Shown: positions 1 to 56,421 of the stretch, in pieces | Layout: each line of letters begins with the position of its first letter | Numbering within the stretch: the first letter of the stretch is position 1 | Origin: Prochloraceae cyanobacterium | GTDB taxonomy: Bacteria; Cyanobacteriota; Cyanobacteriia; Cyanobacteriales; JASJDA01 | DNA: 56,421 nt | Direction of reading: 5' to 3' | Assembly (NCBI GenBank): GCA_030065755.1 | Contig: JASJDA010000005.1 | Location: 1 to 56,421 of the forward strand | Notes under the pieces: model-generated | What the model was told of the DNA's origin: nothing | The model's input: the letters and a program-made list of their open reading frames with translations, nothing else | The model's database searches: none | Program-made: the position numbers and the translations under genes

Positions 1-1
1 T

Positions 2-79
2 AGAACTACTGCGATATATGCCCATATAGTTAATTTGTGGGACAATAATCCTTTTTCTCGGCTACAAATGAGCATCTGA
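2..79 (+). CDS. Tyrosine recombinase, C-terminal end only (cut by window edge)
   Basis: Reading from base 2 gives RTTAIYAHIVNLWDNNPF followed by seven codons and a TGA stop at 77-79. This closely matches the last residues of the complete tyrosine recombinase at 40437-41396, which ends TTAIYAHIVNLWENNPALR. The Tyr in AIYAH would be the catalytic nucleophile of this family. The rest of the gene lies left of the window, so intactness cannot be judged. A second close paralog on the same molecule suggests duplicated integrase or resolvase genes. The identity is well supported by the paralog match, although only 25 codons are visible. Confidence 0.8.
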   Translation, partial: RTTAIYAHIVNLWDNNPFSRLQMSI

Positions 80-224
80 ATAAAAGCGTTAGGGAACGAT
101 CGTCCCCAACTTGGCATCAAAAACTTTGACGCGCTCGTCAGAATACTTGACTTATTAGTCCAATTTACTACTAAATACCTAGAGATTGTGACCTCCATAA
201 TAAGTTTGAAATTTAAAGGTTTTC

Positions 225-390
225 TGGGGAGTGTGGGTCGGGATAGCGGCGGTTTATAAGTTATCGGCTTCGCTTTCACGTTTTCGCCGCCGCCATCCCT
301 AAACCTCGGCACGATGCCGCGAGGTTTTAAAGGTTATTCCCAACGACAGAGGTTATAGCCTCGCAGCATCGGCGAGGTTTCCCCACACTC
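225..390. repeat. Nested GC-rich inverted repeats in a gene-free stretch
   Basis: Bases 80-609 hold no convincing gene. Inside it, 240-252 (GGGATAGCGGCGG) pairs with 287-299 with one mismatch, leaving a 34-nt loop that contains TATAAGTTATCGG. That motif matches the loop of the hairpin family described elsewhere in this window. An outer arm GAGTGTGGG at 229-237 pairs with CCCACACTC at 382-390. Between them lie further small palindromes around CCTCGG/CCGCGAGG. The GC content is clearly higher than in the flanks. It may be a distant or composite member of the family, or a structured regulatory or replication site. Confidence 0.5.
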
Positions 391-609
391 TTATAAATTC
401 AGCAGATCACAAAACAGGCGAGCGCCAATTTTTCGATTTCTGAAACTCTTACCTGGTAAGCATTTCGAGCTATCCTGCACTTTGTGACAGCAACGTTAGT
501 TTTACCCCTAATAGTTACCAACAAAATCGGAAATATTCGCTGTGCGATCGAGGCTTACTTTAAGTAGTAACTGTTTAATTGTTTTGCAGCATTAACAAAA
601 TCCTAAAAG

Positions 610-896
610 CTAACTATCTTGAACCGTAGGCAGCAACATTCGCTCTTCTATCCCATCCCAAGTTTCCTGTGAGACTCGAACTGCTGCTTCTTTGCAATCT
701 ATCATTAGCTTATTGGCATTGAAATAATTCTCAAGGCAAATAAATTCTTCTTCGGAGAAATCAATCATTTCTCTAGTGAGGTGAAAACCTTCTAGTATCG
801 TTTTAATTATCTTGTTAACAAAATCTATATATTTTTCTGCTGGTTGATTTCTATCTGGAACTTGCTCAATGAGCTTTTCTAATTTATCAAGTAAGT
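610..896 (-). pseudogene. Remnant of a NACHT-type NTPase C-terminus
   Basis: The minus strand is open for about 95 codons and ends in TAG at 612-610. It reads LLDKLEKLIEQVPDRNQPAE, then a helical stretch with ENYFNANKLMIDCKEAAVRV and finally GIEERMLLPTVQDS. This pattern (an N-A-N-K-L-M-x-D-C helix followed by a short acidic helix ending in LLP) resembles the C-terminal helical domain of cyanobacterial NACHT conflict proteins. There is an in-frame TAA directly upstream and no start codon or NTPase domain, so I read it as the leftover 3' end of a deleted gene. The family assignment is from memory of such C-termini and is moderate. Confidence 0.5.
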
Positions 897-986
897 CTTA
901 GCCTCACAGGCCTGCGAATCGGTTGATATATGTAAAGGGAAATGCCTGGTTCTTCTGACGTCAAAGGATAATGAAGATAGGGACTG

Positions 987-3900
987 ATGCAGGGGTATCG
1001 TCTCATGAATTCTGAACGCCGAGAAGCTTATCGTAATTTGATTGATGCGCTGCTGAACTGTAACGAAGGAGAAGAGAGGGAACTTTTACAAGCGCACCAA
1101 GAGCTGCTTGACTCCGACTTGATTCAGGAGATGGAACAGGTAGTACAGAAGTTGAAGGAGAAGGGAGACTCCAAAAGGGCTGATTTTTTGCAGAATTTGG
1201 CAGATTCACTGGTAAGCACATCTGTTTATCAGGAGATTATCGAGAAACTGTTAAATTGTGCCAGTGAAGATGAAGCATTGCAGATATTGGATGCTAATCG
1301 GGATTGGGTTGATGCGGGATTAACCCAGACAATGCTGGAAGTGGGGAAAGATTTGATAAACCAGGGCGATTTGGATAAGTGTAATTTTTTAATGAATATT
1401 GTAGAGCAGTTGATGGGGGTGGGTGGCGATACATCTGATGCCCAACTCAACTTTCTCTTACAGGTACTGCAAGCAACCGCAGAAAGTAAGAGCAATCCAA
1501 AAATTGTTTATTCCTTGCTGCAAAAAAATTTGGATAAGCTTGATGAAACTTTTATAGAAATATTCTGCAGGTGGGCGATCACCACTTTACTCGCCCTAGA
1601 ATCAGAAAAAGTCTACAACGTAGCAAGAGTTATTTTTGAGTTCAGCAGACTGATAGAGCAGTTTCCTTTCGGTAACAGAAGCATTAATCTAGAGATTGCC
1701 ATTAAGGGTTATCGAGTAGTTGCTGCATTCGTCACTTTAGATGCCTTTCCCTACGAGTGGGCAACAACGCAATATAACCTAGGTACTACATACGAGAACA
1801 GGAGCGAAGGGGATAAGGCAGAAAATATAGAAACCGCAATCACTTGCCTTCGAGAGTCCTTAAAAGTCTTTACCCCCGATGCTTTTCCCTATGAATGGGC
1901 AAGAGCCAAAAATAACCTGGGGAATGCTTACAGTGACAGGATCAGAGGGGAGAAGGCAGAGAATATAGAAACCGCGATTTCTTGTTTTCGAGAGTCCTTA
2001 AGAATTTATACTCCCAACCTTTTTCCCTATAACTGGGCAGGGACGCAAACTAACCTGGGGAATGCTTACAGAGAAAGAATCAAAGGCGAAAAAGCAGAAA
2101 ATATAGAAACCGCAATCGCCTGTTTTCGAGAGTCCTTAAGAATTTATACTCTCAACCTTTTTCCCTATAACTGGGCAGGGACGCAAACTAACCTGGGGAA
2201 TGCTTACAGAGAAAGAATCAAAGGCGAAAAAGCAGAAAATATAGAAACCGCAATCGCCTGTTTTCGAGAGTCCTTAAAAGTTTATACCTCCGACAGTTTT
2301 CCTGCACAATGGGCAATGAATCAATATGGTCTGGGGGATGCTTACGGCGAAAGAATCAAAGGCGAAAAAGCAGAAAATATAGAAACCGCAATCGCCTGTT
2401 TTCGAGAGTCCTTAAAAGTTTATACTCTAGAAGCTTTTCCCGAAGAATGGGCCAGGTCTCAATATAACCTGGGGAATGCTTACGGCGAAAGAATCAAAGG
2501 GGAGAAAGCAGAGAATATAGAAACCGCAATCGCCTGTTTTCGAGAGTCCTTAAAAGTTTATACTCTAGAAACTTTTCCCAGAGATTGGGCAAGTACGCAA
2601 AATAACTTGGGGAATGCTTACAGCCACAGAATCAAAGGAGAGACGGCGGATAATTTGGAAGCGGCGATCGACTGTTTTCGAGAGTCGTTAAAAGTTTGTA
2701 CCCTCGACACTTTTCCCTATGAGTGGGCAAGTACGCAAAATAACTTGGGAAATGCTTACGGCCACAGAATCAAAGGAGAGACGGCGGATAATTTGGAAGC
2801 GGCGATCGACTGTTTTCGAAAATCGTTGAAAGTTTATACTCTAGAAACTTTTCCCAGAGAATGGGCAAATACGCAAAATAACTTGGGGAATGCTTACAAG
2901 GACAGAATCAAAGGAGAGAAGGCGGATAATTTAGAAGCCGCGATTTCCTGTTATCAAAAGTCCTTGAAAGTTTATACTCTAGAAACTTTTCCCTATGAGT
3001 GGGCAAGGACACAAAATAACCTGGGGAGTGCTTACAGCGACAGAATCAAAGGAGAAAAGGCAGATAATTTAGAAGCCGCGATTTCCTGTTATCAAAAGTC
3101 CTTGAAAGTTTATACTCTAGAAACTTTTCCCTACGAGTGGGCAAATACGCAAAATAATCTGGGGATTGCTTACAGGGACAGAATCAAAGGAGAGACGGCT
3201 GATAATTTAGAAGCGGCGATTTCCTGTTATCAAAAGTCCTTGAAAGTTCTTACCCCCGAAGCTTTTCCCAGAGATTGGGCAAGGACACAAAATAACCTGG
3301 GGATTGCTTACTGGGACAGAATCAAAGGAGAGAAGGCTGATAATTTAGAAGTGGCGATTTCCTGTTGTCAAAAGTCCTTGAAAGTTCTTACCCCCGAAGC
3401 TTTTCCCAGAGATTGGGCAGTGACGCAAAACGATCTGGGGATTGCTTACAGCGACAGAATCAAAGGAGAGAAGGCTGATAATTTAGAAGCGGCGATTTCC
3501 TGTTATCAAAAGTCCTTGAAAGTTTATACTCTAGAAACTTTTCCCTACGAGTGGGCAAATACGCAAAATAATTTGGGGAGTGCTTACAGTAGAAGAATCA
3601 AAGGAGAGACGGCTGATAATTTAGAAGCGGCGATTTCCTGTTATCAAAAGTCCTTGAAAGTTTATACCCCCGAAGCTTTTCCCAGAGAATGGGCAATGAC
3701 GCAAAACAACTTGGGGATTGCTTACAGCGACAGAATCAAAGGAAAGAAGGCTGATAATTTAGAGGCGACGATTTCCTGTTATCAAAAGTCGTTGACAGTT
3801 TATACCCCCGAAGCTTTTCCCAGAGATTGGGCAATGATGCAAAATAACTTGGGGAATGCTTACAGCGAAAGGATCAAAGGAGAGACGGCTGATAATTTAG

Positions 3901-5858
3901 AAGCGGCGATTTCCTGTTATCAAAAGTCCTTGAAAGTTTATACTCTAGAAACTTTTCCCTACGACTGGGCAAATACGCAAAATAATTTGGGGAGAGCTTA
4001 CAGTAAAAGAATCAAAGGAGAGACGGCTGATAATTTAGAAGCGGCGATTTCCTGTTATCAAAAGTCCTTGAAAGTTTATACCCCCGAAGCTTTTCCCAGA
4101 GAATGTCTACGAACTGGAGGTAATTTAGGCGATCTCGCGTTTCAACAAGAAAATTGGCAAGTTGCGATCGATGCTTACAAAAACGCCATTGAAGCGGTGG
4201 AAATTAGCCATAGTTGGGCTATGACACCCCAAAGTAAACAGGATGTCATGGAAGCAGCCATTAATGTTTACTACAGAATAGTCCAAGCATGTCTCAACAC
4301 AAAACACACTCCTCGCGCTTTAGAATATGTGGAACGCAGTAAAACCCGCAACCTCGTTCAACTAATAACTACCCGCGATCTTAAACCTAGAGGCGATTTT
4401 TCTCCAGACATTCTTACAGAATTGGATCGCTTGCGTAATACAATTCGCACTGAACAAATATATTTAGCGAACCAAGAGAGAAAATACAATTACAATGCTT
4501 TATCAGAATTGGATCGGTCTTCTCCACCTTCTCCCCTCGATCGCACGCGCCTCAAGCAATTACAACAAGAATTAGATCAATTGATTGAGCGTGATATCTC
4601 GCCTATAGATCCTACCTTTAGTCTGACCCAAAAAGTCCAACCCCTCCCCTTGAGCGACATCAAATCCCTCATGGACGAATGCACCGCTATTGTCGAGTGG
4701 TATATCACTAGGGAGAAGATTTTGGCTTTCCTCGTTACTCCCCACCGTCGAGACCCTAAAGTTTGGCAATCCTCTACTGAAAATTTGATAATTTTATTCA
4801 ATTGGGTGAAGGAATATCTCCGAACTTACGACACCAACCGACAGCAGTGGAGAACCGAGCTAGAAACTCGCTTGCCAAAATTAGCTGAGATTCTGCATCT
4901 AGACGAAATTATTTCCTCTGTACCTGTAGAGTGCGATCGCTTAATTCTCATCCCCCATCGCTTTCTACATTTACTACCCCTTCACGCGCTCCCTGGAGGA
5001 AGTCAAAAGTCAAAAGTCAAAAGTCAAAATTTCAATACTTCAGAGTATCTCCTCGATCTATTCCCTAGAGGCGTACAATATGCCCCAAGCTGTCAACTAC
5101 TAAAACTTACTCAAAGTCAACAACGCCGCGACTTCCGAAACCTGTTTGCTATCCAAAATCCCACCGATGATCTGGTTTACACGGACTTGGAGGTTGAAGC
5201 GATCTGCTCGTACTTCCAGGATTCTAAACCGGAGGTTTTGGCGAGTCAAGATGCCAGCAAAGCTGCCCTCAAAGTTAATGAGAACTTCAAAACCGCACAC
5301 TGCGTTCACTTCTCTTGCCACGGCTATTTCGATCCCGCCTCTCCTCTAGAATCTGCTCTGCGCTTAGCTGAATCGAAAAAAACAGAAAGTAATGAAGAAA
5401 AAAGTCTAAACGATGACGACCTCACCTTGGCCGAAATCTTTGAACTCTCTCTCCCGCAATGTCGTCTCGTTACACTTTCCGCTTGCGAAACTGGCATTCC
5501 AGATGTTAGCAGCATCAGCGATGAATATATGGGTTTACCCAGTGCCTTCCTAGTTGCAGGTAGTCCGGCGGTGGTTGCTAGCTTGTGGAAGGTAAACGAC
5601 CTATCTACAGCGTTGTTGATGATTAAATTCTATGAAAATCTGCGTCATCAAATGTCCCTGGCAGTTGCTCTTAACCAATCTCAAATCTGGCTGCGGGATG
5701 CCACCAAGGTCGAATTACAGCAGTGGATTGAAAAGTTGTCTTTGAATTTTGTTCAAAAATATGTCGAAATTCAGCCTCAGTTTTATAAATTCAATCCTAG
5801 CGATAAACCCTTTAAGGAACCATTTCATTGGGCTGCGTTCTGTGCTATTGGTCAATAG
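987..5858 (+). CDS. Giant TPR-CHAT protease-like protein
   Basis: A 1,623-residue protein. The N-terminus carries two related helical units of about 70 residues (LLNCNEGEE... and LLNCASEDE...). Then come about 18 tandem 46-residue TPR-like units, each with the signature FPxxWAxTQNNLGxAYxxRIKGE. A caspase-like CHAT domain ends the protein, with His in HFSCHGYF (about residue 1445) and Cys in LSACETG (about residue 1500), the expected catalytic dyad of CHAT/separase-type peptidases. The TPR array presumably senses or holds a partner. The start may instead be ATG 1005 (MNSERREA), which follows AGGGG. A heptamer repeat AGTCAAA interrupts the linker near 5010-5035. It leads a tightly packed three-gene operon. 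Substrate unknown. Confidence 0.9.
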   Translation: MQGYRLMNSERREAYRNLIDALLNCNEGEERELLQAHQELLDSDLIQEMEQVVQKLKEKGDSKRADFLQNLADSLVSTSVYQEIIEKLLNCASEDEALQILDANRDWVDAGLTQTMLEVGKDLINQGDLDKCNFLMNIVEQLMGVGGDTSDAQLNFLLQVLQATAESKSNPKIVYSLLQKNLDKLDETFIEIFCRWAITTLLALESEKVYNVARVIFEFSRLIEQFPFGNRSINLEIAIKGYRVVAAFVTLDAFPYEWATTQYNLGTTYENRSEGDKAENIETAITCLRESLKVFTPDAFPYEWARAKNNLGNAYSDRIRGEKAENIETAISCFRESLRIYTPNLFPYNWAGTQTNLGNAYRERIKGEKAENIETAIACFRESLRIYTLNLFPYNWAGTQTNLGNAYRERIKGEKAENIETAIACFRESLKVYTSDSFPAQWAMNQYGLGDAYGERIKGEKAENIETAIACFRESLKVYTLEAFPEEWARSQYNLGNAYGERIKGEKAENIETAIACFRESLKVYTLETFPRDWASTQNNLGNAYSHRIKGETADNLEAAIDCFRESLKVCTLDTFPYEWASTQNNLGNAYGHRIKGETADNLEAAIDCFRKSLKVYTLETFPREWANTQNNLGNAYKDRIKGEKADNLEAAISCYQKSLKVYTLETFPYEWARTQNNLGSAYSDRIKGEKADNLEAAISCYQKSLKVYTLETFPYEWANTQNNLGIAYRDRIKGETADNLEAAISCYQKSLKVLTPEAFPRDWARTQNNLGIAYWDRIKGEKADNLEVAISCCQKSLKVLTPEAFPRDWAVTQNDLGIAYSDRIKGEKADNLEAAISCYQKSLKVYTLETFPYEWANTQNNLGSAYSRRIKGETADNLEAAISCYQKSLKVYTPEAFPREWAMTQNNLGIAYSDRIKGKKADNLEATISCYQKSLTVYTPEAFPRDWAMMQNNLGNAYSERIKGETADNLEAAISCYQKSLKVYTLETFPYDWANTQNNLGRAYSKRIKGETADNLEAAISCYQKSLKVYTPEAFPRECLRTGGNLGDLAFQQENWQVAIDAYKNAIEAVEISHSWAMTPQSKQDVMEAAINVYYRIVQACLNTKHTPRALEYVERSKTRNLVQLITTRDLKPRGDFSPDILTELDRLRNTIRTEQIYLANQERKYNYNALSELDRSSPPSPLDRTRLKQLQQELDQLIERDISPIDPTFSLTQKVQPLPLSDIKSLMDECTAIVEWYITREKILAFLVTPHRRDPKVWQSSTENLIILFNWVKEYLRTYDTNRQQWRTELETRLPKLAEILHLDEIISSVPVECDRLILIPHRFLHLLPLHALPGGSQKSKVKSQNFNTSEYLLDLFPRGVQYAPSCQLLKLTQSQQRRDFRNLFAIQNPTDDLVYTDLEVEAICSYFQDSKPEVLASQDASKAALKVNENFKTAHCVHFSCHGYFDPASPLESALRLAESKKTESNEEKSLNDDDLTLAEIFELSLPQCRLVTLSACETGIPDVSSISDEYMGLPSAFLVAGSPAVVASLWKVNDLSTALLMIKFYENLRHQMSLAVALNQSQIWLRDATKVELQQWIEKLSLNFVQKYVEIQPQFYKFNPSDKPFKEPFHWAAFCAIGQ

Positions 5859-5869
5859 GAGTACTGAAT

Positions 5870-6217
5870 ATGGAAGCTGAAAATAAATTGTTACTTGCTT
5901 TTCAACAACTGCTGAACATCCAACCTGAGTTGATTAAAGACTCAGAACGAACGGAACTAGAAGCATTAATTATCTCATTGCCAAATGATACCAAACAGCT
6001 AGCAGATGCGATCGCCCGTTGGTGTAATTCTCACTCTCAAATCAATCATGCCCTGATGGAGATAATGGCTAGCGAAGGCAGTAGGGGAATTGCAGGTACT
6101 TTCTCTACTCCCGAAATCCAACTTGAAGATGAAAAAAACCTGCGGTCAACCCTAATTAACGCCCTCCGCCAAAGTTCTCCCCCAGAAAAACCCAAACCCC
6201 CAACTCCCAAAAGCTGA
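5870..6217 (+). CDS. Small helical protein of the CHAT operon
   Basis: A 115-residue protein starting MEAENKLLLAFQQLLNIQ, with GGAG nine bases before the ATG. The reading frame is open back to 5828, but the SD placement favours ATG 5870. It lies 11 bases after the CHAT gene stop and its own stop overlaps the start of the next gene (TGATG), so the three genes are probably translated together. It is predicted mainly helical, with a proline-rich tail (PPEKPKPPTPKS). I do not recognise a named family. By position and size it could be an adaptor, an effector-associated domain or the CHAT substrate. That is inference only. Confidence 0.75.
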   Translation: MEAENKLLLAFQQLLNIQPELIKDSERTELEALIISLPNDTKQLADAIARWCNSHSQINHALMEIMASEGSRGIAGTFSTPEIQLEDEKNLRSTLINALRQSSPPEKPKPPTPKS

Positions 6218-7659
6218 TGAGTGAGACCGCTTTTCAAATCAAAAATCCTAGTGTCACCCTGTACGCTTTCCATCTATGCCAAGACTTAACCCAAGAACCA
6301 GAACAGTTGCGGCCAGATGCCGAGCGATTGTGGCAAAACTGCGCCGCTCTGAGTGAACTTTTAGCTATTCCAGAGCTAAAATCTTTCCCCGAAAAATTAC
6401 AATCTCAGCCAACCAAAATACCTATAACAAGCCGTTACATAAAACTATTGCCTGATAATGGTCGCTTAAAATACACGCCACTACTGCAAATAGAAGGCTA
6501 TCCCTTAACAATTGAGGTCTATCCCTTACAGATTCATGACACCTACGCTCTTGACCTAACACTGTACTACCAGAATCTTACTGTCTCAGCTAGTCAATTT
6601 AGTCACCTCAATCCCCAAGGTTGTCTGCTAGCCAGCAAGATTCAAGCTTCTTTGGGACAAACATTAGTTCTCTATGCCGAACCAGTGGGTAGTCCCCAAG
6701 AGGATAGAAAGTTAGCAGATGCTTGTGTAGATGCCTTTTTGTCAAAAACCGACCAACAACAACCTTTTTTTAGCGCCTCTGGGCAGTTATTTGGTAGCCC
6801 GATTTTTGAATACGACAATGGTCAAGAAAAACCTAGAGAGCAATGTCATATTCTGGTGTGGTTAAACCGTCACCCAGAAACCCTAAAACTGGCGACATTG
6901 ACTTACTTTTCGTTCCTGAATCTGCTGTGCTGTCGCAGTAAAATCCTCTTTGCTTATCACGAAGCACGTTGGTGCTATCGGCAAACTAGAGAATTTTATG
7001 CGGAACTCGAAGATGAAGTTGAACTATTCAAGAAATTGCTAAACCAACCAGAAGAAAGGCTAGAGCAACTCAAGCAAAAACTGACCCAGATACCTCCCAA
7101 GAGCTTTAAGTATGCTGGTTATCTGCGAGACATAGAAGACCACAAAACCGCGATCGCCACTAACACCAAAAACTACGAATACTGGCTTCAAAAAATCCGC
7201 TCATCTAGTCTCGAAATCGATGATTTAGAGTTTTTAGAAAACTTCCTCACTCAAAGCTGCCAGCGATTCCAAGCTCAGATTCAAGTAAACTTAAACTACC
7301 TTACTCCTGGTCAGCAACTATTTGAGCAGATGTTGGTTACTATACGAGGCCTTGTCGAAATTGAACAAGCACACAGCGATCGAAAAAGACTTGAAAATGA
7401 AAAAGAGATAGAAAAAAAACAAGCCGATCGCGATCGCCGTCTAGAAAGAACAGTTCAAGTAGTTGGTACTGGTCTAGCTGTGGGGGCAATTGCTGCTTCT
7501 AGCTCTCCTAATTCTCTTCGAGAGTCACCTCTTCTCCCTCCCTTTGCCACTTCAACTCTTCATCCTTTTTTCTTCTCTTTTCTAGTAAGCTTTAGTGCTG
7601 CCATAATAGCTGGTCTAATAGCTGGATTAGTAGGTGGCTTATTGAGTCAAAATAAATAG
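6217..7659 (+). CDS. Membrane-anchored protein of the CHAT operon, candidate effector
   Basis: A 480-residue protein beginning MSETAFQIKNPSVTLYAFHL, with its ATG overlapping the previous stop. The first 300 residues look globular. Residues about 255-400 are rich in Glu, Lys and Gln and likely form long helices, ending in a charged stretch (ENEKEIEKKQADRDRRLER). Two hydrophobic segments follow: VVGTGLAVGAIAASS and a long one containing FFFSFLVSFSAAIIAGLIAG, with a GLVGG glycine-rich turn. The layout resembles a soluble sensor on a C-terminal two-helix membrane module. With an adjacent CHAT protease, a proteolytically released pore is possible. No named family is recognised. Confidence 0.75.
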   Translation: MSETAFQIKNPSVTLYAFHLCQDLTQEPEQLRPDAERLWQNCAALSELLAIPELKSFPEKLQSQPTKIPITSRYIKLLPDNGRLKYTPLLQIEGYPLTIEVYPLQIHDTYALDLTLYYQNLTVSASQFSHLNPQGCLLASKIQASLGQTLVLYAEPVGSPQEDRKLADACVDAFLSKTDQQQPFFSASGQLFGSPIFEYDNGQEKPREQCHILVWLNRHPETLKLATLTYFSFLNLLCCRSKILFAYHEARWCYRQTREFYAELEDEVELFKKLLNQPEERLEQLKQKLTQIPPKSFKYAGYLRDIEDHKTAIATNTKNYEYWLQKIRSSSLEIDDLEFLENFLTQSCQRFQAQIQVNLNYLTPGQQLFEQMLVTIRGLVEIEQAHSDRKRLENEKEIEKKQADRDRRLERTVQVVGTGLAVGAIAASSSPNSLRESPLLPPFATSTLHPFFFSFLVSFSAAIIAGLIAGLVGGLLSQNK

Positions 7660-7805
7660 CTTTTATTGCTGGCGAGCGCTATAAAACCATTTTTTCTCTT
7701 AAAATTGAACTTCACACGATGCGCTACTTTAACAGCAAAATCGGAACCAAACTTATTTTTCTTTGGTTCTTTGCAATCATTATTCAATTTTTAACTAGCT
7801 CTTGG

Positions 7806-8651
7806 TCAGCAACAGTTAGGGTTACTAGTTAAATCTGCTAGATCCTCTTGCCAAATTGCTTGTTTTAGGGTCGGATTTAAGGAATACAAAAGTGTTTCAA
7901 AATGGTGCAAAAATGCACTAAAAATACTATTGAGGGAGCGATCTATTAAACTGCAAATTCCCTTCCCTATCTTTTTTTCGGGAGTGTCTAATTGATTTTG
8001 CATCCAAAAATCAACCATCTTAGAATACATCTGAGTTGTACTACAGCATTGCTCCCTAGCCTCGCTCCAGACCTTATCAAAATCAACTGCAGGTACTTTG
8101 ACATTCTTCATTACTCGATCGTTTTCTGTGGGAGCAAATAACAACTGTCGAATAGCATTAGCTGTTATTTGATGGGCAGGAATACTTTCTATTACTTGGT
8201 TCCAATTTTCGATTAATTCTTCCATGCCAAAGTTTCTCATTACCTCTGCTTGAGCCGTGCAGGTTGGCAAAGTATCAAATCCAGCACTGAGCAAAGCAAA
8301 GACTACCCTAGCAGCATTAATTTCCCTATTAACCTGCCAGGACGATTTTCCAAAAACCTCTTCACTAAAACTGTTGAATGTTTTGTAATCGAGTCTTTTG
8401 TACAACCTATAGAATTTAATTTTCGAGCCGATTAATCCGCGACGAACAAAAGCAAATGTATCGCTTTGAAACTGATAAATCATATGACCGAAACTCTCTT
8501 CTAAGTCTCCAGAGTTACGATCTTCTAAGTCGAGTCCAAAGTCGATTAAATCTCTGAGATGGTTGGGTAAGTTTGACGCAGTTTCCTCGTCAATTCCATA
8601 GAGGAAATCAGATGGGTTTTTGAGATATACTTTCTTAGTTTTCTTAGTCAT
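7806..8651 (-). CDS. DUF3102-like plasmid/phage protein
   Basis: A 281-residue protein. Its middle contains YRLYKRLDYKTFNSFSEEVF, then a predicted HTH-like segment (SWQVNREINAARVVFALLSA) and LPTCTAQAEVMRN. The order, a short-range substrate motif, an arginine-rich helix and an LPT-S/T-xxQA motif, resembles DUF3102-type proteins on phages and plasmids, thought to bind DNA. It is the last gene of a leftward series 12448-7806 and lies 57 bases after the next gene's stop. The rest of the protein, including a Cys pair near the C-terminus, is not diagnostic. The family call is tentative. Confidence 0.7.
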   Translation of the reverse strand: MTKKTKKVYLKNPSDFLYGIDEETASNLPNHLRDLIDFGLDLEDRNSGDLEESFGHMIYQFQSDTFAFVRRGLIGSKIKFYRLYKRLDYKTFNSFSEEVFGKSSWQVNREINAARVVFALLSAGFDTLPTCTAQAEVMRNFGMEELIENWNQVIESIPAHQITANAIRQLLFAPTENDRVMKNVKVPAVDFDKVWSEAREQCCSTTQMYSKMVDFWMQNQLDTPEKKIGKGICSLIDRSLNSIFSAFLHHFETLLYSLNPTLKQAIWQEDLADLTSNPNCC

Positions 8652-8708
8652 GATTTTTGTCCTATGTTTATATGGATTCGCGATCCTAAAAGGGATCGCT
8701 GCGAGAGT

Positions 8709-10001
8709 TCAACTAGCTAATAGCTCTCTGGTTAATTCGCGAACTACTTTAATTTCGCTTTTAAAGAAAAACTTATTTTCACCGTCGTCAAAGACTACAG
8801 GACAACCATCAGGACTATCAGCATTCCCTACTATTCCTTGCTTTCCTATGTATTTACCTAATGCGCGATCGTTTATAATCATCACGATATCTCCTACTTT
8901 TAATCCGTTCTGTGGTGTTGCTTCTAGCTTTTTATCTTCAGTACAAATTTCATCTATTCGGGTTTTTTCTTCTGGTGGAAGATAAGTATATGCCCAACGA
9001 AATATATCAAAATTGTGAGAGCAATAGGTTTTTAATTCCTCCAATTGTTTCTTAGTTTGACATTGCGACAAACGCCACCTATAATAAACAGCCATACATT
9101 CTTTTTCTGGGTCTTCTTCAATTACTTTTTTCTCCCAAAATTTGTATTTGCTAGGTAGTTCGATTTGCCGCAGGTTTTTAGCTCTCAATAAATCCGTTTT
9201 ACCAGTTTCTAAGTCCCAAACTTTATAAAAATCTTTCGTAGCACCTTTTTCCAATACTTGGTAGCAACGATTGTTTTTAGAGCTAACGAGCGCATACTTT
9301 GGCAACGGAAAACTTAAAAATTCAGTTGTTGGTTTAGTTGATTCCGTTTGTCGTTTATGCTCTGGAAGCAAACAACAAAGTTCAAAAGCTTGTCCTGTTA
9401 AATACTCTTGTGGGCATTCTGACAAATCTTGTTTTAACTGAGGAGCGATCGGTTTTGAAAAGTCGATCGCTGTTAACCATCCAATAGTGTTATCGTCTAA
9501 ATTTTTAACTTTCAGTTCGTATGTATAGGGGAGCCTTTGAGCTTTCCTTAAACTAGTGCTAACTCCTGGTAGCCACTGGGTTAATTTGTTCTCGATCTCT
9601 TCTAATCTTTGTTTGGAGTTGCTTCCTATATAAGTGGCTTGAGTTTTACCCCTGCTGACATTAAAATAATTGGAAATCGCTTCGTTACTGGTAGGCTGCC
9701 AACTAAAAAAATCGTTGGATTTATTTTCTTTGGTAGGACGATTTGTTAATTCCTCAACTTTATCTTCTTGAATCTGATTACCTGGAATTAATGACCATAC
9801 CTGTTGCTTCAAATACTCTAGAGCCTCTCCCGACCAGCTAACCTTTTCTACCGTCGTCTTGAAAGTATCGAGTGCCTTTTCTACTAACCTCTGCTGACTT
9901 ACAAGCTCTTTTTTCTCCTGTTTTGTACGTTCTAGAGCCGATTTTAAACTGACAATTGTTTTGTCTAGTTCGCTTAGTTTTTGATTAAATACAACTGACA
10001 T
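8709..10001 (-). CDS. Coiled-coil and KOW/SH3-like domain protein, function unknown
   Basis: A 430-residue protein. Residues 1-50 form a coiled coil (LDKTIVSLKSALERTKQEKK). The middle is unrecognised. The C-terminal 60 residues start LKVGDIVMIINDRALGKYIG and continue KQGIVGN...CPVVFDDG, a small beta-barrel pattern like KOW or SH3-type domains that recur in other proteins of this window (31720-32208 and the 32179-33756 C-terminus). It is preceded by TTTCTCC on the plus strand, i.e. a GGAGAAA Shine-Dalgarno just before ATG. It likely belongs to the same leftward transcription unit as its neighbours. Role unknown; nucleic-acid binding is plausible. Confidence 0.75.
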   Translation of the reverse strand: MSVVFNQKLSELDKTIVSLKSALERTKQEKKELVSQQRLVEKALDTFKTTVEKVSWSGEALEYLKQQVWSLIPGNQIQEDKVEELTNRPTKENKSNDFFSWQPTSNEAISNYFNVSRGKTQATYIGSNSKQRLEEIENKLTQWLPGVSTSLRKAQRLPYTYELKVKNLDDNTIGWLTAIDFSKPIAPQLKQDLSECPQEYLTGQAFELCCLLPEHKRQTESTKPTTEFLSFPLPKYALVSSKNNRCYQVLEKGATKDFYKVWDLETGKTDLLRAKNLRQIELPSKYKFWEKKVIEEDPEKECMAVYYRWRLSQCQTKKQLEELKTYCSHNFDIFRWAYTYLPPEEKTRIDEICTEDKKLEATPQNGLKVGDIVMIINDRALGKYIGKQGIVGNADSPDGCPVVFDDGENKFFFKSEIKVVRELTRELLAS

Positions 10002-10068
10002 TTTTTCTCCTTAAATAAACAAATTTGAAAAGCACTCATGAATTAACACGAGTGCTGTTTTTCAATGT

Positions 10069-10590
10069 TTAGTGTTCAGTCGTGGGTGGTAATTGTTTCT
10101 GGTTTTCAACTAATCTGGTAGAATAAATACGCTCGCTATTAGCGCTTATAAATTCGGCTAATTGTTTAACTCGTTTTTGTTCGTTATTGGTAGCAGAAAA
10201 TTCGACAGCAAAATATGTCCCGTAATCGTTGACTCTCTTTGCCATTTTGGCGGTAACTATACATGTTCCTAGTTGAATTTTAGCAATTGTTAGCTTTCTT
10301 ACTAACTCTAAAAAATTACCAATTGACTCCGTTTTGAATAAAATATGTGAGACAACATTCTCTCGATCGATAAAGAATATTTCTAACCAATCTTGGTATG
10401 GATAGTTAAACAAAGTATCAGGAAATTCTCGACAACTAAGTATTTCTAAATCTAATGAACTTCCGAGAATTTCTGATTCTCCAATCTTGAAAACTCCGCT
10501 TTTACAATCGGCTCTGTAGCTTCTTGGATGCCCAGGGAAAAAGATAAATCCATTGTTATCTTCTGGCAAATCAAATGCATTTATGTACAT
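10069..10590 (-). CDS. Hypothetical protein
   Basis: A 173-residue protein beginning MYINAFDLPEDNNGFIFFPG. It has an acidic, aromatic-rich N-terminal half and a mixed alpha/beta second half, without transmembrane segments or recognised motifs. An AGGACAAA ribosome binding site lies immediately upstream of ATG, and the same AAAGGACA/AGGACAAA motif precedes the 7806-8651 gene. This supports a shared leftward unit. The short gap to the next gene (67 bases) contains a small hairpin, CACTCATGAATTAACACGAGTG, at about 10034-10054. I do not recognise a family. Confidence 0.65.
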   Translation of the reverse strand: MYINAFDLPEDNNGFIFFPGHPRSYRADCKSGVFKIGESEILGSSLDLEILSCREFPDTLFNYPYQDWLEIFFIDRENVVSHILFKTESIGNFLELVRKLTIAKIQLGTCIVTAKMAKRVNDYGTYFAVEFSATNNEQKRVKQLAEFISANSERIYSTRLVENQKQLPPTTEH

Positions 10591-10672
10591 GGTTTTTGTC
10601 CTTTATTAATGTGTCGTTGTTGAGTGTTAAATGCTTAAATTTCCCTGCCACGTTTGACAGGAGAATATTTTT

Positions 10673-11104
10673 CTAGAAGAGTAAGTCTTCGTCGATTTCT
10701 GCTTCTGGCTGACAGTAACCGCCAATTTCATACTCGTGCAAGTAAGCTGATAAGGCTTCACGCACCGCTTCCTCTGTAGGGTTCAGAGTTTTGACATTGA
10801 CGAAAATTACTTTCTTGGGGACTGCATACCCGCGATCGTCCGCTTCTAATTCCTTGGAATATAATTCAACGCGTATCTGGTATACTTTAGGAATAATGCT
10901 GGCTACATATAGCGCTTGTTTAGGCAAGCCAAACACGACGAGATCGTTTGCTAATCCTTCAAGAGCGCATATTCCCTCGCAGCGGTTGAAGAGTTCGTTC
11001 CCAACTGCTAAAATAGACTTAACTCTGTCTTCTACTCTTGACAGTCCTTGTACAATAGTAGGTGTCTGCTCAAATTGTTCTTGAGCGATACTTATAGTTT
11101 TCAT
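10673..11104 (-). CDS. Hypothetical protein
   Basis: The start chosen is ATG 11104 (MKTISIAQEQFEQ), because AAAGAGAGACAATC lies just before it; the frame is open to 11140. About 143 residues. It contains LFNRCEGICALEGLANDLVV and a predicted C-terminal alpha/beta segment with an acidic end (EAEIDEDLLF). No transmembrane segment or known motif is visible. It is part of the leftward gene series. Function unknown. Confidence 0.65.
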   Translation of the reverse strand: MKTISIAQEQFEQTPTIVQGLSRVEDRVKSILAVGNELFNRCEGICALEGLANDLVVFGLPKQALYVASIIPKVYQIRVELYSKELEADDRGYAVPKKVIFVNVKTLNPTEEAVREALSAYLHEYEIGGYCQPEAEIDEDLLF

Positions 11105-11200
11105 TTTTGATTGTCTCTCTTTAAGAGAGGTGGTTAGCAAAGGCGATCGTCAACTTTGTCACGGTGGAGCGATCGTTTTTTGCTGTGTACTCTTTTATCT

Positions 11201-11218
11201 TACTTTGATATCAAAGTA
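11201..11218. promoter_or_regulatory. Perfect 18-bp palindrome, likely operator
   Basis: TACTTTGATATCAAAGTA is a perfect palindrome lying between the stop codon of the 11222-11428 gene and the start of the 10673-11104 gene. A related half-site, AATATCAAAGTACACTTT, lies at 11441-11458 over the start region of the small upstream gene. Two copies flanking a small basic gene suggest autoregulation by a dimeric repressor, but no binding protein can be assigned from sequence alone. Confidence 0.5.
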
Positions 11219-11221
11219 AAG

Positions 11222-11428
11222 TCAAGCGGATTCCTTGAGTTGAGTAAGCAATCTTTGGACGAGTTTAGAATTGGATTCTTCTCCTTGTCGTTGAGTTTCG
11301 AGCCATTCTCTAAGTTCTTGTTTTGGTCTAAATCCCCATTGCGGATTATTCTTTCTGAATTTTTCGTGAGATTTTTTAATTATTTCTGGGTGGGCAGCAT
11401 CCCATCTTTTCTGACTTGTCCTGTTCAC
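11222..11428 (-). CDS. Small basic protein, possible DNA-binding regulator
   Basis: The frame is open from GTG 11455. The GTG at 11428 (reading MNRTSQKRWDAAHPE) is a plausible start because it leaves the TATCAAAGTAC half-site outside the gene. About 68 residues. The sequence SQKRWDAAHPEIIKKSHEKF, a FRPKQELREWLETQ helix and KLVQRLLTQLKESA resembles short cyanobacterial plasmid proteins with an RHH-like second half. The flanking palindromes fit an autoregulator. Family confidence is low. Confidence 0.55.
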   Translation of the reverse strand: MNRTSQKRWDAAHPEIIKKSHEKFRKNNPQWGFRPKQELREWLETQRQGEESNSKLVQRLLTQLKESA

Positions 11429-11675
11429 TGTCTTTACTAAAATATCAAAGTACACTTTAAATATACCAAACCCTTGATATTGCTTAAATCAGCATAAGAG
11501 CCGTTGACAAAACCTCGATCGAACTCGATCGCAACAAAACCGAGATAATTTGTCATACAGGTTGTATATATGTTGTCATACAAAAGTGGGAATCTGATTT
11601 CGCGCTCGGAAGATTTCTAAAAAGCTTGTTATGTATAGGTTTGGGTTGTTACGAAATCAAACGTAAATTTCTGAG

Positions 11676-11712
11676 ACGCGCCGCTACGCGGATCTCTTCG
11701 AGATCGCGTAGA
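11676..11712. repeat. Cyanobacterial palindromic repeat fused to the antirepressor 3' end
   Basis: The sequence CGCGCCGCTACGCGGATCTC followed by TTCGAGATCGCGTAGAG forms an imperfect hairpin (ACGCGGATCTC / GAGATCGCGT). This kind of GCGCCGCTACGCG...GAGATCGCGTAG palindrome is a widely dispersed cyanobacterial repeat that often supplies gene 3' ends. Here the antirepressor reading frame runs into it and ends SKRSA-stop. Confidence 0.6.
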
Positions 11713-12448
11713 GTTTTCCTGTCATGCCATCTTTTTCTACCTGCTCAATTTGCGACAGTCCAGAGTTTTTGGCTCTAGTCCTAGCGTCATAATGCTCTCT
11801 GTAGTACAGTTGTTTGTAAGCTTTATTCCAAAGCTTGCCATAAGGGATGCTATCGCGTTGAGCGACAGCGCGAATAATTTCATTGATTTTATCGCGCTCG
11901 GTAAGTGGGGAAGCTGGTTCAATAGAACGTGGGAGTTTTTCTAGTTCTTCTAGTGCTTGCTCCCTGTGCTGCTCGATAACTGCGATTCTGCGATCGTTTT
12001 GTGTAACCCTGCGATCGAGAGCTTTCATAGCTTGTGCTGACTCCATAACCGACTTGGCGAGGTTGTAACACAAATCTATGTGGGATAGCTTTTTTTGCTG
12101 CTGTTGGGAATCTTTTAGTTCCTTTTCAGCAGCGATAAAATATTTTCTAACTAACCTACCATTATCAGTTTGAGCAAGCATTCCGAATTCTTTTGCGCAG
12201 CCAGTTGTCAGCTCTATCTTTTCCCAATAATGGCTGAAACTCCCATTGGCTCTAGTCTCCCTGATTTGGTGGAGACGGTAATCTATTCCTTCCTCAAAGT
12301 TTTTAACCAACATCTCTTTGCCTTTATCTTTGCGGCTATACCCTACCCACTGCCAAAGGAGATCGAAATCGACGGGAAAATCTTCGTAAGATTCGATTAA
12401 CTGTCTGGCTAATTCAATGCTAAAATTATCAATCATTATTGTTTTCAC
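11684..12448 (-). CDS. AntA/AntB-type phage antirepressor
   Basis: A 254-residue protein. The N-terminal domain (FPVDFDLLWQWVGYSRKDKG, then NFEEGIDYRLHQIRE, then TTGCAKEFGMLAQTDNGRLV and RKYFIAAEKEL) is the typical AntA domain of phage antirepressors. A helical linker follows, and then a C-terminal DNA-binding-like region (ERDKINEIIRAVAQRDSIPY, GKLWNKAYKQLYYREHYDAR). Such proteins disable a prophage repressor. The last residues, AISKRSA, are encoded by a palindromic repeat, so the natural C-terminus has probably been replaced. It lies at the head of the leftward block; TTGTCATACA direct repeats at about 11552 and 11573 are downstream. Confidence 0.85.
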   Translation of the reverse strand: MKTIMIDNFSIELARQLIESYEDFPVDFDLLWQWVGYSRKDKGKEMLVKNFEEGIDYRLHQIRETRANGSFSHYWEKIELTTGCAKEFGMLAQTDNGRLVRKYFIAAEKELKDSQQQQKKLSHIDLCYNLAKSVMESAQAMKALDRRVTQNDRRIAVIEQHREQALEELEKLPRSIEPASPLTERDKINEIIRAVAQRDSIPYGKLWNKAYKQLYYREHYDARTRAKNSGLSQIEQVEKDGMTGKLYAISKRSA

Positions 12449-12551
12449 TAGATTGGATAAAGCCGATAAGCGTAGAGATGCTACAATCGGCTGAATTTTT
12501 AATACTTTAGTATTTATTGTAAATAATCAACAGATTTTCTGTATCGTACTG

Positions 12552-12677
12552 TTGTACTACTTGGGGTTTTTTGGATATAATATTCAAGTCAGAGGCAAAA
12601 TGATAGTGTCTAGCTCTGTGGCTAGTTATTTTAACAAAGATTTGTTTTTTATTCGACTAGCCTAGTCGATTTTTTTT
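12552..12677 (+). ncRNA. Candidate small RNA with promoter and terminator (may encode a 21-residue peptide)
   Basis: A promoter-like TTGTAC (12552-12557), 18-bp spacer and TATAAT (12576-12581) are followed about 90 bases later by a stem TCGACTA-gcc-TAGTCGA (12653-12669) and eight T residues, a good intrinsic terminator. The transcript would start near 12588. It contains a second hairpin (CTAGC...GGCTAG) and a tiny frame with AGAGG before ATG 12602 (MIVSSSVASYFNKDLFFIRL, one more Ala, stop). It is divergent from the antirepressor. It could be an antisense or leader-type regulator; the boundaries are predictions only. Confidence 0.4.
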
Positions 12678-13056
12678 AATGAATGAACCGAAGAGTTTAA
12701 ATGTGTTGTGTAGAAGGGCTATTGTGTTTTCTTAAAACCCTAAGATTTTAGCAATAACTGGTAATACTTTATCTCCCACCGCAAATGCTGCTGCTGTAGT
12801 CGGGAGATTATTCTTAAGAAATTCGATCGCATTCTTTAATTGGCTACCGAAGATGTAACAAATTTGAGAAAAAATTCGCGGGCAATAGTCGCGAATTAAT
12901 ACTTTTATTTTTAGTTGTTTCTAAATTAGTCAATAAGACATCAGTCTTAGTTTTCGATTACTGAATCGGTGCTCTAGGTGCAAGAACTCAACTCCTTGGA
13001 TTAGTATTCTCAAACAGGAAATACCGTCAGATGATTGGCAGTGAACCGTCCTCATC
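12678..13056. other. Gene-poor stretch with a small decayed frame
   Basis: Only a short minus-strand open frame is seen, ending at the TAA at 12734-12732. It reads ICYIFGSQLKNAIEFLKNNL, PTTAAAFAVGDKVLP and VIAKILGF, but has no credible start codon. It looks like the tail of a lost small hydrophobic protein. The remainder holds nothing I can name. Confidence 0.3.
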
Positions 13057-14970
13057 TTAAGTAGCTACCGCCACTCGTTCGCGCTCGTCTTTTGAGATAA
13101 CTTGTTCTGTAGGTTCGTACTCAATCTCAAGCTTCCATTGATTGAGTCGTCCAGTATCACGCCGCATTAAATCCTTAACGTGAAGTTTCCAAGTCCCCTC
13201 GATCAGTTCATCCATGAAAACTGACAGACTATCGTCCGAACTGTAGGTCTGTCGTAAATCCCGTTGTGAGCCACCAGTTTGGTTATGAAGCACAGCTACT
13301 TGACCGGAGGGAGCTTCCAGTTCCACTCGCAAATCGCCAATATAGGTGTGGATAATGTCTACAGTAACTGTAATTTTCTTAATTTTGCCCTGTTGACGAA
13401 TCTCAAGAGGACTGGTGACTCCTAGGGGTTGATAATCAGGAATCAACAGATCCGCTGTCACTGTTTGGGTAATGAGGGGTGGTATTTGGCCTACTTCAAA
13501 GCGGATGATTTCTCCAGGAATCGTAATATTGGCAATTCTCAAACCAGAATCAGAACGATCCCATTCTGCTGATGACGGAATAGTTTGATCAGACAAGGCA
13601 ACACCATTTACCTGACCGAAGAGATCCCCTGCATCCCCACGATTACGGTTATTTTCCAAATCTAAATGGCCATCTGCTTGTAGCAAAGCACATTCATAAT
13701 GGCGTTCTGGGGTTCCTCCTTGGTATTCCATTGACCCCTTGGTATCACAATGGTAAACAGCTAAGCCGCTGTCAGGTAGATAAGCATCTAGTCCCAACTG
13801 GGTACGGTTTTCGATGAGGAAGTATTCATTAGGTTTATCGGTTTTAAAGCGCAAAATTGTTCCATAGTCATCATGTCGCGCTTCATAAACACCTGGGTTA
13901 TTCAACGAAATTTCTTGCTCAGTCCAACCCACCAGATCTCTCAAATAGGCACAAACGGGAGCAGGAGTTCGACCGTTGTTGAGATGATTTCCAGATCCCA
14001 TTAAACAATATTCACCGAAACCGGCACTGTACTCAAAATCGCCACCGAACTTACCATAATCGTAAAGATCAGGCCAACGACAAAGCAAATGCCCCGTCTC
14101 ATGACAAAAAGTGCCGATGCTGAGGTCAACCCGTCGCCGTCCCAAACTAGTGATCGTATAAAAGTGAGTTCTCACATTGCCGTAGTACAGTTCGATAAAG
14201 GAGTTATGAGGCCAGAGGTTGTCAGATACTCCAAACACTCCATACACAGTACGACCAGCGTACATGAAGTTAACGGCATCGATAATGCCATCTCCATTAG
14301 AATCAAAATCAGCAAGATTAATACCAAATTGGCTAACAGCTTTGTCGAGTGCCTCTTTCACCAAAAGATTGTATTGGTAATATCTACGATCATGACTCAA
14401 CTTAACTGGACCAACGACTACATTCGTGTAATCTAGTTTGCCACCAGACATCAAACGGAAATACTCGCGCACAGAACAAAAGATACCATTTTCTCGGTAG
14501 TTGTCGCCGTTGAGTAAGGCTTCTACCTCAGCTTTTGTGATATCTGTGGTCACATCAGCAAACTCAACTAACACCGTTAAGCCTTTGACGTTACCCTCAC
14601 TCAATCGACGACCTGGTAGTAACGCTCTGTTACGTCCTAATGTTCTGAATGTATGGGGGTCTATCTCTGTTTCTGCTGGTCTTAGTTGCGCATAACGTTG
14701 TTCAAATTTGGCGTTTCTGACAGAACTTGATTCTTTTAAGTGGCGTCGAAGACCTGAAGGTGGTTCCTGAGACATTGGTACACCACTAGAGGCAAACATC
14801 CCTTCTAACAAGATGGCATAACAAAATTGTCCGAGGTCACTATCATAAACAACGGTATAACCCTCTTCCGTTTCGTGGCGTGCATAAAACTCGTCACCAT
14901 TGACAACAAGTCGCACCAGATCACCTTTTTCTTGATCGAAAATCAGTGTTTCATTAAATATTGCACTCAT
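13057..14970 (-). CDS. M6-family (immune-inhibitor-A-like) metalloprotease with P-domain
   Basis: A 637-residue protein. The zinc motif FCHETGHLLCRWPDLYDY is the HExxH-type centre of the M6 peptidase family. Upstream, LADFDSNGDGIIDAVNF looks like a calcium-binding loop. GFGEYCLMGSGNHLN follows the active site, as in M6 enzymes. The last about 130 residues (SPLEIRQQGKIKKITVTVDI, HTYIGDLRVELEAPSGQ, GTWKLHVKDLMRRDTG) match the proprotein convertase P/Homo B domain. No N-terminal signal peptide is evident, which is odd for a secreted protease; release by lysis or another route is possible. It stands alone, flanked by gene-free DNA, with AGGTGAGAC before ATG. Confidence 0.9.
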   Translation of the reverse strand: MSAIFNETLIFDQEKGDLVRLVVNGDEFYARHETEEGYTVVYDSDLGQFCYAILLEGMFASSGVPMSQEPPSGLRRHLKESSSVRNAKFEQRYAQLRPAETEIDPHTFRTLGRNRALLPGRRLSEGNVKGLTVLVEFADVTTDITKAEVEALLNGDNYRENGIFCSVREYFRLMSGGKLDYTNVVVGPVKLSHDRRYYQYNLLVKEALDKAVSQFGINLADFDSNGDGIIDAVNFMYAGRTVYGVFGVSDNLWPHNSFIELYYGNVRTHFYTITSLGRRRVDLSIGTFCHETGHLLCRWPDLYDYGKFGGDFEYSAGFGEYCLMGSGNHLNNGRTPAPVCAYLRDLVGWTEQEISLNNPGVYEARHDDYGTILRFKTDKPNEYFLIENRTQLGLDAYLPDSGLAVYHCDTKGSMEYQGGTPERHYECALLQADGHLDLENNRNRGDAGDLFGQVNGVALSDQTIPSSAEWDRSDSGLRIANITIPGEIIRFEVGQIPPLITQTVTADLLIPDYQPLGVTSPLEIRQQGKIKKITVTVDIIHTYIGDLRVELEAPSGQVAVLHNQTGGSQRDLRQTYSSDDSLSVFMDELIEGTWKLHVKDLMRRDTGRLNQWKLEIEYEPTEQVISKDERERVAVAT

Positions 14971-15668
14971 GTCTCACCTCATTTCTTAGAAGTTTTGGAT
15001 TGTATTTCCTCACAGCCTGAAAAGATTTATTATTACAATCCACAATCGATAGTCTTTTTTTTGGCTCTTTACTCTTCTTTTGTCTTTTCTAAATACACAA
15101 ATCTTTTATTGCTTCGTCCCTTGCTCGGAGTCCGAGCTTCTTAACTTGGATTTTTCACAAATTTTACGAGCCAATATTATTCTTGATTATTTCAAGAATA
15201 ATACAACCCAAAAACTCTCCCCCAGCAGTAAACTGCTGCTAAAAAAATCTCTCTGAACGACATATAGTTAACCTCTTCCTCAAAAAGCGATTTTTAAATC
15301 TAAAAAAGTCAAGCGATTTGGGATTTTAGATTTGGGATTTTGGATTAATGATTGTTAGATTGTAGGATTTTGGATTATCCTCGCGCCTATTGTACGAGGC
15401 TTGTATAAATCCAAAATAGAGGGTCAATTTTTTTTTGAATGTCAAATCTACTCGCTCTATATTGTTATTTTACCCAAATTACAGAAAATAACAAATAGAT
15501 GTTTTACTTTTCTTCGTAATTAAAATAAATTAACTTTATCAAAAGCAATTACTCAAAAAAATATTACAAATTATCTAATTATTTCAAACTTTATTAAAGA
15601 ATTGAAAAAAGACAAATCATCAGACCCCGAAGAGCCACCTAATTGTAGTATTTGGTCAAGGTAAACTT
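14971..15668. other. Gene-free stretch with heptanucleotide repeats
   Basis: No gene is supported. Around 15308-15380 there are short tandem units of the GGGATTTTAGATTT / GGATTTTGGATT type, the kind of short tandemly repeated sequence common in cyanobacterial intergenic DNA. A hairpin GCTCGGAGTCCGAGC lies at 15123-15137. The rest is very AT-rich. Confidence 0.5.
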
Positions 15669-15705
15669 AACATCGGTAGAATTTCTGATGTTTTTATAGA
15701 CAAGT
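15669..15705. repeat. 37-bp dispersed repeat, copy 1 (inverted partner at 55401-55437)
   Basis: The complement of this stretch matches 55401-55437 at 36 of 37 positions (core ACTTGTCTATAAAA then CATCAGAAATTCTACCGATG). Both copies lie just beyond the 3' ends of phage structural genes: here it abuts the stop codon of the 15705-16154 gene, and the other lies about 180 bases after the terminase. In the plus direction here it can be read as NIGRISDVFIDK. It could be a recombination site, a transcript end element or a tiny conserved peptide. Confidence 0.6.
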
Positions 15706-16154
15706 CAAAGAAGCCCAATTGAACCAGGTTGGCGGAGAATAAATTTAATCTGGGGGCGCATATTGAGAGCCTCATTTCCTTGGATCACGTCCGAGTTCTT
15801 AAATAGAATTCCGTTGCTCGCTAGATTTTGAGCTAAAGTTTTGCCCATTTCAATTAGTTTGAGGTCTCCTTTAGGAGCGTTAATGTCTTCTTCCCAGTTT
15901 TTTATAAACAATTCCCAGATTTCCTCTTCAATGGCTTGGTGGTTCAACAGCCCAGAATGTTTAGGCATGGTGGCAAGAACTACTATTTCAATCCCTATAG
16001 TTCGCCAATCGTCGGGTGGATAATCGTAGCCGAAGTTTTCCATCGGGAGAAAGGCGATCGCTTTGACTTCCCTAGAACCGTTGCGATAAATACCTATATC
16101 GTCTCCCAACCAAGCTACTAGACTGTCATAGAGATATTTCTTATCTAAACACAT
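15705..16154 (-). CDS. Probable phage head or tail accessory protein
   Basis: A 149-residue protein beginning MCLDKKYLYDSLVAWLGDDI. The sequence PPDDWRTIGIEIVVLATMPK followed by a helix (LNHQAIEEEIWELFIKNWEE) and MGKTLAQNLASNGILF is not a family I can name. It lies downstream of the portal gene on the same strand, separated from it only by a Uma2 gene, so a minor structural or completion role is inferred. Its stop codon abuts the 37-bp dispersed repeat. Confidence 0.65.
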   Translation of the reverse strand: MCLDKKYLYDSLVAWLGDDIGIYRNGSREVKAIAFLPMENFGYDYPPDDWRTIGIEIVVLATMPKHSGLLNHQAIEEEIWELFIKNWEEDINAPKGDLKLIEMGKTLAQNLASNGILFKNSDVIQGNEALNMRPQIKFILRQPGSIGLL

Positions 16155-16158
16155 CGCA

Positions 16159-16722
16159 CTATAACTTTAACCAATCAAACAAATTTTCCAACGTTAATTC
16201 AAAAGATTTAGCAAAATCAGGCACTGGCAAAACATCAGTGTTGGACTCAAAAAAGGCTGGTTGTCGTTCGGGATAATAAACCAATACAGAGCGATCGTTT
16301 GGATGAATTAACCATCCTAATTTTGTACCATTATTTAAACAATGAAGAATATTTTTAGTAACTCTAGCAGAGCTTTGATCTGGGGATAATATCTCAATTA
16401 CCCAGTCTGGAGCTATTTCAAAGTTATCAACTATTTCACCATTTTCGTCTCTGGGAATGCGCTCGAGTTGAAATACGCTGATATCTGGAACTATAGAACG
16501 ATTGCCAAAGGTACATCTTAATTCTGGAAAAGCACGAGCAATCAAATCTATCTTGAAAAACGTATTCAGAGCAATAATTAATTCTCCTTGAATGATACTG
16601 TGCTTCCCTTTTGGCATTGGTTTTTGAATAATTTTCCCGTTAAGATATTCACTAGCTGGTTTAGTTTCTGGCAATGCTAGAAACTCTTTAATTGAAATTT
16701 CTTTAATAATGTTTGTGACCAT
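16159..16722 (-). CDS. Uma2-family (DUF820) PD-(D/E)XK nuclease-like protein
   Basis: A 187-residue protein with the Uma2 layout: SIKEFLALPETKPASEYLNG at the start, GNRSIVPDISVFQLERIP with the conserved PD, then PDWVIEILSPDQSSARVTKN (E-I-L-S motif) and KLGWLIHPNDRSVLVYYPER. These residues form the PD-(D/E)XK-like active site of a family greatly expanded in cyanobacteria, whose cellular role is unsettled. It is inserted between the portal gene (6 bases away) and a phage-like gene (4 bases away), a neat cargo-like position inside a phage operon. Confidence 0.92.
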   Translation of the reverse strand: MVTNIIKEISIKEFLALPETKPASEYLNGKIIQKPMPKGKHSIIQGELIIALNTFFKIDLIARAFPELRCTFGNRSIVPDISVFQLERIPRDENGEIVDNFEIAPDWVIEILSPDQSSARVTKNILHCLNNGTKLGWLIHPNDRSVLVYYPERQPAFFESNTDVLPVPDFAKSFELTLENLFDWLKL

Positions 16723-16728
16723 AATTAA

Positions 16729-18246
16729 TTAAACTAAACCGTTTATATCAGGTTCGCTGGGTAGTCGTGGCGGTTCAATATTTTGTGTCTCTATTCTATT
16801 CTGCTGCAATTCTGCTTCAAGTTCTTCAGAAGAAAGTGGCTCTGGGAATGCTCCAGCCTTATTGGCTAGTTTGAGGCTAAGTTCATGAGACAACCAACCC
16901 GAAACCCAAGCCTCTCGAAAATCATTTAAGTTTGAACTTTGCAAAGATTTGGTTAAAAAGCTGGTATCAAAGCTAAATTCTGGCTCTGCTTCTTCATTCT
17001 CATAAATCCCCCAGATTTTGATAATTTGCTCGACTGCAGACTGCTTTTGTAGCGATATGGACATCAAATTAGCTTCAGCTTGAGAGGCATTTAAGGCGAC
17101 TTCGGTGGCTGTCTTTTGCTTTCCCATTATGCCAGTAAGATAGCCCAAACTTTTGCGATCGATACTTTCGTTAGTTTGAGCGATTAATTTCATGCTCGAT
17201 TCTAAAGTCGCTCCAGTCAGCTCCAACCAATATACCTGACCTTCCGCCATAATTATTTGACCAGCACCGATCTTTATTTCTTGTTGGGAATTGAGATATT
17301 CTAACTTTTTCAAATTCTCCCGTTGCTCTCCCGTGAGTTCGCTTTTTTCGGGAGCTTTCTCCTTTTGATATACCAGGGTGGGACAATTAGCTAAATGTTG
17401 AGACCACTTGAGATCCGAGTCGTATCTATATAAATCTAGGTTAAGATCTGCCAAACACTTTAAAGGAATATCTGCTAAAAACGGATCTGAGGAGTGGAGG
17501 GAGTAGCCGACGAGCGGCACGAAATCTAAACTAATTTGACCGCTATCGACTAGAACTAAATCCGTGCTTGCCGCTCCTCCTGTTTTTTCGTAAACTTCGT
17601 ACTCTCCAGGCTCTAACACTAAATATTGTTGTACGTATTGACTGCGAAAGCGATCGACCTCTTTCTTGACTTGCCTCTCGATTACCGCTTGCTCGATTCT
17701 AAGATTGCCTCCTTTGTTGCTGTACTTCCAATTAATTAACTGCTTTCTGGGAATCGGGATTAAATAAGGTCTGCGCCCAGATTGCAATCTTTCAAACTCG
17801 TTCTCGATCGGTTCAAAACTGGGATAGTCAATCAAACAAAATGCCGACCCGTCGCGCAGAGCTAAAATATCTAAGGTTTTTAAAATTACATCTAAGGAAT
17901 TTCCATTTAGATCGACATTATTTATATTTTCTTCCAAACTAGGGGGGAGATTGGAAATTATCAGTCGAGACAAAATTCCTGCTAAATCTTGCTCGATCGT
18001 CCTCTTAAACTTATCGTCCCATACCCCCAAAGAAAGACGATGCTTGTAAATGTCCATGCTTTCGTGGGTAAATCTGGGCAAATACTTCTCGGCTTTGGCT
18101 TGATTTGTGATTTTACCGTCGTAATACCAATTACTCAGTCCGATCCACATGTCCTGCAAGTATTCTAAATCGGGCAAAATTTTCAAATAATCGGGGTCTC
18201 TATAATCAGCTTGAGGCAACCCCCGATCTATTCCCCCTACAAACAT
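16729..18246 (-). CDS. Phage portal protein (DUF4055-like)
   Basis: A 505-residue protein. The sequence DPDYLKILPDLEYLQDMWIG at the N-terminus, RPYLIPIPRKQLINWKYSNK, PLKCLADLNLDLYRYDSDLK and a C-terminal helical wing (SIDRKSLGYLTGIMGKQKTA, TEVALNASQAEANLMSISLQ) match the DUF4055 family, assigned as portal proteins of tailed phages. A portal forms the dodecameric DNA gate of the capsid vertex. The length is normal. It is divergently oriented from the scaffold and coat genes, unusual for a head module, and is followed by Uma2. The start at ATG 18246 gives MFVGGIDRGLPQADYRDP. Confidence 0.85.
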   Translation of the reverse strand: MFVGGIDRGLPQADYRDPDYLKILPDLEYLQDMWIGLSNWYYDGKITNQAKAEKYLPRFTHESMDIYKHRLSLGVWDDKFKRTIEQDLAGILSRLIISNLPPSLEENINNVDLNGNSLDVILKTLDILALRDGSAFCLIDYPSFEPIENEFERLQSGRRPYLIPIPRKQLINWKYSNKGGNLRIEQAVIERQVKKEVDRFRSQYVQQYLVLEPGEYEVYEKTGGAASTDLVLVDSGQISLDFVPLVGYSLHSSDPFLADIPLKCLADLNLDLYRYDSDLKWSQHLANCPTLVYQKEKAPEKSELTGEQRENLKKLEYLNSQQEIKIGAGQIIMAEGQVYWLELTGATLESSMKLIAQTNESIDRKSLGYLTGIMGKQKTATEVALNASQAEANLMSISLQKQSAVEQIIKIWGIYENEEAEPEFSFDTSFLTKSLQSSNLNDFREAWVSGWLSHELSLKLANKAGAFPEPLSSEELEAELQQNRIETQNIEPPRLPSEPDINGLV

Positions 18247-18286
18247 AATTCTTTATCGTATCAATTGCTTTCCCAGACAATTATAA

Positions 18287-18314
18287 TTGTAGAACCACTG
18301 ACTAAAAAATAGAA
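18287..18314 (+). promoter_or_regulatory. Putative promoter of the rightward head genes
   Basis: TTGTAG (18287-18292), a 16-bp spacer and TAGAAT (18309-18314) precede the 18322 gene. The block TAAAAAATAGAATCATTG here recurs as ATAAAAATAGAATCATTG at about 21798-21815, and as TTAAAAATAGAATATTTG near 23786, each near a start of phage genes. It could be a shared late promoter. The spacing is acceptable but untested. Confidence 0.4.
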
Positions 18315-18321
18315 TCATTGG

Positions 18322-18777
18322 ATGCCTTTCACTTTTGTTCTTGAAGATTATCAAAAAATACAATTATATTTACAGCTAAATCCTCAATCTTTGCAAGGGC
18401 AAGGAGGAAGGAAATATATACTTTCGTATTCGCGCTCGACGAATATTATCGATTTGCGATCGTATGGGAAATGCTTAGAAGATTTAGATAAAGATTTGGG
18501 CAGATCGTCAGACCCAGAGCGGTCTTATGTAAACAAAGTTAAAGGGATTCTGGCAGAATTAGACTCTCTTGAAATTGAGATCGAAAAACTCCAAATGGAG
18601 GTATCTTCTACTCTAAAAGAGCTAGAAGTTGACAAACAATATAGTTGGGCTCGAGCCGACAACAAAAGTGCTTGGGATGGGGCAGAATTGAGAAGGGCGA
18701 AATTAATTTCTCAATTGCTAACCATACTGCAAATTAAGCCACAAATTTACAACGGACAAACTATAAGGAGTTATTAA
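18322..18777 (+). CDS. Probable phage head-completion or accessory protein
   Basis: A 151-residue protein beginning MPFTFVLEDYQKIQLYLQLN. It is mainly helical, with a coiled-coil centre (LAELDSLEIEIEKLQMEVSS) and an arginine/lysine-rich C-terminal helix. It is the first gene of the rightward head operon and ends one base before the scaffold gene. No family is recognised; the position suggests a small structural or assembly protein. Confidence 0.7.
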   Translation: MPFTFVLEDYQKIQLYLQLNPQSLQGQGGRKYILSYSRSTNIIDLRSYGKCLEDLDKDLGRSSDPERSYVNKVKGILAELDSLEIEIEKLQMEVSSTLKELEVDKQYSWARADNKSAWDGAELRRAKLISQLLTILQIKPQIYNGQTIRSY

Positions 18778-18778
18778 A

Positions 18779-19891
18779 ATGCCGCCAGAAGAACAAAAAC
18801 AACAAGAAACTAACTTAGCTACAGAGTCTACAGCAACTAACTTAGCTACAGAGTCTACAGCAACTAATGGCGATTTTGAGATATCTCAACTTAGCAATCT
18901 GGCTCCAGAACAATTAAAAGCGATAGAATTAACTCTTCAAAAACAATTTGCAGCAGAAGGAAAAACTAGCGTTAATAGCAATGGCATTGACGAATCTCAA
19001 GAAATAAAAGATCCTGAAACAGTTTATAGGCTGTATCAAGATTATAAAAATCAAAACTCGCTTTTAAGAGAGCAGTTAGACGAACTTAGAAATCAAGTCA
19101 AACTTATTAGTCGTCAAAGCCCTAATGACAATGAGGACTTAAACGGTAACTTACAAACTTCTTCTGTGGAGAATCAAATAAGGCAGCTACAATATGCTCA
19201 AAACTTAGAAGAAGAAATAAATAAACTGCAAAGTCAGCGAAATCAATTAGAGATTCAAGATCTAACCAACAAAAAACAGTGGGAAAAGGTAACGCAAGCA
19301 CAACTGAGGCAACAACAAGAACGCTACGACAAACAATTAGCGAACATTAACGCTCAGCTAGAAAAGTTCAAGCAAGAAAATAACAAACTAACCTCCCAAC
19401 TATCCAGCAGCATAAAGCAAAACGACGAATACACCCGCAAGCAAGAAGCTTTGAGACATTTTATTACTAGTGGAGGGGATCCGACTTGCTTCGAGTATGT
19501 TTGGGCAGTAGATTTAGAGAAAACAACTCGATTTGACGACAAAGGCGAATTAAAAGTTTACAACCCCGCTACAAACACCTTTGTTTATGACGAAACGGGC
19601 AAAAAGATTTTAGGGATTGACGATCGATTATCTCAGTTAAAAACTGGAGTTCAATCTCGGTTTTTCCAAACTGGAGCCCGAAGTTTCGGGACTAATTACG
19701 ACAGTAAAGGCTTGCCATACAACGCCAAAAGAGAAGAACTTAGCCTTTCCCGCAGCAATCCGATCGTACTTCCCAAAAAAGTCCTCAAAGACAGGGAATA
19801 TGCGCGCAATATTCAATCCCAACTCGGCGGCATGAGTATCTATACGGCTATATCTCAGGGGTTGATTAAAGTTGACATGAATGCCGAATGA
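18779..19891 (+). CDS. Probable capsid scaffolding protein
   Basis: A 370-residue, Gln/Glu/Lys-rich protein, with coiled coil over about residues 95-225 (LEEEINKLQSQRNQLEIQDL, QQQERYDKQLANINAQLEKF). The acidic, low-complexity N-terminus contains a 27-base direct duplication encoding NLATESTAT twice (18808-18861). The C-terminal third (HFITSGGDPTCFEYVWAVDL, GIDDRLSQLKTG) is more ordered. Its composition, its position immediately before the coat gene and its length fit a scaffolding protein. An AAGGAGTTATTAAA Shine-Dalgarno precedes the ATG. No protease motif is seen. Confidence 0.75.
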   Translation: MPPEEQKQQETNLATESTATNLATESTATNGDFEISQLSNLAPEQLKAIELTLQKQFAAEGKTSVNSNGIDESQEIKDPETVYRLYQDYKNQNSLLREQLDELRNQVKLISRQSPNDNEDLNGNLQTSSVENQIRQLQYAQNLEEEINKLQSQRNQLEIQDLTNKKQWEKVTQAQLRQQQERYDKQLANINAQLEKFKQENNKLTSQLSSSIKQNDEYTRKQEALRHFITSGGDPTCFEYVWAVDLEKTTRFDDKGELKVYNPATNTFVYDETGKKILGIDDRLSQLKTGVQSRFFQTGARSFGTNYDSKGLPYNAKREELSLSRSNPIVLPKKVLKDREYARNIQSQLGGMSIYTAISQGLIKVDMNAE

Positions 19892-19929
19892 TGCTACTGT
19901 ACTGGTAAGGTTTCAAACTACCGAGGGCG

Positions 19930-20200
19930 CGATACTGAAACAGTTTGCAGGGGGCGCAATGCTGACCTGGGCGAAATGCCGAAGAGGGTTATCAGGTCTC
20001 AAGTACCACCGCAGTGCAAGACTGGAAAGGGCTTGATGGGGGCGCAATGCTGACCATGCCGCGAGGCGAAGAGGGTTATCAGGTATACGAAAACCACCGC
20101 AGTGCAAGACTGGAAAGGGTTCGCAGGGGGCGCAATGCTGACCTGGGCGAAAGCTGAAGAGGGTTATCAGGTTTTGAGCAAACCGCAGTGCAAGACTGAA
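19930..20200. repeat. Three-copy tandem repeat (about 95-115 bp) between scaffold and coat genes
   Basis: Three GC-rich units carry the modules GGGGGCGCAATGCTGACC, GAAGAGGGTTATCAGGT and CCGCAGTGCAAGACTG in the same order, separated by variable spacers. They begin near 19941, 20038 and 20126. The composition is clearly unlike the AT-rich phage genes on either side, and no frame runs through. It could be a structured RNA leader of the coat gene, a packaging or recombination site, or an inserted repeat element. Confidence 0.75.
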
Positions 20201-20240
20201 AAAATAAGGCTCAACAAAAAGGAATGTTTTATCGCAAGCA

Positions 20241-21452
20241 TTGCTTAGATTTGTTGTACTTTTTTTTGCAGGATTAAAAACTGTGGTTGCTAATATATTG
20301 AACGAGATCATGCCTAAAATTCTCTCCAAAGGCATGGAAGTTCTCAAAGATAAGATTTTTATTACGCGGCGAATCAACACCGATTACTCGAACGACGCAT
20401 CAAAAAAGGGAGCGAGTATTTATATCCCTTTACCTCCGAAAATAATCGTTGAAGATGTTATTCCCTCCCACATCCCCCCTCCGAATACGCCTTTTGAAGT
20501 AGAAGCAGCAATAATTACACTGGAAAGATGGCGGCGATCGGCTTTTGCGCTGACAGCAGAGCAAATAATGCAAATTCGCGACGACGAGCCGAATGATTTT
20601 CTCAAAACTGCTGCTACTAGGCTGGCTGAGGATATAAATAGATATATTCTCGGAAAAATGTATAGAGCGAGCTTCAACTATATTGGAGACCCGACGCAAA
20701 CAGCTTTCTCCGACGGAACTAGCGAACTGGCACAAAAAGCGAGAAGAATTTTAGACGTAGAGCAAGCCCCCAGCGAAGATCGCTCTATTGTCCTCAATCC
20801 TTACGCGGACGAAAAAGCGGCAGGGTTGCAGTTATTTATTCGCGTAGACCAGAGTGGCAGCGACACCACTCTAAGAACGGGAGAAATTGGCAACAGAATT
20901 AACTTTAGCTGGTGGAGTACCCAGCAAATGCCCGATCATATTACTGCTGACGGGCTCGATGGCGCTTACCAGATAGACTCTACTACTCACCAGCCAGGAG
21001 ATAAACAAGTAACAATTTCCCTAGTAACTGGCTCGCCAAACGTCGATTTTGTGGAAGGAGATCTCTTCCACGTAGCAGGAGATTCCCAAAGTTACGTCGT
21101 CACGAGAGCAGCAGGAATTAACTCTACACTTTTATTAGAGTATTCTCCCAAAGCTAAAACTGCTTGGGCTGACGATGCCATTATTAGTGTAGTCCCCTCT
21201 CACTCGGTCAACCTAGCTTTCCAACGCACTTCTACTGGCTTTGCTGCCAGACCGAGAATTGAAGACATGATCCAAATGCAGCTAGGAGGCAAAGCCGTAG
21301 ACACGATCGTCGATCTCGATACTGGATTGCCTCTAACTTACATCATCGACCCTCAATATCACGAAACCAGCCACGAATACTCTATTCTTTGCGGCTGCGG
21401 AGTGATTCGTCCAGAGCATATAGTTAGGATAATCGGCAAAGCGAACCCATAA
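20241..21452 (+). CDS. Major capsid (coat) protein, P22 coat-like
   Basis: The frame is open from TTG 20241; an ATG lies at 20310 and a GTG at 20280. TVVANILNEIMPKIL just after resembles the N-terminal helix of P22-type coat proteins, so a start before 20310 is likely. The sequence FITRRINTDYSNDASKKGAS, EQAPSEDRSIVLNPYADEKA, AKTAWADDAIISVVPSHSVN and SHEYSILCGCGVIRPEHIVR fits the P22 coat (gp5-like) family in order and length (about 400 residues). It forms the icosahedral shell. It follows the scaffold gene but is separated from it by a tandem repeat array. Confidence 0.82.
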   Translation: MLRFVVLFFAGLKTVVANILNEIMPKILSKGMEVLKDKIFITRRINTDYSNDASKKGASIYIPLPPKIIVEDVIPSHIPPPNTPFEVEAAIITLERWRRSAFALTAEQIMQIRDDEPNDFLKTAATRLAEDINRYILGKMYRASFNYIGDPTQTAFSDGTSELAQKARRILDVEQAPSEDRSIVLNPYADEKAAGLQLFIRVDQSGSDTTLRTGEIGNRINFSWWSTQQMPDHITADGLDGAYQIDSTTHQPGDKQVTISLVTGSPNVDFVEGDLFHVAGDSQSYVVTRAAGINSTLLLEYSPKAKTAWADDAIISVVPSHSVNLAFQRTSTGFAARPRIEDMIQMQLGGKAVDTIVDLDTGLPLTYIIDPQYHETSHEYSILCGCGVIRPEHIVRIIGKANP

Positions 21453-21454
21453 TC

Positions 21455-21646
21455 ATGAGAAACTACAAAGTAAAAACCGTCAAGGTAATTAAGGCTAGCG
21501 ATCGCAACGCTAGTAATCCCCAAGAATACGTAATCAACGAATCTCAATACCAAGAAGAAAAAGATAAATGGATTTTAGCCACAGAAAAAGCAACAACTAA
21601 AAACAAAACTAATAAACCTACTGCTGAAAAGCCAGAAAATAAATGA
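21455..21646 (+). CDS. Small lysine-rich protein downstream of coat
   Basis: A 63-residue protein (MRNYKVKTVKVIKASDRNAS...), starting three bases after the coat stop, with a beta-strand-like start and a Lys/Thr/Asn-rich tail (KATTKNKTNKPTAEKPENK). Short head genes in this position often encode decoration or connector-associated proteins, but nothing specific is recognisable. Translational coupling to coat is likely. Confidence 0.65.
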   Translation: MRNYKVKTVKVIKASDRNASNPQEYVINESQYQEEKDKWILATEKATTKNKTNKPTAEKPENK

Positions 21647-21659
21647 CGATCGAAGTTCC

Positions 21660-21970
21660 TATTTTTTATAAAGTGGCTAGAAGAAATTCATTTTTATACA
21701 AGGAACCCGAAGGATGTATTTATTTTTATAAAGACAGTCCTTTTCTTTAAGTTATCGGTTGGTGGGATAGGTTATCGGTTTATGAGGACTGTCTTTATAA
21801 AAATAGAATCATTGTCGCCCTTCTATACCGTTAACTTAACTGCGGAGTGACATAATTATATGAAAAAGGGTTCCTTGTATAAAAATAAAAACATCCCTCC
21901 TCTTCATAGTAGTTAATTTATCGGTCAAAACAGAAAAGTTATTGTAAAAGAGTCCACTTTATAAAAAATA
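21660..21970. repeat. Three nested inverted repeats of the variable-stem hairpin family
   Basis: Outer arms 21660-21676/21954-21970 (17 bp, perfect; stem TTTATAAAGTGG). Middle arms 21690-21708/21868-21886 (19 bp, perfect; TACAAGGAACCC). Inner arms 21721-21740/21786-21805 (20 bp, perfect; AAAGACAGTCC). A further pair, 21712-21730 with 21878-21896 (18 of 19), interleaves with these. The intervening DNA holds the family loop motifs (AGTTAATTTATCGGT; CCGTTAACTTAACTGCGG, inverted; AAGTTATCGGT). It fills the gene-free gap between a small head gene and the 21982 gene and appears to be insertion within insertion. Confidence 0.85.
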
Positions 21971-21981
21971 AAGTTTCTTGT

Positions 21982-22386
21982 ATGACGACTTTCGAGAGAG
22001 TAATTCTCGACAAACTGAACTTAAATAATGAAAGTTTGCTTGCTTTAAGTGAAGCAATCGAAGGTTTTGAAGGAAGCCAAACTGGGGAAACTCCTACTAG
22101 TTCTCTTGTCCTTTGTGTGGCTAATTACAATATTAGATACTTTGTAGGACAGCAAACTTTTTTAGTTCCCGATTCTATTGCTATAAGTTTAGTAATGAAA
22201 AGCGGAACAGGAACTATTCCCAGCCCTACGGGCAATATTCCCATGTCCCAAGGCTTTTCTTTACACTTACCTTTTAGGGCGATAAACTATTTCTACAGAC
22301 AATTTCAGTTTGAATTACTAACCTCAGATGCCGAAGCATTTCTATTGTATGAAGCTCAACCGACTAAAGAAGTATTAACTCCTTAA
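21982..22386 (+). CDS. Hypothetical phage structural protein
   Basis: A 134-residue protein starting MTTFERVILDKLNLNNESLL. The second half is rich in hydrophobic beta-like segments (FVGQQTFLVPDSIAISLVM, FRAINYFYRQFQFELLT) without a membrane helix. It lies two bases before the DUF1353 gene and just after the nested hairpins, whose right outer arm forms its 5' region. No family is recognised; its place in the rightward late operon suggests a virion or lysis-related role. Confidence 0.65.
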   Translation: MTTFERVILDKLNLNNESLLALSEAIEGFEGSQTGETPTSSLVLCVANYNIRYFVGQQTFLVPDSIAISLVMKSGTGTIPSPTGNIPMSQGFSLHLPFRAINYFYRQFQFELLTSDAEAFLLYEAQPTKEVLTP

Positions 22387-22388
22387 AT

Positions 22389-22874
22389 ATGCTTTTCTAT
22401 ACACCCAAAAAAGGGACATTAATTAATGATGGAAAACCTATTTACTTGGCTACCACTGGCAAAAAACTTTTCAAACTTTCCGAGTGGTGGCAATACAAAA
22501 ACGAATCTAACGTTTTATTCGTAATTCCTCGCTCTTTCACTTCCGATTTAGCGAGCATTCCTCCCATTGTTTTTTGGTGGCAGTATGGGAGTTGGAATAT
22601 TGCGGCAATCGCTCACGATTGGGCGTATATATTCGGTTATTTATTAATAGTAAAAGACGACAAATTAACGCAATTAACCGTATCTAAACAAGAAGCAGAT
22701 TGCATATTTGCTGATATTAATTATTCTCTAGGCGTTCCTGATTGGGTCAATTTTTTAATGTTTTTAGCCGTTAGATGGTTCGGCAGAGGCATATGGACGA
22801 GCGACGATTTCCCAAAATACGGGAAATCTTTGGATGAGTTGCAAACAGAATTCGATCTGCTAGAATTATCTTAG
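22389..22874 (+). CDS. DUF1353 phage protein
   Basis: A 161-residue protein with IPRSFTSDLASIPPIVFWWQ followed by AAIAHDWAYIFGYLL, the S-F-x-T/S-D-L-A-S-I-P and A-x-x-H-D signature of DUF1353, a family confined mainly to tailed phages. The conserved Asp and His suggest metal binding or catalysis, but the role is not established. The C-terminus contains an amphipathic segment (NFLMFLAVRWFGRGIW). It overlaps the convergent lysin gene by 9 bases at its 3' end. Confidence 0.85.
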   Translation: MLFYTPKKGTLINDGKPIYLATTGKKLFKLSEWWQYKNESNVLFVIPRSFTSDLASIPPIVFWWQYGSWNIAAIAHDWAYIFGYLLIVKDDKLTQLTVSKQEADCIFADINYSLGVPDWVNFLMFLAVRWFGRGIWTSDDFPKYGKSLDELQTEFDLLELS

Positions 22875-23714
22875 AATTCTGTAGCAACCTTGCCAACGAA
22901 TTTTAAAAACTTCTCTAGGAATCTTACTAAAAGCTCCATCGGGATTGGTGTAATTGCTCATCAAAGTGCCATAGGGATCGTGACTAATAAAGTTACCACC
23001 TTTACGACCAATTAGCAAGATTACGTGTCCCCCACGAGGAGCCGCTAAAGATCCTCGGTGGAGGATATTGCATACTACAGGAAAACCAGCGTCTAAAAGG
23101 TCTTCAATAAAGGGCAAGTCAGCGTCCGTCATCCACTTAGTTCGGAAGCCAAACTCTTGTATGGCAGAGGTTTGCACTCCATGATAAATGGTATCGCCAA
23201 ACTCTAAAACCTTCTTGAGATATATGTCGTCCGACTGTAATTGTGGTCTTCCTGTAACACGCAAAAGCCAATCTAAGTACATGGCGTTGCTAGAAGAGTT
23301 GCAAGTCCTGTGGGACATAGTATAATTGTCCCTCTGACTGAAATACCTAGTTGGCGTATTTAAATCTAAAGAGATTCCGCTTTGCAGATATGGCTTGAGG
23401 CGATCGATTTGTCGTCCTACTGCTGGATTGATAATTTTGGCTATTTCGGAGTTAGCGATCGGGTCGTCGCATTGGAGTACGCCCCAGTGGGGAGCGAAGA
23501 CATAGCCAGAAGTATAGTTACACCCTTCGATCGCCTCTTCAAGAACTATCCTGTAATGGCTTTTATTTAGGTCTCCTAATTCTTTTAGGTCTAAAGTCGT
23601 GTCTCTTCTAATCGGAAACTTATCGTTACTGTCTAACTGAGCGCTGTCTTTTAACTGACGCTTAAAAAGCGTGTTGGAAGTTGACTGTATAGCGGCTATC
23701 ATGTGGCGAGGCAT
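22866..23714 (-). CDS. C39-like cysteine peptidase, probable endolysin
   Basis: A 282-residue protein. The C-terminal 170 residues have a peptidase C39-like arrangement: Cys in HRTCNSSSNAMYLDWLL, then AGFPVVCNILHRGSL, and His plus Asp in GGHVILLIGRKGGNFISHDP. Such domains serve as phage cell-wall hydrolases. The N-terminal part (residues 1-80) contains SNTLFKRQLKDSAQ and RDTTLDLKELGD, compatible with a substrate-binding region. The lysin lies at the end of the head module in antisense orientation. No signal peptide is seen, so a holin would be needed for export. Confidence 0.75.
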   Translation of the reverse strand: MPRHMIAAIQSTSNTLFKRQLKDSAQLDSNDKFPIRRDTTLDLKELGDLNKSHYRIVLEEAIEGCNYTSGYVFAPHWGVLQCDDPIANSEIAKIINPAVGRQIDRLKPYLQSGISLDLNTPTRYFSQRDNYTMSHRTCNSSSNAMYLDWLLRVTGRPQLQSDDIYLKKVLEFGDTIYHGVQTSAIQEFGFRTKWMTDADLPFIEDLLDAGFPVVCNILHRGSLAAPRGGHVILLIGRKGGNFISHDPYGTLMSNYTNPDGAFSKIPREVFKIRWQGCYRILR

Positions 23715-23814
23715 TAACGCGACAAGTACAATTTAACTAATATTGCCGCGACAAGTCAACCCAATAAAACCGATAATAAACACAGTTAAAAATAGAATAT
23801 TTGTTTGATTCAAG

Positions 23815-23836
23815 AAACCCCAATTAATTGGGGTTT
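23815..23836. terminator. Symmetrical hairpin, likely bidirectional terminator
   Basis: AAACCCCAATTAATTGGGGTTT is a perfect 22-bp palindrome in a gene-free stretch (23715-24100) between the lysin start and the candidate small RNA. It ends in a short T run on both strands. The rest of the stretch is AT-rich and holds a copy of the TTAAAAATAGAAT block near 23786. Confidence 0.5.
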
Positions 23837-24100
23837 TAGTGTCTATTAATTTATGCAGATTTAAACTTTTTATTTCCGAACAATTCCTGAATAAAAAGCA
23901 GAATTCTCACTAAATTTTAGTGAATCTCCTAAATAATTTTACTTTTAAAGTATACTGAATTTTAGCCATAAAATACCGCAAATTTAAGCAAAATAAATAA
24001 TAATTTTGCTGAACAGAACCAAATAATATAAAATGGTTTAAAGCAAGTTCAATTGCTCAAGTTTTATTGGTATATTTATTCTTAAAATCCTTTTTTGGGC

Positions 24101-24202
24101 TTGTTTTTTTGGCTAATTATTGTATAATGAAAAAGTCTTTTTGAGTTTGCATAGAATAATGGTTCTTCCTGCTAGTTTGCTGCGATAACTAGCAGTTTTT
24201 TT
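24101..24202 (+). ncRNA. Candidate small RNA antisense-side of the helicase gene end
   Basis: TTGTTT (24101-24106), a 16-bp spacer and TATAAT (24123-24128) form a good promoter. The predicted transcript of about 65 bases ends in the stem CTGCTAGTT...AACTAGCAG (24169-24195) followed by seven T residues. It lies directly beyond the helicase stop on the other strand, like a counter-transcript. No protein of note is encoded. The boundaries are predictions. Confidence 0.45.
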
Positions 24203-24208
24203 AGGGGA

Positions 24209-26026
24209 CTATTCTAATGTAATAAATGCCTTTTTTTTAGCTCTTGTCAGCGCTGTGTATAAAATCTTTTGACGCTCGGGACAACGATTTAAGTCTTTGG
24301 CATCTAAAAAAACATAATCAATTGAAGAGCCTTGTGCTTTGTGTGTAGTTAATGCATAAGCAAAAGGAACATTGTCAAAAGTTTTGTTTAAAGCTTGAAA
24401 ACTTTGCCACTGTTTATCGTTTTTATAATTCTCCAGAATTTGTTTTTTCTTTTTCTCCGATTCTGGCATTAATATTTTCAAGTTCATCTCAGTTCCATCG
24501 TCCGATTCTACTGGAACAGAATAGTATTTTAATCGTCCTTCTTGCGTTTTATTTTCTTCATGTACTTTGATGGTAAAATCGTCAATAATTTTACATTCTT
24601 CAGAATTATTAATTTTGATTTGCCAGTCTTTAGGTGGAGTAAATTTTTCTCCTCGGAAAACTGGAGTTTTGGCAATTAGGCGATCGCCAATGCAGAAAGG
24701 CGGACAATCTTTTCCCCAAAGCTGTTCTCTGACAAAATTGTTGAGACCGATCGCACTTCTATTAGTGAAAACCAAAAATTTAACATCAGCCCAATCTTTA
24801 AAATAGCCACTAGCTCGATTAAGCCATTTTTGGCGAGGCAGCCTTACGATCGTCTCATCTGCTGTGGTGAGAAAAGGATACACTCTGCTGTTCCATTTGG
24901 GCTCGCTTCTGATTTGTTCAGCTACCTGACCTATTTCCCCATCGTAGCGAACAATCTCGGTTAATTCTGCGGAACTGGTTATCAGATCCGAACTAGCTAC
25001 TATTGGCTCTGTTGCGCCCACTGGAGGCAATTGCGCGGGGTCGCCAATAAACACTATTTTTACATCGCTTAAAAGCGCTTCAGCGTTTAAATAATCAAAG
25101 TTGTTTTCAGACAACATAGAAAACTCATCGCACAAAATAATATCATATTGAGACAAAGATATTTTGTTTTGTTTTTGTCCAGCAATAAACTCCTCTTTTG
25201 CCAACTTTTCGTTAAATACTGGCTGTTGTCCAATTAGCTGAGCAACTGTATGAGTTGTGATCTCATATACTCCAGCAAGTGTTGCTAAAGCAGCCATATT
25301 TTTCAAAGCTTTGTTGGTAGGAGCAGCGCCAATAAAACTAAATTTATTTTTTCTCAGCCATTTGAGAAACTGAGCAATTAAAAAGCTCTTTCCGCTACCT
25401 GCGTAACCAGTCAATCTAAAATATTTTTCGTCACTATTGATAAATTTATGCAAAGCAATTAAAGCATTTTGTTGACAGTTTGTCAGCTTTAAATTTGGCG
25501 ATAGTTCTTGAATTTCAACAAGAATATCAGAGTTTTTAGTATTATTTGGGTCTTCCCGATATTCTTCTTCGTATTCATAATCCTCATGATAACTTTCATC
25601 ATAATAACTTTCATAAGTTTCGTCATCAACTTCTAGATAATCTTCAGTTTGTTCATCAGGATTTTCTAAATATTCTTCTGGGTTTAATATTTTTCTTGTT
25701 TCTCGCTCCCACTCAGTTTGAATATTAAGCAAAAAGTCATATTGCAAAATAGACTCTGATATTAACTTTTGGCTTAAAAACATAGACACTTGTTCTATAG
25801 TTTCTTTTTGCTCGTAGGGAATTTTAACCCAGCAACATTCAACATCATCTTCTTCAAGCTCTAAATTTAAAAATTTATTTCGAGTTTCTTGTAAATAATC
25901 AACTTTTAAATGTTCGGGAAATATTTGTTCGTTTTTTAAGGCGGCAAGCAAATCCTTTATTAGCTCGACATAATCAACATGCACTTTAATTCTTTCATAG
26001 TTGAGTTTTCTTTTTAGTTGTGCCAT
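24209..26026 (-). CDS. RecD/Dda-like superfamily 1 DNA helicase
   Basis: A 605-residue protein. Motif I is LTGYAGSGKSFLIAQF, motif Ia/Ib GAAPTNKALKNMAALA, motif II YDIILCDEFSML, motif III VFIGDPAQLPPVGA, and the C-terminal UvrD_C_2-type motif is ALTTHKAQGSSIDYVFLDA followed by YTALTRAKKKAFITLE. These are the RecD/Dda-type 5'-3' helicase motifs. Residues 1-185 are an extra region with a very acidic, Tyr-rich stretch (DYLEVDDETYESYYDESYHE). It is probably used in phage or plasmid replication or recombination, consistent with neighbours. A 14-bp stem hairpin lies 25 bases upstream of the ATG. Confidence 0.92.
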   Translation of the reverse strand: MAQLKRKLNYERIKVHVDYVELIKDLLAALKNEQIFPEHLKVDYLQETRNKFLNLELEEDDVECCWVKIPYEQKETIEQVSMFLSQKLISESILQYDFLLNIQTEWERETRKILNPEEYLENPDEQTEDYLEVDDETYESYYDESYHEDYEYEEEYREDPNNTKNSDILVEIQELSPNLKLTNCQQNALIALHKFINSDEKYFRLTGYAGSGKSFLIAQFLKWLRKNKFSFIGAAPTNKALKNMAALATLAGVYEITTHTVAQLIGQQPVFNEKLAKEEFIAGQKQNKISLSQYDIILCDEFSMLSENNFDYLNAEALLSDVKIVFIGDPAQLPPVGATEPIVASSDLITSSAELTEIVRYDGEIGQVAEQIRSEPKWNSRVYPFLTTADETIVRLPRQKWLNRASGYFKDWADVKFLVFTNRSAIGLNNFVREQLWGKDCPPFCIGDRLIAKTPVFRGEKFTPPKDWQIKINNSEECKIIDDFTIKVHEENKTQEGRLKYYSVPVESDDGTEMNLKILMPESEKKKKQILENYKNDKQWQSFQALNKTFDNVPFAYALTTHKAQGSSIDYVFLDAKDLNRCPERQKILYTALTRAKKKAFITLE

Positions 26027-26050
26027 AATATTAATATTCCAATAACTAAT

Positions 26051-26085
26051 ATCAAAAGAGCTAGTGTCGCGCTAGCTCTTTTGAT
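26051..26085. promoter_or_regulatory. 14-bp perfect stem hairpin upstream of the helicase gene
   Basis: ATCAAAAGAGCTAG (26051-26064) and CTAGCTCTTTTGAT (26072-26085) form a perfect stem with a 7-base loop, located 25 bases before the helicase start codon. In the leftward transcript it would sit in the 5' leader, and it lacks a long T run, so it is more likely a translational or binding element than a terminator. Confidence 0.5.
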
Positions 26086-26217
26086 TATGGCACAAATTTT
26101 AATGAAGGCAAATCAAGCAGATAATTTTGTTAAGGTGTTGTCAGGATTAAATTTAGGCAAGCTTTTTAAAAACTTGTTAACTATCTGAATATCTGCTGTA
26201 TATGTAACGAATAATTC

Positions 26218-26300
26218 ATTTTTAATGAGGAACCCTTTTTCAAATAGTTATGTCTCTTCGCAGTTAAGTTGTCGGTATAGAAGGGTTCCTCATTAAAAAT
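26218..26300. repeat. Variable-stem hairpin element (copy with TTAATGAGGAACCC stem)
   Basis: Arms 26218-26237 and 26281-26300 are perfect 20-bp inverted repeats around a 43-base loop. The loop contains AGTTATGTC and CGCAGTTAAGTTGTCGGTA, matching the loops of the copies at 21868 (inverted), 27921 and 52688. The right arm encodes the stop codon of a 54-residue gene on the minus strand. The left arm and loop closely resemble the middle element at 21690-21886 read in reverse. Confidence 0.85.
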
Positions 26301-26457
26301 AATTTCCTTCCGTAACAGAAATTTTAGCGCCACTAGACATATGAAGAATCGGAAAGAATACATCTTGTTCTTCTTCTTCCCAAGCAATATGGCTAATCAT
26401 ACTGGTATTAACAATAACTAAAGCTTCAGGTAGTTTTAGCCAATTATTTTCGTTCAT
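26293..26457 (-). CDS. Small acidic protein (54 residues)
   Basis: ATG 26457 opens a frame reading MNENNWLKLPEALVIVNTSM, then ISHIAWEEEEQDVFFPILHM and SSGAKISVTEGNYF, ending in TAA at 26295-26293. Cyanobacterial plasmids and chromosomes carry many similar short proteins of the pattern N-T-S-x-I-x-x-I-x-W-E...H-M-x-S-G, role unknown. The last codons and the stop lie in the arm of the hairpin element, so the element either landed at the end of the gene or supplied its terminus. Confidence 0.65.
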   Translation of the reverse strand: MNENNWLKLPEALVIVNTSMISHIAWEEEEQDVFFPILHMSSGAKISVTEGNYF

Positions 26458-26499
26458 TTTTTTATCCTATTGAACTTATTTTCATTATAGCTAACTATC

Positions 26500-26844
26500 C
26501 TATTTTTTACCGACATAACAAAATCTTATTTGCGCTCGATCGATATTTTTTCTGCCCCAATACATCCCATCTTCAGGGATAGATTTAGTAATTTTTCTAC
26601 TTTCTCTAATTATTTCTTTTGCCTCTTTAAAAGTTTTGCAAAAAACCAGAGCTTCTACAATTTTTTCTGATTCTTTTTTCGATTCGATTTTAACAAAAAC
26701 ATTGACTCCTAATTTGTATTGTAACCTTTCTTTTTCTTCACGATCGGGAACAAAATAATTGTCGTTCAAAATTACAGTTTGATGGGATAGACTTAAAAGA
26801 TAAATAGGATATTTTTGATATTTTACTATTTTTTCTGCAAACAT
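26500..26844 (-). CDS. Hypothetical protein
   Basis: A 114-residue protein (MFAEKIVKYQKYPIYLLSLS...). Alternating beta and alpha segments (LGVNVFVKIESKKESEKIVE, LVFCKTFKEAKEIIRESRKI) suggest a compact alpha/beta fold; no catalytic motif is recognised. AGGTTTAA precedes the start. It is the gene immediately downstream of the winged-helix replication protein (16 bases), and therefore likely co-transcribed with it. Confidence 0.65.
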   Translation of the reverse strand: MFAEKIVKYQKYPIYLLSLSHQTVILNDNYFVPDREEKERLQYKLGVNVFVKIESKKESEKIVEALVFCKTFKEAKEIIRESRKITKSIPEDGMYWGRKNIDRAQIRFCYVGKK

Positions 26845-26860
26845 TTAAACCTCCAAATTG

Positions 26861-28717
26861 TCAAAATTCTAAATCTTCAATCTTTATTGGATGTCCTAAT
26901 TTGTTCCTAACTACCACAAAATTTTCTTTCTCAGCCGCTTTTAAAGCTTCTCCAATCAAAACAGCATCGCCAGATTCAAGAAAGCTATTTAAGGTTTTTA
27001 ATTGCTTGCGAACCTTCTCTAAAGGATCTTCTGTATCCTCAACAACAGGACGCAAACTAGATTTTTTATTAAAAGTTTTAAACTTAGCCGTAAACTCAGC
27101 CCATTGTTCTGGGCTAGCCATTTGTTCCTCTTCCTGCTTTCTTTTACGCTCGTATTCCGCGCGATCGAAACTCTTATAAGCCTCTACGTTATCGGCTCCT
27201 TCAGGGACTTTATTAGAGTCAGAAGTCAGAAGTCGCTCGGCTGAAGTTGAGTTATTTTCCTCGGACCTCGCTATTAAATTTAAATCTTGTGCTGTACTTT
27301 TGGTTGGTAGTTGTTGCACCGTTGTGTTTTGTGGCGGCAAATCATTGGTATTGTTAGGTTGTTCAGCTTGAACGCCTACTGGTAACTGTGCAACTAAATT
27401 AGTACTTTGTTGCAATCCCTTATCCTCATAGGACATCTCTGGGGGCAATGGTTTGGCAACAGCCCGAACATTATTTTTAAGTTCTTTCTCTTCTTCAACG
27501 CCAACCGTACAGCCGTGGGAAATTCTCAAATCGGCATTCTGATACTTAGCTAAATAAGTCTCACTATATTGATTCCACCGAATAACTAGCTTACTTAAAT
27601 CGTTCTTATAGTAAGCCAGCACGTTCGCCTTGGCTTCGTATTTATCCTTACAATCAAATCGCCCCATCCACCAATCGACAGACCACTTGAGGAATTCAGG
27701 ATCTAATTTTCCTTCACTTGTACACCAGACACCAGGAGGAACCCAATTCAAAGCCTCTTTGAGCCGATCCATGTTTGTCTGTTTTGGATTGTTGGCGCGT
27801 GCTTGAAATTTGTTTTCAAACGTACTACACGCGGAATAAACCTCCCCTTGGTTTAAATTCGTTTTTGCCACGATAGCGGTGGTAGTTTCTTTATCCGAAG
27901 TCGATACGGTTGAGGTATTTTTATTTTTAATAAGGAAGTCCGAATTTGTAGTTAAGTTATTGATGCCAGCAGATAAGTTATCGGTAAGGACTTCCTTATT
28001 AAAAATAATTTCTTCAGAGGTTTGTTGCTCTAAGATTTCAGCTTCAACTGTTCGGTTGTCTTCTTCTATGGTTTCAAGAATAGCTTTTTGCCTTTCTAAT
28101 TCTTGTTTAAATTCGTCAACCTTTGTATTTGTTTCCTCGTCATCTAGCCAAGGATCTCCAAAAATTTCTTGCTCGCCCTCTAGATCTAAAAAGTCTTTAT
28201 TAGTCTGTATAGTCTTAGAGCGTTCGCGATCCGCTTTTGGTGCGGGTTTCGAGGAGCGATTTTCCGAGATCTTAGAATTTATTCTAGGATCTTGTAATCC
28301 ATTACGAGATCCTAGAATTTTCTCCAAATTCTCGGAACTTGGAGAATCACTGGTATACTGGTCATTCTCCAAATTCCTAGAATCGCTCTGTTGTTGAGAA
28401 TGGTTTGACGCTAAATTTACTTTGATGGTAAATTTGCCGCTAATAATCTTGATGAGGTCTAGCGCTTTGAGTTTTGCGATCGCATCGTAAACGCTACTCT
28501 CTGGAATCCCCATTTCCATAGCAAGCTCTTTGCCAGTGAAAGTAATGGTCTTTTCGTTGTACGGGTCGCCTGTTCTGAACCAGTAATAAACGTATGTGGC
28601 ATTATTTATTAAGCCAATCTCTTTTTGGATCTTTAATTCTTCTCGTGTCAAGGCGTGAAATGTTTTAGCTTGTATTTTCCCATTTTTGCCTATGATGCTG
28701 GTTACTTTTAAGCTCAT
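26861..28717 (-). CDS. Winged-helix replication-initiator-like protein
   Basis: A 618-residue protein. Residues 20-100 carry a winged-helix fold (NATYVYYWFRTGDPYNEKTI, KELAMEMGIPESSVYDAIAK, LKALDLIKIISGKFTIKVN), like phage O-type and plasmid replication proteins. A conserved domain near residue 330 reads RLKEALNWVPPGVWCTSEGK and WSVDWWMGRFDCKDKYEAKA, also seen in cyanobacterial replicon proteins. The linker between them is low-complexity and largely encoded by hairpin DNA (27921-28008, 28281-28372). GGGAGGAAAC is a strong Shine-Dalgarno before the ATG. The origin may lie in the linker. The initiator role is inferred. Confidence 0.65.
   Translation of the reverse strand: MSLKVTSIIGKNGKIQAKTFHALTREELKIQKEIGLINNATYVYYWFRTGDPYNEKTITFTGKELAMEMGIPESSVYDAIAKLKALDLIKIISGKFTIKVNLASNHSQQQSDSRNLENDQYTSDSPSSENLEKILGSRNGLQDPRINSKISENRSSKPAPKADRERSKTIQTNKDFLDLEGEQEIFGDPWLDDEETNTKVDEFKQELERQKAILETIEEDNRTVEAEILEQQTSEEIIFNKEVLTDNLSAGINNLTTNSDFLIKNKNTSTVSTSDKETTTAIVAKTNLNQGEVYSACSTFENKFQARANNPKQTNMDRLKEALNWVPPGVWCTSEGKLDPEFLKWSVDWWMGRFDCKDKYEAKANVLAYYKNDLSKLVIRWNQYSETYLAKYQNADLRISHGCTVGVEEEKELKNNVRAVAKPLPPEMSYEDKGLQQSTNLVAQLPVGVQAEQPNNTNDLPPQNTTVQQLPTKSTAQDLNLIARSEENNSTSAERLLTSDSNKVPEGADNVEAYKSFDRAEYERKRKQEEEQMASPEQWAEFTAKFKTFNKKSSLRPVVEDTEDPLEKVRKQLKTLNSFLESGDAVLIGEALKAAEKENFVVVRNKLGHPIKIEDLEF
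27921..28008. repeat. Variable-stem hairpin element inside a coding region
   Basis: Perfect 21-bp arms 27921-27941 and 27988-28008 (TTTTTAATAAGGAAGTCC and complement) enclose a 46-base loop with GTAGTTAAGTTATTGATGCC and AGATAAGTTATCGGTAA. It sits in the linker of the replication-like gene on the minus strand, read in frame as EIIFNKEVLTDNLSAGINNL and continuing TTNSDFLIKNKN, with no stop codon introduced. Confidence 0.9.
28281..28372. repeat. Cluster of palindromes in the replication-like gene
   Basis: ATTCTAGGATCT (28281-28292) pairs with AGATCCTAGAAT (28307-28318), extended by GTAAT/ATTAC. TTCTCCAA (28320-28327) pairs with TTGGAGAA (28339-28346), and TTGGAGAAT (28339-28347) pairs again with ATTCTCCAA (28364-28372). 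Repeated short arms inside a replication gene resemble iteron or origin architecture. Confidence 0.7.
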
Positions 28718-28770
28718 TTGTTTCCTCCCTTATTAATACTAAATCTGCTCAGCAGTAACTAATATTTCTT

Positions 28771-29415
28771 CTATAAAAAAGTCAAATTTTGCCCATCAAT
28801 AAGTATCAAATTGGCTTCAATATTTAGACAAGAACAGTTGTAAATGATATGGCTTAAACCCGAACAATCTAGATACTGCATCTTGTTAACTAATATGTAA
28901 AATTTCAATTTTTTATGAGCAATTTTTTTTGCTGCTTCGACCAATTTTTTTGCCCCTCCTAACCAGTCACGAAGGTAGGAGATAATTATCATTTCTTCTT
29001 CAGTTAATATGTCAATTGTTATTTTCCCTGTAATGTGTATTGTTTTTAGTCCCCCTCTTTTTTCATGAATAATTTCTCTTATATTTCTGCGTTGCTGTAT
29101 CGATTTTTTATTGGGAATTACTTCTGTCCGCTCTATAAAATAATCGTCAATTATATTAAAATCTGAAACTACTTCGTCAAATCTTCTATTCAAGTCTGAA
29201 ACCATTTTGTCAAGCCCTGAATAACACCAGGAATTTATATAAACGTATATAGCTTCTTGATGAGAAGTTAAAATTTTCCATCCAAGTTTTGGATGTCCTG
29301 TATCATCTTCAACAACAAAACAAAATTCTTGATAGCCTGGGATATTATCACTGCCATAAGGTATAGGTCGTTTTTGGTCTTTATTCCATTCGTTATTTAA
29401 ATCTAGATTGTTCAT
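28771..29415 (-). CDS. STAS-like domain protein
   Basis: A 214-residue protein. The C-terminal half reads LKTIHITGKITIDILTEEE, then a helix (GGAKKLVEAAKKIAHKKLKF), YILVNKMQYLDCSGLSHIIY and ANLILIDGQ. This is the beta-alpha pattern of STAS (anti-sigma-factor-antagonist) domains, with LDCSGL at the place where the usual D-S-S-G-L phosphorylatable loop occurs. The N-terminal half is unrecognised. It starts 53 bases before the winged-helix gene on the same strand. The role may be regulatory. Remote similarity only, so moderate confidence. Confidence 0.55.
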   Translation of the reverse strand: MNNLDLNNEWNKDQKRPIPYGSDNIPGYQEFCFVVEDDTGHPKLGWKILTSHQEAIYVYINSWCYSGLDKMVSDLNRRFDEVVSDFNIIDDYFIERTEVIPNKKSIQQRRNIREIIHEKRGGLKTIHITGKITIDILTEEEMIIISYLRDWLGGAKKLVEAAKKIAHKKLKFYILVNKMQYLDCSGLSHIIYNCSCLNIEANLILIDGQNLTFL

Positions 29416-29481
29416 TTTTATTGCTCCATAAATTATTAAAAGTAGTTGAATTCTACTTTTAAATTGCCCTTCTTCCTTCTT

Positions 29482-30258
29482 TTAAATAAATCCTTCTTTT
29501 TTAAAAAACTGCTCGATCGCCTCTCGAACTTCTTGATAATCGGGATAGCAACGTACTTCTCTCAACGTTCCATTAACCAGTCTTTTTTCCAACTTGCTGA
29601 GATGTTCGCAAAGTGGTCTTACAAACTTTCCAAGTTCAGAGCGGTTTTTTAGATTGACGGGCATTCCCATTTCTGCCGCAATTTCTACTACTCCTCTTAA
29701 TCTTTCTTCTGTTGGCTTTAAAGATTTTGGCAGCGACATTAAATCGCTGATAGCATGGTCTACCAAAAATTGTGCTAGCCTAGGGTTTTCTTTTCCTAGA
29801 AGAGAATTTATTTTCTCGATTGCTTCTGCTGTTTCTACTGCTTCTATGCGCGAAGGTAGCTTTTGTTTGGCTTCCTGTTCGATTGCAGTAGACTTAATTT
29901 TAAAACCAGCAAGCTTGTGCATATATACTCGGACACCAGCTTTTAGCAACTGTTTGGCTATCTTAGGATTGTCATCTACTATCCAGTCAGCGATCGTATC
30001 TTCGTCAATTAATACAACGGTTCTTAATCCTTGTGTAGTCTGGATTTCAGCAGTTTTTACCTGTTGTGATGCAACTGCTTTTAATCGTCTAGATATCGTT
30101 GATTTGTCTCGTCCCGACATCCGAGCATAACCAGAAATAGTTGCAAAGCTTTCGCCAGTTTTGGTATTGATAATTAATTCTATTTGGTTCTCATTAAATA
30201 CTGTTAAATTTTGAGCGAACGAATCCGTAAAACAATTGTTCGAGTTGAGGGAAAACAT
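29482..30258 (-). CDS. HTH phage-type regulator
   Basis: A 258-residue protein. Residues 40-75 (FATISGYARMSGRDKSTISR, RLKAVASQQVKTAE) look like a helix-turn-helix. VVLIDEDTIADWIVDDNPKI and AKQLLKAGVRVYMHKLAGFK follow, a layout found in cyanobacterial phage and plasmid proteins related to antirepressors. The C-terminal half is helical, with GMPVNLKNRSELGKFVRPLC. It belongs to the leftward block between the STAS-like and Rad52/RecT-like genes. The DNA-binding role is probable, the precise function unknown. Confidence 0.65.
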   Translation of the reverse strand: MFSLNSNNCFTDSFAQNLTVFNENQIELIINTKTGESFATISGYARMSGRDKSTISRRLKAVASQQVKTAEIQTTQGLRTVVLIDEDTIADWIVDDNPKIAKQLLKAGVRVYMHKLAGFKIKSTAIEQEAKQKLPSRIEAVETAEAIEKINSLLGKENPRLAQFLVDHAISDLMSLPKSLKPTEERLRGVVEIAAEMGMPVNLKNRSELGKFVRPLCEHLSKLEKRLVNGTLREVRCYPDYQEVREAIEQFFKKEGFI

Positions 30259-30386
30259 AATTTACCTCTAAAATTTATTAATTTGTCTCGAAATATTTTG
30301 GTACTTCGACTTATTAACAGTCGAAGTTTTTGGGTGTTATTATTATTATACAGATGTGATTGCTTTTATCTACATCTAAATAATAA

Positions 30387-30887
30387 TTAATTATTTTCTA
30401 AGTCTTGAGTAAAAAATTCACTTGCTCCACATGAAGCCAAAACTGAAGCAACTAAAGCTCTTTTTTGACTCATTTTGCAGATGGTATTTACTAGATCGAA
30501 AGTTTTATACTGCTGTTTTTTGTACCTCGCTTCGTAAGAGTTACAAACACCGTCAGCATTAGCCACCAGTTCCCCACAACGATACAAACTGCATCGATAG
30601 TGGTAATGAAACAATGGTTTTTCAAAATTTACGATCGAGTCTACAATCTCAAAAGTAGGTCTCAAGTTAAAAAGCCTACATAATTTTTCCGCACCAGCTT
30701 TGAAAAGAGTAGGTTTTTTTGTTCCTGGAATCGTGCCGTAATCAATATTTTCAATCATTTGCTGTTTCACGAATTTAATCATCAATTGATAATGTTCGGC
30801 TGTTCGATCTAACGCTCCCTGGTAATTGGGAGTTGCAAGCGGTTTTGATACGATCGTCCGTTCTTCGATCGGTTGTATTTGTTTCAC
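30387..30887 (-). CDS. Probable phage recombination-associated protein (Rad52/RecT-like candidate)
   Basis: A 166-residue protein containing NIDYGTIPGTKKPTLFKAGA followed by EKLCRLFNLRPTFEI, FHYHYRCSLYRCGELVANAD, CNSYEARY and DLVNTICKMSQKRALVASVL with GASEFFTQDLE at the end. This pattern is widespread in phages and mobile elements, usually next to replication and recombination genes. It may be a ssDNA-annealing or binding factor, but I cannot assign the family firmly. The N-terminus (MKQIQPIEERTIVSKPL) lacks other motifs. Located in the leftward replication block. Confidence 0.6.
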   Translation of the reverse strand: MKQIQPIEERTIVSKPLATPNYQGALDRTAEHYQLMIKFVKQQMIENIDYGTIPGTKKPTLFKAGAEKLCRLFNLRPTFEIVDSIVNFEKPLFHYHYRCSLYRCGELVANADGVCNSYEARYKKQQYKTFDLVNTICKMSQKRALVASVLASCGASEFFTQDLENN

Positions 30888-30917
30888 TTTTAATTCTCCA
30901 AAATCTTCCTTATTAAT

Positions 30918-30945
30918 AACCCAGATACTATTAAGTATCTGGGTT
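30918..30945. promoter_or_regulatory. 11-bp perfect stem hairpin between two leftward genes
   Basis: AACCCAGATAC (30918-30928) and GTATCTGGGTT (30935-30945) form a perfect stem with a 6-base loop in the 67-base gap between the 30955-31323 gene and the 30387-30887 gene. There is no convincing T run on the minus strand, so it may attenuate or process the leftward transcript. Confidence 0.45.
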
Positions 30946-30954
30946 AAAAATTAT

Positions 30955-31323
30955 CTACATCGGCATTGAGCCATCGTTGTACCAATTGTATTGGTCAAAA
31001 TTAATTTGATAATGCTTTTCAAGCTGATTATCAATCAAATAATCCAGTCCCAAAGCATTACTATTGGTCGAAGCTTGGAGATCTTTAACTACAATTTCTC
31101 GCTCAAAATCCTCTAAATACTTTGGTGGAGTGTTGATGTAGATGTCCTCGCATCGACAAAACTTAGTGAGAAGATTTAAATATCCTTTCAAGTCGTCTTC
31201 AGAACAACCAAAATATACAGTTTCTGTAAATTCGTCTTGTAGAAGACTTGGAGCTAACGCAACTAGGCTAACGGGTTGACCTTTTCGGTTGTCTTGATCG
31301 TCAAATGGTTGGTAATGTACCAT
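30955..31323 (-). CDS. Hypothetical protein
   Basis: Start taken at ATG 31323 (MVHYQPFDDQDNRKGQPVSL); the frame is open to 31371 through a hairpin leader. About 122 residues. It contains VALAPSLLQDEFTETVYFGC, EDLKGYLNLLTKFCRCEDIY and a C-terminal LEKHYQINFDQYNWYNDGSM. No known family. The leader carries GTCCCTT-AAAA-AAGGGAC (31345-31362) and longer arms at 31369-31417, suggesting regulation at the transcript start. Confidence 0.6.
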   Translation of the reverse strand: MVHYQPFDDQDNRKGQPVSLVALAPSLLQDEFTETVYFGCSEDDLKGYLNLLTKFCRCEDIYINTPPKYLEDFEREIVVKDLQASTNSNALGLDYLIDNQLEKHYQINFDQYNWYNDGSMPM

Positions 31324-31368
31324 GGCTATAGCTATGAAGAATTTGTCCCTTAAAAAAGGGACTGGTAT

Positions 31369-31417
31369 CAAAAGACGAGCGATAAACTTTTTCGGGGTTT
31401 TGTGCGGTCGTCTTTTG
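31369..31417. promoter_or_regulatory. Inverted repeat in a divergent promoter region
   Basis: CAAAAGACGA (31369-31378) pairs with TCGTCTTTTG (31408-31417). It lies between the leftward 30955-31323 gene and the rightward RHH gene at 31520. Further right, ATTATATCC (31431-31439) pairs with GGATATAAT (31482-31490), enclosing CCACGG/CCGTGG arms. Two operator-like palindromes beside a gene for a small RHH protein suggest autoregulation. Confidence 0.45.
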
Positions 31418-31519
31418 CTTTACAAGTACTATTATATCCGAGGCGGCCACGGAAAGTCAAGGTTTTTTTTGTGACGGCCGTGGATATAATATGTATAGAG
31501 TGAGAGAATATTGAAAAAA

Positions 31520-31723
31520 ATGCCTAATCCCAACCCCAGTCCAGCAACTAGATTTAAATCTGAGCGAGAAGAGCCTTTAACGAAGCGATTTACAATCAGG
31601 GTGGCTCCTTCGACGCTTGAAAAGTTAAAAGCTAAAGAAAATTGGCGTGAGTTTGTTAGACAAGCGATTGACAAAGCATTAGCAGAAGTAGAAGAAGAAG
31701 AAGAAAATATCAAATCAGCGTGA
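31520..31723 (+). CDS. Small ribbon-helix-helix-like DNA-binding protein
   Basis: ATG 31520 gives a 67-residue protein (MPNPNPSPATRFKSEREEPL...). TKRFTIRVAPSTLEKLKAKE followed by NWREFVRQAIDKALAEVEEE matches the beta-strand plus two-helix pattern of RHH proteins, with an acidic tail. Its last codons overlap the GTG start of the next gene (GTGA), so the two are translationally coupled. It probably represses its own promoter through the flanking inverted repeats. Confidence 0.7.
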   Translation: MPNPNPSPATRFKSEREEPLTKRFTIRVAPSTLEKLKAKENWREFVRQAIDKALAEVEEEEENIKSA

Positions 31724-32208
31724 ATAACTTTGAGAATAACGACTGGCTGAAGGAGTTTCAACTCGAAGCCAATGCTTCAAATATTGAATCAACGATCGCG
31801 TTTACCCTGGAGTGGAGCCAGGAGTTAAAGAGAAGAAGCGAGCGCATAAACCCTGGAGAAGTGGTAAGAATAGTTAGCCACAAGTTTTTTACCAACGAAT
31901 GGGGTATAGTCGCTTGTGAGGATAATACAGAATCTACTTGCACTTTGCTCATAAGATCGGGAAAGTTAATAGAGTGTCCCAAAGCTCAGCTTGAGTTGAT
32001 TGAGTTAAGCTCAGATGAAAAAGCATCAGCTCGTGAATTAATGCTGAGAATACAAGGTTTGTACAAAAAACTGCGAAATTTGACCATAAAAACGAATACG
32101 ATGGCTAGCGGAGCTTTTATCAAAGGAATCTCGGTTAAAGAATTCCCACAGGACTTAACTACTATGGAGGATTGTGGGCTAAGAGCGATCGAAAGTTTTG
32201 TTGATTAA
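31720..32208 (+). CDS. KOW-like domain protein, paralog of the convergent gene's C-terminus
   Basis: A 162-residue protein starting at GTG 31720, overlapping the RHH gene. INPGEVVRIVSHKFFTNEWG with IVACEDNTESTCTLLIRSGK, and the following helix (ARELMLRIQGLYKKLRNLTI) and SGAFIKGISVKEFPQDLTTM, align in order with the last 130 residues of the ParB-type protein encoded on the other strand at 32179-33756. The two genes converge and overlap by 30 bases. It is likely a stand-alone copy of that domain, perhaps an antagonist or partner. Confidence 0.7.
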   Translation: MNNFENNDWLKEFQLEANASNIESTIAFTLEWSQELKRRSERINPGEVVRIVSHKFFTNEWGIVACEDNTESTCTLLIRSGKLIECPKAQLELIELSSDEKASARELMLRIQGLYKKLRNLTIKTNTMASGAFIKGISVKEFPQDLTTMEDCGLRAIESFVD

Positions 32209-33756
32209 ATGTTTTTCGATCGCACCTAAAGCAGCGTTTTCTATTTCTGTAATTGTGGGAGTCGAACGAGATGAAATACCTTTAAGAAAATCTCTTAGAG
32301 GTTGCTCATCTGGCATGTGTTCCAATACAATCCACAAAGCTCTCAATCGGTGCATTAGATCAAGAGCTTCTTTCTTTTGCTGCTCGCTAAGCTTAATCGG
32401 ATTCAATTCGATTTTGTACATCCCTTTAAGCTCTTGTTGGTAGATTAAAACATCGCAATTAAATTCTCTAGAGTCGCTACAACTAATAACAACCCCCCAT
32501 TGACCGAAATAAGCTTTATCCGTCCCCGTAACAATCCTTACTACATCACCAACTTGTATTTGGTTCAGTCTGTTTTTTACTTCTAAGTTGTAACGCTCGG
32601 TAAACTCGATCGCCGCTTTAATATCTTCGTTGATGAGAATATTCTCTAATTCTTGATAGGTTGGATCGTTTTTATCTAGCTTGCCCATGATTTTCTCGAT
32701 TTTCTTGAATTTCTTTACTTTATTATGTGCTGCGTTGGTGGACTTTTTATTTAGGGTTGTCCTTAGATCTTCGGAAACGCCATAGTATCCTCGCTCAATG
32801 AGCTCGTCAAATTTATCAACTACTTTGTCGGCTTTGTCATATGTATCGCGCTTCATACCTACTTTTTGAGCAACTAGATCTCTTACTTGAGGATTTCGTT
32901 TTGCCGTCACTTGAGCTGAATTCAGCTCAAGCGATGGCATATTGCCGTCATCAATAGAACTACTTTGTCTCAGTCTGGCTTTTATAGTCTCGATTTCTTT
33001 GTAAAGCCGACCTTCTCGTACTTTTTCTTCGGTAGTTTTTTGACGAGTTTCATTGTCTCTCAAAAATGCCTGTTTTTCCTCAAGCTCACTTTTATAATGC
33101 CGAACAATTACCTCAACTTTTGACCATGTAAGCTTTTGGGCGCACTTAAGTCGAGTGTTGCCGCCTATGACTATGCCATAAGGATTAATTATCAAAGGTT
33201 CTATATGTTGGCTTTCTTTAATTTTAGGAAATAGATAAGCAAAGTTATTGCCCGTATAAATCTTGCCGTTTAATGGATATTCTTTTAAATCCGCTACTTT
33301 TGCAAGAGTTGTATTTCCTTCTTGAAAAGTCGAGATCGGTGTTCTCTCATTAGAACAGGTGTTCTCTTTGAGGTCATTTTCAGAACTACTAAGAGTCTTG
33401 TCAGAGTTGTTGTTGTCAGAGGGAAGAAGCAAGAGGGGAGAATTGGTATTATTTGCTTTTTCTTTTGCAATTAAGTTTTTATCTTGTTCTTCTGTTTCTT
33501 CGAGCTTCTTCCTTCTGCCTTTACAAAGTTGCCACTTATCAAAGCGATCGCGGAAAGCAATCCCTTCTTTTTCGAGCTTGAAAAGTATATTGTTAGCGAT
33601 CGTCACGCCACCATGAAGTTGTGTATCCGCAGCTATTTCGTAAGAGGAGATAAAATCTTGAGATTTTCTCAAGTAATCCAAAATTTGAATTTCTCCCTCG
33701 TGGAACTGTTTTTTTACTTCGACTAGGGTGTGTTTTGTATTTTCGGTTATCTGCAT
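32179..33756 (-). CDS. ParB/sulfiredoxin-like protein with winged helix and KOW domain
   Basis: A 525-residue protein. Residues 10-75 look like a winged helix (FHEGEIQILDYLRKSQDFIS, IANNILFKLEKEGIAFRDR). A Ser/Asn-rich linker leads to a ParB-type N-terminal nuclease-like domain (IEPLIINPYGIVIGGNTRLK, CAQKLTWSKVEVIVRHY; the usual G-x-x-R is GGNTR). A basic helical region follows (VREGRLYKEIETIKARLRQS), and a C-terminal KOW-like domain (IQVGDVVRIVTGTDKAYFGQ, WGVVISC). Such ParB-like proteins act as DNA-binding CTPases or regulators of mobile elements. It heads the leftward replication block. Confidence 0.8.
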   Translation of the reverse strand: MQITENTKHTLVEVKKQFHEGEIQILDYLRKSQDFISSYEIAADTQLHGGVTIANNILFKLEKEGIAFRDRFDKWQLCKGRRKKLEETEEQDKNLIAKEKANNTNSPLLLLPSDNNNSDKTLSSSENDLKENTCSNERTPISTFQEGNTTLAKVADLKEYPLNGKIYTGNNFAYLFPKIKESQHIEPLIINPYGIVIGGNTRLKCAQKLTWSKVEVIVRHYKSELEEKQAFLRDNETRQKTTEEKVREGRLYKEIETIKARLRQSSSIDDGNMPSLELNSAQVTAKRNPQVRDLVAQKVGMKRDTYDKADKVVDKFDELIERGYYGVSEDLRTTLNKKSTNAAHNKVKKFKKIEKIMGKLDKNDPTYQELENILINEDIKAAIEFTERYNLEVKNRLNQIQVGDVVRIVTGTDKAYFGQWGVVISCSDSREFNCDVLIYQQELKGMYKIELNPIKLSEQQKKEALDLMHRLRALWIVLEHMPDEQPLRDFLKGISSRSTPTITEIENAALGAIEKHLINKTFDRS

Positions 33757-33802
33757 AGTTATAATAAAAGTTCGTGATTTTGTTGGACGCGAAGCATCGC
33801 GT

Positions 33803-34378
33803 CTATTTATTCAAAGGAAGATTTTCAATTGTTTTTTTGCAAGACGCTTCAGAATACTGTGAGAGCCAGTAAGCGCCAGACATAAAAGAAATGCCGCTAT
33901 CGCTAGCTACCCTTTCAGCTTCCTTGCTATCGCATACAAATAAAATCTCTTCAGAGTAATGGCGACGGATAAATTTGATTAAGCCAGATTCCTTAAAGTG
34001 GTTGTATTCGGGTAATTCTATGTGCGCTTCGGTAAATCCGTTAAAGCAATATCTGGAGTAAGTTTGTTCGAGCGGCTCGTCTATTCTGCTATATAAATAG
34101 ATCTCAGTTTCTAGATCGTCAGCTATTAAATAACATCCAGAAATGGCAGGAAACATATTAAGGAAATAGCTACACATATATTTAGCTTGATTTATGTCGA
34201 GCATCGAGCTTTTGGGCAGTCGCTCGTAATCGACGAGGGTATAGATTTTCCATTTCTCCTCTTGTGCAGCTTTCTCGGTAGCTGGCAAACAACCCTTAAT
34301 TACTTGCTGGTCTTGGGGATAGCAATATCTTTGATTGAAAGGTTTTCGTAATGTTTCCGAGTCGATGAGTAGGATCAT
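33803..34378 (-). CDS. Hypothetical protein
   Basis: A 191-residue protein (MILLIDSETLRKPFNQRYCY...). A Rossmann-like alternation is suggested by KWKIYTLVDYERLPKSSMLD, FPAISGCYLIADDLETEIYL and EEILFVCDSKEAERVASDSG, with an acidic DSET motif at the N-terminus. No family is recognised. It lies between the ParB-type gene and the XRE regulator, in the early leftward region. Confidence 0.6.
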   Translation of the reverse strand: MILLIDSETLRKPFNQRYCYPQDQQVIKGCLPATEKAAQEEKWKIYTLVDYERLPKSSMLDINQAKYMCSYFLNMFPAISGCYLIADDLETEIYLYSRIDEPLEQTYSRYCFNGFTEAHIELPEYNHFKESGLIKFIRRHYSEEILFVCDSKEAERVASDSGISFMSGAYWLSQYSEASCKKTIENLPLNK

Positions 34379-34480
34379 TGTAAGATCTTAATTGTTGAGT
34401 GTATTTTTGCTTTTCTGACCATTTATTAGTATGCATGTATTGGAAATATATCTCCAATTAATAAACTAAATACTAACGGA

Positions 34481-34696
34481 TTAAAGATGTTTTTTCAAAT
34501 GTTTAATATTTCTTAATCTTTGAAGACCTTCCATTAATTCCGAATCCGACATTTTCAATTTAAATGCAATGTCAGCGAAGGTACTGACACTGGGGTCTCT
34601 TTTTTCATTGATGTAACGTGACCAAGTAGATTTATTAAGACCAGTTTGTTTCGCCAATTCTGATAGGTTCAAAGATACAAATTCTTCAACATTCAT
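34481..34696 (-). CDS. XRE-family repressor-like protein
   Basis: ATG 34696 (MNVEEFVSLNLSELAKQTGL) gives 71 residues; the frame is open to 34729. The HTH is LSELAKQTGLNKSTWSRYIN, followed by VSTFADIAFKLKMSDSELME, standard for Cro/CI-type XRE proteins. It is divergent from another XRE gene at 34941 across 34730-34940, which contains three similar operators. This arrangement is the classic immunity switch of a temperate phage or phage-plasmid. Confidence 0.8.
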   Translation of the reverse strand: MNVEEFVSLNLSELAKQTGLNKSTWSRYINEKRDPSVSTFADIAFKLKMSDSELMEGLQRLRNIKHLKKHL

Positions 34697-34817
34697 TTTT
34701 TTCGTTTTGTTTATTGCCAAAGTTGCCAAAGTTGCCAGACTAGATTATGATTAGAGAAAAGTTAGAGTTAAACCATTACATGGCTTTTAAACCTATGTAG
34801 GTATGTTTAAGCTGTAA

Positions 34818-34929
34818 AAGTATTGAAAAATACTTTTTGACGCTTGATTAAAATTAGTAAAGCGCAAGTATTTGAAAATACTTGTTTAGCAACAGTAAAT
34901 TGCTAGTCTTAAAGTATTGACAAATAAAC
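34818..34929. promoter_or_regulatory. Three operator-like palindromes between divergent XRE genes
   Basis: AAGTATTGAAAAATACTT (34818-34835), CAAGTATTTGAAAATACTTG (34865-34884) and AAGTATTGACAAATA (34912-34926) share the consensus AAGTATT-n3/4-AATACTT. The third contains TTGACA and lies 12-15 bases before the rightward XRE start. Spacing between the centres is about 48 bases. They probably bind the two flanking regulators and set the lysogenic/lytic or copy-control choice. Confidence 0.75.
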
Positions 34930-34940
34930 ATTATTAAGAT

Positions 34941-35162
34941 ATGGACTCAGGGCAAATCCTAAGAGTTGTACTGAAAGAACATAAAATTTCTGTCAGAAAA
35001 ATTGCTCGAACTACTGGAATAGATCTGCACTATTTTTACAAATATATTTCGTCAAATCCACAAACTAGAGTTGTTATGAGTGCCGATCGACTTCAAGAGA
35101 TAGTGCGCGCTTTACCAGATCCAGCTCAGAAAGATTTTTTCAAGTCGTTTGTTTCTGATTAA
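34941..35162 (+). CDS. XRE-family regulator, Cro-like
   Basis: A 73-residue protein (MDSGQILRVVLKEHKISVRK...). The HTH is ISVRKIARTTGIDLHYFYKY, followed by SADRLQEIVRALPDPAQKDF. It faces away from the other XRE gene with three shared palindromic operators between them. The intrinsic ATG is 12 bases after the third operator. Downstream lies the 53-bp palindromic repeat array. Confidence 0.78.
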   Translation: MDSGQILRVVLKEHKISVRKIARTTGIDLHYFYKYISSNPQTRVVMSADRLQEIVRALPDPAQKDFFKSFVSD

Positions 35163-35327
35163 AGTTATATTTCTCAGGTCGTACTCCTCCACACTGCGAT
35201 CGTCCATACATATAAGTAATTTTGCCATAATTCTGCGTCCTTGTTGATTTTTTTGTTTGGATTGGCGTACTTGGCAAAATAATAAGCAACTTTTTGCAAA
35301 TTTGTCCACTGCGCAGAGTGGAATTTC

Positions 35328-35548
35328 GATCGCACACATATTGAAGGGGATCTTAAATGTGTGCGATAGTTTGCGATTGAGATCGCACACATGTTGAAGG
35401 GGATCTTAAATGTGTGCGATAGTTTGCGATTGAGATCGCACACATGTTTAAGCAGACCTTAAATGTGTGCGATAAATGTTGAAGGGGATCTTAAATATGT
35501 GCGATTGAGATCGCACACATGTTGAAGTAGACCTTAAATGTGTGCGAT
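35328..35548. repeat. Array of 40-bp palindromic repeats, 53-bp period (iteron or centromere-like)
   Basis: Four full units (35328-35367, 35381-35420, 35434-35473, 35509-35548) and one half unit (35474-35505). Each unit is flanked by inverted arms ATCGCACACAT and ATGTGTGCGAT around a centre such as GTTGAAGGGGATCTTAA. The first three units have a strict 53-bp period. Such spaced palindromes are typical of protein-binding arrays for replication initiation or partition, here between the immunity region and a vMAP-AAA gene. No gene occupies 35163-35570. Confidence 0.85.
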
Positions 35549-35618
35549 TTGTTATATATAATAAAAGTTATTGATAGTTTATATTCTTTTAAAAAATAGC
35601 AAGTTTATTAAAGTTATT

Positions 35619-36737
35619 ATGGTAGATTATTTTATAAAAATAGTTGAGCAAAAAACAGGAGAGGAATTAAGCCGTTTGCAAATAGCTGTCTTGAAAGGTG
35701 CTTATGAGAATAAGAGCTACAAGCAAATTGCGAATTTAAATGGTTATGGTGCGGATCATATTAGGCACGTAGGTAGTGATTTGTGCGAATTACTATCTAA
35801 TTGTTTTGGTAGAGCTGTAAACAAAAAAAATCTCAAATCAATCATTAAGATAGCTGAAAAAGATTTATTTTTAAAAAAGCAAAATATGCCTGAATTAGAA
35901 ATACCAACAGGAATTGTTGAAATTAATTCTAGATTTTATATCGAACGTAAAGAAATAGAATTACTTTGTTTAAAAACTCTTAGTAAAAAAGGAGGACTTG
36001 TTAAAATTAAAGCTCCGCCAAAAATGGGCAAATCTTCTTTAATGATGCGAATCATAAGACTGGCAACAAATTGCCAAAATATTTATTTAAATTTAGAATT
36101 AGCCGATGGAGATACTTTATCTAATTTAAATCGACTTTTAAGATGGTTTTCGTCGAGCGTCAGCCGCCATTTAAAATTACCATCAAAAATTGACGAATAT
36201 TGGGATAACGATTATGGTAGTAAATCTAGTTGCGATGATTATTTTGAGGAATATTTGTTAGCTAAGGACGATCGTCCTTTAATTTTAGCTATCGATAAAT
36301 TAGATGTTTTGTTTGAAAAGCCAGTAATTGCCAACGAATTTTTAAGCTTATTAAGAGCTTGGCACGAAAAAAGCAAAATAGATTCTAAATGGAATAAATT
36401 TCGTTTAATTTTAGCCTACGAACCAAACCCATTATCTTTAGAGAATAATAACTCACCTCTTAGTGTAGGGGAAACAATTTCTGAGTTAGAATTTTCGGCA
36501 AATTCAGTTTTTAATTTAACTAACAAGCACGGGCTTGATTGGTCAAAAGCTGAAGTAGAGTTATTGATGAATAAAATTGGCGGTCATCCTTATTTAGTTA
36601 GGCAAGCACTTTACGACATTGCTACCAAAAAAATAAATTTGAATGAGTTTTTAGAATTAGATTTAAAAACTAAAGAACCTTACAAAAAATGTTTAATGTT
36701 CGACTCGACCCAAGAAAGATTAAATACTTTTTCATAA
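35619..36737 (+). CDS. vMAP-AAA_35 ATPase, apparently truncated at the C-terminus
   Basis: ATG 35619 gives MVDYFIKIVEQKTGEELSRL; an earlier TTG is less likely. Residues 10-75 match the vMAP HTH (LQIAVLKGAYENKSYKQIAN, HIRHVGSDLCELLSNCFGRA). Then an AAA_35 STAND-like ATPase: Walker A APPKMGKSSLM, Walker B-like LILAIDKLDVL and the C-terminal HPYLVRQALYDIATKK. Family members continue into an H-L-R-R-H-L-type helix; here the end (KKCLMFDSTQERLNTFS) is antisense read-through of the neighbour, and the two genes overlap by 58 bases. So it is probably truncated. Likely a conflict- or signalling-type NTPase. Confidence 0.75.
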   Translation: MVDYFIKIVEQKTGEELSRLQIAVLKGAYENKSYKQIANLNGYGADHIRHVGSDLCELLSNCFGRAVNKKNLKSIIKIAEKDLFLKKQNMPELEIPTGIVEINSRFYIERKEIELLCLKTLSKKGGLVKIKAPPKMGKSSLMMRIIRLATNCQNIYLNLELADGDTLSNLNRLLRWFSSSVSRHLKLPSKIDEYWDNDYGSKSSCDDYFEEYLLAKDDRPLILAIDKLDVLFEKPVIANEFLSLLRAWHEKSKIDSKWNKFRLILAYEPNPLSLENNNSPLSVGETISELEFSANSVFNLTNKHGLDWSKAEVELLMNKIGGHPYLVRQALYDIATKKINLNEFLELDLKTKEPYKKCLMFDSTQERLNTFS

Positions 36738-39166
36738 ATGAGATTGTAAATTTTAAATTTACCAGATTCTTGTCGCACTATTCCAGATAAAAATAGTTCT
36801 AAATCTTCCCATTTATTTGTAGCTTGAATTTCTCCTATCTGAAGTATTTTTCGATAATTTTGCAAAACAAGTAGAGGATTGTGTTTGTTTTTAATAAATT
36901 TATCTCTAATAATTTTTAAATGTTCTGGTTCATCTTGAAATTCCCAATTATTTATAATTTTTTCAGTTATTAACTTTTCCATAAATAATTTTTCTTGTCC
37001 TTGCTTAATTTGAGCGGAATAAGATTTAATTAACTGACATATTTTTTGAGTTAAAAAAGGCTGCCCATTTGTCCATTTCAGTATTTCTTTAATTATTATA
37101 TGGGGAGATTCACAATTATTTTGCAATCCATTAATTAAATAACTTTGCTGTATTTCTTGAAGTTTAAATCCTGATAAGGGAATGCCAACGCCAATATTAA
37201 AAGGTGCGCTTTCAGGATTTTGAATTAAATAATGAGGAGTAGTGCGACCAATCAATACTATAGTTAAACGAGAATAGGAATTATTGTAAGCTCGCTTATT
37301 ATAAAGACTTCGCCAAAAACCAAAAAAGGAATCGACGGAAAATTTAAGGTCGAGAACTGTATCTATTTCGTCAATAAAAATAATTAGGTTTTGTTTAATT
37401 TGTTTGAAAACAATTTCTTCAATAAATATTGCTAATTTATTAAATGAAGGAACCTCGTTGAGATTTTTTTTCCAAAGACGATAATCTTTCCTGGATATAT
37501 TTAATTTTTTAACTAAATTAAATATAATACTGTTATAAAATTGCTCTTCGGTAAAATCAGAACTAAGTATCTCTGTTAAATCTAAAATGGGACATATTAA
37601 GCCTTCTTCGCTAAGTTTATTAGCAATTTTGACTACTAAGCTAGATTTGCCCATTTGCCTAGCATTAAAGATGTAGCAAAATTGTTTTTGTTTAAGTGCT
37701 TTGTAAAGTAATCGATCGGCTTGTCTTACTACATAAGTAGGAGACTCTAGAGGTAATGTTCCACCAATTTGATATTGATAATCTTCTAATTCAGCGTTTT
37801 TAAGTAATTGATTTTCAAATACTAGTTTTTCTAAATTGCGGTTAGTTTTTTCTAGATCGTTAAATGACTTTTGTAATTGACTAGCCATACTATTAAAAGA
37901 GCTGGCTAATTGTCCTAATTCATCTTTACGCTCGATTTCTATTTTTTGACTCCAGTTGCCCTGAGCTAAAGATTTAGCGGCTGAATTAACCTTTAATATT
38001 GGTCGAGTAATCCATTGAGTTGTCAAAATGCCAATTATAATTGATACTATTAAAGCTATTATGCACAAGACAATTGTGTTGCGAGTATTTACATAAATTT
38101 GCTCCATAAAATCTGATTCAGGAACTACAACTACTATAAGCCAATCTAACCCATATTTATCTTTAAATGGCGCTACTTGAACCAAATATTGATTTCGCTC
38201 GAATCTAAAAGAAAATGTTTGCTTTTCAACTATTTGAAAAAGATTATTGTTAAATTTATCTAATAAAAATTGTCCCGTTGTCCTAGTTAATAAATTCCGG
38301 CTTTTGTTTAGAGCAAAATCGTCTTTTTCTTTTCTTTGTTGCTGAGTTAATTTTTCTTGTTTTGTTGAACTGGCAATTATAAAACCCGACCTTTCAACAA
38401 CAAAAACTTGTCCAGTCTTACCTACTTTTATTTGGTGCAAAAAATTGGTAAAATTATTAAAATATATAGAGATTCCTAAAACTCCTTCAATTTGATTATT
38501 TTTATTATAAATTGGATAAACATTATTAATAGATTTAAGATTAGTAGTAAAAGAGGTAGAAATCTCCGACCAAGTTGGCTTTTTTTTAATTACTGCTGTT
38601 TTATACCAGCTTCTAGTTGTCGAATCATATTTGTTAGGGTTGACCAGAATTAAATCTCCTTTATTTCCATTACTTAAAGCTTTGTAATTTTTTTCTTGAA
38701 AATTAGTAGATTTATTAGTTATTGTAATCCCTATAGAACCGTTTTTAAAAAAATGTTTGACTTTTTCAAATTTACCAATATGATTTAAACGCCTAACCCC
38801 ATAAAATTCCCCAGATTTATTACCCCAATAAATAAAACTTATATCGGGAAAATGTCTAATTTGTTTATTGAAGTGTTTAATAAGAGACTGATAATTGTTT
38901 ATATCAATCTCTCCTAACTGAATTGCCTCAGCATTAGTTTTATTGAGCAAAGAAACTAAAGAAGTATAATTAGTTAGTTTTTCTTCAACTCTTAAGCTTA
39001 TTTCGCTTAATAACTGAGTAGATATGTTATTAACCGCTTTTTGTCCACTTCTTAAAGACAAATATCCTACAGTTCCTACAATTACAAAAATTTGCAAACA
39101 AAAAGGAACTGTTAAAATAAGTTTTAAATTGGCAGGAAAAATTTTTTGTAAAAAATTTTGCTTCAT
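36680..39166 (-). CDS. Membrane sensor ATPase: Cache-HAMP-AAA_35 fusion
   Basis: An 828-residue protein. TM1 is residues about 15-35 (LILTVPFCLQIFVIVGTVGY). A double-Cache-like extracellular domain follows (SFIYWGNKSGEFYGVRR, SWYKTAVIKKKPTWSEISTS, YPIYNKNNQIEGVLGISIYF). TM2 is about 365-385 (CIIALIVSIIIGILTTQWIT), then HAMP (RPILKVNSAAKSLAQGNWSQ, DELGQLASSFNSMASQLQKS). Finally an AAA_35 STAND domain: TYVVRQADRLLYKALKQKQF, Walker A NARQMGKSSLV, Walker B LIIFIDEIDTVL. In most sensors this HAMP would lead to a kinase or cyclase; here it leads to an NTPase. Its 5' end is linked to the methyltransferase, which lies upstream and overlaps by 4 bases. Confidence 0.85.
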   Translation of the reverse strand: MKQNFLQKIFPANLKLILTVPFCLQIFVIVGTVGYLSLRSGQKAVNNISTQLLSEISLRVEEKLTNYTSLVSLLNKTNAEAIQLGEIDINNYQSLIKHFNKQIRHFPDISFIYWGNKSGEFYGVRRLNHIGKFEKVKHFFKNGSIGITITNKSTNFQEKNYKALSNGNKGDLILVNPNKYDSTTRSWYKTAVIKKKPTWSEISTSFTTNLKSINNVYPIYNKNNQIEGVLGISIYFNNFTNFLHQIKVGKTGQVFVVERSGFIIASSTKQEKLTQQQRKEKDDFALNKSRNLLTRTTGQFLLDKFNNNLFQIVEKQTFSFRFERNQYLVQVAPFKDKYGLDWLIVVVVPESDFMEQIYVNTRNTIVLCIIALIVSIIIGILTTQWITRPILKVNSAAKSLAQGNWSQKIEIERKDELGQLASSFNSMASQLQKSFNDLEKTNRNLEKLVFENQLLKNAELEDYQYQIGGTLPLESPTYVVRQADRLLYKALKQKQFCYIFNARQMGKSSLVVKIANKLSEEGLICPILDLTEILSSDFTEEQFYNSIIFNLVKKLNISRKDYRLWKKNLNEVPSFNKLAIFIEEIVFKQIKQNLIIFIDEIDTVLDLKFSVDSFFGFWRSLYNKRAYNNSYSRLTIVLIGRTTPHYLIQNPESAPFNIGVGIPLSGFKLQEIQQSYLINGLQNNCESPHIIIKEILKWTNGQPFLTQKICQLIKSYSAQIKQGQEKLFMEKLITEKIINNWEFQDEPEHLKIIRDKFIKNKHNPLLVLQNYRKILQIGEIQATNKWEDLELFLSGIVRQESGKFKIYNLIYEKVFNLSWVESNIKHFL

Positions 39167-39921
39167 TTTTTAGCTATAATAAAAATTAAGCGCTCGGGAA
39201 AATTTAAAACACTTAAATTATAATAATTTTGTTTGATTTCCTTAATTCCTGTTTGAATTTCTGATGGTGTAAAACCAGAAAGAAAAGACATATAACGATT
39301 TTGAACCATTTCAATAAAACTAGATTTATCTAAAGAAATAGGCTGCTCAATTTTGACTAGCTCGGTTTGAAAACCTAGGTTATTTAAAATATTAATTATA
39401 TAATCATAGTGCGGTTGTAATTCTTGATATCTCTTCAATGCAGCTTTGAAAAGAGGATGCTCTACAGTAGGAGGATGCATTACTATTAAAAGAATTCCCT
39501 CATTAGTTAATCTATCAAATAGATTGGATAAAAATTTTTGTTTGTCATCAATATGATGAATCATTCCTTTGACTAAAATTTTGTCATATGTGCCAGATGA
39601 GGCGGCAAATTCAACTACATCCATCACTATGGCTTTATGCTTGCCTGACGTCGAAATTTCTTTAAGCATTTCTTCAGACAGATCTACACAAGTAACGGGT
39701 AAGGTGAAATTAATTTGATTATCTATAGTCTTAACAATTAAACCTGTGCCACATCCTAAATCTACAAAACGATCTGTAGGCTTTAATTGTAAATGTGACG
39801 CTATTTTAGGAGAGATTAACCTATCAATAGTATCCCAAAAAGAGTTATAGTTTTTAGCAATTTTTTGATAATGATTTTGAATACTTTCTCTTTGTTGATA
39901 AAAAGATTGACTCTTATTCAT
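39163..39921 (-). CDS. Class I SAM-dependent methyltransferase
   Basis: A 252-residue protein. Motif I is DRFVDLGCGTGLIVKTI, motif II VTCVDLSEEMLKEI, then KAIVMDVVEFAASSGTYDKI, LVKGMIHHIDDKQKFL and EGILLIVMHPPTVEHP, as in UbiE/COQ5- or arsenite-type methyltransferases. The substrate is unknown. Its stop overlaps the start of the Cache-HAMP-AAA gene by 4 bases (ATGA type), so the two are one operon; it could modify a partner or a signal molecule sensed by the neighbour. Confidence 0.88.
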   Translation of the reverse strand: MNKSQSFYQQRESIQNHYQKIAKNYNSFWDTIDRLISPKIASHLQLKPTDRFVDLGCGTGLIVKTIDNQINFTLPVTCVDLSEEMLKEISTSGKHKAIVMDVVEFAASSGTYDKILVKGMIHHIDDKQKFLSNLFDRLTNEGILLIVMHPPTVEHPLFKAALKRYQELQPHYDYIINILNNLGFQTELVKIEQPISLDKSSFIEMVQNRYMSFLSGFTPSEIQTGIKEIKQNYYNLSVLNFPERLIFIIAKK

Positions 39922-39989
39922 GATCTCAGTTTATTGTTGGCGTTGATTTTTCTTTTTAACGATTATATAAGAAACTTGAGGAAAATTAA

Positions 39990-40351
39990 TGTCGGTTCGG
40001 GCATAAGATGAAAATGGTTTGACGAGAGAATAAGGGTTTTAGCTTGTTTTTCGGGCATAAAGTGAAATTGTCCGCTCGCAGATTCGGGCATAAAGTGAAA
40101 TTTTCTGAACTTTTTCGGTCATAAGACGAAATTTTCTGACCGTTCGAGGCAAATAGAGGCCAAAGCTTGTAATGTTCGCGTTTGAAGCTCTTATGGCGTA
40201 CTGCAACTTGTATTATTTTTTTCAATTGAATAAACGAGCGCTCCATATTGAGTAGTGTTTTTAAATGTATTATTTAATTTTTAACTTTCAACTTATGCCC
40301 GAAAAACTTTCAACTTATGGTCGAAAATTTCACTTTATGCGCGAACCGACA
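39990..40351. mobile_element. Mini-transposon with Tn7-like ends
   Basis: The element starts TGTCGGTTCGGGCATAA and ends TTATGCGCGAACCGACA. Left-oriented 20-bp binding-site-like repeats (TTCGGGCATAAAGTGAAATT) lie at 39996-40015, 40050-40069, 40083-40102 and 40114-40133. Inverted copies lie at 40284-40303, 40306-40325 and 40326-40345. One end has spaced sites, the other has almost contiguous sites, as in Tn7-like ends, with TGT/ACA termini. Only about 150 bases lie between, no transposase; a second CGAACCGACA follows at 40357-40366. No target duplication is clear. Confidence 0.7.
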
Positions 40352-40436
40352 ATGTGCGAACCGACAGGATTGCTTTTTGGGGCGAAAGAGCGGATAATTT
40401 CTGTTATACGAAGTATACTACGACCAAGCATTGGTA

Positions 40437-41396
40437 ATGTTTTCCAAGCGTCCAGTTAATTCTCTAGTTAAAACCGATCGTCCCTTCCACACCATCCTTG
40501 ATGAAGAAATCGCCGATGGTGATGCTAGCGACGATACCATCAAGACTTACACCAAGCAATTCAAGCTGTTTGTGTCCTGGTGTCGCGATCGTACGATAGA
40601 ATTAACCCAGTTAGCAGAAGACCATATTAAGGAGTATCGCCGCTATTTGGTGAACAAAAAGCTAAAACCTACCACGATCGCTCTCAAACTATCCGTCATC
40701 CGCAGAGTTTTCGATATAGCGGTCAAACGGGGACTAATGGCAATAAACCCAGCCACAAATGTAAAGCCACCCAAGCAAAGACGCGACCCTGCAGAAAACA
40801 ACAATTACCTGGAACAAAAGGAAGCCAGAAAACTTATAGCTTTCTTGCCAAAAGATAATAGTTTAGTCGGACTGCGCGATCGTCTTTTAGTACTGCTAAT
40901 GGTGGTGCAGGGATGTAGGCAAATAGGGTTGTACAGGCTAAACGTAGGCGATATTATTCGCCGAGAAGATAAAGTAGGTTTGCGAGTAACCGCTAAAGGA
41001 AGTGTTAGAGTAGTTCCCCTAACCCCTGATGTAGCAAAGGTTCTAGACAAATATTTATCAGCCAGGAGAGCTGCAGGGGAGAGGCTCACTAAAGATAGCC
41101 CAATGTTTATAAGCGTTTCCAGGAATAGCGATCGCCAACGACTAACACGCCGCAGTATGCAAGCGATCGTTAATGACTGCTTAGAAGAAGCAGAGCTAAA
41201 GCACTCAGAAAGTAGAACCGTTACGACTCACGGGCTAAGGCATACTGTGGGCTATCTGCTAACCAAGATTGGTAGACCGCTACGGGAAATTCAAGATTTT
41301 CTCGGTCACGCCGATCCGAGAACTACCGCTATCTATGCTCATATAGTTAACCTTTGGGAAAACAACCCTGCTTTGCGACTTGAATTAATAAGCTAA
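40437..41396 (+). CDS. Tyrosine recombinase/integrase
   Basis: ATG 40437 (MFSKRPVNSLVKTDRP) is preferred over TTG 40431. About 319 residues. The N-terminal core-binding domain reads DDTIKTYTKQFKLFVSWCRD. Catalytic residues are Arg in VVQGCRQIGLYRL (the usual R-x-x-E replaced by RQIG), Lys in RVTAKGSVRVVPL, H-x-x-R in VTTHGLRHTVGY, GHA in FLGHADPRTTAIYAH, and Tyr in AIYAH. So it is probably active. The upstream palindrome TATACGAAGTATA (40405-40417) may be its binding site. The paralog at the left edge has the same ending. Confidence 0.9.
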   Translation: MFSKRPVNSLVKTDRPFHTILDEEIADGDASDDTIKTYTKQFKLFVSWCRDRTIELTQLAEDHIKEYRRYLVNKKLKPTTIALKLSVIRRVFDIAVKRGLMAINPATNVKPPKQRRDPAENNNYLEQKEARKLIAFLPKDNSLVGLRDRLLVLLMVVQGCRQIGLYRLNVGDIIRREDKVGLRVTAKGSVRVVPLTPDVAKVLDKYLSARRAAGERLTKDSPMFISVSRNSDRQRLTRRSMQAIVNDCLEEAELKHSESRTVTTHGLRHTVGYLLTKIGRPLREIQDFLGHADPRTTAIYAHIVNLWENNPALRLELIS

Positions 41397-41408
41397 TGAC
41401 TCTGTCAA

Positions 41409-41789
41409 TTATACTTTCTCTTTTCTTTGCTTCATGAAGCCTTGCAGTTTGGCTTCTGCTTCTAGTTCTTTGTGAAGGAAATAGTTAAGAAAGGTTCTAA
41501 TCACAGTGAGCGCCCCCAACTTACCTAAAGCCTCAAATGAGGGAGCAATAGTAGTGGCAAGAACGTCAGCCCCTACTTGGCACTCTAAGGCGAGCGCCAA
41601 CCAGGAGCCAAAGCGCAATCGCAAAAGCACCAAGCGATATTCCTGAAAACGAAAGCGCTTGCTTAATGCCAATCTCGTTGTGGCCACAAAGCCAAATAAG
41701 ATACACAAGGCTGAAGTTGCTTCCAAAACTAACTTGAGGAATCCGACAAGGGTAGCCAAGTGAGTTTCTAGGTGCTCAATCCATTCCAT
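41409..41789 (-). CDS. DUF1622 membrane protein
   Basis: A 126-residue protein with two hydrophobic segments (LVLEATSALCILFGFVATTR near residues 21-40 and LEALGKLGALTVIRTFL). RLRFGSWLALALECQVGADV, LATTIAPSFEALGKLGALTV and IRTFLNYFLHKELE match the DUF1622 signature (L-E-F-x-x-A-A-D-I-x-x-T and I-R-T-x-L-x-Y-x-L). It is a small bacterial membrane family of unknown function, found across cyanobacterial genomes. It sits as cargo beside the integrase. Confidence 0.85.
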   Translation of the reverse strand: MEWIEHLETHLATLVGFLKLVLEATSALCILFGFVATTRLALSKRFRFQEYRLVLLRLRFGSWLALALECQVGADVLATTIAPSFEALGKLGALTVIRTFLNYFLHKELEAEAKLQGFMKQRKEKV

Positions 41790-41863
41790 CTCATTATCCC
41801 CTCTGCCATAATAGCTTTACCAATCCAGCTCGGCTACGAGCGAGAAAATCGCGGAAGTAATTA

Positions 41864-42304
41864 ATGTTTGACAAGTCTAATGTTATCAAAAAAGTACTTT
41901 GTGAATGTGCATTTCAGCACAAAAAAAAGACTAAGGATAGTATGATTTTCAGTGAATTAGTAGCTGAATTGTATAAAAAACATGGTTGGGGAGTAATTGT
42001 TGCTGATTACACTGAGATTATAGATAACGGTTTAGCTGAAATTGAAAAAACTAAAGAATGTCTAATATGTTTAGCAACATATATTGAATACTTGACTCTT
42101 GAAAGAGATAGAGAGCGTCTTCAAGATTATCCCCCTAAAATTATTAAACTTATCGAAAAATACCGACCTTTAAAAGAATACGTATTAATAGCACTTGACA
42201 AAAAAAGTCAGCTAATAACTATCGACATTTATCCATTATTTTTAGAAGACAATTCATTTAAATACAATGATTTTAAAATCATTTCTTGCTTAAGTAATGA
42301 GTAG
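41864..42304 (+). CDS. Hypothetical protein
   Basis: A 146-residue protein beginning MFDKSNVIKKVLCECAFQHK. Helical, with GWGVIVADYTEIIDNGLAEI and CLICLATYIEYLTLERDRER, then a beta-hairpin-like C-terminal end (SQLITIDIYPLFLEDNSF). I see no known family. It lies alone between DUF1622 and a pseudogene fragment. Codon use and AT content resemble the surrounding plasmid genes. Confidence 0.55.
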   Translation: MFDKSNVIKKVLCECAFQHKKKTKDSMIFSELVAELYKKHGWGVIVADYTEIIDNGLAEIEKTKECLICLATYIEYLTLERDRERLQDYPPKIIKLIEKYRPLKEYVLIALDKKSQLITIDIYPLFLEDNSFKYNDFKIISCLSNE

Positions 42305-42311
42305 ATCGATC

Positions 42312-42442
42312 TCAGTCGAGATAGATTTTACGAGCGCCCAACTTTTTCTCAATCTGCTGAGCAAGTGCGCAAAGCTGAATGCCGCGCTCGAAAAGCTTTT
42401 TAATCCTGCGATCGTCTTTCTCCTGTCCTTGTCTTATATATT
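42312..42442 (-). pseudogene. Fragment of a paralog of the coiled-coil gene 45492-45848
   Basis: The minus strand reads GQEKDDRRIKKLFERGIQLC, then ALAQQIEKKLGARKIYLD and a stop at 42314-42312. The intact gene at 45492-45848 ends GQNKDDRRIKRLYDIVKDIE, TKLKQHKIYLDTNR. The shared KDDRRIK and KIYLD motifs are clear. Only the 3' third is left, with no start codon. It is a decayed duplicate. Confidence 0.6.
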
Positions 42443-42462
42443 AAAGAATCAAGAAAATATAG

Positions 42463-42487
42463 TAAATAATCTTGAATCAAGATTATT
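42463..42487. promoter_or_regulatory. 25-bp palindrome matching partition-locus repeats
   Basis: AAATAATCTTGA-a-TCAAGATTATTT is a near-perfect palindrome. Its half-site AATCAAGATT recurs inside the small parB-like gene (44225-44280: three copies of AATAATCAAGATTCTA) and as AGATTATTGA repeats before parA. It may be an outlying centromere or operator site. The surrounding bases 42305-42657 hold no intact gene. Confidence 0.55.
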
Positions 42488-42657
42488 TTAAGTTAAAGAG
42501 TTAAAGCTTCCAATACCCAAAATGCGTGCAGGTGGTTTCCCTTGGGTCATTACGATCGCCAAATAGCTCAGAAACTTCATCTGAGTAAGACGACCGTAAA
42601 AGAAAATTGTCAAACGTCTAAGGCGCACAAGTTTACCCCCTAAGTTCTACCAAAACC

Positions 42658-43254
42658 ATGACCTCTAAAAAAAACGAGCCAACTGTCTATCAATTGAAAA
42701 TCACCCTTAGATATATTAAACCTCCAATTTGGCGACGAGTCCAAGTACAAAGTTCAACTACTCTGTCACATTTGCACCTGATTATCCAAGCAGCGATGGG
42801 TTGGTACAACTGTCACCTACATCAGTTTTCCATTCAGGGAATTGAGTATGGCCAACTTGAGCCTAATTATGGCTTCGAGGACGAGGAGTTACGCGATGAA
42901 AAACTAGTACAACTCAACCAAGTCGTCAAGCAAGAGAAGTCAAAGTTTTTTTATACTTATGACTTTGGGGATGACTGGTCACACGAAATTTTAGTAGAAA
43001 AAATTCTGCCACAAGACCCAGAGATTTCTTATCCTTTGTGCCTGAAAGCAAAAAGGGCCTGTCCTCCCGAAGATTGTGGGGGCCCTTGGGGATATGCAGA
43101 GTTTTTAGAGGCGATTCAAAATCCTCAACATTCCGAACATGAAAATTTGTTGGAATGGATAGGAGGAGATTTTAACTCTGAAGCAAGCGATCTTAACAAG
43201 ATTAATCGACGGTTATCTGACCCTGAAATCTTCTTGTATGAGCAAGACTTTTAG
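42658..43254 (+). CDS. pRiA4b ORF-3-like protein
   Basis: A 198-residue protein. YQLKITLRYIKPPIWRRVQV, TTLSHLHLIIQAAMGWYNCH, FYTYDFGDDWSHEILVEKIL and ACPPEDCGGPWGYAEFLEAI match the PRiA4_ORF3 / IS1096 TnpR-like family in order and length. It is a common plasmid- and transposon-borne family of unclear function, possibly nucleic-acid related. It lies upstream of parA in the same direction. Confidence 0.92.
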   Translation: MTSKKNEPTVYQLKITLRYIKPPIWRRVQVQSSTTLSHLHLIIQAAMGWYNCHLHQFSIQGIEYGQLEPNYGFEDEELRDEKLVQLNQVVKQEKSKFFYTYDFGDDWSHEILVEKILPQDPEISYPLCLKAKRACPPEDCGGPWGYAEFLEAIQNPQHSEHENLLEWIGGDFNSEASDLNKINRRLSDPEIFLYEQDF

Positions 43255-43338
43255 TCTTAATGTAAGTTTCTGTACATTTGCTACTGAACTGAAACCCCAC
43301 CACTATTTATGTCCATATCAAATTTTTCTATAATAAAG

Positions 43339-43361
43339 ATTATTGATTATAGATTATTGAA
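43339..43361. promoter_or_regulatory. Direct repeats before parA, candidate centromere/operator
   Basis: AGATTATTGATTATAGATTATTGA contains AGATTATTGA twice with a 14-base period, ending 7 bases before the parA GTG. Together with the AATCAAGATT repeats inside the downstream gene and the palindrome at 42463, it fits a partition site bound by the small second gene product. Confidence 0.5.
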
Positions 43362-43367
43362 AATGTT

Positions 43368-44129
43368 GTGAATCTAATTGCTGCAGTATTCAATATGAAG
43401 GGTGGTGTAGGTAAAACTACAACTGTCTATAACTTAGCTGCGGGACTGGTTAAATTTAAACAAGCGCGAGTGTTGTTGATTGATATCGATCCCCAGGGTA
43501 ACTCTGCCGCCGCATTAGGTATTCCTATTTGGGAATTAAAAACACAACTCAAAGATGTTTTGCAACGTCGTTGTTCTATTAATGATGCTCTCGTCCACAC
43601 TGAAAGTGGTGTGGATCTAATTCCGTCTAATTTAATTTTGGCAGAAGAAGAAATTCCCATTTCTGGATTGCCTGGTCGAGAAGTTCTCTTACGTAAGGCG
43701 ATTGAACCCCTCGTGGAAAATTACGATTTCATATTAATTGACTGTCCTCCCAACGTTGGAGTTTTTTCGATTAATGCTCTGATGGCAAGTAATGGGGTAA
43801 TTATTCCAGTAGATATGAGTTATTTAGGTTTATTAGGAATTGCTGGAATTGAAAGAACTCTCAATTTAGTCAAAGATTATTTGGATCATGGTGTTGAAAT
43901 TAAAGGTGTTTTAGCAACTCGTTTCGATCGCCGCAACAAACTATCTAAGGAAGTACTCAACTCACTAAACAAAAAATTTGACAAGAAAATGTTGTCCTGC
44001 ATTATTCCTGAAACAGTCAAATTGAGAGAAGCTCCTTCTCACAGTCAATCGATTTTTGATTACGACCCTAAAGGAGTCGGGGCGCAAGCTTATCGACAAT
44101 TAGTAGACGAGGTTTATCAATGGCTCTAG
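43368..44129 (+). CDS. parA: ParA-type partition ATPase
   Basis: A 253-residue protein starting at GTG 43368 (MNLIAAVFNMKGGVGKTTTV). The deviant Walker A is KGGVGKTTT at residues 11-19; the Walker A' is LLIDIDPQGNSAAALG; the Walker B is FILIDCPPNVGVFSINAL. GVLATRFDRRNKLSKEVLNS and IIPETVKLREAPSHSQSIFD are typical of plasmid/Soj-type ParA. There is no N-terminal HTH, so it is a type Ib-like small ParA. It overlaps the partner gene by 10 bases and would position the replicon during division. Confidence 0.95.
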   Translation: MNLIAAVFNMKGGVGKTTTVYNLAAGLVKFKQARVLLIDIDPQGNSAAALGIPIWELKTQLKDVLQRRCSINDALVHTESGVDLIPSNLILAEEEIPISGLPGREVLLRKAIEPLVENYDFILIDCPPNVGVFSINALMASNGVIIPVDMSYLGLLGIAGIERTLNLVKDYLDHGVEIKGVLATRFDRRNKLSKEVLNSLNKKFDKKMLSCIIPETVKLREAPSHSQSIFDYDPKGVGAQAYRQLVDEVYQWL

Positions 44130-44557
44130 AGAAAAAGAAAAATAGGAAGGCATTGGGGGACAATCCTTTGTCTCAAAGTATTTTTAGTAAAACCGAGTCT
44201 ACAAAACCCGTTGAATCAACAGATAATCAAGATTCTATAAAAAATAATCAAGATTCTATAGTAAATAATCAAGATTCTAGATTCTTGCAAAGAGACGAAC
44301 GGGAATCAGTAAATTTACGTCTTCCTCTAGAGTTAAACGATTGGCTAAATGATTTGCTCAAGAAAGGTAAGCGGCGACATGGTGCCAAAATACCTAAAGA
44401 AATATGGGTACAAGCAGCCCTAGAAATATTTCAGATTCTTCCCGTTGATTGGGAACAAGTTACTGACGTTGACGATTTACGGGAAATTTTAAATAATCTA
44501 GAATCTAGTTTCAAGAATATAGATTATTCAAATAATAGTCCAGAAGAAGGTGATTGA
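44120..44557 (+). CDS. Small centromere-binding (ParB/ParG-like) protein
   Basis: A 145-residue protein. The N-terminal half is basic and low-complexity, with three NNQDS units encoded by a repeated AATAATCAAGATTCTA. The second half (ESVNLRLPLELNDWLNDLLK, KIPKEIWVQAALEIFQ) fits an RHH fold. The order ATPase then RHH gene is typical of type Ib partition cassettes. The repeats in the DNA look like binding sites built into the gene. Confidence 0.7.
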   Translation: MALEKKKNRKALGDNPLSQSIFSKTESTKPVESTDNQDSIKNNQDSIVNNQDSRFLQRDERESVNLRLPLELNDWLNDLLKKGKRRHGAKIPKEIWVQAALEIFQILPVDWEQVTDVDDLREILNNLESSFKNIDYSNNSPEEGD

Positions 44558-44583
44558 CCATAATTTTGGGATACAAGCTCCGT

Positions 44584-44907
44584 CTAGCCGCTCGGATCCT
44601 TTCTACCTATACCCAGACTCTTGAATTTCTCTCTCACATCTTCCCAGTCTTTGCCGCAGTAGTAGTATTTGCGATCTCGCAAATTAACCAGATAGTAACC
44701 CAGTTTTCCAGTGCCAATTCGGAACAACTGGATGATAATGTCTTTCTTGGTTAAACCAAAATGTCTGTAAACTTCTTTTTCAGGAAACGGGACGTTTCTA
44801 GGATTGTAGAAAGTTTTTCCGACAATAAAATCCCACGCTCCTCCTCTCTTTGGATCTACAAAGTGCCGCACTATTTGATAGCGAGCTGGGAAAATCAAAT
44901 CGGACAT
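44584..44907 (-). CDS. Hypothetical protein
   Basis: A 107-residue protein (MSDLIFPARYQIVRHFVDPK...). The sequence VYRHFGLTKKDIIIQLFRIG and YYYCGKDWEDVREKFKSLGI suggests an alpha/beta fold with a helix-turn-helix-like stretch; no family is recognised. It converges on the partition operon, with 26 bases between the two stops, and is followed upstream by a terminator at 44940-44964 that serves the next leftward gene. Confidence 0.6.
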   Translation of the reverse strand: MSDLIFPARYQIVRHFVDPKRGGAWDFIVGKTFYNPRNVPFPEKEVYRHFGLTKKDIIIQLFRIGTGKLGYYLVNLRDRKYYYCGKDWEDVREKFKSLGIGRKDPSG

Positions 44908-44939
44908 AAGCTAAGATATTTCTAAATGTACTTTAAGAA

Positions 44940-44964
44940 AACCCCTAGCTGGGGGCTAGGGGTT
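44940..44964 (-). terminator. Intrinsic terminator of the 44975-45166 gene
   Basis: AACCCCTAGC (44940-44949) pairs with GCTAGGGGTT (44955-44964) around a short loop. On the minus strand the stem is followed by TTTTCTT. It lies ten bases beyond the stop of the small acidic-protein gene. Confidence 0.75.
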
Positions 44965-44974
44965 AGAGGGTCAA

Positions 44975-45166
44975 TTAGCTTTCTTCTTCATCATCTGAAG
45001 ATTCTTCATCTTCAGAGAGTTGGTCGAGAAGCTCTTCGATTTCGTTGGTATAAGCAACGTCCTCTTCTTCTCCCTCTTTTTTGCGCCAAACGTCGGCATC
45101 AAAGTAGTCGTACTCCACGCTGGGGTCGTACTTTTTCTTATGCCCGTTTGACTTTGAGTTGGTCAT
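44975..45166 (-). CDS. Small acidic protein
   Basis: A 63-residue protein (MTNSKSNGHKKKYDPSVEYD...) with a basic N-terminus and a very acidic C-terminus (QLSEDEESSDDEEES). AAAGGAGGTGAAATG contains a near-perfect Shine-Dalgarno. An intrinsic terminator follows directly. Such acidic small proteins may mimic DNA or act as anti-restriction or anti-repressor factors, but this is inference only. Confidence 0.7.
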   Translation of the reverse strand: MTNSKSNGHKKKYDPSVEYDYFDADVWRKKEGEEEDVAYTNEIEELLDQLSEDEESSDDEEES

Positions 45167-45189
45167 TTCACCTCCTTTTTAAGATTTAC

Positions 45190-45227
45190 AGTAAACGTGG
45201 GGATTATTCTTTATCCCCACGTTTACT
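45190..45227. promoter_or_regulatory. 15-bp perfect stem hairpin between two leftward genes
   Basis: AGTAAACGTGGGGAT (45190-45204) and ATCCCCACGTTTACT (45213-45227) form a perfect stem with an 8-base loop. The stem includes the last codons and stop of the 45204-45446 gene and lies about 24 bases before the next gene's ATG. It has no T run, so it more likely stabilises or processes the transcript. Confidence 0.6.
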
Positions 45228-45446
45228 ATTATACTGAATTTCTCGCATAAGTGTCAAGCATTTATACCAAATTTCTTTAGGAATCAATTCGTATTCATCG
45301 TGGGCGATTGCGTCTAAAAATAGACCTGTTGCACCTTCGCCATCGTAGATAAATCCTCTTTCTTTAGCTTTCTCTTTGAGCAGATCGGGAGTATCGCGAG
45401 CAGTTCTCACATTCACTACTCCCCGATCTAATTTTTTTCTGGGCAT
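45204..45446 (-). CDS. Small hypothetical protein
   Basis: An 80-residue protein (MPRKKLDRGVVNVRTARDTP...). VVNVRTARDTPDLLKEKAKE and GATGLFLDAIAHDEYELIPK fit a short beta strand plus helices, RHH-like. The C-terminus is encoded by the left arm of a hairpin. It belongs to the leftward small-gene cluster 45916-44975. Function unknown. Confidence 0.6.
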   Translation of the reverse strand: MPRKKLDRGVVNVRTARDTPDLLKEKAKERGFIYDGEGATGLFLDAIAHDEYELIPKEIWYKCLTLMREIQYNSKRGDKE

Positions 45447-45491
45447 ATTTAAACTTCAAACACTTCAGTATAAGTGTAACTCGCTTTTAAT

Positions 45492-45848
45492 CTAATAGTG
45501 GGTTGCCCTATTGGTATCCAGATATATTTTGTGTTGTTTGAGTTTGGTCTCGATATCCTTAACAATGTCATAGAGTCTTTTTATTCTACGATCGTCTTTA
45601 TTCTGTCCCCATTCGTACTCTTTTCTCAATACATTCTCTTTATTGCAAACAGATTTTTCAAGATCCTTAAAATCCATCTCTTTCTTGACTACGCGGATCT
45701 TAAGTTCGCTGATTTGTCTTTCTAGGCGATCGCAAGCTTTATCAATCTTTTTGTCTATTTCCCCTTCCTTAACTCCCATACGGTAAAGTATGCCACCGAG
45801 CGCTGCTATATTTATAACTATCTCTAATTGACTTAATGCTATACTCAT
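45492..45848 (-). CDS. Coiled-coil membrane-associated protein
   Basis: A 118-residue protein. The N-terminal LSQLEIVINIAALGGILYRM is a likely membrane helix, followed by heptad-rich coiled coil (KIDKACDRLERQISELKIRV) and a C-terminal KDDRRIKRLYDIVKDIE. Small coiled-coil/TM proteins in phage and plasmid contexts can be holins or partition accessory factors, but none is assignable. A truncated copy lies at 42312-42442. Confidence 0.6.
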   Translation of the reverse strand: MSIALSQLEIVINIAALGGILYRMGVKEGEIDKKIDKACDRLERQISELKIRVVKKEMDFKDLEKSVCNKENVLRKEYEWGQNKDDRRIKRLYDIVKDIETKLKQHKIYLDTNRATHY

Positions 45849-45915
45849 GATAAAATAATAGGCTAATTTATAGATTTATAATAAAGTTTTCTTAGGCAGA
45901 GTAAAATCGTCAATT

Positions 45916-46116
45916 TTACCGATCTTCGTGCTGGTGTTGGAGAATTTCGTTTAACTCTGCTGGTGATACTTGCTCGTTGAACACGAGATCGAAAGCTTTA
46001 GTGTGCAATCTAAATGATAAGGAACTAATAACTACTAAAAGTAATGAAGCCGTACTAATCGCACCATTAGCACTCGACGCTAGGAGTTTTCTGTAATTTC
46101 TTAACTGCGTTCGCAT
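45916..46116 (-). CDS. Small putative membrane protein
   Basis: A 66-residue protein (MRTQLRNYRKLLASSANGAI...). SANGAISTASLLLVVISSLS is a probable membrane helix after a basic N-terminus, and the rest is an acidic amphipathic tail (FNEQVSPAELNEILQHQHED). It may be a holin-like or signal-anchored protein. No family is recognised. Confidence 0.45.
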   Translation of the reverse strand: MRTQLRNYRKLLASSANGAISTASLLLVVISSLSFRLHTKAFDLVFNEQVSPAELNEILQHQHEDR

Positions 46117-46224
46117 TGATTTTAAATTAATTTCCTGCTGTTAACATTAATTTAATTTCTTTTCTCTTCAATGCGATCGTAGGTTTTAAGTAATTATTGA
46201 AGAACATGTGAACCATTTGGATCT

Positions 46225-46389
46225 ATGCCGCGACAAAGACGGGTTAATGTGCGGTTGAGCGATGAAGAATTTAAATTTTTGCAACAGTTAGCTAAGCGTT
46301 ATGGTGCTAGTAAATCTGATGTAATGAGAATGCTCCTAAGAAGTGAATATGAGCTACAGATCGGGCATTCTTCTAATAAATTAGATTAA
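46225..46389 (+). CDS. Small CopG-like RHH protein (54 residues)
   Basis: ATG 46225 opens MPRQRRVNVRLSDEEFKFLQ, then QLAKRYGASKSDVMRMLLRS and EYELQIGHSSNKLD, stop at 46387-46389. The strand RRVNVRLSDEEFKFLQQLAK followed by ASKSDVMRMLLR is a textbook ribbon-helix-helix. It lies directly before the 12-bp iteron array and the HTH gene, so it may regulate or bind there. Confidence 0.75.
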   Translation: MPRQRRVNVRLSDEEFKFLQQLAKRYGASKSDVMRMLLRSEYELQIGHSSNKLD

Positions 46390-46476
46390 GGTGTATACTG
46401 CTTGATATACAGCCCGATATCCAGTAACGTATACAGTATAATATACAGCATTATATACAGCCAAGTATACAACTCA
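46390..46476. repeat. 12-bp iterons upstream of the HTH gene
   Basis: Units with consensus (A/G)TATACAGC(n3-4), e.g. GATATACAGCCC, GTATACAGTATA, ATATACAGCATT, ATATACAGCCAA, GTATACAACTCA, are repeated with a 12-bp period (one unit shifted by one base). They end at the ATG 46477. Related units (ATAAACACCCCG, ATATACAGCGAT) continue inside the gene near 46706-46810. They look like binding sites for a repressor or replication initiator. Confidence 0.8.
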
Positions 46477-47094
46477 ATGTCAAGCAAAAATTTAAGCATA
46501 AAAGAGCTTTTAGAGCGCTATAATCTAAAAATCAGAAAGTCAATTTATGATTGGTGTAAAAAAGGCGCAAAGATAGAGCTGCAGAAGGATGAGAACGGGC
46601 GATCGTATGCTACTCCAGAGCAAGTGGCGATACTCGATCAATTAGCAGAACATCTTAAGAAACCCGATAGCACTCTCTCTAATTTTGTCCCCGTGTCTAC
46701 CGTTGAAGTAAACACCCCAGTAAACACCCCAATAAACACCCCAATAAACAACTCGATATACAGCGATAGTACTGAAATAAACACCCCGATAAACACCCCG
46801 ATAAACACCCAGCTATTAGCAGAATTAACATCTATTGGTTATTCCCTTGTATCTGCTCTGCGCGAGCGAGATCCTCTCGAACACTATAGTTCTTTAGAGC
46901 GAGCGATGTTATCTAATTGGTTATTAACTACATCGGAAGTTAAAGCATTAATCGGGGTGAAACCTAAAACTAAAAAAGGTGATAATACTTTTAGAAGGGG
47001 TAATTGGGTGTTTGTTAAAAGCGGTAAAATTGGAAATCAAGCAGCATGGCAAGTAACAAAAGTATCGACAAATCTAAACTCCTCAAACGATTAA
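46477..47094 (+). CDS. HTH/MerR-like protein with repeated NTP units
   Basis: ATG 46477 (MSSKNLSIKELLERYNLKIR) is preferred; the frame is open to 46402 through the iterons. About 205 residues. The N-terminal SIKELLERYNLKIRKSIYDW followed by EQVAILDQLAEHLKK looks like a winged or MerR-like HTH. A linker has VNTPVNTPINTPINNSIYSD and INTPINTPINT, encoded by 12-bp repeats. The C-terminal region (ERAMLSNWLLTTSEVKALIG, FRRGNWVFVKSGKIGNQAAW) suggests a second DNA-binding part. Probable replication or transcription regulator. Confidence 0.65.
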   Translation: MSSKNLSIKELLERYNLKIRKSIYDWCKKGAKIELQKDENGRSYATPEQVAILDQLAEHLKKPDSTLSNFVPVSTVEVNTPVNTPINTPINNSIYSDSTEINTPINTPINTQLLAELTSIGYSLVSALRERDPLEHYSSLERAMLSNWLLTTSEVKALIGVKPKTKKGDNTFRRGNWVFVKSGKIGNQAAWQVTKVSTNLNSSND

Positions 47095-47498
47095 ACAAAG
47101 ACGTTAAAAAAATATATGCCGATGTAGTAGCGAAATATAATCTCGAAGTCGATCGCGTCATAACCGATCCAAACGAGTTCGCTAACCTTGGTTTTGTCGA
47201 GCAAGACATAGTCGATACTGGCAGGCTCAGAGACTCGAAAATTATTGAAACTCAAGGCGAATTATCTACTCGGTTTTCTTGGGATCCTGTCGATCCAGAG
47301 ACAGGTTATCATTACGCGAGCGCGGTTTTTTGGGGATTCAATGCTTATGGCGGGAGTAAGTTTGTACCAGGTCGTCCTTGGAGTGAGCGAGCCGTCTACA
47401 ATCATGATCCTGTCAACTATTTTGCTGCTCGTCTTAAGAAAGCAGGCTACAACGCTAAGGTGGTTAGGGACGATACTCGGACGATCGGCTTGCCATAA
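47046..47498 (+). CDS. Phage tail-completion-like protein (HK97 gp10-type candidate)
   Basis: A 150-residue protein (MASNKSIDKSKLLKRLNKDV...). DIVDTGRLRDSKIIETQGEL, YHYASAVFWGFNAYGGSKFV and PGRPWSERAV carry the DTGRLRxS and GRPW motifs typical of HK97 gp10-like neck/tail completion proteins. It overlaps the end of the upstream HTH gene by 49 bases. Its presence links this region to the terminase and head modules. Confidence 0.55.
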   Translation: MASNKSIDKSKLLKRLNKDVKKIYADVVAKYNLEVDRVITDPNEFANLGFVEQDIVDTGRLRDSKIIETQGELSTRFSWDPVDPETGYHYASAVFWGFNAYGGSKFVPGRPWSERAVYNHDPVNYFAARLKKAGYNAKVVRDDTRTIGLP

Positions 47499-47507
47499 CC
47501 TTGCTGT

Positions 47508-47799
47508 TCAAAATTTGCCTCCTCTAACCAACCAACCTAGAAACGCAGCAAAACCGCTAGAAATGACAATAATAGCTATTTGCCTCCAATGCATGTTGTT
47601 GTCCTAGTTGTTGGGAAAGATCGGGAAGTTTGTTAATCATTGGCTCCCAACCTTTCATTAATCCTTCAATTTTTGCACTTACTATTTGTAGCTCTTTGAC
47701 TTCCTGTTCTAGTTTGTCAAAGCGTTTATCTACTCGCTCGCTCAAATCTTGAATTAGCTGCTTAATTTCTTGAATTTCTGTATTAGTTGTATTGCTCAT
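47508..47799 (-). pseudogene. Coiled-coil plus membrane helix protein with a frameshift
   Basis: The frame MSNTTNTEIQEIKQLIQDLS ... LSQQLGQQHALEANSYYCHF stops at 47557. Shifting by one base at about 47606 restores an open frame reading NNMHWRQIAIIVISSGFAAF then LGWLVRGGKF, with a stop at 47510-47508. The combined protein would be a coiled coil followed by one TM helix, like the intact 53313-53693 gene. So there is a single-base indel or sequencing error, unless the shift is programmed. Holin-like by layout. Confidence 0.65.
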
Positions 47800-47952
47800 A
47801 GTACTTTGGTTATTGTTTGCAAGCGCTCGCTCGCTGCTAGCTCAAACTTAGTGATGTTAATTAATGCTGCTTTCAACTAATACTAATTAGACTAATTAAT
47901 CTAGGGAATAAATAATAAATTTTACTGAGGATTTTCCGACTATGATTTTGAT

Positions 47953-47989
47953 AAAAAAAATCCCGCGATCGAGTTGGTTGGAATCGCGG
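47953..47989 (-). terminator. Intrinsic terminator downstream of the 48126-48581 gene
   Basis: CCGCGAT (47963-47969) and ATCGCGG (47983-47989) form a stem; on the minus strand it is followed by GGATTTTTTTT. It lies 140 bases beyond the stop of the trypsin-co-occurring-domain gene. The stretch 47820-48125 has no other gene. Confidence 0.65.
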
Positions 47990-48125
47990 AACTTATTTAA
48001 ATCTTTGTTATTGTTTAGTCAACTAATTCGCCGAAGTAAGTAGAGTTTTATTATACTTGAAAGTCTCAAAAAATATGGGCAAATTAATTAAAATAACCAG
48101 AATTTTTCAAATATTGCCATAGTTT

Positions 48126-48581
48126 TTATTGGTTTTCTGATTCGTTATTGTCGTTGTCTTTTGGAAAAGAACATTCTACTTGAATTTTTAGGTTACTTTC
48201 GGCTGTGCCTTTTGTTATGTAAGGTACTGCCCCTTCAGCACCAACTTTAATTCCAAATTCTAGAGTTACTTTCTCGATATTGGCACTGCTCTTTACTTGT
48301 TTAAAAGCATTTAAGGTGTGAGTAGTATAAGCTTTGATAGTTTGTTCGATTGCTTCAAAAGTATTAACGACTGGTTCAGAGACTTTCGTTCCAGTTTCTT
48401 GTATTAGCCTTTTAGTACCTCTTACTAAGTCTTTTACTCCTTTGCCTTCTTTTCCCAAGTCCTCTCTGGTTAATTCTTTTTCCTCATCAGGAGCAACCGA
48501 CTCTGGAACTTGAACATCAACAGTAGTTTCAATATAAATTACTGTACCGTCTTCTAGTTTGAGAGGGGTTAGTTTAGTCAT
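48126..48581 (-). CDS. Trypco1 (CU044_2847-like) domain protein
   Basis: A 151-residue protein. LKLEDGTVIYIETTVDV at the start, a helical linker (EAIEQTIKAYTTHTLNAFKQ) and VTLEFGIKVGAEGAVPYITK with ESNLKIQVEC match the trypsin-co-occurring domain 1 / CU044_2847 pattern (V-x-L-E-F-G-I-K-x-x-A-E-A-G-x). Such domains accompany trypsin, caspase and STAND NTPase conflict systems. It is divergent from the caspase-STAND gene with only 79 bases between starts, a likely regulatory or partner relation. Confidence 0.75.
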   Translation of the reverse strand: MTKLTPLKLEDGTVIYIETTVDVQVPESVAPDEEKELTREDLGKEGKGVKDLVRGTKRLIQETGTKVSEPVVNTFEAIEQTIKAYTTHTLNAFKQVKSSANIEKVTLEFGIKVGAEGAVPYITKGTAESNLKIQVECSFPKDNDNNESENQ

Positions 48582-48660
48582 AAATTTTAGCTTTGACCGT
48601 AATTATTGACTGCTACGATCAAAGTAGCAGGGAACGGGAGCTGATAACTCTCTTTAAGTT

Positions 48661-51600
48661 ATGAGTCGGGATGCAATAGTCGTCGGTATTAATTGCTATC
48701 AAGATGAGAAATTGCCAAACCTTACTGCACCTGCAGAAGATGCGGAGGCGATCGCTCGACTCTTGGAGCAATGTGGTGATTTCAAGGTTTGGCGACTTCC
48801 TGAAGCTATTAATCAAGAAGATAATTCGTCTTATGTGGGCAAGACTCCTAAAGTTAAAGTGACCAAAAATCAACTCGAAGAGGCTTTAGGTCAACTTTTC
48901 AAGCCAGAAGGACGAAGTATTCCTGATACGGCCCTATTTTATTTTTCAGGGCATGGAATCCGCCAAAATCATATTCTTCCAGAAGGATTTTTAGCCACCA
49001 GCGATGCCGCTCCAGATGTAGGATTTAATGGAGTTTCCTTGCAATGGCTGCGGAGATTACTTCAGTCGAGTCCTGTAAAGCAGCAGATTATTTGGTTAGA
49101 TTGTTGCTATAGCGGAGAATTGCTCAATCTTGACGAAGCCAATCCAGGAGAACGAGGAATTGCACGCGATCGTTGTTTTATTGCCGCTTCTAGAGAATTT
49201 GAAAAATCTTATGAGAGTATTGGGTCAAAATATAGTGTTTTAACCAAATTCTTGTTAGAAGGGATTGACCCTAATCGTTTTCCCCAACGTTGGTTGACGA
49301 CGATCGATTTAACTTCTTATATTAGTCAAAATTTAAAACTTGATATTCAACGTCCTATTTATACTAACTTTGGCGAACCTATTAATTTAACTCATACTTG
49401 GGAAATTTCTGAGAAAAAATCAACTCAAGAGTTAGCTTCAACTATCTGTCCGTACAGAGGATTAGCTTATTTTGATTGCAACGACGAAGATCCCAAATAC
49501 TTTTACGGACGCTCGGAACTGACCAATCAATTGTTAGATAAGGTGCGTCAATCAAATTTCCTGGCTCTAGTTGGAGCCTCTGGTAGTGGTAAATCTTCAG
49601 TTCTGAGAGCCGGACTGCTGCATCAATTGAAGTTGGGACGAGCAATTTCAGGTAGCGATAGTTGGGAAATTCATATCATGCTTCCTGGAGAGCATCCTTT
49701 GCAAAATTTAGCTCTGACATTTGTAGACCCTAACCTCGATAGATTAGAGAGGGCTAAAAAGTTAGGACAATCCGAAGGATTAATCAAAGAAGGAGCAGAT
49801 GGTTTACGCCACTTAATACAGTCTTCTGACGTTCCTCGCATTATCTTAGCGATCGATCAATTTGAGGAATGTTTTACTCTTTGTCAGAATAAGCTCGAAC
49901 GAGAGCAATTTTTCAGATGTATTCTTGGAGCTAACGATCAAATTCCTAAGTCGCTTTGTGTCATCATCGCAATGCGAGCTGATTTTTATAGTAAGTGTTT
50001 AGAGCAAGAGTATAGCGGTCTAGCCAAAAAAATTCAGGAGAATTTGATCAATGTAACACCAATGAATCGGACGCAAATAGAAGAAGCTATTATCAAACCA
50101 GCAACAAAAGTAGGAATAAAAATCGAGTCAGAATTAGTTAAAGGAATAATTAAAGATGTAGAAGGTGGCCCTGGTAGTTTGCCTCTGCTAGAGTACACTT
50201 TGACTCAGTTATGGGAACAGCAAACAGATAACTGTTTGAGGCTAAATGCCTATATTAAGATGGGTGGTGTCAGTGGTGCGTTAGATCGAAGAGCTACCGA
50301 AGTTTACGAACAATTTTTATTGCCCAAGCAGAAAATAGGCAAGCAAGAGCAATCCATTGCCAAGCAAAAACAGGAAACAGTCAAGCACATTTTCCTTTGT
50401 CTAACTCAGTTGGGAGAAGGAACGGAAGACACCCGAAGGCGAGTAGCCAAAAACGATTTAGTAACCGACAAACATCCTATTGCAGTTGTTGAAGATGTAG
50501 TTCAGCAGTTGGCTGATAAGAGGTTAGTTGTTACTAATGACTTATTAGCCAAAGGTTCGCAAACAGGGCGAATACAGGTAGTAGATGTAGCTCATGAAGC
50601 TATAATCCGGCACTGGGGATTATTGCGTCAATGGCTAGATGAAAGTCGAGATTATTTAAGACAGCAGCGAAAGATTGAAACAGCAGCAAAAGAATGGAAA
50701 AATACTAAAGACTCTTTTTATCTTTTACGAGGAATAAGATTAAAACAGGCCAGAAATTTTCAAAAAGAGCAAGCCGAACGCTTTCCTTTATCTATTTCCG
50801 CCAACGACTTTATCAAAGCTAGTGTAAAAGAACAAATCAGTAGGCAATTTCAGGCTATCTTTAGCTTGTTATTCTTCTTTAGTCTGATATTCAGTTCAGG
50901 TATATTAGTTCAAGTGCCAGTTTTTATACATAGAAAAACACTGCAAGATTGTAATGGAGTTGAAGGTTATTGTCTGGGAAGAATCAAAGCACTTGAGGAA
51001 TTAACTATAGCTCGCACAAGTTTGAAAAATATCAATCTCGTAAGAGCCGACCTGAGAGCTGCCTACCTAAGTGGTGCCCAGCTCAACAGGGCCATTCTGA
51101 GTGAGGCCAACCTAAGTGAGGCCAACCTAAGTGAGGCCAACCTAAGTGAGGCTGACCTTAAAGGTGCCCAGCTCAACAGGGCTAACCTAAATGAGGCTGA
51201 CCTTAAAGGTGCCCAGCTCAACAGGGCTAACCTAAATGAGGCTGACCTTAAAGGTGCCCAGCTATCAGGTAAAAAAAACTTATTCGAAAACTTCTTCGCC
51301 GACCCAAGAGTTCCTATAAGATATGAAGATCTGGGTAAAGATGAGTTCATTTATGCCAACCTAAGTGAGGCTGACCTAAGTAAGGCTGACCTAAGAGGTG
51401 CCAACCTCATTGGTGTCAACCTCTCACATGCCAACCTCAATGGTGCCAAGCTCTATGAAGCCGACCTCTCATATGCCGACCTGAAAGGCGCCGACCTAAG
51501 AGGTGCCAAGCTCAATGGTGCCGACCTAAGAGATGCCGACCTCAATGGTGCCGACCTAAGAGGTGCCAAGCTCTTTGTTGCCGACCTCTCACATGCCGAC

Positions 51601-52110
51601 CTGAAAGGTGCCAACCTAAGAGGTGCCAACCTCATTGGTGTCAACCTCTCACATGCCAACCTCAATGGTGCCGAGCTAGAAAAAGCTGATTTTAGGAGCG
51701 TTATTGCAACTGGATTTGGTTTAATGATCGGGAGGTTCTTATTCGATCAGGGTGAGTTTTATGTCCAGAGAGTATATCAAGACACTTCGGCGTTTAAAGC
51801 AGGTATCAAGGAACAGGATGAGATCGTCAAAATTAACGGCAAAAGAACTGACAAAATATCTATGCTTTATGCCTATAGTCTCCTTTTTTATGAACCAGGC
51901 ACAAAAGTAACATTAACAATTGAACGAAACAATCAGGAAAAAGATTATGTATTAGTTAGCGATCGCTTTACTGTATCCGTTCGAGGTTTAACCCCAGAGC
52001 AAGTAAAGAGAGCAAAAAACTGGGAAAAAGCTTGTTACGATCCAGATTTTCGCTATCAACTTGGTTTATCACGAGCGCAAACTGAAGAATGTAAAAAACT
52101 CAACAATTAA
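48661..52110 (+). CDS. Caspase-nSTAND1-pentapeptide-PDZ protein
   Basis: A 1,149-residue protein. Residues 1-240 are a caspase-like (C14) protease with His98 in FYFSGHGI and Cys149 in WLDCCYSGEL. Residues about 262-560 are an nSTAND1 NTPase (Walker A GASGSGKSS at 305-313, Walker B IILAIDQFEECF). A TM segment near 735-760 (FSLLFFFSLIFSSGILVQVP) precedes pentapeptide repeats (about 780-1010; LSEANLSEADLKGAQLNRAN). A PDZ-like domain at about 1020-1105 (AGIKEQDEIVKINGKRTD) ends it. It resembles cyanobacterial suicide proteases triggered by signal-dependent oligomerisation. The PDZ could bind substrate C-termini. Confidence 0.9.
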   Translation: MSRDAIVVGINCYQDEKLPNLTAPAEDAEAIARLLEQCGDFKVWRLPEAINQEDNSSYVGKTPKVKVTKNQLEEALGQLFKPEGRSIPDTALFYFSGHGIRQNHILPEGFLATSDAAPDVGFNGVSLQWLRRLLQSSPVKQQIIWLDCCYSGELLNLDEANPGERGIARDRCFIAASREFEKSYESIGSKYSVLTKFLLEGIDPNRFPQRWLTTIDLTSYISQNLKLDIQRPIYTNFGEPINLTHTWEISEKKSTQELASTICPYRGLAYFDCNDEDPKYFYGRSELTNQLLDKVRQSNFLALVGASGSGKSSVLRAGLLHQLKLGRAISGSDSWEIHIMLPGEHPLQNLALTFVDPNLDRLERAKKLGQSEGLIKEGADGLRHLIQSSDVPRIILAIDQFEECFTLCQNKLEREQFFRCILGANDQIPKSLCVIIAMRADFYSKCLEQEYSGLAKKIQENLINVTPMNRTQIEEAIIKPATKVGIKIESELVKGIIKDVEGGPGSLPLLEYTLTQLWEQQTDNCLRLNAYIKMGGVSGALDRRATEVYEQFLLPKQKIGKQEQSIAKQKQETVKHIFLCLTQLGEGTEDTRRRVAKNDLVTDKHPIAVVEDVVQQLADKRLVVTNDLLAKGSQTGRIQVVDVAHEAIIRHWGLLRQWLDESRDYLRQQRKIETAAKEWKNTKDSFYLLRGIRLKQARNFQKEQAERFPLSISANDFIKASVKEQISRQFQAIFSLLFFFSLIFSSGILVQVPVFIHRKTLQDCNGVEGYCLGRIKALEELTIARTSLKNINLVRADLRAAYLSGAQLNRAILSEANLSEANLSEANLSEADLKGAQLNRANLNEADLKGAQLNRANLNEADLKGAQLSGKKNLFENFFADPRVPIRYEDLGKDEFIYANLSEADLSKADLRGANLIGVNLSHANLNGAKLYEADLSYADLKGADLRGAKLNGADLRDADLNGADLRGAKLFVADLSHADLKGANLRGANLIGVNLSHANLNGAELEKADFRSVIATGFGLMIGRFLFDQGEFYVQRVYQDTSAFKAGIKEQDEIVKINGKRTDKISMLYAYSLLFYEPGTKVTLTIERNNQEKDYVLVSDRFTVSVRGLTPEQVKRAKNWEKACYDPDFRYQLGLSRAQTEECKKLNN

Positions 52111-52526
52111 GGCTGAAATATACCATAAAACTCTTGCCCCAACTCATTCTTTACATATGGATTCTGAGGATAAAGTTTCAAAGTAAATTTCCCACGAACA
52201 CCATCAATTTCAATCTCCCCTTCCTGCAGATGAGTAACCGTATCGGGAAATATTTTAGGCTCGGTCAGTCTTCCTCTAACCTCAATAATTTTCTGATCTT
52301 TCCCTGCATAATAGGCATCGCTAGGCGATCGAGGCGAATCTTCTTGATGCACGATCGCACGTAACTCAATCAAATCAGCCGAACTTTTCCCGATTATTTC
52401 CTGTCCCGTTATGGGGTCAACTTTGATTACAGACTCTTTGAAGTACAGGGTAGCATTGGCGTTGGCTGCTAGTGGCTCGAATGCGCTCTGTGGTGGGGTG
52501 AAATTGAAACTAGATTTGTAGGTCAT
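52107..52526 (-). CDS. Probable phage head-tail joining protein
   Basis: A 139-residue protein (MTYKSSFNFTPPQSAFEPLA...). Beta-rich: YFKESVIKVDPITGQEIIGK, LIELRAIVHQEDSPRSPSDA and LTEPKIFPDTVTHLQEGEIE. Head-closure proteins of tailed phages have this composition; none is firmly matched. Its stop codon overlaps the caspase gene stop by 4 bases, the two being convergent. It lies just before the terminase module, in antisense. Confidence 0.55.
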   Translation of the reverse strand: MTYKSSFNFTPPQSAFEPLAANANATLYFKESVIKVDPITGQEIIGKSSADLIELRAIVHQEDSPRSPSDAYYAGKDQKIIEVRGRLTEPKIFPDTVTHLQEGEIEIDGVRGKFTLKLYPQNPYVKNELGQEFYGIFQP

Positions 52527-52687
52527 TAGACGAAATTAGACGGAATTTAAACGTAGTTAGACGCGTCTGTTTCAGTGATAGTCAGCTTTTCAATTTTACT
52601 TTTTAATCTACCGTCTAAAAAATTAGACGATCGTCTAGTGCTATATTCTAGGAAAACAAACATTGTTTAAATGCCAGGAGCAGTACT

Positions 52688-52776
52688 TATTTTAAATAAA
52701 GGGAGTCCTCGTAAAGTAGTTAAGCTAAATACTTCCGCAAATAAGTTATTGATAAGGACTCCCTTTATTTAAAATA
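52688..52776. repeat. Variable-stem hairpin element before the terminase genes
   Basis: Perfect 21-bp arms 52688-52708 and 52756-52776 (TTTTAAATAAAGGGAGTCC and complement) enclose a 47-base loop with GTAGTTAAGCTAAATACTTCC and AAATAAGTTATTGATAA. It ends 10 bases before the small terminase ATG, so it lies in its 5' leader. The loop matches the copy at 27921-28008 at most positions while the stem differs. Confidence 0.9.
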
Positions 52777-52786
52777 GGATCGTCAT

Positions 52787-53311
52787 ATGCCAGATCGCGA
52801 TCGAATTGAAGCTGAAAAAATTTATGTCCAAAGCCCAGAAATTCCCTCACTTCGAGAACTTGGTCAAAGACTTAATAGGCATAAAAGTGTTATAGGATAC
52901 TGGAAGAAAAAATTTGCCTGGTCGAGTAAGAGGCAAGCTTACTGGGAAGAGATAGAAAAATTAAGTTACACCAAGGCTGTTGAAAAAGTTAGCGATATAT
53001 TAAGTGAAGAGTCTGCTAATTTAGCGATCGAGCATTTACGGCACTATCAAAAATTCAGGCAGTTTGGCGAAACGTTACTCAACACCCTTATTAAAAAAAT
53101 CAGTGAGGCCTCAGATCCGATCGCCGCTTTACAACAAGTGAATATTCGAGATATCAATTATTTAAGTCAGTTATGCGATCGCTCCGTGAAGGGTGAAGGC
53201 GCGGCGGTTGGGTTGCACCTTCAAATAGATCCTAATACTGCTGCTAGAACTTTGGAAAGTCTTGGCTATGTAATTATCGATCCTACAAAACCACCAACTG
53301 ATGTCAACTGA
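52787..53311 (+). CDS. Terminase small subunit-like protein
   Basis: A 174-residue protein. The N-terminal IEAEKIYVQSPEIPSLRELG then QRLNRHKSVIGYWKKKFAWS is the HTH that binds phage packaging DNA in TerS proteins. A helical oligomerisation region follows (YTKAVEKVSDILSEESANLA, KFRQFGETLLNTLIKKISEA). The position one gene before the large terminase agrees. A hairpin element occupies its leader. Start ATG 52787. Confidence 0.75.
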   Translation: MPDRDRIEAEKIYVQSPEIPSLRELGQRLNRHKSVIGYWKKKFAWSSKRQAYWEEIEKLSYTKAVEKVSDILSEESANLAIEHLRHYQKFRQFGETLLNTLIKKISEASDPIAALQQVNIRDINYLSQLCDRSVKGEGAAVGLHLQIDPNTAARTLESLGYVIIDPTKPPTDVN

Positions 53312-53312
53312 A

Positions 53313-53693
53313 TTAATGAACGCCGACTCCAAAAACCTTTAAAACTCCAGCAATAATTGCTACAACCAAAGATATTAATATTCCTCGGTTAGTCCATTCA
53401 GCATTGCTAATTCTTTTATCTAATCCAGATATTTGAGCATTTAATGATGATTCTAATCCTGATATCCTAGCATCAAATTTAGTTTCTAATCCTGATATTC
53501 TAGTGTCAAATTTAGTTTCTAATCCTGATACTTTTTCTTCAAGTGCTTTAACACTACCTTTAATCTCAACTCGCTCGACTTTTGCTTCATTAAGATCTTC
53601 TTGAAATTTGTCAAATTTATTATCTATTTTGTCAAGTTTTTGCTCTATTTTAGCTAAGATATCTTTTAAATCTGAGGTAATTTCAACTGTCAT
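53313..53693 (-). CDS. Coiled-coil protein with C-terminal membrane helix, holin-like
   Basis: A 126-residue protein. Long coiled coil with repeated SGLETKFDTRI / SGLETKFDARI / SGLESSLNAQI units at about residues 51-85, then one TM helix (GILISLVVAIIAGVLKVFGV). It is in antisense between the small and large terminase genes, ending one base after the small terminase stop. Such Bdr-like or holin-like proteins are common in cyanobacteria; a similar but frameshifted gene is at 47508-47799. Confidence 0.7.
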   Translation of the reverse strand: MTVEITSDLKDILAKIEQKLDKIDNKFDKFQEDLNEAKVERVEIKGSVKALEEKVSGLETKFDTRISGLETKFDARISGLESSLNAQISGLDKRISNAEWTNRGILISLVVAIIAGVLKVFGVGVH

Positions 53694-53776
53694 TTATTGA
53701 CCCTCTTTTTGTAGTGCTATTATTATTTTAGCAGTAATAAAATTGCTAAAATAATAAATATATTTAAAGGAATTTT

Positions 53777-55222
53777 ATGGGTGCGATCGGGTTAAGTCCA
53801 AAGTACAAAAAACGGTTTTTAGAAAATACTGAGATTTACGCACCTAAGAAACAAGCAAAAATAGACTATCCTAAATTTATTCCCAACCCTGGCGGTCAAG
53901 AACAAATATTTAACGACCTAACTCTCGATCGCATTTACAATGGTGCTTTTCGCTGGTATTGGATGCTTGGCGGCATCAACTCAGGTAAATCAACTTGCGC
54001 GGCTGCTTTTATCTGCTCTCAAGCTAGATTAGATCCAGCCACTAGAATCCTAATCACTGCCAATAGCTACCCACAATTGAGAATGTCCACTTTAGTAGCC
54101 CTAGCAGAATTCTGCGATAAGTTTGGCTACAAGTTAGAGCCAATGATGGGCAGCCCAGAAGATACCGCCACCAAGATAGCTGCTCAAAAGTATTGCAAGA
54201 TAGAAGGTGCTTACTGTTTTGTACGATCGGCAGACAGTTTCACGGGAGCCACCGAGAAATCTAAGCAAGGTGGTCGAGGTATGCAGATACGCATAGTTTG
54301 GTGGGACGAGGGAACCTATAACGATAAAATGTGCTTCCAAACCCTAGACGGTAGACTCGGACGTGGCGCGGGTAAAGTAAAAGGTATCGGCATTATCAGC
54401 AGCAGTATTAATAGAATTAACCCGTTTAATTGGGCATACGATCTATTTGCTAGCGATCGACGCAACGAAGTTCAACAGCAAATCTATGGCTCGGTTATTA
54501 TTCCCACTTCAGAAAACGTACACGCCGACCCCGATTTCGTGCGATCGCAAGAAGCATCCCTTACCCCAGAATTAAGAGCCTTAGAATTAGAAGGTAGATT
54601 CGTTAGCGTGACCACTGGCAAAGTTTTCAGCTACTTCAAACGCGATCGCCATCTTGCTAAGATTACTTATAACCCTGCTATTTCCCTGTGCGTTTCTTTC
54701 GACTTCAACCGCTCCCCCGCCACTTGTTTGATCGCTCAAAGTGACGGGACAACGGTTGAAGTTTTTCACGAGTTTTATTTAGAGGACTCCGACACTTTCA
54801 AATTGAGTGCAGTTGTGGCAGAATATTTAAGGAAATTGGGCAGATCGGTTTTGGTCTTTGGCGATGCTTCGGGATTGTCCAAAACTGCTAACTCAACTCT
54901 TTCTAATTGGCAAATAGTTTGGTCTGAGTTTCAAAAAAATCACATTCACGGGCGACCTTGCTACCCAAGAGCCAATCCCAGCGTTCTGGATACGGTTCAC
55001 GACGTAAATGCGGGATTCAACCGAGACGCAATCATTATAGATCCTACCTGCAAAGAATTGATAGCCGATCTAGAATTTTTAACCTGGGATAAGAATGACA
55101 AAATCGACAAGCGCGATTTGAGACGATCGCACTTGGGAGATTGCCTTAGATATCTCATTCGCGGGGTTATGCCTTATCGTAACGAGGTTTATACTCCCAA
55201 GCGATCGGCACAGTGGCGTTAA
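53777..55222 (+). CDS. terL: Phage terminase large subunit
   Basis: A 481-residue protein. The ATPase has Walker A GGINSGKST at about residues 65-73 and Walker B IRIVWWDEGTYND, with FTGATEKSKQGGRGM before it. The nuclease half has SLCVSFDFNRSPATCLIA and SVLVFGDASGLSKTANSTLS (catalytic acidic residues), ending in LRRSHLGDCLRYLIRGVMPY. These are the normal two-domain features and length of TerL, the DNA-packaging motor. It is separated from portal by most of the window and lies on the opposite strand to it. The leader carries AAAGGAATTTT. Confidence 0.92.
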   Translation: MGAIGLSPKYKKRFLENTEIYAPKKQAKIDYPKFIPNPGGQEQIFNDLTLDRIYNGAFRWYWMLGGINSGKSTCAAAFICSQARLDPATRILITANSYPQLRMSTLVALAEFCDKFGYKLEPMMGSPEDTATKIAAQKYCKIEGAYCFVRSADSFTGATEKSKQGGRGMQIRIVWWDEGTYNDKMCFQTLDGRLGRGAGKVKGIGIISSSINRINPFNWAYDLFASDRRNEVQQQIYGSVIIPTSENVHADPDFVRSQEASLTPELRALELEGRFVSVTTGKVFSYFKRDRHLAKITYNPAISLCVSFDFNRSPATCLIAQSDGTTVEVFHEFYLEDSDTFKLSAVVAEYLRKLGRSVLVFGDASGLSKTANSTLSNWQIVWSEFQKNHIHGRPCYPRANPSVLDTVHDVNAGFNRDAIIIDPTCKELIADLEFLTWDKNDKIDKRDLRRSHLGDCLRYLIRGVMPYRNEVYTPKRSAQWR

Positions 55223-55295
55223 ACTACATCTGAAGAAAAGAGATCGCCCTCGCAAAAGCGATGAGACTGGTAACAAGTGGTAACAACTGGTAATC

Positions 55296-55322
55296 AAAAA
55301 AAAACACCAACCATTTGGTTGG
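55296..55322 (-). terminator. Intrinsic terminator on the minus strand
   Basis: CCAACC (55307-55312) and GGTTGG (55317-55322) form a stem with loop ATTT; on the minus strand it is followed by a TGTTTTTTTTT run. The only leftward transcript it could serve comes from 55400-55550, which holds the 37-bp dispersed repeat and a 13-codon frame. Confidence 0.5.
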
Positions 55323-55400
55323 CTCCTAAGACAACAAATATCTACTTAACGTTGGTAAGCGAAACAAGCAAATTAAACTCATCAATACCAGATTACTTTT

Positions 55401-55437
55401 ACTTGTCTATAAAAGCATCAGAAATTCTACCGATGTT
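55401..55437. repeat. 37-bp dispersed repeat, copy 2
   Basis: It matches the complement of 15669-15705 at 36 of 37 positions. On the minus strand it begins ATG (55440) and reads MNIGRISDAFIDK-stop. In this 365-base gap after terL (55223-55587) there is no conventional gene. The combination of a tiny frame and a minus-strand terminator suggests a short transcript. Confidence 0.6.
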
Positions 55438-55587
55438 CATTTGATATAACCTTGCTGCTTTTATATAAAGCTCATAGTACAAGAATACTGATTATTCTTT
55501 TGATATTTACAGCAATTGATGCTAATTTGGTTTAATATAAGCTTTTATCCTATTTATTGGCTTATTCTGAGAGCGATCACATGATTT

Positions 55588-56421
55588 ATGGCTAATTCTG
55601 AGCATTTGGAAAAACTTAAGGAAGGTGTTTATATTTGGAATAAGTGGCGCGAAGAAAATCCCGATATTAAGCCTGACCTCAGTTTAGCTAACCTCAGAGA
55701 TGCCAACCTCAAAAATGCCAACCTCTATGGTGCCGACCTCAGAAATGCCGACCTCAGAGATGCCAACCTCAGAAATGCCAACCTCTATGGTGCCGACCTC
55801 AGAAATGCCGACCTCAGAGATGCCAACCTCAGAAATGCCAACCTCTATGGTGCCGACCTCAGAAATGCCAACCTCTATGGTGCCAACCTCAGAAATGCCG
55901 ACCTCAGAAATGCCGACCTCAGAGATGCCAACCTCAATAGTACCAACCTCTATAGCGTAAAAATTAACGAAGAGACAAAGCTTGATGATAAATGGCGTTT
56001 GGTCTGGGAAATTGTCAATCAGGGAGCAGAAGGTCAAAACCTCAGAAATGCCGACCTCAGTAGTGCCAACCTCAGTAATGCCAACCTCTATGGTGCCAAC
56101 CTCAGTAATGCCGACCTGAAAGACGTAAAAATTAACGAAGAGACAAAGCTTGATGATAAATGGCGTTTGGTCTGGGAAATTGTCAATCAGGGAGCAGAAG
56201 GTCAAAACCTCAGAAGTGACGACCTGAGTTTTGCCAACCTCATTGGTGCCAACCTCATTGGTGCCAACCTCATTGGTGCCAACCTCATTGGTGCCAACCT
56301 CATTGGTGCCAACCTCAGAAGTGCCAACCTAGAAGAAGCCAACCTAGAAGAAGCCAACCTAGAAGAAGCCAACCTAGAAGAAGCCAACCTAGAAGAAGCC
56401 AACCTAGAAGAAGCCAACCTA
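55588..56421 (+). CDS. Pentapeptide-repeat protein (open at the right edge)
   Basis: ATG 55588 starts MANSEHLEKLKEGVYIWNKW, then REENPDIKPDLSLANLRDA. Pentapeptides A(D/N)LxN continue to the window end with no stop. Two identical 90-base segments (55957-56046 and 56125-56214) encode the linker VKINEETKLDDKWRLVWEIV followed by NQGAEGQNLR between repeat blocks. The final part has perfect LIGAN and LEEAN units. Such right-handed beta-helix proteins are frequent in cyanobacteria; DNA mimicry or protein scaffolding is possible. The 3' end is outside the window. Confidence 0.85.
   Translation, partial: MANSEHLEKLKEGVYIWNKWREENPDIKPDLSLANLRDANLKNANLYGADLRNADLRDANLRNANLYGADLRNADLRDANLRNANLYGADLRNANLYGANLRNADLRNADLRDANLNSTNLYSVKINEETKLDDKWRLVWEIVNQGAEGQNLRNADLSSANLSNANLYGANLSNADLKDVKINEETKLDDKWRLVWEIVNQGAEGQNLRSDDLSFANLIGANLIGANLIGANLIGANLIGANLRSANLEEANLEEANLEEANLEEANLEEANLEEANL

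Follow-up and report, generated by a model that had tools for sequence, protein, structure and literature searches.

Dispersed mobile hairpin elements of a Prochloraceae cyanobacterium probably keep their stems matched by copying one arm from the other

We identified a family of short hairpin elements present in well over a hundred copies in a single genome, that of a Prochloraceae cyanobacterium. In almost all copies, the two arms of the hairpin are near-perfect complements, though arms and loops vary from copy to copy. Between some otherwise matching copies the loop is inverted. The family inserts, with members of the family as frequent targets and, in most cases, at triplets specific to the type of element end. 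These hairpins are best explained as lineage-specific, non-autonomous mobile elements of 103-110 bp (about 107 bp). We consider it fairly probable that they are mobile hairpins whose exact pairing is kept by arm-to-arm copying; with less confidence, we suppose that an enzyme acts in trans and that the element end chooses the target.

Six hairpins in the window share one architecture

The window, a stretch of 56,421 nucleotides (GenBank assembly GCA_030065755.1, contig JASJDA010000005.1), contains six hairpins that had been located in a first-pass annotation. All six positions hold, with perfect arms of 17-22 bp.

21648..21982, no strand assigned: outer nested element; arms 21660-21676 and 21954-21970, 17 bp, perfect; outer limits estimated from the family, with an end of about 12 nt on each side
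21677..21899, minus strand: middle nested element; arms 21690-21708 and 21868-21886, 19 bp, perfect
21709..21817, plus strand: inner nested element, 109 bp, end type I; arms 21721-21741 and 21785-21805, 21 bp
26209..26311, minus strand: the 26218 copy, end type IV; arms 26218-26237 and 26281-26300, 20 bp
27912..28018, no strand assigned: the 27921 copy, no assigned end type; arms 27921-27941 and 27988-28008, 21 bp
52678..52786, no strand assigned: the 52688 copy, no assigned end type; arms 52688-52709 and 52755-52776, 22 bp

Elements of the family are ordered as end (11-13 nt), arm (about 20 bp), loop, arm and end. The loop, mostly 42-46 nt long, consists of two copies of a unit of about 20 bp that resembles AGCAGATAAGTTATCGG, the two units lying about 20-21 bp apart. 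The stems had been described as differing from copy to copy, which holds for their middle portion; the arms have a common frame, ATTTTT...CC(T)T, in which the ATTTTT base and the CC(T)T at the loop side are shared and the sequence between them is variable. Chance hairpins were ruled out, as no arm of at least 15 bp was found in five single-base shuffles of the window.

The first three copies are nested, the inner element lying within an arm of the middle element, which it interrupts, and the middle element lying within the left arm of the outer one, which it splits. The ends of the middle element occupy 21677-21689 and 21887-21899. Those of the inner element read GAAGGATGTATT and GAATCATTGTCG, and CCC flanks this element on both sides (21706-21708 and 21818-21820); its uninterrupted target is present in a sibling element as GGAACCC followed by TTCTATACC. 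Read on the opposite strand, the loop of the middle element closely resembles the one in the 26218 copy, and the stems of the two differ, each being matched. The three remaining copies carry the same sequence at each flank: GTAAC for the 26218 copy (26204-26208 and 26312-26316), GGTT for the 27921 copy (27908-27911 and 28019-28022) and ATGCCAG for the 52688 copy (52671-52677 and 52787-52793). The 27921 copy sits in frame inside an open reading frame of 618 aa (26861-28717), and both the homologous (orthologous) gene of a congener and a paralogue are without it. The 52688 copy directly precedes an open reading frame at 52787, and its right-hand ATGCCAG contains the ATG of that frame.

Copy number and distribution

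The loop motif that the first-pass annotation held to be conserved is enriched in the window, with 13 matches at up to three mismatches against 5.4 expected (none of 100 shuffles reached 13), and the loop is conserved across copies. In the whole genome (8.46 Mb) there are 30 occurrences of AAGTTATCGGT, compared with 7 of the reversed control, and about 12 of the 30 lie outside recognisable hairpins. The type I right end, AAAAATAGAATCATTG, has 64 exact and 26 one-mismatch occurrences, compared with 0 and 1 for the reversed controls. A covariance model returned at least 150 scored rows, with many places given on both strands and with a bias arising from the 17 copies, selected for perfect arms, from which it was built. 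Through a scan with a profile of the left arm and loop, the right arm being unused, we obtained 152 non-redundant places after dropping 11 locus-edge hits; this is the count for 1.15 Mb of examined loci of the genome (overlaps counted twice) and not a genome total. Several copies are located at contig ends, and so the assembly seems to break at hairpin copies.

In searches of cyanobacterial genomes, as the first-pass annotation had proposed, the family was seen only in its own genome and one congener. These two accounted for the matches of model R1 among 40 relatives. Across the phylum, R1 matched 1 of 292 genomes, its own, under stricter filters that reduced the own genome to 12 matches and by which weak families could be missed. 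Model R2, representing a short-stem sister hairpin, found the same two genomes among 60 with the filters of the 292-genome search. A single loop pattern, fitted by 20 of the 128 copies, matched one contig of the GTDB collection, from Micrarchaeota, where no hairpin surrounds the match, and had no match among viral contigs; both collections may omit the window's own genome. One stretch of the window was compared with plasmids and one with phages, in each case with no match. The best 10 of 129 plasmid relatives of one window protein were all cyanobacterial, at 27-29% identity, and many of the 129 plasmid records were enterobacterial. These ten relatives, together with the 16 HIP1 sites in the window (0.4 expected), are in keeping with a cyanobacterial source. 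Nothing in the literature searched was recognised as this hairpin family.

The two arms change together

Among the 152 places, the helix was 19-26 bp long in 139 and 16 bp in 3; the other 10 had no real partner, some of them because a nested copy interrupts the hairpin. The 139 stems comprised 73 distinct arms and 132 distinct loops. They contained 33 mismatches. Of these, 25 fell beyond the conserved arm, at a distance of two or three bases from the helix's outer end, leaving 8 core mismatches in 7 stems, one of them a G.T. We observed such pairing also at sites picked by end motif alone, a result that likewise rules out chance hairpins: for three motifs, the arm was paired at 19-20 of 20 positions in 34 of 42, 7 of 10 and 20 of 22 sites, with 8 (first motif) and 4 (third motif) locus-edge sites set aside. 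Most of the remaining sites have no partner.

Near-neighbour arms, compared ungapped in 88 pairs of copies with a loop identity of at least 75%, differed at 15% of sites. These differences were two-sided in 257 cases and one-sided in 26, against 42 and 456, respectively, expected under independence at the same divergence, and the loops of the same pairs differed at 462 of 4038 columns. The earlier proposal that both arms must have changed together, covarying while the loop stays conserved, is thus supported. In the alignment of 17 copies, which had been chosen for pairing, 15 of 20 base pairs showed two-sided changes against 6.7 in shuffles, with 43 cells changed on both sides and 4 on one.

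Loops occur in both orientations and in several end types

Typing relied on end types and four reference loops set by hand (similarity 0.75, arm of at least 18 bp), and 99 of 128 copies passed. By whole-loop alignment, the orientation of the loop relative to the ends was 60 versus 39 among these copies, with both orientations occurring within one end type. Ten same-type pairs had loops at least 85% identical when inverted; L117:1629 and L106:1785, which share an end type and an identical arm, have loops 98% identical on inversion. Each of the four loop classes was spread over 5 to 10 of the 11 end types. The outer positions of the arm are associated with end type, the inner ones additionally with loop class. 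The arms reassort as blocks with ends and loops, so that part of the two-sided differences is due to exchange among copies rather than to one arm being copied from the other.

In thirteen pairs of copies the host DNA is homologous on either flank, for some pairs merely as a result of each copy lying in a sibling element. Among the 13, a two-sided change in place was clear only once, and an in-place flip was apparent only once. The two-sided change separates L132:6615 from L085:5751, which occupy the same site with identical ends and differ at one arm position on both arms. The apparent flip concerns L111:5142 and L073:12725, at one site, with arms identical at 23 of 23 positions and loops that match only when inverted. 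Two separate insertions of flipped siblings are possible there, because L125, which is nearer to L073 (91%) than L111 is (82%), is empty at this site. A same-site pair with a one-sided change, L078/L131, was also observed. Identical arms and an inverted spacer, the features expected of an inverted repeat homogenised by template switching, are both present in the family.

Copies are inserted units with type-specific targets

A candidate empty site elsewhere in the examined DNA was found for 38 of the 99 typed copies, showing the inserted unit that the first-pass annotation had expected empty sites to reveal; many of the partners are sibling elements, a few are poor, and some rows record the same event twice (L078/L131, L082/L102). 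Clean cases are L125:1278 against L073 (flanks 91% identical, insert length 109), L044 against L126 (89%, insert length 111), and L112 and L093, nested in siblings (insert length 110). Copies fell in long open frames in 13 of 109 cases, compared with 637 of 1168 random intervals. Across 116 sites, hairpin targets were not preferred in general (p 0.82 with G+C content corrected for); 11% of these sites lay under the 5th percentile of the controls, many of them self-insertions.

The hairpins had been called unlike MITEs on the grounds that MITE ends are conserved. In that form the distinction is not supported: within a type the ends are conserved, with 11-13 nt that recur just beyond the stem, and the majority of types have a target triplet of their own. 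End types begin with GA, GG or TG after the triplet and finish with a TTGT-like sequence, and 80 of 84 copies have a C as the neighbouring base on their left. The triplet was CCC in 31 of 34 type I copies and GGC in all five type III copies; the counts for types IIIb (GGC, 5 of 5 copies), IV (TAC, 6 of 9) and VI (CCC, 5 of 6) are partly circular, because their reference strings contained one or more letters of the target. Types II and V were mixed; in type V copies, whether TGC/TGC or TAC/TAC is present follows the host loop.

Of 54 position pairs, target -3 with element +4 showed the strongest complementarity, found in 61% of the 84 copies (z +6.8 versus shuffles) and in 57% of 53 distinct combinations (z +5.4). 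The next strongest pair was -2 with +4 (38%, z +6.5). Since the copies are related, the -3/+4 complementarity is only a lead; the end types are few independent ones, and 39% of the 84 copies are unpaired there. L109:5197, whose type I end has C for G at +4, is located at GGAC instead of CCC and fits the pairing, whereas type I copies with A at +4 are still located at CCC and do not. IS200/IS605-like targeting guided by base pairing may be involved, which we treat only as a lead.

A repeat of at least 3 bp at both ends was present in 28 of the 38 cases, compared with a mean of 24.1 (maximum 29 in 500 trials) when right flanks were swapped within types and 13.1 when they were swapped across types. 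Because within-type swaps still give 24.1, this short repeat belongs mostly to the end type; it fits both a true duplication and a right site borne by the element, which are indistinguishable here. The end repeat is lacking in L082/L102, where the target is ATGC and the right end AGAC. Repeats of at least 5 bp occurred in 31 of 118 copies against 16 in within-type shuffles, several of them in low-complexity CCCCTC runs. These longer repeats, like the paired triplets of the type V copies, speak for a target site duplication.

Candidate mobilising enzymes

The genome contains 16 matches to the Y1 transposase family (PF01797); on translation, 8 of the 16 loci give 134-183 aa and the rest shorter products. 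In the examined loci, neither a transposase (TnpA included) tied to the element ends nor a gene-bearing parent element with the same ends was found. We also considered the hairpins as ends of IS605 elements and rejected this, the four TnpA loci with a hairpin within 75 bp being read as insertions beside or in the IS.

Mechanistic model and alternatives

In the model that we favour, one arm would be copied from the other, which would keep the pairing exact. This copying would take place by a switch of template at the hairpin while the DNA is replicated or repaired, either in place or during transposition, and the same event would invert the loop. With less confidence, we propose that a transposase may mobilise the element in trans and that the target may be chosen through the element's own end. 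A yeast study describes template switching that homogenises the arms and inverts the spacers, these spacer inversions concerning short spacers (PMC8604942).

The first-pass annotation had offered selection and templated copying of an arm as two explanations of the matched stems. Copying is the better supported of the two, by the in-place two-sided change, the apparent in-place flip and the lack of a G.T excess. Selection on the folding of single-stranded DNA, as needed by an enzyme such as an IS200/IS605-type HUH transposase and without any arm copying, is a possible but doubtful explanation. It suits an element with an internal hairpin, no extended terminal inverted repeat, the prevalent C at its left and type-specific targets, as well as an end repeat set largely by end type, as a right cleavage site borne by the element would give. 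The Y1 matches in the genome are in keeping with it, and IS608 is described as recognising its tetranucleotide target through base pairing (PMC5934647). However, folding tolerates G.T intermediates, which are almost absent from the core mismatches, and this argues against such selection; it also leaves the loop inversion at a shared site unexplained, and no TnpA is linked to the element ends. Template switching is preferred because identical arms together with inverted spacers are its published products.

Exchange between copies, which the association of outer arm positions with end type and of inner ones also with loop class supports, along with the spread of each loop class over many end types, is unlikely to be the sole source of the two-sided differences. 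Transfer of whole hairpins as blocks by gene conversion or recombination would leave mismatches wherever its end points were unequal, yet mismatches are rare, and at one site a single base has changed on both arms. A conserved RNA structure, such as a regulator or terminator hairpin under compensatory selection, is very improbable. The covariation is strong, though measured on copies chosen for pairing, and the seven copies tested fold stably as single-stranded DNA; against this, G-U intermediates are almost absent, the loop lies in both orientations relative to the ends, and the copies are inserted units with empty sites. Rfam gave no match at the gathering score within the window.

The template-switching model can be taken further, with rather low confidence, to a modular selfish hairpin whose arms rewrite each other, whose loops flip and move between shells, and in which a few bases of the end pair with the target, such that a change of an end base would re-aim insertion. 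With well over a hundred copies in one genome, the family would record arm-to-arm copying many times in parallel, whereas this process is usually deduced at single loci. The copies thereby help to tell templated correction apart from selection on folding, and shared sites could be used to time both loop inversion and arm correction. Should the target lead hold, the family would represent a minimal DNA-guided insertion system.

Comparison with known elements

In its behaviour the hairpin family resembles an inverted repeat subject to template switching, with mobility in addition; we assign it to none of the REP, MITE and IS200/IS605 groups. As in template switching, arms are made identical and spacers inverted, but the yeast work concerns single sites in genes with short spacers (PMC8604942), whereas the hairpins are dispersed and mobile, with loops of more than 40 nt.

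Comparison with IS200/IS605 and REP/RAYT elements, which had been suggested at the outset, revealed some features shared with each. REP/RAYT elements and REPINs are likewise small, numerous, hairpin-forming and probably non-autonomous. REPs are characterised as 20-40 bp long, tagged by GTAG or CGTC, and having a loop that is very short in most cases (PMC3733652), in contrast to about 107 bp and a loop of about 43 nt in the present family, for which no RAYT was identified. The GTAG/CGTC tag is absent from all end types defined here. With IS200/IS605 elements such as IS608, the family shares an internal hairpin, a short fixed target on the left and the lack of terminal inverted repeats; it differs in having no gene and one long hairpin.

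MITEs, such as Nezha of cyanobacteria, are, like our family, short, non-coding and inserted at many places. The family differs from them in tips that lack any stretch of complementarity and in a long inverted repeat that is internal and variable by copy; no terminal inverted repeat was found at the tips, where 5' GAAGGATGTATTT and 3' AGAATCATTGTAA pair at only a few bases around an internal loop. Mitochondrial double-hairpin elements and repetitive hairpin-forming elements have variable stems. These are also mobile hairpins, but organellar, and the likeness is one of description alone. Small dispersed repeats of Nostoc have reportedly been described by Elhai.

Nested copies of the hairpin

On contig C134 of the own genome (G000), at ~88900-90400 (loci L002 and L077), hairpin copies lie nested one within another as a stack. 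GTCGGAC forms the right end in copy after copy of this stack, and GAC in the arm of the preceding copy was apparently the insertion point of each next copy. The type V copies (a class defined by the 11-13 nt outside the stem) of L073, L075, L087, L103 and L111 all occupy a single fixed position in the loops of sibling elements; their flanking repeat is TGC or TAC, varying with the host loop, and the next sequence rightward is GATCG.

Hairpin at an ORF start and other genes of the window

Features of the window:
52671-52793, hairpin at the ORF start with ATGCCAG flanking it twice
48661-52110, a protein of 1149 aa that carries caspase-like, nSTAND1, pentapeptide and PDZ domains
20241-21452 and 53777-55222, genes resembling those of phages, for a P22-type coat protein (PF11651) and a large terminase (PF03237)

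Since ATGCCAG stands on both sides of the hairpin, the start codon seems to have been duplicated. For some stretches of the window, paralogous regions exist at other places in the genome.

A short-stem sister family

A sister hairpin family, whose TAGACAGCCTT-like stems are shorter than those of the main family, was observed in L064-L072, L013, L024 and L027. Its ends differ from those of the main family, and the loop units are common to both. The model of this sister family (R2) matched 15 times in the congener and 19 times in the own genome, the latter count including some main-family copies.
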